Shown: positions 1-64,000 of the stretch, piece by piece
Layout: every line of letters starts with the position of its first letter
Numbering within the stretch: the stretch's first letter is position 1
DNA from: Nymphaea colorata
Lineage: Eukaryota; Streptophyta; Magnoliopsida; Nymphaeales; Nymphaeaceae
Assembly (NCBI RefSeq): GCF_008831285.2
Contig: NC_045144.1
Span: 20,041,716-20,105,715, forward strand
DNA: 64,000 nucleotides
Direction: 5' to 3'
The notes under the pieces: generated by a model
The model's database searches: none
Seen by the model: the letters and a program-made list of their open reading frames with translations, nothing else
Told to the model about the DNA's origin: nothing
Position numbers and translations under genes: made by a program

Positions 1-20
1 ACGCAGCAAGTTTTTTGACA

Positions 21-230
21 CTAAAAGATTGTTTTTTGCATTGTATCTATCAGGCTAATGAGGTGAGTCTTAGCCTCTTCAGTTCTCTCAATCGTGTCCC
101 TTGGTTTCTCCATAAGTGGACCTTGTATTTGAGGTGCCAAGAAATGGCTCCAAACAACTGCTGACATGAGGTGAGTTGTATCGGGTTGGAATCGGCGGCA
201 TTCTTTGACACTAAAAACAGGCCTATTACC
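21..230 (-). pseudogene. possible 3'-terminal coding fragment, unidentified
   Basis: On the minus strand a frame is open from about 230 down to a TAG at 23-21. Its last 48 codons start at an ATG (167-165), and the product reads like real protein, for example LMEKPRDTIERTEEAKTHLI, with a charged helical end. It lies just downstream of the exon-like frame at 288-539 on the same strand, so both may be pieces of one gene. The join is not clear: a TAA lies upstream at 233-231 and no good splice pair is obvious. I do not recognise the protein. It could be a decayed fragment or a true last exon whose gene continues oddly. Low confidence. Confidence 0.3.
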
Positions 231-287
231 TTAAGTTAAAAAGGGGTTTGATGAGAGCTCCAAGCCATAAAAATGGCCATCGTTGGA

Positions 288-539
288 TCAAAGGCGAGGT
301 GTAGAGTTTGATGGCAAATGTGGAAGCCCAATTGTTACACGCCATGAAGGCTCCGGACGCATGTATTCAGAGACACGATAATCCATAACCGACTGCAATA
401 TGTCGTGGAACAACGTTCTTAAGATCATCTCGTTCTCACCGTGGATTTCAGAGGGAGACCTCTCTTTGTATAAAGCCTCTTCGTTATTCAAACATTCAAG
501 TCGTTTCTTGGTGGTCATTTTTTTGGTGGGACCTAAGTT
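288..539 (-). pseudogene. possible exon of an unidentified minus-strand gene
   Basis: The minus strand shows a pyrimidine-rich acceptor (cttttctctttcag, ending at 540) followed by an open frame in phase 0 to a TGA at 290-288, 83 codons. The product has ordinary amino-acid composition (…GENEMILRTLFHDILQSVMD…) rather than the low-complexity look of chance frames nearby. No upstream exon could be found to the right, where a MITE starts at 652, so the gene is probably broken or its other exons are far away. The product is not recognised. Confidence 0.33.
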
Positions 540-651
540 CTGAAAGAGAAAAGTCAGCTATAAATATGGGTGTCCCTCAACTGCAATTAAAAGGTCATCC
601 CAAGCAAGCTGTGCGGGTCTAGACAGCTACTACGTACAGCTCAGTGGTAGA

Positions 652-863
652 CAGGGGCGAAGCCAGGATTTTCTTCAGGAGCGGGCCGACAGTCTGACCT
701 CTGAATCCAGATAGGGTCAAACTGAATTCCAATACAAAAAATACATTACGTAATTAAAAAATATTATTTTTTAATGTAAAAAAAAAAATTCATTGGCTGG
801 GGTGGGGCCATGGCCTAGGCGGGCCACCCCTTCCCTCGCGGACCCCCCTTCCCTCCGCCCCTG
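652..863. mobile_element. hAT-type MITE with 8-bp target duplication
   Basis: A 212-bp element begins CAGGGGCGAAGCCAGG and ends CCTCCGCCCCTG, giving imperfect terminal inverted repeats of the CAGGGGCGGAG type common in plant hAT MITEs. It is flanked by GTGGTAGA (644-651) and GTGGCAGA (864-871), a 7/8 match to an 8-bp target duplication as made by hAT transposases. The interior is AT-rich with no coding capacity, so it is non-autonomous. Confidence 0.75.
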
Positions 864-871
864 GTGGCAGA

Positions 872-2240
872 AGGATTTTTTTGCTAAGGGGTACTTGAGT
901 TGCTGGCATAAGTTTTAACATGTAATTTTTGAGTCATGACAATGCAATCTTGGGCATTTACAATAATAAGATTTTTGTTGGGCGGATCTGAGCATTTCCT
1001 CACATTTATATATCAAAATTTAGCCCCACCAGCTTTTGAAAATTTTTGTTTACTTTGAGTTTTCTACAAGGTAATATGTGTCGGAGTGCGGAGTCTGATT
1101 CTCTATAACATGTAGATAATTTTACATTTTGATGGTTTTGCCTTATCCCCATATTTAAGAGGGGGACGGATATCTTTCTTGTGCTCTCGTTGTCTTTTCT
1201 TTTCTGAGATATTAGTGAAAAAAAACCTGTATGGCCGTAGACGTAGGGGAGATGTAGATCTAGGTCTCATGCCACTATTGTAAATAGATCTTACAAGGGG
1301 ATGCCATTGTATGTCTCATCTCCACCAGTTTCACCGTTAAAAGTGGAGCCAGTTTCCCTTCTTATTGTTCTTACTCTTCTCTTATTCCCTCTATAAATGG
1401 TTTGTGATCTGGTTCAAAAGTTAGAAGCATGTTTCCTTCTCAAGTATTATTCTTCCTTTACTTCCCCTTCCCCCACAAACCAAGAGTAGATCAGGAGACA
1501 TAATAGATGATACTCTTGATGTGAAACACAAGGAACCGAAAGACAATTTGAAGTTGCTCCTAGTTTTTCTACCGCTAATAAAAAATTGATCATAAGTTTG
1601 TTTTCGAAATTTAATTTTTAAATCAGCAAAAAATTTGTCAATTATTTTACCTTTTACAAATAAGATGAGGAATATGCCTAACTATATTAATATAATGAGA
1701 ATTTTTAATTTGAAGAAAGTTATGATGTTAATAGGCCTATATGGTTCTATAAATGAATACGCTTGTATCATAAATAGGCGTCATTTTCTTAGAAGGCCAT
1801 GACCGGGTCAAGAGTCTGACTCAATTCAATGCAGGACGAGTTAATTAATTCGAGCTTATCTCTTGCCGTGCATTCCGGGCACATCTGGAGTAGAAAGATA
1901 CATTCTCTCTCTCTCTCTCTCTTGGTTTTAAATATTGAATAGCGGTTAGGGCATAAGACCAATTATGTGCATGTAAAATCCGATTTTTTTATAAAAGTCC
2001 TTGCACAAAAATCAGCATTAATCGGTAAATTCCCCTTAATCTCCGCTTTACCTCTATATATGTTGGGTTGGTGGTGCCATCCATATATACTTTCGCAACA
2101 TCTAGGAAAATAATTGCCCAGCTTTTGTATCTACAGCAATATGGATCATTGTCCATTTATACATCATCCCTCCCTGTTACACTTGCCTATCTAATTTTGA
2201 TGAAAAAAAAAAACGACTTGAGGTGCTTTTAACCTGCTGG
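872..2240. other. intergenic; decayed module and P1 upstream region
   Basis: No convincing gene. About 1490-1560 matches the intron-side block that follows exon 1 in other array genes (…GATACTCTTGATGTGAAAC), so a lost peptide gene probably stood here. From about 1520 to 2150 the sequence is a diverged copy of 5105-5680, the region upstream of P2. An AT-rich stretch with TATA-like boxes near 1390 may be LTR or promoter debris. A CT microsatellite lies at 1904-1922. Confidence 0.45.
1904..1922. repeat. (CT)n microsatellite
   Basis: Uninterrupted CT dinucleotide run upstream of P1. Similar CT runs recur in promoters and introns across the array. Confidence 0.9.
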
Positions 2241-2513
2241 TAGGGGTGACCGGGTCGGCCCGACGATCCCAAAACTTGGGCCCAGTCCTGGCCCGATACT
2301 CGAAACCTGAGCCCAGACTCGACATTGTTTAGCCTGATTTATAATAAAAAGATAAAATAATTTTTTAATATAAAATATATTTTTAATAATGAAATATATA
2401 TTATTAAATTTAAAAATAATAAAAAATAATTTTTTAAAGTAATAATGGCCGGATCAAACTGGGTTTTTTTCGGTCCAGACCTGGGCCCGATCGGCCGGGT
2501 ACCAGGTACCCAG
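2241..2513. repeat. GGCCCG-rich repeat, possible MITE
   Basis: GC-rich ends (start taggggtgaccgggtcggcc; end rich in GGGCCCGATCGGCCGGG) surround an AT-rich core of TAATAATAAA type. The two ends are roughly inverted copies. Similar pieces occur at 31646-31907 and 45101-45362. No clear target duplication was seen, so the class is uncertain. Confidence 0.4.
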
Positions 2514-2686
2514 CGCGCAGGGCGAAAGGAGGAGGAAATATTAAGTGAAAGAAAGCATGGACAATTGGAATAGTGTCTCAAATTAAGCGTGGTAAGATTC
2601 TCAACGTAAGATTCTCAACTACCCTTATTAATTCTCTCTCTCTCTCTCCAAAATGGTAGCTCTTTGACTAAGTCCGATGTCACCCC

Positions 2687-2694
2687 TATAAGTT
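2687..2694 (+). promoter_or_regulatory. degraded TATA box of P1
   Basis: TATAAGTT stands 78 bp before the P1 ATG, where the other six genes have TATAAATA (75-103 bp before their ATG). The flanking CACCCCTATA and GGTCTC-like context is shared, so this is the homologous site with two changed bases. Confidence 0.45.
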
Positions 2695-2764
2695 TATCAA
2701 AGCACAGGTCCCATTCTACAGTGCACTCAATTTTGTCTTCCTGCACCAGACATTACTATTTACA

Positions 2765-3892
2765 ATGAAGCAAGTTTCCTTTCCAGTCTTCTTTCTTGCC
2801 CTTCTCCTACTGTCCTTTGTGGTTTTTGCACGTAAACTATACGAGCATAAGAATATGTTTTGCTTATCTTTAGTCCTTCTTAATTTACTTCTTTTTCCTT
2901 CCAAAATCATTAGCCCACCAACAATAGATCATGCCACCCTAGCAGAGACAATGGCAGTGACAGATGTAGGCTGTTCGTATATGTAATGAGCGTATGCCGG
3001 ATGTAGATTCTACTATCAATATGCACATTTACTTTAATGACCAAACATTGCATATGCATGTGCATAAGATGACAAATATAATAAATATGAGATAATGAAA
3101 TAACAAACGGACAAATATATTAGATAACACTAAACGTAAGCATATGATGATGTTTATGAAATAACAAAAGATTTATGAAATAATGAAATAACAAACATAT
3201 TTATGAGATAATGCTAAACAAAAGTATGAGATAATGTCTATGAGATAATGAAATATTTATGAAATAATGAGATAATAGATAGATGTATGAGATAATGATA
3301 AACATAAGTACGAGATAATAAAATATTTATGAGATAATGAGATAACAATATTAGTGGTTCAAAAAAATGAAAATGTTTTTTTACTGCTTAAAAGAATATA
3401 TTGGTCACAATGATATGCATATACGAACTTGACAAATTTTTCCTTTACCGAGTCTTCAAATATTTTTCTACAGATTTCTTTTTTGTCCCTCCAAAAGATT
3501 TTTCTTTGTATTTCCTAGGCATTTTCTCTCATTTATTAAAATGGTGCAACAAAATTACGTCCGCGTATATAACCAGCTTTGTATGTGCATTTAAAATTGC
3601 AGGGCTGAACACTTTCATAAATGTAAATGTGGATGCAGATGAAAACAATGTGAAACGTGAGGTTGATATAAAATATTGGAAAGTGTCATTTCTGTTTAAA
3701 CACGTGTTTGATTTTAACTGGTTCCAAGCAGTGGGGATGATAGGTGGTGCAATCTCACACTCTGGAGTGTGCCATATATGTTTAAATCAGTGCTGCACAG
3801 CGGAGAAGCATGCTGAGTTCATGAAATCCCTCAAAACTGAAACTTTATATGATTATGGTGATGATGACAGTATCTATAGTGCTTCTCAATAA
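2765..3892 (+). pseudogene. P1: decaying secreted Cys-peptide gene, two exons
   Basis: Exon 1 is 2765-2852 and exon 2 probably 3639-3892. Exon 1 encodes the family signal peptide (MKQVSFPVFFLALLLLSFVV, cleavage likely after VFA). Exon 2 has only four cysteines (GVCHICLNQCC) and the family tail start AEF. Three lesions stand out. The usual donor GTATGT reads ATATGT at 2853. The TATA box is altered. A 10-nt deletion relative to P2 just before the stop shifts the frame into the old 3' UTR, adding a tail that ends DDDSIYSASQ. A GT donor inside exon 1 (CAC|GTAAAC) has the same phase and could rescue splicing. A second acceptor exists at 3601-3602 (TTGCAG). It may still be expressed; more likely it is a pseudogene. 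Confidence 0.55.
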
Positions 3893-3899
3893 GAAAGAG

Positions 3900-3966
3900 T
3901 GCATGCCCTTGCAAAAGAGCATGCATGCATTCTATGGATTTCTTATTTCTTGTTGTTAGCAAGAAA
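3900..3966 (+). other. P1 3' UTR stem-loop pair
   Basis: TGCATGC (3900-3906) pairs with GCATGCA (3919-3925), and TTTCTTG (3946-3952) pairs with CAAGAAA (3960-3966). Both stems recur at the same place after the other array genes. Here the second stem begins with a T-A pair where P4-P7 have G-C, a paired change. Confidence 0.55.
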
Positions 3967-5104
3967 CCAATATATATTTATGTTGATCATGTTTTCACCT
4001 CTGCAAGGAAATTAAATAAGTTCTGTTCAATGCACATATATATACTAAAACAAGGTCGCACACACGAGTTTCAACATGGTTCGACTCTAGGTCAGCGGCA
4101 GAAGTAGGTATGGGCTGCATGAGGCATATGCCCCAATGAGTCTACTCTAAAACAATGAGTCTACTCTAAAATCTTGTTTTTATTGATGGGTTCTAGGAAG
4201 ATTAGGGTTCAATTGTATGCACTCGCCCCCTGAGACCCAAGTCACTGTCCCAAGGCCAATTGAAAATTTGTTACCTATACATTTAATGCCCCACAGACAA
4301 AAAATTTCTAACTCCACCCCCTCTCTAAGTCTGCATCCACCATCCTCACTATCTCTCAACTTTTTTGATGATATAGGAGGTATTGATTAGAGCTCTTTTA
4401 AGTTGCATTATGTAAAGCCTGTCCCTTCTTGAGGGAAGATGTTGTTTCCTCACTTGGTGGAGATTCACATCTATCATTATCGGTTACATGATAAGAATTT
4501 GGCTAGCTAGACTTAGATGTAATCCAATGATGTCCGTGATAATCAAAATTAGCTTTGTAAAAATAATCTATTTTCAAAATTTTGATCTTCTATTTTGGCG
4601 TGACATAGTGCCGAAGACCCTCAGGCAAGTGCAGTAGACCATTGCCCACATGTCCCATAAAGGTTCACTATTTTCATCTTGATATGTTCAATTTTTTTCT
4701 GATTTATATATGATGTTGGCCCTTATAAAGACACTTGTCCGTAAATTAGTTTCCATCAGCCTAAAATTCATCTCCCCTTGCCACGGGCGCATCAGCGGTG
4801 GATAGCTGGCGTCTATAAACATATAGCAACAGAAAATGGCCTAAACAAGATGACATAAACCCAATTCAGAATCACGGAATAAGCAACAAGAGACAAATTT
4901 GTGTTTAGCTAAAATTTTAAAAAGTTCAGAAATCAAGAAACAAAACAAAGCTAGTAGCGTTGCCAAACTTGTAAACAAGGGCAGAGTTAGCAGTTTTTCA
5001 TTTCAAGGATTGAAACTATCGTTCCATGAACTTGCCTTGTACTCATGGACATCTTGTTTCTATTTTTCCATGAATATGGCCTGATCTTTTGGTGTAAGAT
5101 AATG
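3967..5104. other. intergenic, no gene seen
   Basis: Sequence between the P1 3' end and the P2 upstream region. It holds AT-rich unique DNA and some weak transposon-like GC patches (about 4090-4330). I see no coding region, RNA gene or intact element. Confidence 0.4.
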
Positions 5105-5946
5105 AAACATTTACCACGACAATCTAAAGTTGCACCTAAATTTTCGACCGCTAATAAGACACTGTTCATAAGTTTATTTGTGAAAATTTAATTTTTAAAT
5201 CAGCGAAAATTTGTCAATTTTTTACCTTTTACAAATAAGACGATGAATATGCATGCCTAGCCAATTTATTAATATAATGAGAATTTCTTTGAAGGAAGCT
5301 CTGATATTAATTGGCCTATTTGATTCGATAAATGAATACACTCGTCCATAAAAAGAAGTCGGTTTCTTTGAATCGAAGACCGAATCAAGATCCTTACTCA
5401 ATTCAATGCAGCCACATGCAATTAATTAGAGCTTGTCTCTTGCAGTGCATCCCCAGCCCATTTGGAGCAGAGAAAGGAACATTTTTTTTTTTTTTTTTGT
5501 CGTTGTAAAGACCAAATTCTTTGCATTTAAAAATTTGATTTTCTTAAAAAATTCTCGGATAAAAAGCAGCATTAATATGTAAACTCCCCCTAATCTCCAC
5601 TTTATATCTATATATCTTCGGTTGGTGGTGCTATCCATATTTATTTTTGCAACATCCATATATATCATCTATCCCTCGTACACCAGACCTCTCCAATTTT
5701 GATGTAAAAAAAAAAAAGATTTGAAGGCTTTCTGCCCTGCAGGTTAGCATCCAGGACAGAGAGTGAGAGGGGAAAGATTAACTGAAAGGAAGCATGGAGA
5801 ATTGGTACAGTGTCTCAAAGTATGGTAAGATTATCAAGCTTGAGGAATTGAATTGAATGGAAAGTGTCACCACATGCTCAACTACCCTCATTAATTCTCT
5901 TCACCTTCCAGAAAGGTAGATCACTGGCAAAGTCTCATGTCACGCC
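5105..5946 (+). repeat. P2 upstream region, duplicate of P1 upstream
   Basis: 5105-5680 aligns with about 1520-2150 (shared stretches such as accgctaataa, cttttacaaataaga and the tcaattcaatgcag block). 5740-5946 aligns with about 2510-2690. P1 and P2 are therefore a tandem pair about 3.3-3.6 kb apart that duplicated with their promoters. Confidence 0.65.
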
Positions 5947-5954
5947 TATAAATA
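5947..5954 (+). promoter_or_regulatory. TATA box of P2
   Basis: TATAAATA followed by GATGATGGAGGAGGTCTC, the same core promoter as P3 and P5-P7. It lies 75 bp before the ATG. Confidence 0.75.
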
Positions 5955-6021
5955 GATGATGGAGGAGGTCTCATTCTGCACTCAACCAGTCTTCCTCCAC
6001 CAGCTGCAGTTGGCATTTACA

Positions 6022-7329
6022 ATGAAGCGAGTTTCCCTTCCATTCATCTTTCTTGCCCTTCTATTACTGTCCTCTGTGGCTTTTGCACGCACACTATATC
6101 AGAATAAGAGTATGTTTCGCTGATCTCTAGTTTTCCTTTGCTTCCTTTTTCTTTCAAAACTATAGCCCACAAAGACTCGATCATGTCACCCTGTTGCAGG
6201 GGGTGGAGGCAGGTGTGGGTTAGTTCAGGAAATTACCCCTCACAGAGACACTTATAAATATTTTTTTTTATGCTGATATTTTAAACATTTTTTCTCATTT
6301 ACATATTGGTGCCTCATAAAAATTTTAAAATTTTTTATTACAGACCCTTAGCCCGAATTTTCGGACTTCACCCCTGCGTCCCCTATTGGTGACACTCTTG
6401 ATGTCAAACAGGCAACTGCACCTCGAGTTGCCTGATGTAATACACAGAGAATGATAGATTGTTAAGTGAGTGTGTGTTTCCTAGTAGTGTTTGATATTTC
6501 GGGTCACACCTGCAGACGATGAGAACAACCTCTTCCGGCTCCTCCCCCCACCCCGGCTCTCTGTCTCTCTCTCTCTCTCTCTCTGTGGACACATGCACAA
6601 GCAGACTAGAACCACATAGAGACATATATGAGTGTACCCGTTGATTCGGTTTTTGCAGCTTTTTCTACAGTATTTGTTTACAGACATACAGGCATGGTGT
6701 AGCTGTTATCTTCTACTAGTTAACTTCCAGTTTATTTTCGGCCTTGTGACTGTTTTTGTTACATAACAAAGTTAGTATGACAGTATTGGAGTTAATGAGA
6801 GGTACAGGGGACGGGTATTTAGAGATAGGCAGGTACGTTCTGGACCAGATCTTGGCCGGACCTAAAATCTAGTGATTCTAATCCAATAATTTGAGGGAAA
6901 AAACAACAATAATTTGGGAAAAAAAACCCCTTGAATCGTCAAACTTTGAAGTTACATACACATGTATATATAATCATGAGCTTTTGTCTCACATACCTAT
7001 ATTGCTATACATGTTATCCCTTTTTCAAATTTATTTATTTTTTTATCTAGTTTTACCTAACAGATCAAGTGAATTAAATTTATTTACCACCATGTTACCA
7101 AAGTCCAAATATATGAAAATGTGTGTTCCCATATACGTATTTTTATATAGGAATTGAAATCACCCTGCTATACTTGTGACTGGATGGGTTTTCTTTTTTA
7201 TGTCGATAAATATCATTGGAAAATGTGCATTTATAACAGTCAGTTGGCGACAGTTTTTGACAATAAAGTTTTTAACAATAAAAAAAAAAAAAAAACTAAC
7301 CAACCGGCGAGAGGAGTACCAGCTTATTT

Positions 7330-7360
<31 letters not shown>

Positions 7361-7443
7361 ACAACCTATTTTTGAGACATTAAATCTTGGCCGTCTGATC
7401 TAAAATCAGACGGTCTACATCTTCCCTCTCTTCCTCCCCTCCT

Positions 7444-7477
<34 letters not shown>

Positions 7478-8305
7478 CTTGCAAGGGTAGCCTTGGTGGC
7501 TTTGCGTCAGATAACGAAAGTCGGTAAGTTTACCCAGTGGGCTTCTTCTTGAAAATATGAGAAAAAAAAAGAAAGAAAAAAAAATCTAAGCTGGTTTGGA
7601 CCGTCCACGCCCCCTTTTTTATTTAAAAAAAAAAAAATCAACACTGACAAGCATCGAAGGGGGAGGCATTGCCTGCTTCCGCTGTTGGAGATGGGTATGG
7701 CCGCCGGTAGGCTGGGCACCGGCGGTGGTTTGCCCCATCGTTTTCTTCTAAGCGTTTATTGGTAAAAAAAAAAAAAAAAAGGCAGGGGAGGCCGGTGGGA
7801 GGTCACAGCCTAGAGGAGGATGGACTCTAATGCCTCTAGGGCGAAGGGCAAAGTGAAGGGAGGGTTCGCATCGGTTAAGCCCACCTTTAATTTTCTTTTC
7901 AAATTACATGTAAAATTTTACAAAATTTGGAAAGTTTAATTCTACTTTTCTTATGAAAAATTTTTAGCTTTCCACCTACGAAACTCCATTTAGTATGTAA
8001 TGGTCGCCTTCATCTTCCTTGCCGGTCGCCTTCCCCTTGCCGCAAGGCGGTAGCAGTCTGCCCTCCTTCCTCGCTGATAAATTTGCATCTGAAGTGATTG
8101 GTTGGAAGCTTTGATAATTGTAAATATGGATGCAGATGAAAACAATCCGAACCATGGGGTTGACCAATGGTCACGCATAATAGGCGGGGGAGTACGCGGA
8201 GGAGCAAAAGGAGGATGCGCACTTTTCTGCCATTATTTAAATCGGTGCTGCACGGCGGCGGAGTATGCCGAGTTCGAGAAAGCTCACAGTGTTCCTAAGA
8301 ACTGA
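6022..8305 (+). CDS. P2: secreted cysteine-rich peptide, two exons
   Basis: Coding parts are 6022-6109 and 8136-8305, 85 aa. Exon 1 gives a signal peptide (MKRVSLPFIFLALLLLSSVA, then FA|R) and ends in phase 1 at a good donor, AAGA|GTATGT. The acceptor is GATGCAG|AT, conserved in all members (GATACAG in P7). The mature peptide (about 63 aa) is rich in glycine before the cysteines (GGGVRGGAKGGC) and has four of them, C-x3-C-x5-CC, followed by the family tail AEYAEFEKAHSVPKN. Compared with P4-P7 it lacks two CC pairs. The 2-kb intron holds CT, TA and A/T runs and a short TIR-like insert. An alternative acceptor at GGAAG|CT (8109) keeps frame and would add ten residues. Probably an apoplastic peptide; role unknown. 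Confidence 0.68.
6556..6584. repeat. (CT)n microsatellite in P2 intron
   Basis: CTCT run beside a C-rich patch; it explains the RERERE-type frames on the minus strand, which are not genes. Confidence 0.85.
7334..7360. repeat. (TA)n microsatellite in P2 intron
   Basis: Thirteen or so TA repeats, preceded by a poly-A run near 7280. Confidence 0.9.
7444..7475. repeat. (CT)n(CA)n compound microsatellite in P2 intron
   Basis: CT run passing directly into CA repeats. Confidence 0.9.
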
Positions 8306-8364
8306 AACTTTATATGATGATGGTGATGATGATAGTATCTATGGTGCTTATCAATAAGAAGGAG

Positions 8365-8437
8365 TGCATGCTTGCTGCTCTGCAGAAGAGCATGCATGCA
8401 TTCTGTGGATTTCCTAGTTCTTGCTGTTAGTAAGAAC
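8365..8437 (+). other. P2 3' UTR stem-loop pair
   Basis: TGCATGCT (8365-8372) pairs with AGCATGCA (8389-8396). GTTCTT (8417-8422) pairs with AAGAAC (8432-8437), with an extra G-U pair inside. Same order and spacing as in P1 and P4-P7. Confidence 0.6.
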
Positions 8438-8769
8438 CAATGTATATTTACAGTTTGTCATGTTTGTACCTGTGCAATGAAATTAAATGACTTTTGTTCA
8501 GTTACATACGCATACACATACAAACACTATTGTTATTATTATTATTACTTCCACTAAGGCAAACGAACTGGATCGAGCCAGCTGGTACTCAACCCAACCA
8601 AATGTTCGTTTATGAATAATGTGTTTAAATTACATTCCGAGTTCATTTCTATCTTTTCATGTTGAACCCCTTCATATTTACAGCTAACGCCTTCATTTGG
8701 GTCTGAGCTTCCTTTCTTTGATGCTCAACTTATTGGAGTGCATCACCCGCTTAGTGCTTGGTTTGTCTT

Positions 8770-9510
8770 ATTATGCTATAACACGGATGCAAAAGTCTAG
8801 ACCAGTGTTATGTGTGTCATATGATAGGTCTCTTCTAGGTGAAGAAAACCCAAACAATATGAGTTTAATATGCAATACGCCTACATATCACACCCATATC
8901 GGGTGTATCATACGATAGAAGGGCTGTCTGTCTCATACGATACACCCCATATCTTATAATATAATGTTAAAATTTAAAAAAGGGCCTAGTGTCATTTTTT
9001 GCTTCATTCTTTTAACCAAGACCCTCTTTCTAAATTTCTCTAGAACATGTGAGGAGAGATTTTGCTGATTTCTCCGAAAAATCACTGATTTGGGGATGAA
9101 CCATCGATTTGATGAACTCACTATGTACTTTACTAAACTCTACAACACTCTAAAGTCTAAACTCGTATGTGATAGATCATAGATGCTCTTTAAACTGTGA
9201 TAAATCATGAATGTTTTAGCTTTCTTGGGAATCTTTTATTAGTGTTACTTTTCATTTTTTGAATTTGTTGATTTTAAATATTCCTATGGTTTATCAATGA
9301 TGAATCATTAATATTCTTTGTGTGACAAGCTTTTTTTATATGAAATACATTGTTCTTAATTTTTCAGATTTTTTGGCTACTTTTCTTTTCTTGATTTTTA
9401 CTATTTTTTAGTGTTTTTTAAGTTAAAAATTAATTTAATAATACATTACGATACGGCGTATATAAGTCGACCCGACCGATACATGATACAAAATATGCTA
9501 GTGACAACAT
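8770..9510. repeat. dispersed repeat with CGATAC/GTATCG motifs
   Basis: Both ends carry short CGATAC-type words in opposite orientations (catacgatagaagg, tcatacgatacacccc near 8910-8945; acgatacggcg and cgatacatgatac near 9450-9490). This suggests an old inverted-repeat transposon with an AT-rich centre. No coding capacity and no clear target duplication. Confidence 0.35.
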
Positions 9511-9654
9511 TGGCCTAGATGCCGCAATTAGTCCAGCTAATGTGGCATCGTTAGCAGCCACCTGCTAACTGCCGCCTCTTACCATGTAAATACTACCTAA
9601 AACCCCTACAAGCTCTGCCCTAATCCAGTTAGAGCAAACCTTCAACAGAGGAGG

Positions 9655-10560
9655 GGTTGCATTACATACTTGGTCAGCCTGCCACACCACATTAGCTGTG
9701 GGCCCCACAAAGGGTATTGTGGTATTCTTATGAAAATATAATGCTATTTTTCTTCAATGAAAGGATATTTTGAGAAGGTTTCTCGAAGGGCATTTTCAGA
9801 TATTTTCATAAAACAAGGATATTTTGAGAATGTTGAATTAAAAATTATTGGTATTCAGAGAATGATCATAATGGCTAGATACTTGGACTTTGGAATGATA
9901 CGTGACTATTTGAATTTGAAAATGGATCTAGCTCTCAGATTTGGAGCTGGATCAAAAGCTTAGAATTGATCAAAAATAATATATTTAGATTTGGATCTTG
10001 AATTTGGATCTAAAACTCAGATTTGGTATTGAATCTCAGATTTAGATGTAGATTAAGGTAAAAACATGCAATTGGATCTAAATTTGGATCTAGATCAAGA
10101 ATTTGGAACCAATCAAGGATATGAATCTAAACTTTGGACCTTGGGTTCGGATCAGGTTTGGAATGATATGAAGGCACAAATTGGGATCAAATGAGTCCAG
10201 AATTGACATTTGAATCAGGGTCTAGATCTAAAGATCTGTTGCGGATCCAGTTTTAGAATTTGGATTTGGATACAGATCCATTTTGTATGTGGTTTGAATC
10301 TAGGGATCTATTTTGGATCTGGGGCTAGTATTTCGATAGATACTAGACATTGGATACAACGTTCAAAATATATAGACATTGGATTCAACTTTCAAAATGT
10401 TGAAGTGTAAACAAAATCTAAACTGCATAGATACAACTTTCAAAATATATAGACATTGGATATAAGATATTTGAAACTAATTATGGATCTGGTAGGAGAA
10501 GGTTCAATTGAATCTGATCAGATATCGTTCCTTGAATTTCCTAAGTCTGATTTCTTTTGA
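9655..10560. repeat. GGATCT/TTTGGATC-rich repeat, copy 1
   Basis: Long run of diverged short repeats built on TTTGGATCTAGATC-like words, preceded by a segment ggccccacaaagggtattgt. The whole block recurs at 62115-63330 in the same orientation and order, and its last part recurs in weaker form at 18840-19140. The ordinary-looking frames inside it follow the repeat and are not supported as genes. Confidence 0.6.
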
Positions 10561-10854
10561 AAAGTTTCTGTCGCATATGCATGTGCAGTACAACACGTGA
10601 TCATGAACATCCACCACACAAGTTTTACCAATTGGTGGATGTCAGCTGCGTTACGTGGACGAAGCTTGTAAAATACAAAGGTTTCTCCTTTATAGCTTCC
10701 AACCTACATCTGCAGTAAGAGTCGGAGACAGTTTTAAAAATTATTTGTCTTTCATAGTTTTTCACTTTTTTGCTTTTTCATTTTTATCTTTCCAGTCTTT
10801 TCCTGTGAACATGGTGCACCAATACCGTGTGCTGAATATAACCAGGTTCGCAGA

Positions 10855-10970
10855 TCTCGGTGTCTGCAATGAAACAACGTCCCTTTTCTCTTTCTCTCCT
10901 CTTATCTCCAAGGCTAGCCGCCAGAAGCGACCAGCTATCTTCACCGGCCTTCTCATTATTTTCACTTTGT
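10855..10970 (+). repeat. block R, copy 1 (upstream of P3)
   Basis: A conserved segment from TCTGCAATGAAACAAC to CATTATTTTCACTTTG. It includes ctcttatctccaaggct and gccagaagcgaccag. Four other plus-strand copies lie at 27427, 40510, 53966 and 63580. Each known copy precedes a peptide gene (P3, P5, P6, P7). Its frame shifts with the length of the CT run, which argues against coding. Confidence 0.6.
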
Positions 10971-11226
10971 CTCTGTCTCTATGCTAACCCTTTCGAAGAA
11001 AACATGCAAGTGGTTGGTCACTACAGAGAAAGAGAAAGAGAGAGAGAGGCGTGTGAGCCTTTAGAGGGGAAAGACAAAGAAGGGATGCAGGCTTGACCAG
11101 CAACGGAGGGCGGTCTTGCATCTTCAGTAGTTGTCTAGTCCAAGACGCAAGCTTCATCTATGTACATGGTCCACCCTCATTCATTCTCTTTCACTTTCCA
11201 AGAAGGTAGATCTCTCAGGCCATGCT

Positions 11227-11234
11227 TATAAATA
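11227..11234 (+). promoter_or_regulatory. TATA box of P3
   Basis: TATAAATA with GATGATGGAGAAGGTCTC after it, 103 bp before the ATG. The leader is longer than in P2 because a GTTGCA-type segment is repeated at 11287-11320. Confidence 0.72.
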
Positions 11235-11329
11235 GATGATGGAGAAGGTCTCATTCTCCAGTGCACTCGTCTAGTCTTCCTCCACCAGTTGCATTCCTCC
11301 ACTAGTTGCAGTTGCAGTTGCTATTTACA

Positions 11330-12441
11330 ATGAAGCGAGTTTCCCTTTCAATCTTCTTTCTTGCCCTTCTCTTGCTGTCCTCTATGGCTTTTGCACGTAT
11401 ACCATATGAGAATAAGAGTATGTTTTCTTGATCTCTATCCTCCTTTGCTTCCTTTTCCTTTCAAAGCTTTTAGTTCAACAAGAGTAGATCATATGAGGCA
11501 GTTGTGCACAATTGCCTTCGAACTGAAAATTCTCATTTTGTGTTAATATTTATGAGCAATTTTTCTCATTTACATATTTGTCCCTTTTACATTTTATGCC
11601 AATTGCCTCTTAGACCCAATTTTCTGGCTTTGCCTCTACCGTGTTGGTGACACTCTTGATGTCAACCACGCATCTGCACCCCGTGTTGCTTGATGTATAC
11701 TATAGAGAGAATGATTTAGATTAATCTGTGGTTGTTTTCTATTGGTGTTTGATATTTGGGGTCTCACCAGCTGCTGATGATTAGGTGAATTTCGTGTCAT
11801 TTTGGTGCCAACCAAAGTCCAAATATATGATAAAGTGTTCCAGTATATGAATATATGGGAATTAAAATAAGCTGATTATGCTTGTGACGGTTTTTCTTTT
11901 CCTTTTTGTATTGATAAAAAGCGTTGCAAAATATACATTTTTGACAATAAATTGTTAGACCTTGGTTTTTAAGGTAGAGCCTGCTTTTTGGTTGACTTTA
12001 TAATATCGGCCGCTAAAAGAATATTAATTAAAATTATAACAAAGCCATCATTCTGCTGGTATGTTTATGCTAAAACTTTTTTTTTTTTTTATGTGGGAAC
12101 AAGGGGTACTTTTGTCATTAACACCAAACTAACTCACAAAATTTTGTGCACCAGTGTCGCTCATTTGTGCATTTAAAAGTGCATGTTAGTTGGTAGAAGG
12201 GCTTTGCTGATGGTGAATAATATATATGGATGCAGATGAAAACGATCAATCACTGGCATTTTCATGGAAACCAAAAATCGGCTGGCTCAAGCCTGTGCCC
12301 AAAATAGAAAAAGGTATTTCCAGACTTTGCGATCAATGCAATGCCCGAGGCAAGAAATGCTGCGTTGGGAAAGGTCAATGGTGCTGCTCAGCCAAGGAGT
12401 ATGCTGAGTTGGTAAAAGCTCAGAGCGTCCCCCAGAACTGA
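11330..12441 (+). CDS. P3: secreted cysteine-rich peptide, two exons
   Basis: Coding parts are 11330-11417 and 12236-12441, 97 aa. The signal peptide starts MKRVSLSIFFLALLLLSSMA and is cut after AFA. The donor is AAGA|GTATGT and the acceptor GATGCAG|AT. An in-frame TGA lies just upstream of the acceptor, so a longer exon 2 is excluded. The mature peptide (about 75 aa) has an extra basic stretch (KPKIGWLKPVPKIEKG) before six cysteines, C-x2-C-x6-CC-x6-CC, then AKEYAELVKAQSVPQN. It is the longest intact member and has the shortest intron of the six intact genes (818 nt). The cysteine count is intermediate between P2 and P4-P7. A secreted ligand or defence peptide is plausible, unproven. Confidence 0.7.
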
Positions 12442-12517
12442 AAACTTCCTCCTCATCTCTGTTCTCGCTTATGATGATGATAGTGGTCATTCATGGCGCT
12501 TCTCAGTAAGAAAACAA

Positions 12518-12588
12518 GCATGCTCATTGCCTACGAGTAGAGCATGCACGCAATTTGCTCATCCTAGCTCTCGTTGTTTACAACAACG
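12518..12588 (+). other. P3 3' UTR stem-loop pair
   Basis: GCATGCT (12518-12524) pairs with AGCATGC (12541-12547). At the second position the usual GTTCTTG stem is replaced by CGTTGTT (12572-12578) pairing with AACAACG (12582-12588), so sequence differs while pairing is kept. Confidence 0.5.
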
Positions 12589-12599
12589 TCTAATATGTA

Positions 12600-14030
12600 C
12601 CTTCCTCTGTTGCCAATGAATTTTAACTTTTCTGTGCAATAATGGGTAGGCTGAACACACTAATTGTGACAAATTTCAGTGAAAAGAGCCGATGCAGAAA
12701 CTCACACGGAGACACGCAAATCTTTGAATATGTTGACGGAAAATATGCCATGTTGGGTGCCGCCTTGCTTTCCCGTGCACCTCAAGTCTTCTGTTACTCA
12801 AATCCAACCTGTAAGACTGAAAAAAGGTCACAGAAAACATGATTTGCAAATCAAAAGTTTTTAAGACCGAGGTGATCTTATTAGAACCTTAGATTTGATT
12901 AATGAATGACGTGTTCATAAACACTAATTCAGCACGAATCATGTTTTAATTCAAGTTATTTTGGTAAAAAAGTTGATTTTTCTACTATCAAAATTTTCAT
13001 GTTATAGGATCATTTATTGATTATTAAAAAAAAAACATTATTGAAGATAGTACGTGACTAACTTAATACATGTTCTTCATCAAATCATCCTTGAATCACT
13101 CTTAAAATCACATCAAGGTCATTACTACAATCTCAAAGTCTCCGCTCCGGGACCTCCCTCCATCTTCCTTCCTTTGCCTCGCCTATTCTACCTGCCGGTT
13201 GGCCGCAGAAATCGACGAACACCGCGATTTTTCACTACGGGATTGTCTCTCCCTCCTCTGGAAACCCTCTTCAGGTTGCTCTGGACCACCAGCTTCTTCT
13301 AGCAAGTTACCTTTCTGTATAAAAACCCAGGCAACAAGATTTCAGTTCAACCCAGTATGGCGACAAGTCCATTTGTAAAGCTTTACTTGGTAGACATAGA
13401 AACCTTTCTGCAAGTCCAAATGAATGCCAAAATGCATTGCAAGAGGAAATGACCGTTCCATTGTAAGGATGTGGCCATAGACATTATACCAAGACTAATT
13501 AGTATTCAGGATCATGCAGATGGGAGCGAAAAGAGATCGGAATATACATTTGAATCGCACTAGATCACAGTGGGTCAAACAACAGGCGATGTGCCAGTGC
13601 AGGATGTAGAATCCATGTAATGTTGAAGTTGGATGCCTTATGCAATTCTGCTATAACTCGTTAATGAAACCCAGCTTCAGTTTCAGTTTTTCTTTTCCTC
13701 TTTTTGTTTAAAAATTTGACATAGGCTTGCGCACTAGTAGCGAGGCACCGCGGAACATACTAACGTGACGTGTTCATGATGGCACAAGAGAACTATTGCT
13801 ATTTTAACATTAATTTTCAATTATTCTATATGTACTTCTCCCAAAAAAATGTTAAAAGCTATAAAACTAATTTTATTTATTAAACATTTCAAAACATCCA
13901 TGTCCACGTGTCCCGCTTAGAATAATGAGGAAAAGAAAAAGTGCATGCAAGGAAATGTGCATGCGTCCACGCTGACGGTCTTGAGCGCTGTAATGAATTC
14001 ATATGTTCAATTCTATCTGCATATGATGAA
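12600..14030. other. intergenic, no gene seen
   Basis: After the P3 3' end (poly-A type signals near 12617) I see only unique AT-rich sequence. A short frame at 13357 (MATSPFVKLY…) ends after about 31 codons and has no support. Confidence 0.4.
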
Positions 14031-14545
14031 ATTAGACCCAATAATAGTAACAATAATATCACATGAAACATCAAAATATAAGTAAGTAAATTAAGCAAGC
14101 TGAGAATACATCTACTAGGCAACTAAGACCTAATTAGGCAAGCTGTGAATGACGATAATATGCAAAAGGTCAAGCTGTTATGATATGGATCAAGCACAAT
14201 CAAAGGCAAGGGAATCATTCTATTGGTAGAGATCAAAATAGATTTAGTAATAAAAGAGATGAGGAAAGTAAACAGCTTTTAATAAGCTAGTAAACATTTT
14301 GTGTAAAGCTGGAGAATTCTGACATAACTTAATAAATATCTATACGCCTCACTAGTGGAATTAAGTTCTTACTTGGAGAAAGTGCCACATGGATGTTGGC
14401 TCTTTTGGCCAAACCACATAGAGTGTATCTCTCTCTCTCTCTCTTTGGCACACCAGCTCAAGACAAGACATTATGAGTGGTGTATAGATATTTATTACTA
14501 AATGTGAGATTGGCCAACCCTAATACCTATGGACGGTTACGTGCA
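14030..14545. repeat. dispersed duplicate, copy 1
   Basis: Matches about 60715-61160 in the same orientation, with shared stretches such as gctgagaatacatct, aaggtcaagctgttatgat, ccacatggatgttgg and caccagctcaagacaagaca. It is non-coding. The pair marks an old duplication joining the two ends of the window. Confidence 0.6.
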
Positions 14546-14884
14546 TACTCCTCCTATGTATATCAAACTGACTACATTTTGTCCATGAGTATCCCACTAT
14601 AGTGCTTTCTAATAGGCCATGAACTAGAACGAAATCATTCTCAACTAATCCCTAAAAAGTTATCCAATTTTGTTCAATGGGCTAAAGATTTTGAGTGACC
14701 GAAATCCGACTGAACCACTCAAAGAAATAAATCCGACTGAACCACTCAAAGAAATAAAGAAGTATCGTTAATTTTTTCATGCTCATTCTAATTCAAAGTA
14801 CCATTTGAACAAATAAGAATCCACTTCCTTACATGATTTCTTCTCCATATAGATGTATATAGCATTACGTGGATGAAGCTTGCA

Positions 14885-15060
14885 TCAAGGATTGGCGCAG
14901 AACCTATGTCACCAAAATGCCAGGTGCGGGTGCGGACACCCGCACCCGAGCACCCACATCGCGTCGACACGGGTGCATCACCAGGGTTGCCGCACCCTGA
15001 CGACATAGCGCAGAACGCTTCCACAACTATATCTGATGCTGGGTCTCCCTATGTTATCCA
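14885..15060. repeat. GC-rich GGGTGCGG repeat
   Basis: A local GC peak with inverted words (ggtgcgggtgcgg / cacccgcacccg) of the type seen at the ends of plant non-autonomous DNA elements. Frames on both strands here follow the repeat. Confidence 0.3.
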
Positions 15061-15079
15061 CTTATATATGCCCCTTCTT

Positions 15080-15840
15080 TAACCTACACCCTCTAATGAA
15101 ACACTTGGAGGCTATTTCAAAACGCCCACATGAAATTTTTAAGATCATATATATGACGAGGCATATCCACATATGTTAACTGCAAAACCAAAAGATAAAT
15201 TGGACAACGGCAAATGGAAGCAAATATAACAAGCGGGTAATAGATGAAGAAAGTAAGTATGTCGAGACATGTTTGATTGTTTTCATCCATTAAAACTGAA
15301 TAACATGTAATATCAATATTTGTGTTTATTTAATAAACTTTATGACATTTCACAAATAAAACAAATGAAAACCTCAATATTCAGCTACACGCTACAAAAA
15401 AAACATGTAATTAATAGAAATTATCAGCTGATTCCACTAAGGTGACTCACTATGAGTTTGTCAGCTCTGCATTGTAGGGAGGAAAAGCATCAACGTTCCT
15501 TATAAAAGAGAAAAAAAAAAAAGAAGAAGAAAGAAACTGAGGAATTTTCTACTTTGTTTGAAAATCTGGGGGCGGCCCGTGCTGCTTCCTGACGATGATA
15601 AGATTCTGCTTTTTGAAGAGATTTTCCAGCAAAGATTACAAATATGGAAAAAATGGAGCTCAAAATTCGTTTTTCAGTAAAGGTTACAAATTTAAACTTT
15701 TTATTTCCATGAAAGTGCATATTGAATGAAAAAGGTGGGGAGTTGCGCGGCGGACACATATTAGACTAAAAATAAAAAATTTTGTGCTTCTTTATTAACT
15801 TCTTGCTTATATATATATATATATAAAATTCATTTTCCTG
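15080..15840. other. intergenic, no gene seen
   Basis: AT-rich unique sequence with poly-A runs and a TA microsatellite (about 15808-15825). Nothing gene-like seen. Confidence 0.4.
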
Positions 15841-16340
15841 TTAGCTGTTGACAAACATGCCGTTATCTCCCTCTCCTCTCTCCTCTGTCTCAAGGGCTAC
15901 CAGCATCCACAGTCTCTCTCATGAGTTTATTATCTCTGTTGCAGGTCGCCCACTCTCCTGTCTGCCTCGAAGGCTACCGGCCAGCAATGCGCCAGGGCCA
16001 CTGGCATCAGCGGTCCTTTTCATCAATTGATTTTTCTGTGCGTCTCTCACTTGTATTACTAACCACCACCCATCCCCCTCCATCATTGGCCTTCTCCATG
16101 GCGCTATGTTTTTCCCTGAGAATATTGTATGGTGGTTCTTAGTTATTTAGAGTATGACTCTGTTCACTTGCAAGAATTCACTTGCAAGAACTTTCTGATT
16201 CATTGTAATGGAAAGTTGAAAGACGAACATTGGGAAAATATAATGGATATTTTCATTATCTAATATTAATTCAGACGCATTGACCATGATCTTTTTTAGC
16301 ATTCTAAAAATCTTAAATACCGTTAAGTTATTTCTTCAAT
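15840..16340 (+). repeat. decayed array module (P7 intron-like)
   Basis: 16080-16340 matches the P7 intron at 56450-56770 (ttggccttctccatggcgct, ttcacttgcaagaa, tctgattcattgtaatggaaagttgaaagac). 16350-16410 matches 56815-56870. No exon 1 or exon 2 is found nearby, so this is the remnant of a lost peptide gene. Confidence 0.55.
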
Positions 16341-16409
16341 GGTGTCAATTATCAAAGGTGTGAGCACCTATGTTGCTGTTGCGAGCAAGTTGCTCACGCA
16401 CTGTTATCA

Positions 16410-17166
16410 CTGTATGTTAGAAAGTGCACAAATAGAAAGGTCATTCACCCTTCATTCTATGTTAACACCAAATAGAAAGTGCACAAATATATACCGGAAG
16501 GTGTAAAAGATAAAGAGTCGAGGTCCAACGTTCTTTATATATCTAATTTTTATATGTACATGTGAAAGTATGCCCAAGATGACAACTTTCATATCAAATA
16601 AACATGACCACGCCATAAGGAGATAATAAAGGCGAAAAAGAGTTTGGCGAGCATACAACTTTTTCCCTTACAATTTATATTCAAAGTAAAACGTTGGACT
16701 TGCAGCCCAATTTGCTAATTTACACATGTATTAGCATCCGCTGACTCTTTGCACGGTTTTGCGCTGCAAGAAATTCTTGGCTCAGTGCAATTAACCTGTA
16801 GAACTTTAAGGATTTTGATCTTCTTATACATATACCATGTCTACCATTCTTCATGTTCTAATTGGTATTTGGTATTAAAATGAGGCAATTCCCTACAGTA
16901 TATGAGATTGTGCTGCATCTTCAATACCTTCTCATTTACGAAGCCAACAACTCAAACTATCTCTGACCAATAAAGTTTTAGATTTAATCAGGATTCGATG
17001 GAATGTTTTCACGACCTTCTAATTAATAGGTTCACAGTAAAGTTCATGGCTCCCACCATGACCAGGGATGGATATTGAAAATGATTGCTAGTGGCAGATT
17101 GTGTTCAATGTATCATCACCATGTACATCATCCCCCTTGGCCCTCTCTTGGTGTGAAATGGTTGAC
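16410..17166. other. intergenic, no gene seen
   Basis: Unique sequence between the decayed module and the solo LTR; no supported feature. Confidence 0.35.
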
Positions 17167-17171
17167 ATTAG

Positions 17172-17645
17172 TGTAAGATCATTTGGTGGGCCGACATATG
17201 TCTATGAGGAATTTCAGACATTATGGTTGTCTTAACGTAAATATCCGCTTAAGTGATTGCATTTGAGATATTACGTCATTTTAGATGGTATGGAGTAATT
17301 TTGAAATGTATAGATACCAGTACGGAATTACGGACTCTTTGATGGGTGGAATCAGTAATTGTCTTTATTATAAAATGGTAGTGGTCCCTGGGGTCGTGCA
17401 AGGGTTGTCTGAAACATTGGTTTCTAGGGTTTTCCTCTTCCCCATCTGAGAGAGACCTCAAGCGCACCGCATGTACCCTGAAAGACCCTGCTGCGATCTT
17501 CCTGTGCACCAGATCAGATGGATTCAGGTACGCTTCCGCTTCAGTTTAAGGTTTCGTTTATTTCAATGATTTAGCATGAGCATGATCCTGTTTTAGGGCA
17601 TATACGTTTGGTTTTGTATATGAATTATGGGGAGAAATCCCAACA
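17172..17645 (+). mobile_element. solo LTR (Copia-like) with 5-bp target duplication
   Basis: A 474-bp segment begins TGTAAGATC and ends GAAATCCCAACA (TG…CA ends). It is flanked on both sides by ATTAG (17167-17171 and 17646-17650), a perfect 5-bp target duplication. Inside are a TATA-like TTATTATAAAAT near 17365 and a CAGGTACGCTTCCGC segment near 17526, which resembles the R/U5 part of plant Copia LTRs. No primer-binding site or internal domain follows, so the element has collapsed to one LTR by recombination. Confidence 0.78.
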
Positions 17646-17650
17646 ATTAG

Positions 17651-18835
17651 TTCTTCACAGACTAGTCTACCTAGACATATATATTATTGACATAGAGACA
17701 GCTTGGGTTTAAATGGACTACTGTTCAGCAACATTGCATGCAGGAGCTGGCAGCTATTATTCATCAAAACATTAAATATTTTCACAAAGCTATCAGATGA
17801 ATAACTCAACATGCAGGCAGACAAGAATGAGCCAAAAATTGAAATCTAGATACAGCAATATTTTCCCCTAAGGGAAAATAAAAGAAACAGTGTCTTCCTA
17901 AATACCTTGAGTGGAAAATGGAATTTGGTTTTGAAAAGAAAATCGGGTCTGGTTTAGAATGAGATTTAGAACATCTGGTTTTTCAATTTCATACAGTATC
18001 CCGGGAAAGGGTAGCTGCTGGGGGAAGAACCCTCTCTTTAAGTCAACAAATTAAAATTGAAGACCAAAAAAATTTAGATCTCCATCGACATCGGGAGACG
18101 ATGAAGGTCAAAAGGAACTAAACAAAAAAGGATCACAGTCCATCGGTTTGCCCACCCCACCCTCACGAACGTCTGGTCCGTTGAGAACATCAACAACTTA
18201 CAAACCTCTATGGTCTCTCTGGCCTCATTGTTAGGGGAGAAGCAAGAATTTTTTGTCTATGGGACAATAAAAATATATGTAACAAATTTTGAAATAACCT
18301 CAGAGCAGTGACATGGGTCTCATGGAGCTGATTCATATAATTTTTAAAATTCAAGCATAGCACAAATATAAATCACTCATCATTTAACGCGGTTCAGAGT
18401 ATTGTTCTCCTACATTTACGACGATCCTCTCTCACCGTGATTTTGTCAGGTGAGGTTCCACTAATATATAAAAGAAATGTTACATCAAGCCACTCTTGGA
18501 TATCGTTCCTTTGGTTTATGAACTAGTTAATTCATAAATAATGAATGAATTAACTAATGTATATACATTGATTGATCAATCCTGAATTAATTCATGCCAC
18601 TATTGCCAACTGCATTAGTTTAATTAACTATTTCTTTTGTATATAAATATGTTCATATTTTTTGCTGATTCATCTGACTTATTTTATCTAATTTCTGGCT
18701 AATTTTGCAGCACTGTCTCCTATATTCCTTTCTGTTTGCCTCTTCGTGTATCTTTTGCTCATGCTGGTAACTGTTCAGGCAAAAATTCACATATTTGTCA
18801 TCTAAAACTGGTAAATAGGGTCATGTTGAAAATAA
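17651..18835. other. intergenic, no gene seen
   Basis: Unique AT-rich DNA. A patch near 18230-18300 (ggggagaagcaagaattttttg) resembles the end of an old hAT-type MITE. No gene supported. Confidence 0.35.
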
Positions 18836-18839
18836 ATTT

Positions 18840-19330
18840 GTCATTTGAAAGTCCGAGACCAAATTGAGTACTCCTGTTCACTTGAAGGGCTGTTTGGCAG
18901 CAAGCTGGAGAGTGTTCCACATATGAATCCAAATTCTGACTTGAAAACCAAATCAAAACTACATAGATACAACTTTCACAATGTATGGACCTTTGATATA
19001 TATAAAATATTAAAAAAGAAATCTGATCTAAATCTGAATGTGATCAGATAATCTGATCAGATGCCATTACTTAAATTTGAATTCGATCGGATTTTCTCGA
19101 TAAATATCTTTTACTTTTCGTGTCTGATTTCTTATGAAACATTTGGGTCGGATATGTGACTTAAATTGGAAAAATATATAACCTTTCATGCAGTCCAACA
19201 CGAGAACGGTACATGAACAACTCCACCCCATTAGTGATGTTACAGGGCAAGTGGACCAGGTACGTTATCTGCGAGGCAGAATACATCAGCTGCATTATGT
19301 AGATAAAGCTTGCATAATGGACTGGACAAC
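18840..19330 (+). repeat. diverged copy of the P3-upstream block
   Basis: Contains words of the 10400-10690 region in the same order: acatagatacaactttca, tctgatcagat, a gtctgatttctt stretch, and cagctgcattatgtagataaagcttg near 19290. It marks another former array module. Confidence 0.45.
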
Positions 19331-19609
19331 TAAGAATGATTTCCTCCCCCCCTCACCCTCAAAAAAAAAATTACATGTAAATTTTTTTAAAAAAATCATT
19401 CATCCTATATAATATTTAAAAAAAAATGATATTTCTGCTTATGTCAAAACTTTGAAACTCTCACAAAGTGGGATTATCAATTAACGAATCACAAAGTGAG
19501 GAGAAATGAAAATATTCTGATGCATAAAAAAAACTGGAGGTATTTTAGACATGAATGCTAGTTTCCACATGCTCGAGGAAAAAAAAGAATTCACCACTTT
19601 CGTAGACCT

Positions 19610-20830
19610 CATTTTTTGAAACAATTATAAGTTAATTAGTTTGAGATTTTTAATTTTGTAAACTACATCCCCCTGTTAATGATTTCTGTTTGAAAGGAAC
19701 GATTTGTAAGAAAAATAAGAGCTTCTTTTTCAGTTTTCAAAGTCGGGAATTCTCTCTTGTTTAGTCGTTGATTTTACTTTTTAACTTTTCCTGAATAAAC
19801 TTTCCTTAAATACACGTCTTTTTCTTGTGCAATGTCCCTGACAAAGTCAAGATCTAGCCATAAATCAATTCAATGCACGAGAGCCCTTTTGCAGTGGAGA
19901 AAGAAAGCTCCAAAAAAAAATTTCATATACATAGGCTTTGGGCATGGGACCAATTATTGGCGACCCTCTCTCTCTCTCTTTCTATATATATATATATATA
20001 ATTAAGTTAAAAATATAAAGGACAGTGAGAGCTGGCAGGGGCTTTTGGGCCCCTTCAAAATTTCAAAAAAAAAAAAATGTAATTTTTTAAAAATTTTACT
20101 TGGCCCATATAAAAAAAATTCGAAAAATTATATTAAGGCATTTGTTAGAATTTTGACAGTTTAGTTCGGTCCTCAATTTTTTTTTGTTTCACCCCTGCAT
20201 ATAAGTATCTGAAATCATTAATATCAGGCATTACATAATATCATTTTAAAGTAAGTTACCATGACTAAAATTTTTAGATGCTAAACGCGTCACAACAACT
20301 CTCCGGTGCTGTCATTATTCACCTCCTTGCACTATCCTGCCTTCCCTTGGTGGGCGATGGTCCGGCCAGCGACGGTGACTACTTCACATTACCCTGCAAT
20401 TTTTTTAGTAGATAACACAATTAAATTATCACCACCATTAACAAGGGTAATCCGGTCAAGGTGTAACATATTTTAATTTGTACAAGTCATTTGCTTGATG
20501 TAAGAATTTGATTTGCATGCCCCTTGACTAAGTCAAGATCTAGCAGTAATAAATTGAATGCATGGAAGTCCAACAGTTAGGCCTTATCTATCTCTTGCAC
20601 TAAATGCCTCATCACCCATTTGCCCTAGAGAAAATAAACCCCCAAAAAAGAGTTCATCTCTTGCGGTAAATGCCTGGGCCACTTGCAGTAGACAAAGAAA
20701 CCCCCAAAAAAAGTTCAATGTATATGGGCTTTAGGTATGGGATCAATTATTGGCCCCCCCTCTCTCTCTCTCTCTAATATATATATATATTTATATATAT
20801 ATTTGTGGTAGTGTTTATTTAACATATAGG
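19610..20830 (+). repeat. two decayed promoter-like modules
   Basis: The order tgactaagtcaagatctagc, a tcaattcaatgca-like word, a tctcttgc word, then caattattgg and a CT run occurs twice (19840-19990 and 20520-20785). It parallels the upstream regions of P1 and P2. 19620-19700 matches 22680-22770 upstream of P4. No TATA plus exon 1 follows either copy. A hAT-like insert with CAGGGG/CCCCTG ends may occupy 20037-20206. Confidence 0.45.
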
Positions 20831-21016
20831 AAATATGTCCAGGCAGCTAGCTAGTTTAATATCATACGGTATATGCAACCATAGGGATTATCACTGGCCG
20901 ATTCAGGCTAAATTAAGTTATATCATATTCACCAAGACACACTTCATTTGGAAAACGAGAAGAAGACTACCGGTCTGATTTTATAGACCCAAAGTTTCAA
21001 TGGGCACTTTGAGGTA

Positions 21017-21662
21017 GGGCTGCACAACGAATCGAGCTAATTTGAGCTCGACTCGTTTTTTATACGAGTCAAACTCGAACTTAAATATAAACTTGAGTAT
21101 GTTAACGAGTCGAGTTCGAGTTCGTCGAGCTCGAACTCGAACTCGACTCGATTAAGGCTGGATTTAAGCTCATTTTTTATTTTGTGTTCTAAATTTTTCT
21201 TCCTTTTTTTTCGCGCTTAATCTCAATTTTTGTTTGAAGTTTTTTAATTTTCCTTTCTTTTTTTTTCCTCTCTTCACCCCGCCACGTTTCTTTTCAACCT
21301 CACGTCTTTTTTTACCCTCGTTATTACAACTCCATTTTCCCTCCCTTTTCATCTCTTTTCACTTCCTCCTCCCCATATCGTACTCCACGTAGTCATTGAT
21401 GCAGCTGTGCTCATGTCAGGTGGCCTCCTTTTCTCCTCCCCCGTATCATACTCTCCACGTCGTCATTGATGCAGCGAAAAGGAAAGGGCGCAAGTTCCAC
21501 GTCGTCGTCATTGATGGAACGAAAAGGAAGCCAGGGCGACAGCGTGCGCAGCACACGCAGAGCTCGAGTTCGAAGTCTGTCACTCGAGTCGAGCTGAAGC
21601 TGAAGTTTCAAATCTCGTGTCGAGCTCGAGATCTCGACCTCGACTCAACTCGTGAGCAGCCC
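21017..21662. mobile_element. hAT-like element with GAGCTCGACTCG ends
   Basis: Starts GGGCTGCACAACGAATCGAG and ends as the reverse complement of GGGCTGCTCACGAGTTGAG, giving inverted ends followed by dense CTCGAGTTCGAG words inside. The interior is T/C-rich with no transposase. A target duplication is not clear. Frames read through the repeats on both strands are artefacts. Confidence 0.55.
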
Positions 21663-21669
21663 GACTTTG

Positions 21670-22660
21670 GAGCTTGAAGGCTACAGTATTCATTGGATGT
21701 TAAATGTAAACAGGTTTAAGAAGGTCACTTCTGCAGCTGCTTGTTGTCGCTAATCACATTTTTATGTTTTGTTTGCGGCCGAATCAAAAGTCGTTGAAGA
21801 TGTTTGTTGCAACTGCTGCCCGTTGGTGTGTATCATTGTTAGTGATCTGTGGTCTGTGTTGAGAGTCTAGACCCCTCCTTCTTCCCACCCAATCTCTCTC
21901 TCTCTCTCTCACTCTCTGTAACAAGAGAGAGTAAGGAAACTACTTTTAAATGCTGAACAGAAAGATAGACAAGCAACTCACAGTACTGTTAGGTTTTAAA
22001 AATCAGGATTTAGCTTGTGTAAACAACGATTTCATTATAATTTCAAGCCTCTAATTATTATTTTTCCATTTAGAAAGTGATTAATTACCCACTGTTATGA
22101 CATATTTGAACTGCAGAAAGTGGGGGTCGAATCCAAATCTGATTTCTCCTTTCCTTGTTTCAGAACATTATCGCTTCTAATAAATGCCTTGGATAAAATA
22201 TCTCCGCTTTTTTTTCTCTTTCATAAGAATGTATTACTTTCTTCACAATATGCGAGATTGAATGTTACGATAAGGGCCCGACTTCCTTCATCCACCATCC
22301 TCTTTTCCCTCCTCTCCTCTCAAACACCGCCTATTCCATATGATCCACATGGATAAGTTCATCATGTTTCTTCTCATACAGAACTACTTCTAATTTATTT
22401 GCTTAAGAAAGCGATTTTTTATTCAGAAATGATCTGCACCTAGTTTTTATACTTCTAAATAAATGGCAAGTGCGGTTGGCAATTTTCATAAAAATAATGC
22501 ACATCCATTGAATTTCGCATATGATAAAGAAAATATAGTGGTCCGGACGTTGCACTTTGCCGGAAGTTAAAAACTTAACTAAATTAATGTACAAGTTATG
22601 CCTTGCATAAAGAAACAAGCTTCATGAATCATTCCCAATACTTGTTGGTCTACAGCACTT
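21670..22660. other. intergenic, no gene seen
   Basis: Unique sequence with a CT run near 21895-21915. Short frames exist but have no splice or composition support. Confidence 0.35.
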
Positions 22661-23276
22661 TCATATACCTTCCTTCTTTAAATTATTGTAAGTTAACTAA
22701 TTAGAGATAAATTAACTTTGTAGACTACTTGATCTCTCTGTTGGTGGTTTCTGTTTGGAGGGGACGATTTGAGAATTATATAATGGCTAAAGGCCCCTTA
22801 AGAAGCAAATTAATCCATAATGGCTAAACTCAACACTTTTGTTCTTGTTTGCATGCGTGTGTTTGTTGCAGGGTGCAATCCCAAAACCCTCTTTATTTTT
22901 TTTTGTGAAAAAATGGGAACAGAGAGGAGATTAAATAAGAAGAAGCATTGGGGATGGGGATACCATCTCAAAGGATGGATTTATGAAGCACGGAATTGAT
23001 TGACGCCAAAAATTTAGAAAGAAAGAATGTTTGGTGGCAAGATGGTGCCAAGAATGTTAGAGAGAGAGGGAGTCGACAAAATGGAAATTCGATAAAAACC
23101 AGAAGTGGTGGCAAGATGTCACCAATTTTGAGAGGCAAAAGAGAGAGAAAGAGAGGGAGAGAGACATAAATTGGTTGGCTGGGAGTATAAAAGGAGCGCA
23201 TTACATTCTCAACTACCCTCATTAGTTCTCCCTCTCTCTCTGTCAGTAGATCTCTGACCAAGTCTCATGTCTTCCC
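22660..23276 (+). promoter_or_regulatory. P4 upstream region
   Basis: Shares with P1 and P2 the stretch agaagcattggggatgg…ctcaactaccctcattagttctc and the agatctctgaccaagtctcatgtc block that ends at the TATA box, with GA-rich repeats between. The minus-strand frame at 22968-23261 follows these GA repeats and is not a gene. Confidence 0.5.
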
Positions 23277-23284
23277 TATAAATA
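23277..23284 (+). promoter_or_regulatory. TATA box of P4
   Basis: TATAAATA in the context CTTCCCTATAAATAGATGG, 82 bp before the ATG. Confidence 0.75.
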
Positions 23285-23358
23285 GATGGTTGAAGGGATG
23301 CCCTTCTACACTCACCCACTCCTCTTCGATTGCCTGAGCCATATAGTTGGTTGCTACA

Positions 23359-25054
23359 ATGAAGCGAGTTTCCTTTTCCTTCTTGTTTGTAGCCCTTCTC
23401 TTACTGGTGCAGGTGGCTTTTGCACGTGAAATGGCTGAAAATCAGAGTACGTTTCGTCCTACCCCGCACTTCCTTATCATTTTCCCCAAAAACCAAACAT
23501 AGATCGATGGAGTGACCCCCTTATAGGAGATGCTCTTGATGTCAAACAAGCAACTTTAGAACAAGGTTGCTTGATGACAGGAGAGATTTTTGGTTGTTTT
23601 TTAGTGGCACTGTTTGATATATGGGGGGTGTGATCTGATCTATTCTGCCCCCCAGTTCTCTCTCTCTCTCCCTCGATAACGTCACTACCAACACGCACAT
23701 GAGTATGCTCAAAGACATATGAGCATGCTCGCTCAGTATATTTTTTTTGCATGAAGCTTTTTCTTTAGAACTTTTTTACGTCCATTCATCGAATAATTGC
23801 TAGTTTTTACTCCCAGATTCCTGCAGCGTATCTATTTCCTTATGGCAAACTCAACACAATAAGTAAAGAACTCCTCCCATCTAAGGACAGTACAGCAAAT
23901 TATAAACATTAATAAATTTCTGTTTTTTCTTTTGTCTATCTAATACCTGTGCATGTGTGTGGTGTGTGTGCATGAACGTCGGGGATAACAATGAGGGCTG
24001 TACAACGAGTTGAACCAACTCGAGCTCGACTCGAACTCGCTCGAGTAAACTCGACTCAACCTCGACTTGTTTTGTATACGAGTCAAGCTCCAGCTTAAAT
24101 ATAAATTCAAGTACATTAACGATCTAACTCGACTAAGCTTGACTTTAATCTTATATTTTATTTTACGTTTTTTTATTTTTCCTCTTTTTTTTTCACCCAC
24201 TCAACTTAATCTCATTTTGTTTTTAAGTTTTTTAATTTTCCGTTTTTTTTCCTCTGTTCACCACCACCCAGCCACGTTTTTTTTTTTTTACGTTAATTTA
24301 TTACATCCCACTTTCACATTTTTCATTTCCCCTCCCGCCCGTTTTTCTCTTTCCTCACCATTTTTTCCTTCCTTTTTTATCTTTTCTCACTATGCCTTTC
24401 CACTTTCCCATGTCATTAAAGAGCTGCATTAATGAGCGCCTTTTTCTCCTCCTCCACGCCTTTTTTTCCTCCTAAAAGTGGTATTATTGCATGAGGTATT
24501 CGGCACTAAGATTTGAACTTTAGGGATTGGCTTTGAGGATCATTCTAAGTGCTCTGCATTGGGAAAGGTGAAAACATTTCCTGAACTTTTTTGAAATGAA
24601 AGGATGGTTGTTCCTATTTACTTTTAGTAATAACAGCCTAACAGCCTCTAATTTTAATTTTGGCAATGCTTCTGGCCGTTCCTAAAAATATATTGTGACA
24701 ATATATATATATATAAATTTACGACAATGACCAAAAGTTATGCAATCTAATCCCTTTTAAAGATTTCTTTTCCAGTAGTTTTACTCAATATATATTACCT
24801 TTGAATTTATATATGTGGGCTGTCACTTGTGACATCTAAAATCTGCATATTACTTGGCCGAATGCAATATGCTTTCCCTAATTATCATTAATATGGATGC
24901 AGATAAGAAGGATGCAAGAGGCGAGGTTGTTAAAGATTGCATACCCTGCAATGCTGCTGGCAAGTGCTGCCCAGAGTTTTGTTGCAGCTTTGGATGCTGC
25001 CCTGAGGAGGAGTTTACTAAGTTCTTGAAAGAGAAGAGTGTTCCTCACAACTGA
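23359..25054 (+). CDS. P4: secreted 8-Cys peptide, two exons
   Basis: Coding parts are 23359-23446 and 24903-25054, 79 aa. The signal peptide differs from the others in its core (MKRVSFSFLFVALLLLVQVA, cut after AFA). The donor is CAGA|GTACGT and the acceptor GATGCAG|AT. The mature peptide (about 57 aa) begins REMAENQNKKDARGEVVKD and then has eight cysteines, C-x2-C-x5-CC-x3-CC-x3-CC (CCPEFCCSFGCC), ending EEEFTKFLKEKSVPHN. The CC-triplet spacing is identical in P5/P6. The signal exon groups with the orphan exon at 42810, while exon 2 groups with P5/P6, so exons have different histories. Dense CC pairs suggest a disulfide-tight peptide; metal binding is a weaker alternative. Confidence 0.72.
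23995..24480. repeat. CTCGAGCTCG-type element fragment in P4 intron
   Basis: Starts GGGCTGTACAACGAGTTGAA and then CTCGAGCTCGACTCG words, like the left end of the element at 21017, followed by T/C-rich sequence. The right end is missing. Shortened copies sit at the same intron place in P5 (about 30000-30300) and P6 (about 43455-43755), so the insertion predates those duplications. Confidence 0.5.
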
Positions 25055-25142
25055 AGCTTCTTGATTCTCCGGTGATAAAGACCCATGATGATGATGATGA
25101 TGATGGTAGCAGTGAAGGTGCTTGTCAATAATAAAGTAAGCG

Positions 25143-25220
25143 TGCATGCTTATTGTCTGCTACCAATCGAGCATGCATGTAGGGTATGTGTCTCCTAGTT
25201 CTTGTTGATTTTGCAAGAAC
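25143..25220 (+). other. P4 3' UTR stem-loop pair
   Basis: TGCATGCT (25143-25150) pairs with AGCATGCA (25170-25177). GTTCTTG (25198-25204) pairs with CAAGAAC (25214-25220). AATAAA-type signals lie before (near 25130) and after (near 25263). Confidence 0.6.
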
Positions 25221-25689
25221 CTTATGTGTACGTCTATGTCGCGTGTCCCTACTTGTGGAATGAAATAAATTAGTTACGCTCTGCTTAATTACTACAAAGA
25301 AGCATGTTTTTAGCAACATCCAAAAGAATCGCTTGAAAACCCAAAAAAAACCATTGCTGCAAGTTTGTAACGTAATTGCTTCAAATCCATTCCAGATCAT
25401 AAGATTAAAAACCATTAATCACTGTTGTTTCAAGGGGAGCGCCCACCAAATTTATTAAATCACATTTTAGAGCATCGACTTGTTTCCAATTGGAAATCGA
25501 TTAGCTATCAGATTCAAGCTCTAGTTCACTGAATGAAGTTGAAATTATTTTCATCACCATGCATTTGTATCATTTTGGAGTCCTTCAAAAGTGAAACTGG
25601 AAGGACGGAGACAGGCTACTCGTTGCCGGATAATAGTTTCGTTTCACATTCTGGTAACAGAAGGGTTGCCAAAGTTGAGGCCTCAATGC

Positions 25690-25850
25690 AGTGGCTGAGC
25701 AAGTGAAATTTTCTCCAAAGGGGTGCTCATCCACATATTTTCATAGCATTCATACATATAACAAAGACAATATTTAAAGATGTTAATGTAAAAAATTAAA
25801 GAAACTGCCCATACCACCCCATATTTGGCTCCTCCATTGCCAAATGAGAT
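25690..25850. mobile_element. old hAT-type MITE remnant
   Basis: GCAGTGGCTGAGCAAG at the left and GGCTCCTCCATTGCC at the right are rough inverted copies of the CAGTGGCGGAGCC end of plant hAT MITEs. Related sequence is found downstream of P5, P6 and P7 (near 32700, 46160, 58815). No target duplication is visible. Confidence 0.35.
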
Positions 25851-25959
25851 GAGAAGCAAAAAGGAATGCTTTCTTCTGTTGGAAGATGAAATCAGTAGAG
25901 AAGAGGGTCTGGTCATTGGCCCAGGTGATTCGAATGCCATGCGCAGAAGTGATAACAAT

Positions 25960-27009
25960 ACGGGCCTGATCTCAAATAATGCTTCTTATGTGATATGGTA
26001 CACATGCATTATCCCCTTAATTCAGAATTTGTAGTTTGTAGGGTTTTATATGCGAAAAACCTTAGTGATATTGGTAACAAGCTTAATGTATTTCTTAGTT
26101 AGGGTTCTATCTGTGAGGTTGTTTTTCGGTCTAGCCAAAGGTTTTGTTGTTGCAGTAATTCAAAAGATAAAAAGTAGAAAAAATTACAAATCCGCGTTAA
26201 GTTTTGTGCCAATAAATAACAAATCCATGCTCAAGTTTTGGGGTCAACAAAGAGACCCTCAACTTTTCCTCAATAGTTTCACAGAACCACTGTCTTCTTT
26301 GAAAATATTTTAAAACCAACTAAAATTTGTATTTTCCCTTTCAGAAAGAAATTTATTTTCAAAATAACAAAAACTTAAAAATGAGAAACCGCCATCACCC
26401 TTGCCTTTTGATATCAAAAGTGGCTGTGGTATTCCTCAACGGATCTCATTTTATGAAAGCTTGAATTAGTGTATGAATTTTGGGTAGATCTGAGTCCAGT
26501 TATATAAAGATCCAAATCACTTCTCTCATGACCAATTAAAAATTTGTGAACTGTATAACTAGTGTCTCATGGAAAAAAAAAATTCTGGGTTCACTCTTGT
26601 CCTCACCAAAGGCATGGGGCAGAGAGAGGCCACTATTTGCACCCACATGTGAAGCAATGGCAGTGGGCTCGAGGTTTTGACTCCCCACTTCACTGGAGAC
26701 TCACATAAAAAAGGGTATTTTGGTAAGCTGTCGTAGGGATAGAGGAAAGCGTGCCGTGGGCATTGTGTGGGTAATTGTCGACACAAACCAACAACAAAAA
26801 ATGCTTACTTTTATATTGATATTTTAAGATAGCTTTTTCATTTATGTATTGGTACTCCTTAAAAAATTTGAAGTTTACAATTAGTGCTGGGCGTTAACAG
26901 ATTGCTTTAATTAATGTTCATAGCTTTGATTTGAAAAGATTGTTGTAACTATAGCAACCTGTTTGGATGAAGGGAAAGTAAAGAGAAAAAAAGCGAAAGA
27001 GAAGTCAAT
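25960..27009. other. intergenic, no gene seen
   Basis: After the P4-downstream block diverges from its P5/P6 equivalents (near 25905) there is unique AT-rich DNA. The short plus-strand frame at 26050-26313 looks hydrophobic and basic but lacks support. Confidence 0.35.
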
Positions 27010-27426
27010 CCTGTGTTCACTTTGAAGATTCACATAGCTTGCGTAGAGACTTATTAGGGTATAAAAGATGAGTGGAGTGAATTGACAGCAACTGTAGAAT
27101 TTGTAGAATTTGAACCTCAGACCCATTTAAAGTAGACTCCAACATCTTCGCTTCCTTTTGCTCCAACATCTTGGCTTCCTTTTGTGTTTAAACCTTTTCT
27201 CTGTTAGGCCTAGCAAGAAGCCGTTCTAATGGTGCCGACACTTCTTTTCTTCATTTGCCTGCATGACAGGCCTCCTCTCATGTGCCATTTTTCAATCACG
27301 TTCTTTAGGCTCTAAATTCATGCCCATTGTTAGATTTTAGAAACCATTCATTGCCGACCAACTTAACTGTTAATGAGACCAGGCCCACCAAAGAGAGGAA
27401 CTCCCTGAGGTTCGGGCAGATCTCGG

Positions 27427-27551
27427 CGTCTGCAATGGAACAACTTCCCTTTTCCCTTTTCCCTTTTTCTCTCTCTCTCCTCTTATCTCCAAGGCTGGCC
27501 GCCAGAAGCGACCAGCTACCATCACCGGTCCTTGTCATTATTTTCACTTTG
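27427..27551 (+). repeat. block R, copy 2 (upstream of P5)
   Basis: Same segment as at 10855, with ATGGAACAAC in place of ATGAAACAAC and a shorter CT run. Confidence 0.6.
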
Positions 27552-27717
27552 TGTTTCTTTCTCTATCTCTCTCTTTCTTCTCTCCCTCTCCCTCTCTAGT
27601 GGTTGGTCACTATAGAGAAAGAGAAAGAGAGAGGTGTGTAACCCATGAGAAGGAAAGACAAAGCGCCAGGAAAAGGCCAATGATGGTGGAGAGAGAGAGA
27701 GAGAGAGAGGGGGAGGA

Positions 27718-27890
27718 GGGAATAACAAGAGAGACCGCTGATGGCGGCTGCCCACTGATGGCTGGTAGCCCTCAAAGAAAGAAAGAGACCTGAAAGAGGG
27801 GGGAGGGAATAACAAGAGAGACCGCTGATGGCGGCTGCCGACTGATGGCTGGTGGCCCTCAAAGAGAGAAAGAGACCTGAAAGAGAGGAG
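27718..27890 (+). repeat. 87-bp tandem repeat, two copies
   Basis: Two adjacent imperfect copies starting GGAATAACAAGAGAGACCGC and spaced 87 bp, each containing gctgatggcggctgcc and agagacctgaaagag. The same pair is in units B and C. Confidence 0.8.
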
Positions 27891-28866
27891 AAAAAGACAG
27901 ATGCTGGCAATAAGAGACCTCAAAGTGTAAACAATCATAGTATGTCAATGCAACCTTACATAATGTAATATGGATTTAAGATCCAAATCTACTGAAGATC
28001 TCACAATTCACATCTTCTAATGCTTCCCATTTTTTCCATTAACGTACATACCCATTTTTTTCGTTCAATAAAGGTGTGGAGCCTAAACTCTCATGAACTC
28101 TTTACTGGACATTTTTGGCCATTAAATAATGAAAAAATAGAAGAAAAAGTGAAAATACCTAATCTAGCTCAGGCTCCATCGATCATTAAAGGTGAATATT
28201 GTCCACAGACCATGTTCGTCGTCGACGACAGGTTTTTCTGCCAATGCACAACCTTCCCTCGGCCATGTTTATAGCAACGATTTATAGCGATTTTAGGGGC
28301 AGATTTTTTACGTATAGTTTTTATTTTTAATTTTTAATTTTGATCAAAGAGGAGATTAGAAATGGAGCTTTATTTGAGAACCTTTCTCACTTTGAAAACG
28401 CTACGCTGCCATTTTTATGAGAAATCGTATGTTGGTTATCTTGGAAAAAACATGAGTTCAAATTCGTGGGTGCCACATCTATGCTACCCAGTTGTTCTGC
28501 TTTCTATTTGCCGTTGTCAAATTTATCTTCTGGTTTTGCAGCTCGTCAAATATACAGTACTTTGTGTTACATAGTATCTTTTCACGAGGTCGTATTCAAG
28601 TAGCGTTATGTAAGTGTCTCATTAAAGGGTGTAGGTTAAAAGAAGGGATGCAGGCCTGACCAGCGACGGTCGGCGGTGTTGCATCATTCTTAGTTGTCTA
28701 ATCCAAGACGCAAGCTTTTCTTAGTTCTCTAGTCCAAGACGCAAGCTTCATCTATACGAATACTTAATGGAGATGACATATTCTACCTCACAGATGAGAT
28801 GATGTACATGGTCCACCCTTATCTATTCTCTCTCACTTTCCAAGAAGGTGGATCTCAGGCCACATC

Positions 28867-28874
28867 TATAAATA
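28867..28874 (+). promoter_or_regulatory. TATA box of P5
   Basis: TATAAATA followed by GATGATGGAGGAGGTCTC, 80 bp before the ATG. Confidence 0.78.
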
Positions 28875-28946
28875 GATGATGGAGGAGGTCTCATTCTGCA
28901 CTGCACTCATCCAGCCTTCCTCCACCAGTTGCAGTTGCTATTTACA

Positions 28947-31012
28947 ATGAAGCGAGTTTCCCTTTCAATACTTTTTCTTGCCCTTCTCTTGCTGTCCTCT
29001 ACGGCTTTTGCACGTATACCATATGAGAATAATAAAGGTTTGTTTTCCTGATCTCTAGTCCTCCTTTGCTTCCTTTTCCTCAAAACTTTTAGCCCATCAA
29101 GAGTATATCATGTCACCCTGTTGCAGCTGCCGAGGCAGTTGTGGGCAATTGCCTCCTAACTGAAAACTTTACATTTTACGCCTATTGCCTCTTAGACCCA
29201 ATTTTCTGGCTTTGCCTCTATCGTGTTGGTGACACTCTTGATGTCAAACACGCACCTCACTCCATGTTGCTTGATGTATAACACGGAGAATGATTTACAT
29301 TAATTTGAGGTTGTTCTCTTTTGGTGTTTGATATTTGGGGTCTCACCAGCTCATGATCAGAACAGCCTCTCCCAGCTTGCTCCCCTCTCTCTCTATCTCC
29401 GGCACGTGCACACCGACACAAGTAGACTACGACCACACACAATAGCATATTTCTTAACGACACGTATATGAGCGTGCCCATTGATTTGGTTTTTTGCAGC
29501 TTTTTCTCTACTACTTGTTTGCGTGCATGCAGACATATAGTGTGACTGTTAGCTTCTACTCCTTAATTTCCAGCTTATCTTGCTTTGCTACATTCTTCGG
29601 CACTGTTTGATATATGGGGAGTGTGATCTGATCTATTCTGCCCCCCAGTTCTCTCTCTCTCTCTCTCTCTCTCTCGATAACGTCACTACCAACACGCACA
29701 TGAGTATGCTCAAAGACATATGAGCATGCTCGCTCAGTTGATTTTTTTGTATGAAGCTTTTTCCTTAGAACTTTTTTACGTCCATTCATCGAGTAATTGC
29801 TGGTTTCTACTCCCAGATTCCTGCAGCTTTATCTATTTCCTTATGGCAAACTTAACACAATTAAGTAAGGAATAGACCTCCTCCCATCTAAGGACGGTAC
29901 AGCAAATTATAAACATTAATAAATTTCTGTTTTTCTTTTGTCTATCTAATGCCTGTGAGTATGTGTGTGGTGTGTGTATGAACGCCGGGATAACCATTAT
30001 GACTGTACAACTAGTTGAGCCAAGACTCGAACTGAGTAAACTTGACTCAACCTCCACTCATTTTTTATACAAGTCAAGCTCAAGCTTAAATATAAACTCA
30101 AGTACATTAACAGTTTTTTATTTTTCCGTTTTTTTTCCTCTGTTCAACACCACCCACTTTCACATTTTTCAGTTTCCCTCCCGCCCGTTTTTCTCTTTCC
30201 TCACCATTTTTTCCTTTTTTTTGTCTTTTCTCACATTAATGAGCGCCTTTTTCTCCTCCTCCACGCCTTTTTTTCCTCCTAAAAGTGGTATTATTGCATG
30301 AGGTATTTGGCATGGCGGAGTTTATTGTTCCTATATATACGTTATTATATATGTGACTAGGATTTGAACTTTATGGATTGGCTTTGAGGATCATTCTAAG
30401 TGCTCTGCATTGGGAAAGGTGAAAACATTTCCTAAAATAACTTAGCTACACTATCTTTAAAGAACTTTTTAGGAATGAAAGGATGGTTGTTCCTATTTAC
30501 TTTTAGTAATAACAGAGTAACACCCTGCAATTTTGGCAATGCTTTCTGGCCGTTCTTAAAAATATATTTTTGTATTGTGGCACAGCTTGGATCTGAATAC
30601 GGGATACAAATTTCTTAGGTATATGTATAACTGGTGCGTGTGCCTTGGATTAGATATTCTCTAGAACTAATTAAATTTACATCAATGAACAAAAGTACTG
30701 CAATCTAATCCCTTTTTAATATTTCTTTTTCAGTTGTTTTACTCAATATATATGACCTTTGAATTTATATATGTGGGCTGTCACTTGTGACATCTAAAAT
30801 CTGCATATTACTTGGCCGAATGCAATATGCTTTCCCTAATTATCATTAATAAAGATGCAGATAAGAAGGACGCAAGAGGCGAGGTTGTTAAAGATTGCAC
30901 ATACTGCGTTGCTATTGGCCGGTGCTGCCCATACTTTTGCTGCACCAATCGATGCTGCTCGAAGGAGGAGTACGACGAGTTCCTGAAAGGGACGAGTGTC
31001 CCTCACAACTGA
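28947..31012 (+). CDS. P5: secreted 8-Cys peptide, two exons
   Basis: Coding parts are 28947-29037 and 30861-31012, 80 aa. The signal peptide is MKRVSLSILFLALLLLSSTA then FA|R. Exon 1 is one codon longer than in P1-P4 because the donor moved: AATAATAAAG|GTTTGT. The acceptor is AGATGCAG|AT. The mature peptide has DCTYCVAIGRCCPYFCC, then TNRCC and the tail SKEEYDEFLKGTSVPHN. Exon 2 is identical at DNA level to that of P6, and exon 1 differs by one residue (Pro25 against Ala25). Compared with P6 the intron lacks about 370 bp that carry an orphan exon 1. A secreted peptide of unknown target. Confidence 0.74.
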
Positions 31013-31094
31013 GGAGGCTTCCTGGTTCGCCGGTGTTGACGCATGTTGATGATAATGGTAGCAGCGAAGGTGCTTGTCAATAATAAAGTAAGCG

Positions 31095-31173
31095 TGCATG
31101 CTTATTGTCCGCTAGCAATCGAGCATGCATGCAGGGTATGTGTGTCCTGGTTCTTGTTGATTTTACAAGAACC
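31095..31173 (+). other. P5 3' UTR stem-loop pair
   Basis: TGCATGCT (31095-31102) pairs with AGCATGCA (31122-31129). GGTTCTTGT (31149-31157) pairs with ACAAGAACC (31165-31173), two base pairs longer than in P4. Confidence 0.62.
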
Positions 31174-31645
31174 TTATGTGTACGCTTTATGTCGCGTGGA
31201 ATGAAATAAATTAGTTAAGCTTCTGCCTAATCACTACACTACAGAAAGAAGCATGTTTTTAGCAACATCCAAGATCCTGCCATGCAAAGCCAAAAATCAG
31301 TTGCTGCAAGTTTGTAACATAATTACTTCAAATCCGTACCTGATCGTCAGATTAAAATCCATTACTTATTGCTTTTACCTTTTAAGCAAAAGTTATTCTG
31401 CGTGTGTGAGTGACGTGTGTATATATATATATATATAAAACAAAGCTGTTTTTATGAAATATGTTGATTTCTTTATTATCAAAATGTTAATGCAACCTGA
31501 GTGGCTTATTTTTTTTATAAAAACACTATTAAAACCTAAAAAATGATCAATGGAAAATAAATTTGCAGAAAAAAAGAAGAGAAACCTGAAAAATGATCAA
31601 TGGAATATAAATTTGCAGAAAAAAAAAGAAAGAAAATTCACAAAA

Positions 31646-31907
31646 GGCCTGGGCATCGAGCCGGCCCGACACTCAAAACTCGGGCTCGACCTGACCATTA
31701 AAACCCGTGCCCAAGCCCGCCAGGCTTGGGCCAATAAATTTTAAAAAAATATATTTCTTAAATATAAAATAATATATATATGTAATTAATTGTAGTAAAA
31801 TATTATATTTATATATAAAAATCGATAAAATATAATATCCCTCGATAAATTATTAGGCTCGAACGGTGCCCTTTTTTTCAGGGCTCGGGTGCAGGCCCGG
31901 GAAAAAA
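31646..31907. repeat. GGCCCG-rich repeat, possible MITE (unit A)
   Basis: GC-rich words at both ends (gagccggcccgacactc; gggctcgggtgcaggcccgg) around an AT-rich core. It resembles 2241-2513 and is present at 45101-45362 in unit B. Confidence 0.4.
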
Positions 31908-31909
31908 TA

Positions 31910-32888
31910 TTTGATTTCAAAATTAAAAAAGGAGGGTTCTCATTTTTATTGAAACTAGAATTGTGTAATCAAACAAATATTTGATTTCAAAATTTTCGAC
32001 TCATTCTTAAATTAAAATTCTGAAATTACGATTCTGTTCTAGGCGTGGAATTGTGATTTTCAAAATTCTAGAATTTTTTCATGTCTCTCACGATAGTTTT
32101 AATTCATCACTATTAAGAAATAATTTTCAATTCTGGAATCGAAATTCCATACTATTAAATACAAAGAAAAACTAAAGCTGAAATTTCCAAATTAAAATTT
32201 AAGGTGATATTTTGTCTTTAGAATTTTATTTATACAATCAAAATTCAAGACCGTCAAACGATCCCTGATTGTGTAATCTTTCATTATAATAAAGGAAAGA
32301 GTTGTCGGTTGAAGCATCAAAGACTGGCGTTTTTAGCCCTCCCTTCCTGCCTTTGAGTTTTTAACCTTTTCAAGGGGAGCGCTCATAAATTTATTAAATT
32401 CCACATTAGAGCATTTACTCGCAGTGAACATTTTTAAACCCAAAGCCAACGATGTCACACATTTAATACCACTTGGAACTCGATTAGCGATCAGATTCAA
32501 GTTTTAGTTCACTGAATGAAGTTGAAATTATAAAATCGGGATATGATCCCATCTATCATCATCACCATGAGTTTATATCATTTTGGAATCCTTCAAAATG
32601 AAATTGGAAGGATGGAGACGGAGTACTTGTTGGCAGATAATAGTTTCGTTTCACATGTTGGAGTTTAACAGAAGGGTTGCTGCAGTGTGGGTTGCTTCAT
32701 GCAGTGGCTGAGCAAGAAAAATTTTCTGAAGGGGCACTTCGTTCAGAAACAATATTTAAAGATGTTAATGTAAAAATAAAGAAACTGCCATATGTAGCTC
32801 CCCCATTGCCTCCATGCCGAATGAGATGAGAAGCAAAAATGAATGTTTTCTTCTGTTGCAAGATGAAATCAGTAGAGAAGAGGGTCTG
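31910..32888. other. P5 downstream DNA, no gene seen
   Basis: AT-rich unique DNA, then (32360-32888) a block homologous to 25430-25905 after P4 and 58530-58930 after P7. The homology stops where the inverted repeat at 32891 begins. Confidence 0.45.
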
Positions 32889-32890
32889 AT

Positions 32891-32971
32891 GGTAGCATAA
32901 GGCTTAAACGTGTTTTGAATGTCCTATTGAGAACCGGTGACATTCAAAACACGTTTAAGCCTTATGCTACC
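32891..32971. repeat. perfect 33-bp inverted repeat, 15-nt loop (unit A)
   Basis: Arm 32891-32923 (starting GGTAGCATAAGGC) is the exact reverse complement of 32939-32971, with loop CTATTGAGAACCGGT. It sits exactly where the P4-type downstream homology ends and the segment found only in units A and B begins. There is no obvious target duplication. A transcript would fold into a 33-bp perfect duplex. Confidence 0.9.
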
Positions 32972-33736
32972 TTTTTAACTAAAATGGAGAAAGAACAACT
33001 TAGAAACTGAAATCAAATGAGATGATGGAAACCACACCAGGGAGTATAAAGAGAAAGCATTGGCTACCATACGTGTCAACGAAGACCAACTTAGAAACCG
33101 AAGGCTGAATCTCTCGAAGAACAAGCAAAGATAATGTATATCATTTTCATTGAACACAGTATTGTATAGTGGGCATCCCCTCTTAGAAAATTCATTGTGA
33201 TTCTCTGAAGAGTAGAGAGGACAGTAAACGTTGGCTAATTAGCGCTTTCTTTCTTTTTTTCCATTATTTTTCATTAGAGGTGAGCGTCACCGCTCTCTTC
33301 TCCTAAGAGAGGCAACTGGCTCCCCCTGCGCTTATCACTTCCAAGGTTTATAGAACTGATGCCGGGATTTATTACAGTCTATAGATAAGTGCAATGGGTC
33401 ATGTCAACGACTGTCAGACCTTTTGAAAGTAGACGGCCTTGCAACCTAGGGAAATGACATTCATCGGAATCAAAGCAAGGATATACCATACCAGTGTACC
33501 CCGTCACGACTAGCTATACTATGCCCACTTAGGAGTAAAAGATACATTTTCATTTAAGAATAGTGATGAAAAAAAAAAGGATATATTGTTCCTACATGAA
33601 CCCTACCCCATTCAACTGCGAGTGTCATCATAAAAACCCTACATCTGTTGCCCTGCAGGATGAGACTCTCATCGTGGTACTATGTGGGAGATGCACACTC
33701 TGGTTTTGAACTGATGACATTATTCAACTTGGAAGA

Positions 33737-33946
33737 TCATGACCTATTAAGCAGCATTTTTCTCATATCCATCCTACGTATGAGAGGAGTTTGCTCTTCC
33801 AGACTTTGAATCTTCCGAAATAGACCTTTACAAATTTCTTCCTTGAGCATTCTTGTGAATAAATGAAGCCCTACATACTGATCAGGAAGGGCCTCCACAA
33901 ACCAGAGAAGAACGGCAGTGATCTCATCCAACTTCCTTTGGCTTAT
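33737..33946 (-). pseudogene. exon of an unidentified gene fragment (unit A)
   Basis: The minus strand has a strong acceptor (ttccttttcag, AG at 33948-33947) followed in phase 0 by 69 codons starting ISQRKLDEITAVLLWFVEAL and ending at a TGA. The composition is that of a folded, helical protein with a basic C-terminus (RRMDMRKMLLNRS). Further upstream on the same strand lie two more open pieces, about 34060-33960 (…RPIQVKLIIEKFEAKAVML…) and 34148-34050 (…SSELTFMTERIAES…). Together they look like the last exons of a larger gene whose 5' part is not in the unit. I do not recognise the protein. Confidence 0.4.
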
Positions 33947-34159
33947 CTGAAAAGGAAAATAATAGATTCCTGCCGATTCATCAACATGACCGCTTTCGCT
34001 TCAAACTTTTCAATAATCAGCTTAACTTGGATTGGCCTGGCCATGATCATTAATTAGTATCTATTGCCATTGCATTCATGACACATGATGCATCTACAGA
34101 CTCAGCAATCCGTTCGGTCATAAATGTGAGCTCACTCGACGTGCCTCAATTTAACATTC

Positions 34160-35640
34160 TCGTATTATCTAAAGAGGATATTGTTCATTTGTTTGCTTAG
34201 TTACAAATTCGGCAGGTAGGCTTTTATGAAGGCCTCTTCAAACTTGAAAACCAGCGAGAGTACAATTCTCATCAATATTGCAGTAACAAAAAATCGCAAA
34301 ACTAAAAGCATTTTCTTGTTTTTTATCTCTTTTTTTTCAATCGTCCTAATCTTTTGCCTTTTGGTTTTGATAGTTTAAAAAGTATACATTTTAATTTGAT
34401 TGATTAATTCACAAGAAATTCTCATGATTTCGTTGCACGTTTCATTCCATTCCAATACCGATTTAATGCCTTGGCTTGAAACCTCACGTGATTGAACAGA
34501 GCACGACTAGCAAGCAAGGTATGTAACAGAGTTATGGCCAAGAATTTTTTCTTGGGCAGGCCCTACAGTTCAAAGCAAGAAGCAAATAAAGTTTCTGAAA
34601 AAATTCTACAGAGGCAAACTATATTTTTTCTCAGATTTGCATAGGGGCCAAACTTAAAATTTTGAACTATTAAAACCTTGTTTTACGAAATCCCAGGGGA
34701 GGTCATGGCCCCTGCCAGTCCCACCACAACACCCCCCCAGCCCCAAATCCCCCACCCAGCAATTTTCATTTTTTTATTAGCTTTTAAAAAAAATTGAGAT
34801 TTCTTCTTGAGAAAAAACAACTTTGCTGAAAAATACCCCAGAACAACCTTGCCAATATTTTCCCAAGGACATTCCAAAGCATACAGGTCATGAAATCTGG
34901 TTTAGGTGTAGGTTCCTGAGAGCAAAGAATGGTGCCGGTTAGACAAATGTGCTGGGTAGGCACCATCAAGAAGCACTTGCTATATACTTAGGAAGCGAGT
35001 GAAAGCAGGCTTCCAGCTCCCTACGCAACGTAGGATTAAAAAAAAAAAGAAAGAACAGACATGGCATTCAATTACTTGTGCACACTATGCGGGAAGGCTG
35101 AGGAAAGTAACGCTCATATCATGATAAGAGTATAAGATGGTGCAAGGGGTGTGAATATGGATAACATGCAAAGGATATCAAGTGTGAGCTAAACAGGTGA
35201 TGGATCAATGGGAATGGCAGTTCTTTTATAACTCTTGTCTATCTGATGGTTACACATTTGACCCAACTTTTCTTTTCCATCTTCATTCTCGTCGTGCTAG
35301 GTACAATATACTAGCACAGCTGATCAATTTGCAAAAAAGCAGGCCCTAAAAATTATCCACATTGAGAAGCTAGTGAAGTTACATATCAAGAAATTTATGA
35401 CAATATTCTTAAGTTGCAAATCTCTCTCTGTTGATTCTTTTTTTTCTTGTTGTTATCAATTTACTTATACGATTTGCTATACCCAGAAATAAAATTAATT
35501 GTGGTATTGACAACAGATCAACAAAAGCCATGGTGCTCATGCCTTTTCAGCTTTCAGATGCCATGGTTTACGAGATGAGAATATAAGAAGAAGCCATCGA
35601 TCCTATTTATGTATAAAAGGCAACACGGTAAACAAGGTTT
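34160..35640. other. unit A intergenic, no gene seen
   Basis: AT-rich unique DNA between the gene fragment and the DUF247 3' end. A C-rich patch near 34700-34760 resembles a degraded MITE end. Confidence 0.4.
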
Positions 35641-35649
35641 GAATAAATG

Positions 35650-37014
35650 TCAAAACCAACAAAAAATGGCTGCTAATAGGGACACAGCAGCCCATGGGTT
35701 CTTGAAGTATTTCCGCTTCAGATATGCTCTCGCAGCATTCCAATAGGAGGCAACATATTTCTGCAAGGGATCGTAGACTTCATAGTCTGGACAGTGTGGA
35801 ATGCCAATAAGCAAGTTGTTGAAGACTTCGGCAGCTTCCTCGTCACTCCCAAGCAAGTTCGTCATGATCCCTCGAGAGCACAGTAGGTTCACATCTTCAG
35901 CAGTATCTACTAAACTATCCATGAACCCCACAAACGAAATCATCTTCTGGTCCGTCCACAACTTTGAATGCATTCGCTCAAAGGCCATTATGTTCACGTA
36001 GATTGCTGCTGTGTGGTTGTGTACAAGGATTACTGGAAGAGTGAGTACTCCATTTTCTTTATCGAAGGTAACCCTTAGGCCATTGTAAGGGTCCCGCTTT
36101 CTGAACTCAACCCCTGCCTCATGAAACCTCATTGCCGACCGCACATTTGATTTGGTAATTGGCCTACAGCACAGAGCCCTAAAGTCCAAGATGGGGATCG
36201 ATGTGAGCATAGACTTCACCTTCTCGCTAGCACCATGTAGCCTTGATGGACCTTGAGTCGAAACCGGATTGGAAGGCACTTGGGTGGTGGGGGTCGTTTG
36301 TTTCGTTGGTGCACATTCCTTTATCAAGCACTTCCTATACACGTCTAGAATATGCAAATTAGGTTTATTAACTGGCGAGGTATCACTGAACCCATAAATT
36401 CTTCCGAACAAGTTTTTGAGATATGTGTCGTCGTTGATCTCTTTCTTTTCCACTATTCCTTGCAACTTTCTTAATACAAGGAGAGGGATTTGGTTTTCTA
36501 GTATCATCATGTCCCGATTAATCACAGTGTCCATAACCACCCCACGCAAATTAAAGACAGGATCATCCGGATACTCGGGCTCCCCCTGTAGTCTAGTGCG
36601 AAAGAGTTCAAGCATGAAACACCCATCAAGCAACATCATTCTTAGAAAAGAATCCGATGTCATTTTCTGATCAAGATTGTCGTAGCTATCCCTAAGTTCT
36701 TGCTCTACGTCTTTCAAGGATTTAATGAAGTCAGAGGTTGAAACGTTGCTCTTCTTGAGGATCCTGAAGAGAGCTCTCACTTTGTGATGCTCCATGGGTT
36801 GCAGGTGCTCCTTTCTATGGTGGAAGGGACCAAGTGATACCATGTGAGGAGTGCGGTGCTTGGACAAGCTTGATGTAATGACAAGGTCATTAGGCCATCT
36901 GTAGATGCACCTTTTTTCCAACTTCGACTCATATTCGGAAGGATCATAAGATTCATATTCGCTCTGTATGTCAATAGCATACATGTTTTCGTTTTCATTT
37001 TTCTCTTCCGCCAT
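35650..37014 (-). CDS. DUF247 (UPF0481) protein, C-terminus truncated (unit A)
   Basis: 454 aa from the ATG at 37014-37012 (MAEEKNENEN). An in-frame ATG 13 codons upstream is less likely. DUF247 landmarks are present: VSLGPFHH (59-66) with MEHHK (74-78), MMLLDGCFMLELF (126-138), ILENQIPLLVL (171-181), a Pro/Thr linker (about 237-258), FHEAGVEFRKRD (297-308), and LKRKYFKNPWAAVSLLAAIF near the end. Members are plant proteins, usually 400-550 aa, with a C-terminal membrane anchor. Here six A's instead of seven (plus strand, near 35661) shift the frame, and the protein ends AAIFCWF without the anchor. The gene is a single coding exon. A TATA-like TATATTA lies about 130 bp upstream (37148-37142). 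It may be non-functional or soluble. Confidence 0.85.
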   Translation of the reverse strand: MAEEKNENENMYAIDIQSEYESYDPSEYESKLEKRCIYRWPNDLVITSSLSKHRTPHMVSLGPFHHRKEHLQPMEHHKVRALFRILKKSNVSTSDFIKSLKDVEQELRDSYDNLDQKMTSDSFLRMMLLDGCFMLELFRTRLQGEPEYPDDPVFNLRGVVMDTVINRDMMILENQIPLLVLRKLQGIVEKKEINDDTYLKNLFGRIYGFSDTSPVNKPNLHILDVYRKCLIKECAPTKQTTPTTQVPSNPVSTQGPSRLHGASEKVKSMLTSIPILDFRALCCRPITKSNVRSAMRFHEAGVEFRKRDPYNGLRVTFDKENGVLTLPVILVHNHTAAIYVNIMAFERMHSKLWTDQKMISFVGFMDSLVDTAEDVNLLCSRGIMTNLLGSDEEAAEVFNNLLIGIPHCPDYEVYDPLQKYVASYWNAARAYLKRKYFKNPWAAVSLLAAIFCWF

Positions 37015-37169
37015 TGTCGCTGTATTTGTGAGGCCACAAAAGAAAAAAACCATATGTGAGACAGGATTCCTAAAGCAAGTAATGTAAAGTTATATGCAAG
37101 TGTTCGGTGGGCATGCAATACCATGCTATCTTATCCATAAATAATATAACTGATTGAGAAAAGTTAAGC

Positions 37170-37322
37170 CCCATTCTCCCTGCCTCCCGGGTCATGGGTT
37201 ATGTAGGCATTAGCGATGGCAACTTTGGTGCCACTAGGACGCAAAGATATACTACCTACAAGACTCGAACTAAAGGCATGCTTCTGCACAAGCCCCTAGC
37301 CTGACCAGCTGTGCCCCTTGAG
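37170..37322 (-). mobile_element. tRNA-derived SINE fragment (unit A)
   Basis: Read on the minus strand there is an A-box-like GGCACAGCTGGTCAGG (37315-37300) and about 30 nt on a B-box-like GTTCGAGTC (37270-37262), the internal RNA polymerase III promoter of tRNA-related SINEs. It does not fold as a tRNA gene. The same copy is in unit B, so it predates the duplication. Confidence 0.5.
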
Positions 37323-37329
37323 GATCTAA

Positions 37330-39080
37330 ACGTCTAGCTTGTATTTTCGTTTTCCATGACCAACTTAAAAGGACATAGACAAAACTAGTATGTCAAGAAA
37401 CAGTCTGCATGAGGGTAGCAACTGCCCACACTTTACAGCCAAAAAATGATACCACTGGAGCGGTGCTCCGGTAATAGCTGACGCCAACGAGTGGGGTGGC
37501 TGCATCGACCATTGTCGACCCCGCCGCGGCCAGGGCCGATGCAGCCCATGGGCTGCCTGTGGAACTATTGTAACCCACGCAACCCAGTGGGACATGGCAT
37601 CGTCAACGATGCAGCTGAGTGAGGTTTCGGCCATGGCCGTATCTTGCAATGGCTTTTGAAATGCTTACCTGGAAAAGTGGTGCTGGTGGAACAGAAAAAG
37701 GCGAGACACTGTTCCTGCTGTTTCCGGTGATTCTTCAAGTTGCATGGTAGGGGCGGGCTTGGAGAGGAATGGCAGGGGAAGAGGAGAGGTGGGACTGGGC
37801 AGGTGGAGGATCAGGCGTGCAAAGAAAGAACAAGTGGTGAGAGAGAGGGGGAGAGAGAGAGAGAGATCAGAGAGAGAAACCCAGGTTGCACGACACTTTT
37901 GGCCGCCTTTTATCCCTTTTGTTTGGAGGCGCAGTTTTTCAAGGACTTTTCATTGACTCTTAATTCGAGGAAAGTGGTAGCAATTCACAGCGAATCTTCG
38001 GTGAAAGTGGTAGCAATTGGCATCGAATCTTCGGAGAAAGAGTTTGTAGCGCATTTCCAGTCCAAATTCAAGTCGACTCCTTCAACAAATGAGTCGCGTT
38101 CCAATCTTTTGAATGACTTGTTTGCTTACCCGAATCGAGCTCTTGTTCACTCGATATTAATCCGCTATCTCACTTGTTGCAGACAAGAAATCGAGTCAGA
38201 CACCAAACTCCAAAACACGCATCAATGGATTTTACGGCTGAGGGGCAGATGAATCATCTACCCATATTGCAGTGGTCAACACTGAATTCAAGAAAGGCAG
38301 CCAGCCACTGGTATTCAGTTGTCACGCTATCAAGACAACAACTTGGAGAAGGGGCAGGTGAACTTAGAGCCGCGTATTCTGCGAGTGGATGTGGACGGTC
38401 AGGCTCAAGGGCGAAGGCCCAGATCTGCACTCTGTCCTGGACGCGATCTATTAATTAATATTTATTGCCATTGGAGTTCAGCTTCTTTCTCATATTGAAT
38501 AACAAGTTATTGTTCATCTCAATTCCAAACTGCAAATTAAGGTAGGCTTTTGAGAAGGTGGATTTGCTGCAAGACTTGGATGCAATTGACAATAAATTCT
38601 TATTGCCATTTACTCCACTCCATTTTCATTGTCGTTTGTTCAACTGATCCTGAAAGTCAATTAGGGGGAGGCCAAGGCAGAAGCTTATTGAAAAAGAAGT
38701 CAACCAAAGAGAAGTTGGGCTGTTCATTGACTTGACTTCGCTTCACTTGTACCTAAGATTGAAGATAGGGGCGGCGGGCAAAGCTCCGGCCCCTCATCTT
38801 TATTTTCCCCTCATACGAGGAGCCGCAATCAAGAAATTCGGAACTTTTTAATTTTGTATGTTGGTACCTAATTTATGTTTGTGACAAGCAGGTGCCTAAT
38901 TTTCAGACCAACTTAATCTTATGCCATTTCCAAATCACCCACATGTTCCTGTTCCTGAACACTTGTGGTGCCCCTTGGTTTTTCTTTGATTTACAAAAGT
39001 GAATCTTCTTACTGATCATGGGCTAATTTTCTAATTTGAAAATATAATAAAAAATTATTGCCACAAAAACATGTGCAGGT
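37330..39080. other. unit A, no convincing gene
   Basis: Contains a GC-rich patch (37480-37640) and a 170-codon plus-strand frame at 37740-38252. The first part of that frame is GA-repeat (GEREGEREREIRERN), and its later part has a short internal duplication (KVVAI.SES/KVVAIGIESSE). It resembles no family I know and may be a leader of a non-coding RNA or chance. Confidence 0.3.
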
Positions 39081-39345
39081 AGGTATTATAAGACAAGTAA
39101 AAAAAAAAAAGTATAATACGGCAAAGTTGTATATCTCAAGAATAAAATACGAAAATCTTGGTAAATTTTTAAAAAATTTAAAACATTAAATAAATCCTAA
39201 AAGTTATAAAAAATAAAAAATCATAAAAAATAAAAAAACACAAAAAACTTGTATAATAAGTGTTTTTTTGTGTTTTTTATTTTATGACGTTTTTTTAAAA
39301 AAGACACGTTTTGTATAGGTATTATACGACTGACTATTATACGCA
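39081..39345. repeat. AT-rich foldback element (unit A)
   Basis: AGGTATTATA-type words at both ends and a central imperfect palindrome (about 39210-39290; tcataaaaaataaaaaaacac against gtgtttttttgtg…) form a long foldback. It is non-coding and also present in unit B. Confidence 0.5.
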
Positions 39346-39349
39346 TCTT

Positions 39350-40089
39350 TTTCTAGAATAACACGCGTTTTTTTTGTGACAGTGGATAAAATAAAATATT
39401 TTAAGGTAATTTGAAAATCTAAAATGTTTTAAAAAATAAACTACATAAATTTAAGATTTCTACGGCCAATTTGACGTGCATCTACCTGTTGTCACGACAT
39501 GATGTAGTGTTTGGCATCCCGTCACAGATGTGCAGTTTTCAAAGGTTTTCTCTATCTAGATAGTTTCCAGATAAGTTTGGGTTTGAGGTGGTGTGAATAA
39601 GCTCGGTTTAATTTGTACACTAGGCTTCTGAAATCTTTGGTTCAGTTTTTTTTAAAATTTTGTTCTAGTATGGGTGCTGTGTCCTCTTTTAAGTTTTTTT
39701 TTTTTTTTTTTTGCAAATTTAGATCCTTCATTTTCAGGTAACAAAAGTAAGGTTCTACTTGGCCCTATCGACAAGGTGACACATGGCCATTTGCCCACAC
39801 AAGCTCACAAGTTTTATTTATTTTTATATTAGTGATCTTCGATTTTTTTTTTATTCATATAACATGCCCCAAAATTATTTATGTGTTTTGTGCCCCTCAA
39901 CCATTTAATTATGTCTAATATCTTTTTTTTTTTTGTTTTGCATCAGTGCCCCTTGTTAAATTAGAAAGCCACTGATCGGCCTCCCAACAAGGTAGCAGCA
40001 GAATGTGTTTTCTTAGATTTTTATGACATTCGCAATATCCAGGATGATTCTGCTTAGTTAACATAATATGCAGGATGATTCCATATCCA
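39350..40089. other. unit A tail, no gene seen
   Basis: AT-rich unique DNA with poly-T runs, leading into the head of unit B. Confidence 0.4.
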
Positions 40090-40509
40090 TGTTCACTTCA
40101 AAGATTCACATAGCTTGGGTCGAGACCTATTAAGGTGTAAAAGATGAGTGCAGTGAATTATGACAGCAACGGTAGAATTTGGACCTCAAACCCTTTTAAA
40201 GTAGACCGCGTTATCACCCAGCTGCAACATCTTCGCTTCCTTTTGCTCCAACATCTTGGCTTCCTTTTGTGTTCAAACCTTTTCTCTGTTAGGCCTAGCA
40301 AGAAGCCGTTCTAATGGTGCCGATACTTCTTTTCTTCCTTTGCCTACATGATAGGCCTCCTCTCATGTGCCATTTTTCAATCACGTTCTTTAGGCTCTAA
40401 ATTCATGCCCATTGGTAGATTTTAGAAACCATTCATCGCCGACCAACGTAACTGTTAATGAGACCAGGCCCACCATAGAAGAGGAACTCCCTGAGGTTCG
40501 GGCAGATCT

Positions 40510-40636
40510 CGGCGTCTGCAATGAAACAACTTCCCTTTTCCCTTTTTCTCTCTCTCTCTCTCTCCTCTTATCTCCAAGGCTAGCCGCCAGAAGCGACCAG
40601 CTACCATCACCGGTCCTTGTCATTATTTTCACTTTG
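40510..40636 (+). repeat. block R, copy 3 (upstream of P6)
   Basis: Same block as at 27427, with ATGAAACAAC and a longer CT run. Confidence 0.6.
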
Positions 40637-40787
40637 TGTTTCTTTCTCTATCTCTCTCTCTCTTCTCTCCCTCTCCCTCTCTAGTGGTTGGTCACTATAG
40701 CGAAAGACAAAGAGAGAGGTATCTGACTCATGAGAAGGAAAGACAGGAAAAGGCCAATGATGGTGGAGAGAGAGAGAGGGGGGGAGG

Positions 40788-40960
40788 AGGGAATAACAAG
40801 AGAGACGGCTGATGGCGGCTGCCCACTGATGGCTGGTAGCCCTCAAAGAGAGAAAGAGACCTGAAAGAGGGGGGAGGGAATAACAAGAGAGACCGCTGAT
40901 GGCGGCTGCCGACTGATGGCCGGTGGCCCTCAAAGAGAGAAAGAGACCTGAAAGAGACAG
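40788..40960 (+). repeat. 87-bp tandem repeat, two copies (unit B)
   Basis: Equivalent of 27718-27890. Confidence 0.8.
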
Positions 40961-41932
40961 ATGCTGGCAATAAGAGACCTCAAAGTGTAAACAATCATAG
41001 TATGTCAATGCAACCTTACATAATGTAATATGGATTTAAGATCCAAATCTACTGAAGATCTCACAATTCACATCTTCTAATGCTTCCCATTTTTTCCATT
41101 AACGTACATACCCATTTTTTTCGTTCAATAAAGGTGTGGAGCCTAAACTCTCATGAACTCTTTACTGGACATTTTTGGCCATTAAATAATGAAAAAATAG
41201 AAGAAAAAGTGAAAATACCTAATCTAGCTCAGGCTCCATCGATCATTAAAGGTGAATATTGTCCACAGACCATGTTCGTCGTCGACGACAGGTTTTTCTG
41301 CCAATGCACAACCTTCCCTCGGCCATGTTTATAGCAACGATTTATAGCGATTTTGGGGGCAGATTTTTTACTTACAGTTTTTATTTTTAATTTTTAGTTT
41401 TTATCAAAGAGGAGATTATGAGTTTATTTTCAACCTTTCTCATTTTGAAAACGCTGCGCTGCTATTTTTTGTGAGAATAATCCTATGTTGGTTATCTTGG
41501 AAAAAACATGAGTTCAAATTCGTGGGTGCCACATCTATGCTACCCAGTTGTTCTGCTTTCTATTTGCCGTTGTCAAATTTATCTTCTGGTTTTGCAGCTC
41601 GTCAAATATACAGTACTTTGTGTTACATAGTATCTTTTCACGAGGTCGTATTCAAGTAGCGTTATGTAAGTGTCTCATTAAAGGGTGTAGGTTAAAAGAA
41701 GGGATGCAGGCCTGACCAGCGACGGTCGGCGGTGTTGCATCATTCTTAGTTGTCTAATCCAAGACGCAAGCTTTTCTTAGTTCTCTAGTCCAAGACGCAA
41801 GCTTCATCTATACGAATACTTAATGGAGATGACATATTCTACCTCACAGATGAGATGATGTACATGGTCCACCCTTATCTATTCTCTCTCACTTTCCAAG
41901 AAGGTGGATCTCAGGCCACATCTATAAATAGA

Positions 41933-41940
41933 TGATGGAG
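41933..41940 (+). promoter_or_regulatory. TATA box of P6
   Basis: TATAAATA, 70 bp before the ATG, in the shared core-promoter context. Confidence 0.78.
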
Positions 41941-42002
41941 GAGGTCTCATTCTGCAGTGCACTCATCCAGCCTTCCTCCACCAGTTGCAGTTGCTATTTA
42001 CA

Positions 42003-44467
42003 ATGAAGCGAGTTTCCCTTTCAATCCTTTTTCTTGCCCTTCTCTTGCTGTCCTCTACGGCTTTTGCACGTATAGCATATGAGAATAATAAGGGTTTGTT
42101 TTCCTGATCTCTAGTCCTCCTTTGCTTCCTTTTCCCCAAAACTTTTAGCCCATCAAGAGTATATCATGTTACCCTGTTGCAGCTGCCGAGGCAGTTGTCG
42201 GCGATTGCCTCCCAACTGAAATTTCTTATTTTGTGTTAATATTTATAAGCAATTTTTCTCATTTACATATTTGTACCCTTTGTGTTGGTCTAAGACACTC
42301 TTGATGTCAAACACGCACCTCACTCCATGTTGCTTGATGTATAACACGGAGAATGATTTACATTAATTTGAGGTTGTTTTCTTTTGGTGTTTGATATTTG
42401 GGGTCTCACCAGCTCATGATCAGAACAGCCTCTCCCAGCTTGCTCCCCTCTCTCTCTATCTCCGGCACGTGCACACCGACACAAGTAGACTACGACCACA
42501 CACAATAGCATATTTCTTAACGACACGTATATGAGCGTGCCCATTGATTTGGTTTTTTGCAGCTTTTTCTCTACTACTTGTTTGCATGCATGCAGACATA
42601 TAGTGTGACGGTTAGCTTCTACTCCTTAATTTCCAGCTTATCTTGCTTTGCTACATTCTTCGGCCTTGTTGCAGTTTTGTTACATAACAAGGTTAGTAAT
42701 ATAGTGTTGGAATTAACGAGAGGTACAGTGGTGGAACCAGAAATTTCGAGTTAACCGGGCATTCTTATTTTAGGAGATGGTTGGTTGAGCCATATAGTTG
42801 GTTGCGACCATGAAGCGAGTTTCCTTTCCGTCTTGTTTGTAGCCCTTCTCTTAATGGTTCAGGTGGCTTTTGCAAGTGAAACGGCTGAAAATCAGAGTAC
42901 GTTTCGTGCTACCCCAGACTTCCTTATCCTTTTCCCAGAAACCAAACGTAGATCGATGGAGTGACCCCCTTATAGGAGATGCTCTTGATGTCAAACAGGC
43001 AACTTTAGAACAAGGTTGCTTGATGACAGGAGAGATTTTTGGTTGTTTTCTAGTGGCACTGTTTGATATATGGGGAGTGTGATCTGATCTATTCTGCCCC
43101 CCAGTTCTCTCTCTCTCTCTCTCTCTCTCTCGATAACGTCACTACCAACACGCACATGAGTATGCTCAAAGACATATGAGCATGCTCGCTCAGTTGATTT
43201 TTTTGTATGAAGCTTTTTCCTTAGAACTTTTTTACGTCCATTCATCGAGTAATTGCTGGTTTCTACTCCCAGATTCCTGCAGCTTTATCTATTTCCTTAT
43301 GGCAAACTTAACACAATTAAGTAAGGAATAGACCTCCTCCCATCTAAGGACGGTACAGCAAATTATAAACATTAATAAATTTCTGTTTTTCTTTTGTCTA
43401 TCTAATGCCTGTGAGTATGTGTGTGGTGTGTGTATGAACGCCGGGATCACCATTATGACTGTACAACTAGTTGAGCCAAGACTCGAACTGAGTAAACTTG
43501 ACTCAACCTCCACTCATTTTTTATACAAGTCAAGCTCAAGCTTAATATAAACTCAAGTACATTAACAGTTTTTTAATTTTCCGTTTTTTTTCCTCTGTTC
43601 AACACCACCCACTTTCACATTTTTCAGTTTCCCTCCCGCCCGTTTTTCTCTTTCCTCACCATTTTTTCCTTTTTTTTGTCTTTTCTCACATTAATGAGCG
43701 CCTTTTTCTCCTCCTCCACGCCTTTTTTTCCTCCTAAAAGTGGTATTATTGCATGAGGTATTTGGCATGGCGGAGTTTATTGTTCCTATATATACGTTAT
43801 TATATATGTGACTAGGATTTGAACTTTATGGATTGGCTTTGAGGATCATTCTAAGTGCTCTGCATTGGGAAAGGTGAAAACATTTCCTAAAATAACTTAG
43901 CTACACTATCTTTAAAGAACTTTTTAGGAATGAAAGGATGGTTGTTCCTATTTACTTTTAGTAATAACAGAGTAACACCCTGCAATTTTGGCAATGCTTT
44001 CTGGCCGTTCTTAAAAATATATTTTTGTATTGTGGCACAGCTTGGATCTGAATACGGGATACAAATTTCTTAGGTATATGTATAACTGGTGCGTGTGCCT
44101 TGGATTAGATATTCTCTAGAACTAATTAAATTTACATCAATGAACAAAAGTACTGCAATCTAATCCCTTTTTAATATTTCTTTTTCAGTTGTTTTACTCA
44201 ATATATATGACCTTTGAATTTATATATGTGGGCTGTCACTTGTGACATCTAAAATCTGCATATTACTTGGCCGAATGCAATATGCTTTCCCTAATTATCA
44301 TTAATAAAGATGCAGATAAGAAGGACGCAAGAGGCGAGGTTGTTAAAGATTGCACATACTGCGTTGCTATTGGCCGGTGCTGCCCATACTTTTGCTGCAC
44401 CAATCGATGCTGCTCGAAGGAGGAGTACGACGAGTTCCTGAAAGGGACGAGTGTCCCTCACAACTGA
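42003..44467 (+). CDS. P6: secreted 8-Cys peptide, two exons
   Basis: Coding parts are 42003-42093 and 44316-44467, 80 aa. The signal peptide starts MKRVSLSILFLALLLLSSTA. The donor is AATAATAAGG|GTTTGT and the acceptor AGATGCAG|AT. The mature sequence matches P5 except Ala25 for Pro25 (RIAYENNK against RIPYENNK). Eight cysteines in the C-x2-C-x5-CC-x3-CC-x3-CC pattern precede the tail EEYDEFLKGTSVPHN. The intron (2222 nt) contains a second, frameshifted exon 1 at 42810, in front of the intron half that resembles P4. P6 thus looks like the fusion of two ancestral genes, using the first signal exon and the last mature exon. Confidence 0.74.
42810..42896 (+). pseudogene. orphan frameshifted exon 1 inside the P6 intron
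   Basis: Very close to exon 1 of P4 (ATGAAGCGAGTTTCCTTT…CAGAGTACG) with the same preceding ccatatagttggttg leader. One base is missing after the seventh codon, so the frame reaches a TAG at codon 11. The matching TATA region is gone. It is absent from P5 because of a deletion of about 370 bp. Confidence 0.8.
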
Positions 44468-44549
44468 GGAGGCTTCCTGGTTCGCCGGTGTTGACGCATG
44501 TTGATGATAATGGTAGCAGCGAAGGTGCTTGTCAATAATAAAGTAAGCG

Positions 44550-44628
44550 TGCATGCTTATTGTCCGCTAGCAATCGAGCATGCATGCAGGGTATGTGTGT
44601 CCTGGTTCTTGTTGATTTTACAAGAACC
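44550..44628 (+). other. P6 3' UTR stem-loop pair
   Basis: TGCATGCT (44550-44557) pairs with AGCATGCA (44577-44584). GGTTCTTGT (44604-44612) pairs with ACAAGAACC (44620-44628). Identical to P5. Confidence 0.62.
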
Positions 44629-45100
44629 TTATGTGTACGCTTTATGTCGCGTGGAATGAAATAAATTAGTTAAGCTCTGCCTAATCACTACACTACAGAA
44701 AGAAGCATGTTTTTTGCAACATCCAAGATCCTGCCATGCAAAGCCAAAAATCAGTTGCTGCAAGTTTGTAACATAATTACTTCAAATCCGTACCTGATCG
44801 TCAGATTAAAATCCATTACTTATTGCTTTTACCTTTTAAGCAAAAGTTATTCTGCGTGTGTGAGTGACGTGTGTATATATATATATATATAAAACAAAGC
44901 TGTTTTTATGAAATATGTTGATTTCTTTATTATCAAAATGTTAATGCAACCTGAGTGGCTTATTTTTTTTATAAAAACACTATTAAAACCTAAAAAATGA
45001 TCAATGGAAAATAAATTTGCAGAAAAAAAGAAGAGAAACCTGAAAAATGATCAATGGAATATAAATTTGCAGAAAAAAAAAGAAAGAAAATTCACAAAAG

Positions 45101-45362
45101 GCCTGGGCATCGAGCCGGCCCGACACTCAAAACTCGGGCTCGACCTGACCATTAAAACCCGTGCCCAAGCCCGCCAGGCTTGGGCCAATAAATTTTAAAA
45201 AAATATATTTCTTAAATATAAAATAATATATATATGTAATTAATTGTAGTAAAATATTATATTTATATATAAAAATCGATAAAATATAATATCCCTCGAT
45301 AAATTATTAGGCTCGAACGGTGCCCTTTTTTTCAGGGCTCGGGTGCAGGCCCGGGAAAAAAT
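45101..45362. repeat. GGCCCG-rich repeat, possible MITE (unit B)
   Basis: Unit B copy of 31646-31907. Confidence 0.4.
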
Positions 45363-45364
45363 AT

Positions 45365-46343
45365 TTGATTTCAAAATTAAAAAAGGAGGGTTCTCATTTT
45401 TATTGAAACTAGAATTGTGTAATCAAACAAATATTTGATTTCAAAATTTTCGACTCATTCTTAAATTAAAATTCTGAAATTACGATTCTGTTCTAGGCGT
45501 GGAATTGTGATTTTCAAAATTCTAGAATTTTTTCATGTCTCTCACGATAGTTTTAATTCATCACTATTAAGAAATAATTTTCAATTCTGGAATCGAAATT
45601 CCATACTATTAAATACAAAGAAAAACTAAAGCTGAAATTTCCAAATTAAAATTTAAGGTGATATTTTGTCTTTAGAATTTTATTTATACAATCAAAATTC
45701 AAGACCGTCAAACGATCCCTGATTGTGTAATCTTTCATTATAATAAAGGAAAGAGTTGTCGGTTGAAGCATCAAAGACTGGCGTTTTTAGCCCTCCCTTC
45801 CTGCCTTTGAGTTTTTAACCTTTTCAAGGGGAGCGCTCATAAATTTATTAAATTCCACATTAGAGCATTTACTCGCAGTGAACATTTTTAAACCCAAAGC
45901 CAACGATGTCACACATTTAATACCACTTGGAACTCGATTAGCGATCAGATTCAAGTTTTAGTTCACTGAATGAAGTTGAAATTATAAAATCGGGATATGA
46001 TCCCATCTATCATCATCACCATGAGTTTATATCATTTTGGAATCCTTCAAAATGAAATTGGAAGGATGGAGACGGAGTACTTGTTGGCAGATAATAGTTT
46101 CGTTTCACATGTTGGAGTTTAACAGAAGGGTTGCTGCAGTGTGGGTTGCTTCATGCAGTGGCTGAGCAAGAAAAATTTTCTGAAGGGGCACTTCGTTCAG
46201 AAACAATATTTAAAGATGTTAATGTAAAAATAAAGAAACTGCCATATGTAGCTCCCCCATTGCCTCCATGCCGAATGAGATGAGAAGCAAAAATGAATGT
46301 TTTCTTCTGTTGCAAGATGAAATCAGTAGAGAAGAGGGTCTGA
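45365..46343. other. P6 downstream DNA, no gene seen
   Basis: Unit B copy of 31910-32888. Confidence 0.45.
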
Positions 46344-46344
46344 T

Positions 46345-46425
46345 GGTAGCATAAGGCTTAAACGTGTTTTGAATGTCCTATTGAGAACCGGTGACATTCA
46401 AAACACGTTTAAGCCTTATGCTACC
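46345..46425. repeat. perfect 33-bp inverted repeat (unit B)
   Basis: Arms 46345-46377 and 46393-46425, identical to the unit A hairpin, including the 15-nt loop. Confidence 0.9.
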
Positions 46426-47190
46426 TTTTTAACTAAAATGGAGAAAGAACAACTTAGAAACTGAAATCAAATGAGATGATGGAAACCACACCAGGGAGTA
46501 TAAAGAGAAAGCATTGGCTACCATACGTGTCAACGAAGACCAACTTAGAAACCGAAGGCTGAATCTCTCGAAGAACAAGCAAAGATAATGTATATCATTT
46601 TCATTGAACACAGTATTGTATAGTGGGCATCCCCTCTTAGAAAATTCATTGTGATTCTCTGAAGAGTAGAGAGGACAGTAAACGTTGGCTAATTAGCGCT
46701 TTCTTTCTTTTTTTCCATTATTTTTCATTAGAGGTGAGCGTCACCGCTCTCTTCTCCTAAGAGAGGCAACTGGCTCCCCCTGCGCTTATCACTTCCAAGG
46801 TTTATAGAACTGATGCCGGGATTTATTACAGTCTATAGATAAGTGCAATGGGTCATGTCAACGACTGTCAGACCTTTTGAAAGTAGACGGCCTTGCAACC
46901 TAGGGAAATGACATTCATCGGAATCAAAGCAAGGATATACCATACCAGTGTACCCCGTCACGACTAGCTATACTATGCCCACTTAGGAGTAAAAGATACA
47001 TTTTCATTTAAGAATAGTGATGAAAAAAAAAAGGATATATTGTTCCTACATGAACCCTACCCCATTCAACTGCGAGTGTCATCATAAAAACCCTACATCT
47101 GTTGCCCTGCAGGATGAGACTCTCATCGTGGTACTATGTGGGAGATGCACACTCTGGTTTTGAACTGATGACATTATTCAACTTGGAAGA

Positions 47191-47400
47191 TCATGACCTA
47201 TTAAGCAGCATTTTTCTCATATCCATCCTACGTATGAGAGGAGTTTGCTCTTCCAGACTTTGAATCTTCCGAAATAGACCTTTACAAATTTCTTCCTTGA
47301 GCATTCTTGTGAATAAATGAAGCCCTACATACTGATCAGGAAGGGCCTCCACAAACCAGAGAAGAACGGCAGTGATCTCATCCAACTTCCTTTGGCTTAT
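47191..47400 (-). pseudogene. exon of an unidentified gene fragment (unit B)
   Basis: Unit B copy of 33737-33946 with the same acceptor, frame and TGA. The two upstream open pieces are also present (about 47602-47414). Confidence 0.4.
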
Positions 47401-47614
47401 CTGAAAAGGAAAATAATAGATTCCTGCCGATTCATCAACATGACCGCTTTCGCTTCAAACTTTTCAATAATCAGCTTAACTTGGATTGGCCTGGCCATGA
47501 TCATTAATTAGTATCTATTGCCATTGCATTCATGACACATGATGCATCTACAGACTCAGCAATCCGTTCGGTCATAAATGTGAGCTCACTCGACGTGCCT
47601 CAATTTAACATTCT

Positions 47615-49050
47615 CGTATTATCTAAAGAGGATATTGTTCATTTGTTTGCTTAGTTACAAATTCGGCAGGTAGGCTTTTATGAAGGCCTCTTCAAACTTG
47701 AAAACCAGCGAGAGTACAATTCTCATCAATATTGCAGTAACAAAAAATCGCAAAACTAAAAGCATTTTCTTGTTTTTTATCTCTTTTTTTTTCAATCGTC
47801 CTAATCTTTTGCCTTTTGGTTTTGATAGTTTAAAAAGTATACATTTTAATTTGATTGATTAATTCACAAGAAATTCTCATGATTTCGTTGCACGTTTCAT
47901 TCCATTCCAATACCGATTTAATGCCTTGGCTTGAAACCTCACGTGATTGAACAGAGCACGACTAGCAAGCAAGGTATGTAACAGAGTTATGGCCAAGAAT
48001 TTTTTCTTGGGCAGGCCCTACAGTTCAAAGCAAGAAGCAAATAAAGTTTCTGAAAAAATTCTACAGAGGCAAACTATATTTTTTCTCAGATTTGCATAGG
48101 GGCCAAACTTAAAATTTTGAACTATTAAAACCTTGTTTTACGAAATCCCAGGGGAGGTCATGGCCCCTGCCAGTCCCACCACAACACCCCCCAGCCCCAA
48201 ATCCCCCACCCAGCAATTTTCATTTTTTTATTAGCTTTTAAAAAAAATTGAGATTTCTTCTTGAGAAAAAACAACTTTGCTGAAAAATACCCCAGAACAA
48301 CCTTGCCAATATTTTCCCAAGGACATTCCAAAGCATACAGGTCATGAAATCTGGTTTAGGTGTAGGTTCCTGAGAGCAAAGAATGGTGCCGGTTAGACAA
48401 ATGTGCTGGGTAGGCACCATCAAGAAGCACTTGCTATATACTTAGGAAGCGAGTGAAAGCAGGCTTCCAGCTCCCTACGCAACGTAGGATTAAAAAAAAA
48501 AAGAAAGAACAGACATGGCATTCAATTACTTGTGCACACTATGCGGGAAGGCTGAGGAAAGTAACGCTCATATCATGATAAGAGTATAAGATGGTGCAAG
48601 GGGTGTGAATATGGATAACATGCAAAGGATATCAAGTGTGAGCTAAACAGGTGATGGATCAATGGGAATGGCAGTTCTTTTATAACTCTTGTCTATCTGA
48701 TGGTTACACATTTGACCCAACTTTTCTTTTCCATCTTCATTCTCGTCGTGCTAGGTACAATATACTAGCACAGCTGATCAATTTGCAAAAAAGCAGGCCC
48801 TAAAAATTATCCACATTGAGAAGCTAGTGAAGTTACATATCAAGAAATTTATGACAATATTCTTAAGTTGCAAATCTCTCTCTGTTGATTCTTTTTTTTC
48901 TTGTTGTTATCAATTTACTTATACGATTTGCTATACCCAGAAATAAAATTAATTGTGGTATTGACAACAGATCAACAAAAGCCATGGTGCTCATGCCTTT
49001 TCAGCTTTCAGATGCCATGGTTTACGAGATGAGAATATAAGAAGAAGCCA
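47615..49050. other. unit B intergenic, no gene seen
   Basis: Unit B copy of 34160-35640, with small length differences in T and C runs (near 47785 and 48187). Confidence 0.4.
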
Positions 49051-49056
49051 TCGATC

Positions 49057-50469
49057 CTATTTATGTATAAAAGGCAACACGGTAAACAAGGTTTGAATAA
49101 ATGTCAAAACCAACAAAAAAATGGCTGCTAATAGGGACACAGCAGCCCATGGGTTCTTGAAGTATTTCCGCTTCAGATATGCTCTCGCAGCATTCCAATA
49201 GGAGGCAACATATTTCTGCAAGGGATCGTAGACTTCATAGTCTGGACAGTGTGGAATGCCAATAAGCAAGTTGTTGAAGACTTCGGCAGCTTCCTCGTCA
49301 CTCCCAAGCAAGTTCGTCATGATCCCTCGAGAGCACAGTAGGTTCACATCTTCAGCAGTATCTACTAAACTATCCATGAACCCCACAAACGAAATCATCT
49401 TCTGGTCCGTCCACAACTTTGAATGCATTCGCTCAAAGGCCATTATGTTCACGTAGATTGCTGCTGTGTGGTTGTGTACAAGGATTACTGGAAGAGTGAG
49501 TACTCCATTTTCTTTATCGAAGGTAACCCTTAGGCCATTGTAAGGGTCCCGCTTTCTGAACTCAACCCCTGCCTCATGAAACCTCATTGCCGACCGCACA
49601 TTTGATTTGGTAATTGGCCTACAGCACAGAGCCCTAAAGTCCAAGATGGGGATCGATGTGAGCATAGACTTCACCTTCTCGCTAGCACCATGTAGCCTTG
49701 ATGGACCTTGAGTCGAAACCGGATTGGAAGGCACTTGGGTGGTGGGGGTCGTTTGTTTCGTTGGTGCACATTCCTTTATCAAGCACTTCCTATACACGTC
49801 TAGAATATGCAAATTAGGTTTATTAACTGGCGAGGTATCACTGAACCCATAAATTCTTCCGAACAAGTTTTTGAGATATGTGTCGTCGTTGATCTCTTTC
49901 TTTTCCACTATTCCTTGCAACTTTCTTAATACAAGGAGAGGGATTTGGTTTTCTAGTATCATCATGTCCCGATTAATCACAGTGTCCATAACCACCCCAC
50001 GCAAATTAAAGACAGGATCATCCGGATACTCGGGCTCCCCCTGTAGTCTAGTGCGAAAGAGTTCAAGCATGAAACACCCATCAAGCAACATCATTCTTAG
50101 AAAAGAATCCGATGTCATTTTCTGATCAAGATTGTCGTAGCTATCCCTAAGTTCTTGCTCTACGTCTTTCAAGGATTTAATGAAGTCAGAGGTTGAAACG
50201 TTGCTCTTCTTGAGGATCCTGAAGAGAGCTCTCACTTTGTGATGCTCCATGGGTTGCAGGTGCTCCTTTCTATGGTGGAAGGGACCAAGTGATACCATGT
50301 GAGGAGTGCGGTGCTTGGACAAGCTTGATGTAATGACAAGGTCATTAGGCCATCTGTAGATGCACCTTTTTTCCAACTTCGACTCATATTCGGAAGGATC
50401 ATAAGATTCATATTCGCTCTGTATGTCAATAGCATACATGTTTTCGTTTTCATTTTTCTCTTCCGCCAT
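49057..50469 (-). CDS. DUF247 (UPF0481) membrane protein, full length (unit B)
   Basis: 470 aa from the ATG at 50469-50467. The sequence is that of the unit A copy up to residue 451 and then continues through a hydrophobic stretch (LLAAIFLLVLTFIQTLFTVL, about 447-466) ending PFIHK, the expected C-terminal membrane anchor. The DUF247 blocks are VSLGPFHH, MEHHK, MLLDGCFMLELF, ILENQIPLLVL, FHEAGVEFRKRD and the YW…LKRKYFKNPW region before the anchor. Biochemical function of the family is unknown. In grasses, DUF247 proteins are encoded at the S and Z self-incompatibility loci together with a small secreted peptide. The gene is transcribed towards P6, with the peptide gene about 4.6 kb beyond its 3' end. 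Confidence 0.92.
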   Translation of the reverse strand: MAEEKNENENMYAIDIQSEYESYDPSEYESKLEKRCIYRWPNDLVITSSLSKHRTPHMVSLGPFHHRKEHLQPMEHHKVRALFRILKKSNVSTSDFIKSLKDVEQELRDSYDNLDQKMTSDSFLRMMLLDGCFMLELFRTRLQGEPEYPDDPVFNLRGVVMDTVINRDMMILENQIPLLVLRKLQGIVEKKEINDDTYLKNLFGRIYGFSDTSPVNKPNLHILDVYRKCLIKECAPTKQTTPTTQVPSNPVSTQGPSRLHGASEKVKSMLTSIPILDFRALCCRPITKSNVRSAMRFHEAGVEFRKRDPYNGLRVTFDKENGVLTLPVILVHNHTAAIYVNIMAFERMHSKLWTDQKMISFVGFMDSLVDTAEDVNLLCSRGIMTNLLGSDEEAAEVFNNLLIGIPHCPDYEVYDPLQKYVASYWNAARAYLKRKYFKNPWAAVSLLAAIFLLVLTFIQTLFTVLPFIHK

Positions 50470-50625
50470 TGTCGCTGTATTTGTGAGGCCACAAAAGAAA
50501 AAAACCATATGTGAGACAGGATTCCTAAAGCAAGTAATGTAAAGTTATATGCAAGTGTTCGGTGGGCATGCAATACCATGCTATCTTATCCATAAATAAT
50601 ATAACTGATTGAGAAAAGTTAAGCC

Positions 50626-50777
50626 CCATTCTCCCTGCCTCCCGGGTCATGGGTTATGTAGGCATTAGCGATGGCAACTTTGGTGCCACTAGGACGCAAA
50701 GATATACTACCTACAAGACTCGAACTAAAGGCATGCTTCTGCACAAGCCCCTAGCCTGACCAGCTGTGCCCCTTGAG
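50626..50777 (-). mobile_element. tRNA-derived SINE fragment (unit B)
   Basis: Unit B copy of 37170-37322 with the same A- and B-box-like words. Confidence 0.5.
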
Positions 50778-50784
50778 GATCTAA

Positions 50785-52535
50785 ACGTCTAGCTTGTATT
50801 TTCGTTTTCGATGACCAACTTAAAAGGACATAGACAAAACTAGTATGTCAAGAAACAGTCTGCATGAGGGTAGCAACTGCCCACACTTTACAGCCAAAAA
50901 ATGATACCACTGGAGCGGTGCTCCGGTAATAGCTGACGCCAACGAGTGGGGTGGCTGCATCGACCATTGTCGACCCCGCCGCGGCCAGGGCCGATGCAGC
51001 CCATGGGCTGCCTGTGGAACTATTGTAACCCACGCAACCCAGTGGGACATGGCATCGTCAACGATGCAGCTGAGTGAGGTTTCGGCCATGGCCGTATCTT
51101 GCAATGGCTTTTGAAATGCTTACCTGGAAAAGTGGTGCTGGTGGAACAGAAAAAGGCGAGACACTGTTCCTGCTGTTTCCGGTGATTCTTCAAGTTGCAT
51201 GGTAGGGGCGGGCTTGGAGAGGAATGGCAGGGGAAGAGGAGAGGTGGGACTGGGCAGGTGGAGGATCAGGCGTGCAAAGAAAGAACAAGTGGTGAGAGAG
51301 AGGGGGAGAGAGAGAGAGAGATCAGAGAGAGAAACCCAGGTTGCACGACACTTTTGGCCGCCTTTTATCCCTTTTGTTTGGAGGCGCAGTTTTTCAAGGA
51401 CTTTTCATTGACTCTTAATTCGAGGAAAGTGGTAGCAATTCACAGCGAATCTTCGGTGAAAGTGGTAGCAATTGGCATCGAATCTTCGGAGAAAGAGTTT
51501 GTAGCGCATTTCCAGTCCAAATTCAAGTCGACTCCTTCAACAAATGAGTCGCGTTCCAATCTTTTGAATGACTTGTTTGCTTACCCGAATCGAGCTCTTG
51601 TTCACTCGATATTAATCCGCTATCTCACTTGTTGCAGACAAGAAATCGAGTCAGACACCAAACTCCAAAACACGCATCAATGGATTTTACGGCTGAGGGG
51701 CAGATGAATCATCTACCCATATTGCAGTGGTCAACACTGAATTCAAGAAAGGCAGCCAGCCACTGGTATTCAGTTGTCACGCTATCAAGACAACAACTTG
51801 GAGAAGGGGCAGGTGAACTTAGAGCCGCGTATTCTGCGAGTGGATGTGGACGGTCAGGCTCAAGGGCGAAGGCCCAGATCTGCACTCTGTCCTGGACGCG
51901 ATCTATTAATTAATATTTATTGCCATTGGAGTTCAGCTTCTTTCTCATATTGAATAACAAGTTATTGTTCATCTCAATTCCAAACTGCAAATTAAGGTAG
52001 GCTTTTGAGAAGGTGGATTTGCTGCAAGACTTGGATGCAATTGACAATAAATTCTTATTGCCATTTACTCCACTCCATTTTCATTGTCGTTTGTTCAACT
52101 GATCCTGAAAGTCAATTAGGGGGAGGCCAAGGCAGAAGCTTATTGAAAAAGAAGTCAACCAAAGAGAAGTTGGGCTGTTCATTGACTTGACTTCGCTTCA
52201 CTTGTACCTAAGATTGAAGATAGGGGCGGCGGGCAAAGCTCCGGCCCCTCATCTTTATTTTCCCCTCATACGAGGAGCCGCAATCAAGAAATTCGGAACT
52301 TTTTAATTTTGTATGTTGGTACCTAATTTATGTTTGTGACAAGCAGGTGCCTAATTTTCAGACCAACTTAATCTTATGCCATTTCCAAATCACCCACATG
52401 TTCCTGTTCCTGAACACTTGTGGTGCCCCTTGGTTTTTCTTTGATTTACAAAAGTGAATCTTCTTACTGATCATGGGCTAATTTTCTAATTTGAAAATAT
52501 AATAAAAAATTATTGCCACAAAAAACATGTGCAGG
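50785..52535. other. unit B, no convincing gene
   Basis: Copy of 37330-39080. The 170-codon frame is kept unchanged at 51195-51707, but the units are so similar overall that this is not evidence of selection. Confidence 0.3.
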
Positions 52536-52536
52536 T

Positions 52537-52801
52537 AGGTATTATAAGACAAGTAAAAAAAAAAAAGTATAATACGGCAAAGTTGTATATCTCAGGAATA
52601 AAATACGAAAATCTTGGTAAATTTTTAAAAAATTTAAAACATTAAATAAATCCTAAAAGTTATAAAAAAATAAAAAATCATAAAAAATAAAAAAACACAA
52701 AAAACTTGTATAATAAGTGTTTTTTTGTGTTTTTTATTTTATGACGTTTTTTTAAAAAAGACACGTTTTGTATAGGTATTATACGACTGACTATTATACG
52801 C
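52537..52801. repeat. AT-rich foldback element (unit B)
   Basis: Unit B copy of 39081-39345 with one- or two-base length changes in A runs. Confidence 0.5.
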
Positions 52802-53965
52802 ATCTTTTTCTAGAATAACACGCGTTTTTTTGTGACAGTGGATAAAATAAAATATTTTAAGGTAATTTGAAAATCTAAAATGTTTTAAAAAATAAACTAC
52901 ATAAATTTAAGATTTCTACGGCCAATTTGACGTGCATCTACCTGTTGTCACGACATGATGTAGTGTTTGGCATCCCGTCACAGATGTGCAGTTTTCAAAG
53001 GTTTTCTCTATCTAGATAGTTTCCAGATAAGTTTGGGTTTGAGGTGGTGTGAATAAGCTCGGTTTAATTTGTACACTAGGCTTCTGAAATCTTTGGTTCA
53101 GTTTTTTTTAAAATTTTGTTCTAGTATGGGTGCTGTGTCCTCTTTTAAGTTTTTTTTTTTTTTTTTTTGCAAATTTAGATCCTTCATTTTCAGGTAACAA
53201 AAGTAAGGTTCTACTTGGCCCTATCGACAAGGTGACACATGGCCATTTGCCCACACAAGCTCACAAGTTTTATTTATTTTTATATTAGTGATCTTCGATT
53301 TTTTTTTTATTCATATAACATGCCCCAAAATTATTTATGTGTTTTGTGCCCCTCAACCATTTAATTATGTCTAATATCTTTTTTTTTTTTGTTTTGCATC
53401 AGTGCCCCTTGTTAAATTAGAAAGCCACTGATCGGCCTCCCAACAAGGTAGCAGCAGAATGTGTTTTCTTAGATTTTTATGACATTCGCAATATCCAGGA
53501 TGATTCTGCTTAGTTAACATAATATGCAGGATGATTCCATATCCATGTTCACTTCAAAGATTCACATAGCTTGGGTCGAGACCTATTAAGGTGTAAAAGA
53601 TGAGTGCAGTGAATTATGACAGCAACGGTAGAATTTGGACCTCAAACCCTTTTAAAGTAGACCGCGTTATCACCCAGCTGCAACATCTTCGCTTCCTTTT
53701 GCTCCAACATCTTGGCTTCCTTTTGTGTTCAAACCTTTTCTCTGTTAGGCCTAGCAAGAAGCCGTTCTAATGGTGCCGATACTTCTTTTCTTCCTTTGCC
53801 TACATGATAGGCCTCCTCTCATGTGCCATTTTTCAATCACGTTCTTTAGGCTCTAAATTCATGCCCATTGGTAGATTTTAGAAACCATTCATCGCCGACC
53901 AACGTAACTGTTAATGAGACCAGGCCCACCATAGAAGAGGAACTCCCTGAGGTTCGGGCAGATCT

Positions 53966-54092
53966 CGGCGTCTGCAATGAAACAACTTCCCTTTTCCCTT
54001 TTTCTCTCTCTCTCTCTCTCCTCTTATCTCCAAGGCTAGCCGCCAGAAGCGACCAGCTACCATCACCGGTCCTTGTCATTATTTTCACTTTG
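53966..54092 (+). repeat. block R, copy 4 (upstream of P7)
   Basis: Same as the unit B copy. Confidence 0.6.
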
Positions 54093-54111
54093 TGTTTCTT
54101 TCTCTATCTCT

Positions 54112-54155
54112 CTCTCTCCCTCTCCCTCTCCCTCTCCCTCTCCCTCTCCCTCTCT
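54112..54155 (+). repeat. (CCCTCT)n hexamer expansion
   Basis: About six CCCTCT repeats where units A and B have about two, directly after block R. Confidence 0.85.
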
Positions 54156-54261
54156 AGTGGTTGGTCACTATAGCGAAAGACAAAGAGAGAGGTATCTGAC
54201 CCATGAGAAGGAAAGACAGGAAAAGGCCAATGATGGTGGAGAGAGAGAGAGGGGGGGAGGA

Positions 54262-54435
54262 GGGAATAACAAGAGAGACGGCTGATGGCGGCTGCCCACT
54301 GATGGCTGGTAGCCCTCAAAGAGAGAAAGAGACCTGAAAGAGGGGGGAGGGAATAACAAGAGAGACCGCTGATGGCGGCTGCCGACTGATGGCCGGTGGC
54401 CCTCAAAGAGAGAAAGAGACCTGAAAGAGACAGAT
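54262..54435 (+). repeat. 87-bp tandem repeat, two copies (unit C)
   Basis: Equivalent of 27718-27890 and 40788-40960. Confidence 0.8.
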
Positions 54436-55316
54436 GCTGGCAATAAGAGACCTCAAAGTGTAAACAATCATAGTATGTCAATGCAACCTTACATAATGTA
54501 ATATGGATTTAAGATCCAAATCTACTGAAGATCTCACAATTCACATCTTCTAATGCTTCCCATTTTTTCCATTAACGTACATACCCATTTTTTTCGTTCA
54601 ATAAAGGTGTGGAGCCTAAACTCTAATGAGCTCTTTACTGGACATTTTTACTCATTAAATAATGAAAAAATAGAAGAAAAAGTGAAAATACCTAATCTAG
54701 CTCAGGCTCCATCGATAGGTGACCTTCCCTCGGCCATGTTTATAGCAACGATTTATAGCGATTTTGGGGGCAGATTTTTTACTTACAGTTTTTATTTTTA
54801 ATTTTTAGTTTTTATCAAAGAGGAGATTATGAGTTTATTTTCAACCTTTCTCATTTTGAAAACGCTGCGCTGCTATTTTTTGTGAGAATAATCCTATGTT
54901 GGTTATCTTGGAAAAAACATGAGTTCAAATTCGTGGGTGTCAGTTGTTCTGATTTATATTTGCCGTTGTCAAATTTATCTTCTGGTTTTGCAGCTCGTCA
55001 AATATACAGTACTTTGTGTTAAATAGTATCTTTTCACGAGGTCGTATTCAAATAGCGTTATGTAAGTGTCTCGTTACAGGTTGTAGGTTAAAAGAAGGGA
55101 TTCCGGCCTGACCAGCGACGGTCGGCGGTGTTGCATCATTCTTAGTTGTCTAATCCAAGACGCAAGCTTCTTAGTTCTCTAGTCGAAGACGCAAGCTTCA
55201 TCTATACGAATACGTAATGGAGATGACATATTCTACCTCACAGATGAGATGATGTACATGGTCCACCCTTATCTATTCTCTCTCACTTTCCAAGAAGGTG
55301 GATCTCAGGCCACACC

Positions 55317-55324
55317 TATAAATA
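55317..55324 (+). promoter_or_regulatory. TATA box of P7
   Basis: TATAAATA followed by GATGATGGATGAGGTCTC, 80 bp before the ATG. Confidence 0.77.
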
Positions 55325-55396
55325 GATGATGGATGAGGTCTCATTCTGCACTGCACTCATCCAGCCTTCCTCCACCAGTTGCAGTTGCTATTTACA

Positions 55397-58166
55397 ATGA
55401 AGCGAGTTTCCCTTTCAATCCTTTTTCTTGCCCTTCTCTTGCTGTCCTCTACGGCTTTTGCACGTATACCATATGAGAATAATAAGGGTTTGTTTTCCTG
55501 ATCTCTAGTCCTCCTTTGCTTCCTTTTCCTCAAAACTTTTAGCCCATCAAGAGTATATCATGTCACCCTGTTGCAGCTGCCGAGGCAGTTGTCGGCAATT
55601 GCCTCCCAACTGAAATTTCTTATTTTGTGTTAATATTTATAAGCAATTTTTCTCATTTACATATTTGTACCCTTTTACATTCTATGCCTATAGCATCTAA
55701 GCTCAAATTTTCTGGCTTTGTGTTGGTCTAAGACACTCTTGATGTCAAACACGCACCTCACTCCATGTTGCTTGATGTATAACACGGAGAATGATTTACA
55801 TTAATTTGAGGTTGTTTTCTTTTGGTGTTTGATATTTGGGGTCTCACCAGCTCATGATCAGAACAGCCTCTCCCAGCTTGCTTCCCTCTCTCTCTATCTC
55901 CGGCGCATGCACACCGACACAAGTAGACTACGACCACACACAATAGCATATTTCTTAACGACACGTATATGAGCGTGCCCATTGATTTGGTTTTTTGCAG
56001 CTTTTTCTCTACTACTTGTTTGCATGCATGCAGACATATAGTGTGACTGTTAGCTTCTACTCCTTAATTTTCAGCTTATCTTGCTTAGCTACATTCTTCG
56101 GCCTTGTTGCAGTTTTGTTACATAACAAGGTTCGTAATATAGTATTGGAATTAACGAGAAGTACACCATACGGCACTCTTATTTTAACATTCAAACTTAG
56201 AGGCGCACTCGTAGTTTTTATGTGTAAATGAAGCAAATTTTTGTAGCTGGTGTGAGCAATTGTCCAGCAGCCCCAAGATACGTACAAGAATTGGGTATTT
56301 AGATACAAGTAGGTACATTTTGGATCACATCTTGGCCATACCTACATACTTTAATGAGTGGCCTAGAAATGGCCCGCGCTTCTCATTATTTTTCCTCTCT
56401 CTCTCGATACCGGCCACCCATCTCCCTTCACGTGGACAAGACCCCACCATCGTTGGCCTTCTTCATGGCGCTCTGTTTTCCCCTCTGGCGGAATACGCAT
56501 GTACGTACACACATACATAGAAAAAATTGTATGGTAGTTCTATTATTTAGAGTGTCACTTGTTCACTTGCAAGAAACGTCTGATTCATTGTAATGGAAAG
56601 TTGAAAGACAAACATTGAAAAAAAAGTAATGAATATTTTCATTTATGTAATATTAATTTAGACTTTTTTTAATTTTTTTTTCTATCAACCATCCATTAAG
56701 ATCATATTTGCCTGAAAAATAATGCATTGACCATATCTCTTTTAGCATTCTAAAACGGAAAATATCATGAGAACCTTATAAACCGTTAAGTTATTTCTTC
56801 AGGTCAATTATCAAAGGTGTGAGCACCTATGTTGTTGTTGCGAGCATAGCAAGATGCTCACGCTCTATTACCACTGTTTGTTAATGAAGGCTCACCCTTA
56901 CATACGAAACAAGTATAGCCAAAGATAAGTCGGATACAAGTAAAAACTCTAAGGAGCATATATGTATCATTGAGCATACCGTTCTGCGTGCTCACGTTCA
57001 CGTGCGTGTGAGGTTTGCATTAGAGAAACAGAGAGATCTGGAGCAACCAGTGATAGAGGAGAGATTTTTTGGTTGTTTTCTACTGGCAATGTTTGATATC
57101 TGGGGAGTGTGATCTTGTCTTGTCTACGCTGCCACCCAAACCTCTCTCTCTCTCTAGGTAACGCCACTATGAACACACATGAGTATGCTAAAAGACATAA
57201 ATGAGCATGTTAGTTAAGCTTATTTTGTTGCATGAAGCTTTTTTAGAACTTTTTTGCATGCATTCATCATGTTATTGTTGGTTTCTTCTCCCAGTTTCCT
57301 GCGGCTTATCTTTTTCCTTATGGCAAATTTAATACAACAAGGAAAAAATAGACCTCCCAGCTAAGGACACAGCAAATTATAAACATCAATAAGTTTGTGC
57401 TTTTGCTGTCTCTCTTTTTTTCTTTTGTCTCTCCAATATCTATGTGTGTGTGTGGCCGGGCTTACCATTCCTAAAATTGACATTATTGCATGGGGGAGTT
57501 TACTGTTCATATATATAAGTTATAATGTATGTAACTAAGTTTTGAACTTTTTAAGAACGCATTTAGAGGATCATTCTCAAAGCTCTTCCTTGGGCAACTG
57601 GCAAAACAGTTTCTAAAATAGCTTAGCACACTACATTCAAAGAACATTTTGGGAACGAAAGGATGGTTGTTCCTATTTACTTTTAGGAAGTATATGACAG
57701 CCAGAACCTTCTGGCCGCTCTAAAAGTCTATTTGGTGTTGTGGCACACAACTTGGTCTGAAAACCAATGTATGAAGGAGTGATACGGGATACAAGTTTCT
57801 TACATATAGATGCATGCGTTTTGGATTAGATACATAGTTTCTAGAACTAAATATAGTCCAACGATCAAAATTGTTACAATGTAGCTAGCCCCTTTTTAAG
57901 CTTCCTTTTTTCACTAATTTTACTCAATATATAATTTTGGTGTGGAGCTGTCACTCGTGAAATCTAAAATGGCCTGTTACTTGGCCGAATGCAATATGAT
58001 TTCCCTAATTATCGTTCGTATGGATACAGATACAATCTGCCCAAAACTCTGCCCAGATTACAGGGGCAGATTGCTATGCTGCAAAAGTAACTGTTGCGGT
58101 GATTTTTGCTGCAGTAATGGGGAGTATGCGGAGTTCCTGAAAGCAAAGAGTCTCCCCAACAACTGA
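55397..58166 (+). CDS. P7: secreted 8-Cys peptide, two exons
   Basis: Coding parts are 55397-55487 and 58030-58166, 75 aa. The signal exon encodes the same residues as P5 (MKRVSLSILFLALLLLSSTA…). The donor is AATAATAAGG|GTTTGT, and the acceptor is GATACAG|AT, one base off the family GATGCAG. The mature part is strongly changed: the KKDARGEVVKD segment is gone. The eight cysteines are spaced C-x3-C-x8-CC-x3-CC-x3-CC (ICPKLCPDYRGRLLCC, then KSNCCGDFCC). The tail is NGEYAEFLKAKSLPNN. With exon 1 almost unchanged and exon 2 this different, P7 is the clearest case of mature-peptide divergence in the array. Its intron (2542 nt) is the longest. Confidence 0.7.
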
Positions 58167-58246
58167 AGCTTCCTGATTCTCCTGCGATGATGGATGATGA
58201 TGGTAGAAGTGAAAGTGCTTGTCAATAATAAAGTAAGCGTGCATAT

Positions 58247-58316
58247 TTATTGTCTGCTAGGGATCGAGCATGCACGCTGAGTATGTCTCTCCTGGTTCTT
58301 GTTGTTTCCAAGAACC
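58247..58316 (+). other. P7 3' UTR stem-loop pair
   Basis: The first stem is weakened (GTGCATAT against AGCATGCAC). The second is intact, GGTTCTTG (58294-58301) with CAAGAACC (58309-58316). Confidence 0.5.
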
Positions 58317-58930
58317 TTTGTGTACGTTTATATCGCGTGTCTCTACCTGTGGAATGAAATAAATTAGTTATGCCTTGCTTAATCACTACAAAGAAGCATG
58401 TGCTTAGCAACATCCTAAAGAATCGCTTGAAAACCCAAAAAACCATTGCTGCAAGTTTGTGACGCAATTACTTCAAATCCATTTCAGATCATAAGATTTA
58501 AAAATAAAAAAAAAATTACTGTTGTTCAAAGCGGAGCGCCCACAAATTTATTAAATTACATTTTAGAGCATCTACTTGTTTCCAATTGGAAGTCGATTAG
58601 CGATCAGATTCAAGTTTTAGTTCACTGAATGAAGTTGAAATTATAAAATCGGGATATGTTCCGATCTATTTTCATGGCCATGCGTTTATATTATTTTGGA
58701 GTCCTTCAAAAGTGAAACTGGAAGGACGGAGACAGGCTACTCGTTGGCGGATAATAGTTTCGTTTCACATGTTGGAGTTTAACAGAAGGGTTGCCGCAGT
58801 TGTTGCCTTCTTGCAGTGGCTGCTGAGCAAGTAAAATTTTCTCCAAGGGGTACTCATTCACATATTTTCATAGCATTCATACATATAACAAAGAGAATAT
58901 TTAGTTGTTAATGTAAAAAATAAAGAAACT

Positions 58931-59655
58931 GCCCATGTCCTGTGTTTGGTTGGTTAATTAAGGAGAGGAAGGACAAATAAATAAAACTAAAAACATGTTT
59001 GGTTAAAAATAAAATTTAAAAAATAAAAAAAAATGAAAGGAAAACGATCATGTAAATCCAAGAGCAGACTGTGACTGGGACTAAGATCAAACCCATTAAG
59101 TTGAAAAAGGTGAGACAGAAACCATTGAGCTTAGAAGATCTTAAAGAACACAAGTCTTCCACTTAGGCAATGTCAAGATTTTTAAGATATGGTTTGGTCC
59201 ATTTAGAAAAGAAATTCTAGCTTCGTCTCTGGTTAAAAAAGGTCACTGCAAGCAGCTTTTATATCAAAGGCAAGTACCTGAAAGAGCAAATTGGAGATCT
59301 CCCCACCGATTGATGGTAGACCCTCAACCTAACTTTTTTTTTTTTTTGAAAATATATATCACAAAAAATGAATCCCGCACGGGGATATGAACATTTACTA
59401 AGAAATCCTAAAACAAACTCACCATAATTAGAGATCAGTAGGCGACCTATCACTTTCCATCCACATGGGCTCACTATATTTGTTTGTGTTTGGCAGAAGT
59501 AACAGTATGTTAAAACTCCCGGCATCATGTATAGAACAATAGCAGATACATAAAATAGTAACGTAATATAAATGAAAGGATATTGACAAAGTAACAGATG
59601 CATAACAGTATGTTAAAACTCCCTTTCCAGATAAACGCTGAATTATTGAGCTTGC
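58931..59655. other. intergenic, no gene seen
   Basis: Unique DNA after unit C ends. Minus-strand frames near 59259-59703 overlap T runs and a CACTA end and are not supported. Confidence 0.35.
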
Positions 59656-59660
59656 CCTTT

Positions 59661-59800
59661 CACTACAAAAAACATATGTATTTACTGATGTGGGAAAAAG
59701 CATATGTCAGTAAAAATCCTTTTTCATTGACGTTTATGTCTTAATGTCAGTAAGTGAAAGCATTACTGACGGTGAGTGGATCATCGTCTGAAAAACTTCT
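59661..59800. mobile_element. CACTA (En/Spm-type) transposon end
   Basis: Begins CACTACAAAAAA, the classic CACTA terminus, and is followed by subterminal words in both orientations: TTACTGATG, GTCAGTAAAA, CATTGACG, GTCAGTAAG, TTACTGACGG. The opposite end was not found, so it is truncated or the element runs on undetected. No transposase frame. Confidence 0.6.
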
Positions 59801-60714
59801 CGCTTTTGGGAAGTTGATGAGAAACATCCTATAGCGGCGATGGCATAGATCATCGCATAGACGAACCTTTGTTATAGCATTTTTCAACATGTTTTTGGCT
59901 CCATCACTAAGCACCAATATATAGTAACTCATTTTCAATTCTTTTTACTTTCCCCTCTTTCTCAGGTATGAGGGGTTCCTTGTTTCACTTGCGTCATCAA
60001 TTCGATTCTGGTGAGCATTGTTTTGTCAGCTATGAGGGCTTCCTTGTTTCACTTTCGTCATCAACTCGATTCTGGCGAGCATTATTCTTCTATTCTGTAT
60101 AATGGTCTTATTTCAATTGATGGATCTAGTGCTTCCCACTTGAGTCCCAATTGATTGTTTTGGGTTCTGCCCTAAGTTGTCGTGGTAGAACGGTAACCTG
60201 TAATGGGAGCCAGTGTTCCATTTCATTTTGTGCATTTGTAAAGTTTGCAAGTGTTGATCATTATCCTATTCACAGATTATTAGAATACTGAGGTGAGAAA
60301 TCTTTCTATTAATCAGATTCCATCTTCTTGAACTGAACCAAACAAACATGGGTTTGAACTGGGCTCTGACAGCCTTGGCCTTTGTCTTATTTGAACTTGC
60401 AAGATTGTATATTATTTTCCTATTCTGTATTGAATACGCTTATATATATATATGTGTGTGTGTAAAATATACAGTAGGATACTAATATACAAACAGTTTC
60501 TAATATTGTGTACTGTATTGAGATTTCTTCCAGCAACATTTACTGATTGGTATAAATCATCGTCACAGAAAACGTTTTGGTGTTTTAAACGGTAAGGCTT
60601 TTCCTTAGTAGAACGCGGCCAAGTTGAGAAAAATGGAAGAAACAGTAAATTTAAAAAAATAAAAAACTTTAAAATTAAGGAAAAATAAAATAAGTGAGCT
60701 AATACCACAAACAT
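59801..60714. other. intergenic, no gene seen
   Basis: Holds a direct repeat (tatgaggg.ttccttgtttcact at 59967 and 60031) and a TA/TG microsatellite (about 60439-60463). No gene seen. Confidence 0.35.
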
Positions 60715-61160
60715 CAAAATATAAGTAACTAATTAAGGGAGCTGAGAATACATCTAGTAGGCAACTAAAGCCTAATAGAAGTAATAAGGCATGCAAAAGG
60801 TCAAGCTGTTATGATATGGATGAAGCACAAACAATGGCAGGGGAATCATTCTACTGGTAGAGATCAAAATAGACTTAGTAATTAAAGAGATAAGGAATGT
60901 AAACAGATCTTAATAAGCAAGTAAACATTTCGTGTAAAGGCGGAGAATTCTGACATAACTTAATAAATATCTATACGCCTCACTAGTCGAATTAAGTTCT
61001 TACCTATTGAAGATGCCACATGGATGTTGGTTTTTTTGGCCAAACCACATATCATGTATTTCCCTTTGTATTTTTTTTTTCTCAGTTTCTCTCTCTCTCT
61101 CTTCTTCAATGGTTTTTCAGTTTGGCACACCAGCTCAAGACAAGACATTATGACTGATGC
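60715..61160. repeat. dispersed duplicate, copy 2
   Basis: Matches 14030-14545 in order and orientation, with small insertions (a T run and a second CT run near 61070-61100). Confidence 0.6.
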
Positions 61161-61870
61161 CATTGCTAGCCATCAAAAACTTTGATTAGATAGGCAAGAG
61201 GCCTACATCTACCCCATGAAATCTCTTTACTTTTATATTGACACTCTTAGTCACACTTAAAGAGGTTTATGTTGATACTCTTAGTCACAGGTGGGCAGGA
61301 TTATGAAATGTAGTAGCCATCACACTTTAACTACCCTAGCAAGTTTGGGCAGACCATAAATGGAGTACGCTTCTCATTTTCACCAACCCTAGTGCCTATG
61401 GATGGTTACTTACGAGCATACTCCTCCTATGCATGCATATATAGATATGTGTAATGACCAAACTACCTTGGATAAAATAAAAATGTGATATTTTTTTTTA
61501 AAAAAATAGCCCTCCTTTGTTTGTTCCTGTACATATATGCATGATTAAATTAATTTGGCCTGGGGTTCAATAGCCATTGAATTGGGTAAAACTTCAGTCG
61601 TCCGATATTGTGGAAGTTACATCCATCAAAGCAACTCCATTGCTTGAAGGCAAGGGAAGCATATAAAAATTGAACAAGAAGAAGAAGAGAAAGAAGAAAT
61701 CTAGAAGCGAAGAGAGAAATCAAAGGCTTGAAAAGATTATTGAAGAAATGATGAGGTATTTATAGAGAAAGAAGACACAAGGGCATTGTGATATTTTTTT
61801 AAAATTGAAATTTGCCATTAATTAGTCATTATTTGCTTAAAAACAAAGAGGAACAAATTTGTCTAAAAAT
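61161..61870. other. intergenic, no gene seen
   Basis: AT-rich DNA with a GAAGAA run near 61676-61700; no supported feature. Confidence 0.35.
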
Positions 61871-61879
61871 ATGTGAATA

Positions 61880-62110
61880 TGAGGGTTGACCGTGCGAGGG
61901 GCAGCTTGCCCACCCAAGGCTCGGGCAGCCTAAGCCTGGCCCGCTGCATGTCTGCAAGGCCTAGACAGGCCGAGCTGGCCAGCCACAGGCCTATTCTGGC
62001 CAGTGATGGTCGGCCGTAGGACCAGCCTGGTCGTGCAGGCCACGCCTGAGAAGTGCCAGGTGCACCAAGGCACGAAGGCCAAGCTTTCCCCGGCCTGAAT
62101 TGGCAAGACT
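61880..62110. repeat. GC-rich GGCC repeat patch
   Basis: A sharp GC peak of short GGCC-containing words (gccaggcc, ggccagcc, ggcctgg) without a stable frame. It sits directly before the second copy of the GGATCT repeat and is probably transposon-derived. Confidence 0.35.
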
Positions 62111-62114
62111 GACT

Positions 62115-63330
62115 TGGTCAGCCTGCCACGTTAGCTGCAGGCCCCACAAAGGGTATTGTTGTATTTTTGTGAAAATATAATGTTATTTTTCTAAAATGAA
62201 AGGATATTTCGAGAAAACGAAGGGCATTTTGAGATATTTCCATAAAATAAGGTTATTTCGAAAATCTTGAATTAAAAATGATTGGTATTTGGAAAATGAA
62301 CCTAACGTCTCGATACTTGGACTTTGGAATGATATGTGACTTGTATGTTTGGAGCTGGATCAAAAGCTTAGAATTGATCAAAAATAATATATTTAGATTT
62401 GGATCTCGAATTTTGATCTAAAATTCATAATTGGTTTTGATTCACAAATTTAGAAATAGACTAAGGTAAAAACATGGAATTGGATCTAAATTTGTTTTAG
62501 ATCAAGAATTTGTAACAAATAGAGGATATGACCCTAAACTTTGGATCTTGGGTCTGGATTGATAGAAAGGCACAAATAGGGATCAAATGAGTCCAAAATT
62601 GATATTTGAATAATGGTCTAGATCTAAAGTTTCATTGTAGATCCAGTTTTAGAATTTAGATTTGGATATATATCCATTTTGTATGTGGTTTTAATCTAGG
62701 GTTCTATTTTGGATCCGGGGCTAGTATTTGGATCTAGATTTGGTTTTATGGCTCTATTTTGGATTTAGGCTGGGTTTTGGATCTAGATTTGGATCTTGGC
62801 ATTTGTTTTAGGCTTTTGTATGTGGTTTTGAATTAGATCCCAGCTTGAATTACAGAATAAGTCTAAATTGAGATTAGGCATTGTGTCCAAAGTCTAAAAT
62901 TAGATCCAAACAAGACTCACATATTGTTGATAGTCAAATAAAAGAAAATTTTGTCCACAATTAAAGAAATTGAAGTGTTGGACGCCAAAAAAATCCTTGA
63001 AAGTTGTCCGTACAATTATCACAAAAATGTTTGAAAATTGCTAAACATAAAATTTTTTAAAATTTGGGATGATTACAAAACAAAAATTCAAAAAAGCAAA
63101 ACAAAAAGCAAAAACAAAAAGAAAGGGGCCAGGGGAGCAGCCCCTGTGTTCCCTACCCAACCAGCACCGACGGATCGCCTTTGGCTGCCAAATCGCATGG
63201 CTGAATGCAGATAGACATTGGATATAAGGTATTTAAAACTAATTATGATCCAAATCTGAATCTGATAGGAAGCTTAAATTGAATCTGATCAGATATCGTT
63301 CTTTGAATTTCTTAGTTAAATATCAAAGTT
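62115..63330. repeat. GGATCT/TTTGGATC-rich repeat, copy 2
   Basis: Second copy of 9655-10560 (starts ggccccacaaagggtattgt; shared ttggactttggaatgata and gatctgg words), with an insert near 62870-63180 that includes an A-rich run and a C-rich patch. Confidence 0.6.
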
Positions 63331-64000
63331 TTTATTTTTTTCTTGTCTGATTTCTTTGGAAAAGTTTCTGTCGCAGATCCGTATGCAGTAAAGCAAGTGG
63401 CCCCGCTGATGCTACAGAATGACTGTGACGTTGATTGGAGACAGAATCGGAGAGGAGTGGATATCAGCATTTAAAAGATTTGCCTTTTATAGTTTTTCAG
63501 TTTTTTTTTTTTTTTTTTCATGTTTATCTTTCTAGTCCTTTGCTGTGAACATGGTGCACCAATACTGTGGGCTGAACTCGGTGTCTGCAATGAAACAACC
63601 TCCCTTTTCCCTTTTTCTCTCTCTCTCTCTCTCCTCTTATCTCCAAGGCTAGCCGCCAGAAGCGACCAGCTATCATCACCGGTCCTTCCCATTATTTTCA
63701 CTTTGTTATATATAAAATGTGAGCCCTTTCTCTATAGTGGTTGGTCACTGTAGAGAAAGAGGAAGAGAAGAGAGAGGTGTGTGAGCCTTTAGAAGGGAAA
63801 GACAAAAGCGCCAGGAAAAGGCCAATGATGGTGGGGGTCTTCCCAGTGGTGGAGAGAGAGAGGGAGGAGAAAAAGACAGATGCTGGCAATAAGATACCCC
63901 AAAGTGTAAACAATCATAGTATGTCAATGCAACCTTACATAATGTAATATGGATTTAAGATCCAAATCTACTGAAGATCTCACAATTCACATCTTCTAAT
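63331..64000 (+). repeat. head of a further array module, cut by the window end
   Basis: 63340-63540 matches 10540-10800. Block R (copy 5) is at 63580-63706. From 63730 to the end the sequence follows 27600-28020 of unit A, but with a single short GA-rich part instead of the 87-bp pair. In unit A the peptide ATG lies 927 bp past the equivalent of the last base here, so a further peptide gene is expected near 64.9 kb. Confidence 0.55.

Follow-up and report, generated by a model that had tools for sequence, protein, structure and literature searches.

A tandem array of secreted cysteine-rich peptide genes in Nymphaea colorata, probably a glycine-poor branch of a cysteine-tailed glycine-rich protein family

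The 64,000-nucleotide stretch of Nymphaea colorata DNA analyzed here (the window) carries an array of two-exon genes for secreted cysteine-rich peptides, as originally predicted; six genes are intact, and the seventh, which stands first in the array, is damaged. The best overall explanation, and a probable one, is that this is a tandem, recently expanded array forming a glycine-poor, cysteine-expanded branch of the Cys-tailed glycine-rich protein (GRP) family. The genes had been taken for an isolated, unrecognized family of seven, yet they actually belong to a clan spread over the genome, one member of which is a bona fide Pfam GRP with the same Cys tail. As one copy of a tandem duplication holds the exon-2 region of gene 5 and the other copy that of gene 6, the seven genes are not seven independent cases. 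The features are as follows.

2765-3892, + strand: gene 1, damaged; exon 1 at 2765-2852, donor lost; exon 2 from 3639, tail frameshifted
6022-6109, + strand: gene 2 exon 1, putative signal peptide
8136-8305, + strand: gene 2 exon 2, mature peptide, Gly-rich over a short stretch (GGGVRGGAKGG) ahead of the Cys tail
11330-11417, + strand: gene 3 exon 1
12236-12441, + strand: gene 3 exon 2
23359-23446, + strand: gene 4 exon 1, B-type signal exon, AREMAENQ
24903-25054, + strand: gene 4 exon 2, B-type mature peptide
28947-29037, + strand: gene 5 exon 1, A-type signal exon
30861-31012, + strand: gene 5 exon 2, B-type mature peptide; gene apparently chimeric
42003-42093, + strand: gene 6 exon 1, A-type
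42810-42896, + strand: B-type exon 1 relic within the gene 6 intron, by similarity to gene 4 exon 1
44316-44467, + strand: gene 6 exon 2, B-type; gene apparently chimeric
55397-55487, + strand: gene 7 exon 1, A-type
58030-58166, + strand: gene 7 exon 2, B-derived, shortened; gene apparently chimeric
29599-41243, + strand: tandem duplication, first copy, with gene 5 exon 2 and a DUF247 gene; 99.67% identical to 43055-54716
43055-54716, + strand: tandem duplication, second copy, with gene 6 exon 2 and a DUF247 gene

Open reading frames across the junctions yield intact secreted precursors of 85, 97, 79, 80, 80 and 75 amino acids for genes 2 to 7, respectively. The six junctions of the original prediction (6109/8136, 11417/12236, 23446/24903, 29037/30861, 42093/44316 and 55487/58030) are exact, each with a GT donor, an AG acceptor, phase 1 and an open frame. 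Its MK[RQ]VS start is found in all seven genes, its acceptor reads GATGCAG/AT in genes 2-6 and GATACAG/AT in gene 7, and its tail pattern is present in all six intact members. Two further claims stand in part: TATAAA occurs at -75 to -103 in six of the seven genes, gene 1 having TATAAG only, and the spacing C-x2-C-x5-CC-x3-CC-x3-CC describes genes 4-6 and fails for genes 2, 3 and 7. The frameshifted gene-4-type first exon in the gene 6 intron (42810-42896) had been overlooked.

Exon 1 encodes a well-conserved signal-type peptide, putatively a signal peptide by its hydrophobic core and AFA/R site, and is followed by a phase-1 intron. Exon 2 encodes the mature peptide, the first part of which is variable and which ends in the conserved Cys unit CC-[ST]xxE[YF]xxF. 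Profile searches found at least 38 exon-2 copies on the window's chromosome (C7) and relatives on two other chromosomes, the counts of chromosome copies covering exon-1 matches with E up to 1e-8 and tail matches with E up to 1e-4. Neither the tail profile nor the signal profile, each built from the window exons alone, matched any reversed or shuffled ORF at E<0.01, so the family matches are not due to chance; at E<1, the tail profile had 0 and 2 control matches and the signal profile 4 and 0, against 43 and 43 matches in the real frames. Splice sites and an intact frame are present in all 22 modeled members, which were chosen since both exons could be found, and all 22 are phase 1. The fetched copies left unmodeled were damaged, showed no clear first exon or no clear acceptor, or encoded the same peptide as a modeled copy (L026, L028, L029). 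In the tree, 22 C7 genes, Gly-rich and Cys-rich together, are opposite eight C2 genes across one branch with support of 100/99.

Judging from sequence, we consider it very probable that the array peptides are glycine-poor, cysteine-expanded relatives of Cys-tailed GRPs and that both this family relation and the gene anatomy are right. The kinship follows from the closing unit CC-[ST]xxE[YF]xxF, common to window peptides and glycine-rich proteins, and from the C2 member L049, which, with its two exons joined by eye (phase 1 being likewise read by eye), gives a full-length match of 41.7 bits to Pfam GRP PF07172 (cut-off of 30). L049 first came to light through the Pfam GRP model rather than through its tail; the window-only closing-unit profile finds that tail with an E of 1.3e-6, and the window signal profile reaches an E of 0.045 only. 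The window peptides of genes 2, 3, 4, 5 and 7 have no Pfam match over cut-off, PF07172 included. PF07172 gives one C7 Gly-rich member 22.1 bits, below the cut-off, and does not match two other relatives, from C2/C11, that were entered as exon-2 parts. Its match on C9 scores 17.6 bits. Other matches, on C13 and C12, were antisense or low-complexity frames by look and were set aside, as was one on C1, by look of class I type and without the tail.

Profiles of both ends (signal and Cys tail) are common to the window genes and the C7 Gly-rich members. After residue 23, Gly accounts for 5-13% of genes 2-7 versus 21-34% of six C7 Gly-rich members, and a high-glycine middle region was found in none of genes 2-7; Cys over the same part accounts for 6-15% of window peptides, and for 14-15% in genes 4-7. 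Judged by exon-2 dN/dS, which is 0.01-0.26 in the ten pairs of five genes passing the similarity filter, the Gly-rich C7 members are under purifying selection, and they have the same signal exon and tail as the array, and the gene model is therefore coding.

In the B subgroup with gene 7, exon 2 surpasses the 250-nt 3' flank in divergence in 10/10 pairs (p from 0.027 to 1.9e-12); between gene 5 and the gene at C7:20.113, exon 2 has 28/134 differences and the 3' flank 2/249. When the 150-nt intron end serves as the reference, an exon-2 excess is seen in 7/10 pairs of the B set, all three exceptions involving C7:20.126. In the D subgroup, exon 2 is above the 3' flank in 3/6 pairs (one with p 0.08) and below it in 3/6. 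Among 17 other hand-chosen comparisons of exon 2, flanks and intron, the pairs 6.95/21.564 and 21.669/21.684 have exon 2 more conserved than both flanks. The exon-2 excess holds in the window's main (B) subgroup and is not family-wide.

For the high exon-2 divergence of the B subgroup there is a competing account, to which we assign somewhat less than an even chance: recombination, with mature-exon tracts swapped and 3' flanks homogenized by gene conversion, rather than selection on the peptide. The front and back halves of the genes are clearly shuffled, 3' flanks are nearly identical (2/249) between loci about 40 kb apart, and synonymous sites too are more diverged than flanks, exon-2 dS between gene 5 and the C7:20.113 gene being 0.14 against those 2/249 differences. 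This raised synonymous divergence points to recombination or homogenized flanks as well as selection. What recombination without selection on the peptide accommodates poorly is that Cys columns are fixed in 8/8 and 12/13 cases versus 10/35 and 16/52 for other columns (the first figure of each from the four B genes without gene 7, the B subgroup having 8 cysteines and the D subgroup 12-13), and that dN is above dS in several pairs, up to 2.5. Among the pairs with more than 50% identity and 80% coverage, gene 6 being omitted as a gene 5 copy, 11 of the 19 Cys-rich ones with a defined dN/dS have a value above 1, with p 0.03, uncorrected, for one contrast only (listed twice, in two identical rows). 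Recombination and selection may act together. Exon-2 alignment gaps are multiples of three in 10/10 B pairs and 5/6 D pairs (one gapless pair in each), the sixth D pair having gaps of 8 and 17 and the flanks gaps of many other lengths; this result is not relied on, since members were preselected as intact.

Genes 5-7 look chimeric, the first half apparently from one paralogue lineage and the second half from another. The block map presents A-type upstream DNA and an A-type signal exon before a B-type mature exon, and gene 4 differs from gene 5 by 47, 31 and 53% in upstream DNA, exon 1 and 5' intron, versus 5, 20 and 11% in 3' intron, exon 2 and downstream DNA. Such a mosaic may have arisen through a recombination event, or a deletion, inside the first intron or close to it. 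The tandem duplication has 99.67% identity over 11.67 kb, at a spacing of 13.46 kb.

Rather unlikely, in our estimate, is that genes 5-7 are not working chimeras at all and that an A-type gene minus its second exon merely adjoins a B-type gene minus its first. The gene 6 intron does hold a frameshifted B-type exon 1 relic, with 82 of 87 aligned bases equal to gene 4 exon 1 and one gap, whose frame from the ATG reads MKRVSFPSCL before a stop; the B promoter is absent upstream of it, homology to gene 4 beginning 24 nt before the ATG, and the donor of genes 5-7 is gtttgttt versus the usual gtatgttt. Yet donor, acceptor and phase are still compatible in genes 5-7 and all three frames are open, and the paralogue at C7:20.126 also joins an A-type front half to a B-type back half with its frame intact, which favors working chimeras. 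Because their exon pairing would join two paralogue lineages, the models of genes 5-7 need transcript proof more than the others do.

As for function, the precursor would enter the secretory path and be cut after AFA, and the mature peptide would form several disulphides and act in the apoplast or cell wall. The closing unit would be the constant part (a predicted helix, of low confidence), and the variable Cys loops may meet fast-changing partners, most likely microbes or pests. An AlphaFold model of the gene 5 mature peptide with five window rows is weak, with a mean pLDDT of 66, a pTM of 0.38, and helices at 13-17 and 34-44. We put the chances of a defense-type apoplastic role at even.

A structural role in the cell wall like that of typical class I/II GRPs, in which the Cys-rich branch would be under relaxed constraint and not in an arms race, is improbable: it would suit the kinship of the window peptides with Gly-rich wall-type proteins and the many Cys-rich pairs with dN/dS near 1, but the cysteines of that branch are largely fixed, and the short, glycine-poor peptides of genes 4-7, with 14-15% Cys, seem unlike wall scaffolds. 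We also doubt that the peptides are recognition or signaling ligands (e.g., in pollen-pistil contact or for receptor kinases) rather than antimicrobials, since the interleaving of the array with DUF247 genes is weak evidence, DUF247 being a large plant family; in favor of ligands, class II GRPs do meet receptors, AtGRP3 pairing with WAK1 (PMC4777284) and CrGRP/Crip21 with CuRe1 (PMC7576778).

By sequence, gene 5 has no match in the PDB at E up to 10. Plant defensins (PF00304) are small secreted Cys-rich peptides with a two-exon gene, and in these respects the window peptides are alike, but they have CC-pair spacing, without defensin-type Cys spacing or a PF00304 match; among the 20 genome matches listed for PF00304, none is on the window's chromosome and none in the window. 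Conotoxin-type venom peptides combine a conserved signal, a fast-changing mature exon and fixed cysteines; the likeness is in mode of evolution, with no homology shown, and the Pfam Conotoxin match to gene 3 (E 0.26, 12.7 bits versus a cut-off of 25.1) is at chance level, as is a PepSY_2 match to a window peptide (E 0.06). A granulin likeness of the 21.4-21.9 Mb subgroup was rejected, two D-type proteins and one mature part having no Pfam match with E up to 10.

Class II GRPs (PF07172; AtGRP3, CrGRP) have a signal peptide, a mature region and, by the definition in PMC5852109, a C-terminal Cys-rich unit. The window genes are alike in these and in the order of signal exon, intron and mature exon (phase 1 at L049), and unlike in being glycine-poor and without a Pfam match. 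By inspection, their spacing differs from the Crip21/29-type canonical Cys motif: the closing unit CC-[ST]xxE[YF] comes after one or two further Cys, versus C-x4-CC-x8-C-x2-CC in Crip29 (PMC7576778). The canonical Crip29 class II motif had no match in the genome, and such an empty result shows little. NCR peptides and nodule-specific GRPs of IRLC legumes form a large family with a relatively conserved signal peptide, an extremely divergent mature part and positionally conserved cysteines, as PMC6056668 describes; the window family shares this pattern but spaces its cysteines differently, in CC pairs, keeps a conserved E[YF]xxF unit at the C terminus and unites Gly-rich with Cys-rich members. 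Literal tail strings were not found in the literature text searched, and literature on such arrays and on GRP, NCR and actinorhizal peptides, partial texts with few subscription papers among them, yielded no paper on this family.

More tentatively, one family may alternate, in its mature part, between a wall-type protein rich in glycine and a Cys-rich peptide with CC pairs, with signal exon and closing unit constant and new peptides made by recombination within or near the intron, the promoter and signal exon of one paralogue driving the fast-changing mature exon of another. If true, this would be a plant counterpart to venom-peptide diversification and would connect GRPs and CRPs through common descent. 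Within this one genome, the members grade from glycine-rich proteins, by way of a mixed form, into cysteine-rich peptides while their ends stay constant, which makes the origin of plant cysteine-rich peptide families testable, and apparently chimeric genes are on show, one still keeping a relic of its replaced first exon. Small secreted peptides of one or two exons are often missed by gene finders, according to PMC3924332.

In gene 1, the donor GT has become AT, and the tail has a 10-nt deletion relative to gene 2. Given that the tail of a paralogue at C7:20.03 Mb is shifted much as in gene 1, this shift is probably not private to gene 1.

The array of two-exon genes for secreted cysteine-rich peptides (genes 1-7 in window order, exon 1 encoding the signal peptide and exon 2 the mature peptide) is real, partly degenerate and recently expanded. 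Its special points are a series linking glycine-rich to cysteine-rich members and the presence of apparently chimeric genes. The window occupies positions 20,041,716-20,105,715 of C7, a chromosome-scale contig, within a 408-Mb genome whose defensin, DUF247 and GRP (glycine-rich protein) genes mark it as that of a plant. The six exon junctions of the original prediction proved exact, and joining the exons leaves every precursor intact, at 75-97 residues; all six introns are in phase 1. In gene 1 the splice donor is lost and the tail (the closing unit CC-[ST]xxE[YF]xxF at the end of exon 2) is frameshifted; since the tail is similarly shifted in a C7:20.03 Mb paralogue whose donor is good, the shift probably predates gene 1's own damage. 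A TATA context had been proposed for all seven genes, and TATAAA is present in six of them, not seven. Polyadenylation-like motifs (loose pattern AATAAA, AATAAT, ATTAAA, AATAAG) lie downstream of all seven, with the exact AATAAA following genes 4-7 only. Past residue 23, the window peptides contain 5-13% Gly and 6-15% Cys, and gene 2 presents a mixed form, with a GGGVRGGAKGG stretch ahead of its Cys tail. No Pfam family matched the peptides of genes 2, 3, 4, 5 and 7.

The family does not stand without relatives: the array belongs to a wider clan. Used as queries against the same genome, the gene 5, 2 and 7 products matched three C7 intervals, at 19.82-19.88, 20.02-20.25 and 21.46-21.88 Mb, besides one copy each near 6.95 Mb and near 7.90 Mb. 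Among the fetched loci and the window, the iterated exon-1 profile gave 35 matches at E<1e-8 (34 on C7 and one on contig C13; eight of the 35 inside the window; two of the 35 being frameshifted B-type relics). At E<1e-4 the iterated exon-2 profile detected 38 C7 tails (seven in the window) and repeated tails within one frame of contig C11; these counts are lower bounds, since the retrieved sequence covers only a portion of the region and the best candidates alone were scored. The clan also includes glycine-rich relatives. At C7:21.46-21.88 Mb (L018-L020, L025-L029) lies a subgroup with 12-13 cysteines, chiefly in CC pairs, whose likeness to granulins is superficial; the tested members match no Pfam model. 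Exon 1 and exon 2 peptides are identical in five of its genes (L025-L029).

At C7:20.19-20.25 Mb, seven exon-2 frames, six of them modelled as genes, combine a GGPGWG-type glycine-rich middle with the signal exon and closing unit of the window type. Contigs C2 (1.478-1.565 Mb) and C11 (9.857-9.875 Mb) encode further, mostly Gly-rich proteins, in which a unit like C-x3-C-x3-CC-SAEEYAEF occurs once or several times. One C11 frame (L053, C11:9856500-9862000, frame 1069-2043 on the minus strand) has 325 residues, nine CC-SA[AE]E[YF]A copies and seven KGAEDMHGG spacers between them, and resembles a multi-unit precursor rich in Gly and His. L049, a C2 locus, first came to light not by its tail but through the Pfam GRP model PF07172, at 31.2 bits exon-wise; once its two exons are joined by eye, the score is 41.7 bits across the whole model (cut-off 30).

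A tail profile built from five window genes only, without iteration, was searched against 10,020 frames. L049 was recovered with E 1.3e-6, and the E-values of the C7 Gly-rich frames ran from 1.5e-8 to 2.1e-6. At E<0.01 there were 34 real matches (window frames included), a biased rate because most loci were picked by similarity to window genes, against 0 reversed and 0 shuffled; at E<1 the counts were 43, 0 and 2. The independent outcome of this test is the L049 match. At E<0.01 the signal profile gave 35 real, 0 reversed and 0 shuffled matches, with 43, 4 and 0 at the E<1 level; L049 matches it only at E 0.045. A tree of signal plus tail rests on few columns and leaves 15 of its 26 inner branches open; in it, the eight C2 genes split with support 100/99 from the whole set of 22 C7 genes, whether Gly-rich or Cys-rich.

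The exons of genes 4-7 fall into two paralogue lineages, A-type and B-type. Gene 4 is B-type in both exons; genes 5-7 have an A front and a B back. Genes 4 and 5 differ by 47% in upstream DNA, 31% in exon 1 and 53% in the 5' intron, against 5% in the 3' intron, 20% in exon 2 and 11% downstream. In the block map of gene 6, an A-type block at 41751-42727, resembling genes 2 and 7, precedes a gene-4-like B-type block from 42786, beginning 24 nt 5' of the B ATG and including the following feature:

42810-42896: B first-exon relic in gene 6, frameshifted, 82/87 aligned bases matching gene 4

In the block map, gene 5 lacks the stretch holding this relic, and in gene 7 the detected B block begins 3' of the relic position. 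Elsewhere in the genome, L009 has an A-then-B layout with a relic, similar to gene 6, and L010 an A-type front and B-type back with no relic detected. From the map, the simplest account would be that adjacent paralogues recombined, or that a deletion arose between them, within the first intron or close to it, and that the product was then duplicated. L009 also presents three successive first exons (551-631, 1010-1075, 1372-1443) ahead of a single exon 2 at 7440-7573: one clean, one diverging past AFA, and one a B-type relic frame-shifted like that of gene 6.

In the B subgroup (genes 4 and 5 and those at C7:20.113 and 20.126 Mb) plus gene 7, exon 2 is more diverged than the 250 nt past the stop in 10/10 pairs, and exceeds the intron end in 7/10, the exceptions all involving the 20.126 Mb gene. 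In this set, gene 7 included, the excess over the 3' flank has p from 0.027 to 1.9e-12, in non-independent pairs. The clearest pair, gene 5 and the 20.113 Mb gene, differs at 28/134 positions in exon 2, 7/150 at the intron end and 2/249 downstream. In the D subgroup (the Cys-rich set at C7:21.4-21.9 Mb), exon 2 exceeds the 3' flank in 3/6 pairs (one p 0.08), and the reverse holds in 3/6. Exon 2 is less diverged than both flanks in the 6.95/21.564 and 21.669/21.684 pairs; in Gly-rich control pairs it is less diverged than the intron end in 3/3 and than the 3' flank in 2/3.

Exon-2 dN/dS among the Gly-rich C7 genes is 0.01-0.26 in all ten filter-passing pairs, from five genes, which backs the gene architecture shared with the Cys-rich members. 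For 19 defined Cys-rich pairs, non-independent and with two identical rows and two saturated dS values, it ranges from 0.26 to 2.52 and exceeds 1 in 11. The sole Cys-rich contrast reaching p 0.03 (uncorrected) is 21.543/21.733, repeated with its twin 21.834. Since synonymous sites are raised too, we read the fast change of the mature exon in the B subgroup as selection and recombination together, not selection alone. Cysteine columns are invariant in 8/8 cases in the B subgroup versus 10/35 other columns, and in 12/13 versus 16/52 in five D genes.

The sequence suggests a precursor whose signal peptide would be cleaved after AFA and a mature peptide that may form several disulphides and be exported to the apoplast. 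What stays constant in this peptide is its closing unit; for gene 5, AlphaFold places a helix at 34-44 of the mature peptide with low confidence (pLDDT 66). Because the cysteines are fixed and the loops change fast, a defence-type apoplastic peptide is our first choice, at roughly even odds. A recognition ligand appears rather unlikely, and a structural protein equally so. Receptor partners are known for class II GRPs: AtGRP3 meets WAK1 (PMC4777284) and Crip21 of CrGRP meets CuRe1 (PMC7576778).

Two duplicate blocks in the window, 29599-41243 and 43055-54716, are 99.67% identical; the first contains the second exon of gene 5 and the other that of gene 6. Each copy of this tandem duplication also holds one of two near-identical DUF247 genes (PF03140, 324 and 330 bits), at 35653-37089 and 49060-50544 on the minus strand. 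Grass self-incompatibility determinants include DUF247 proteins; this adjacency by itself proves nothing here. Matches to plant defensin (PF00304) are clustered at C2:17.93-17.97 Mb of the same genome.
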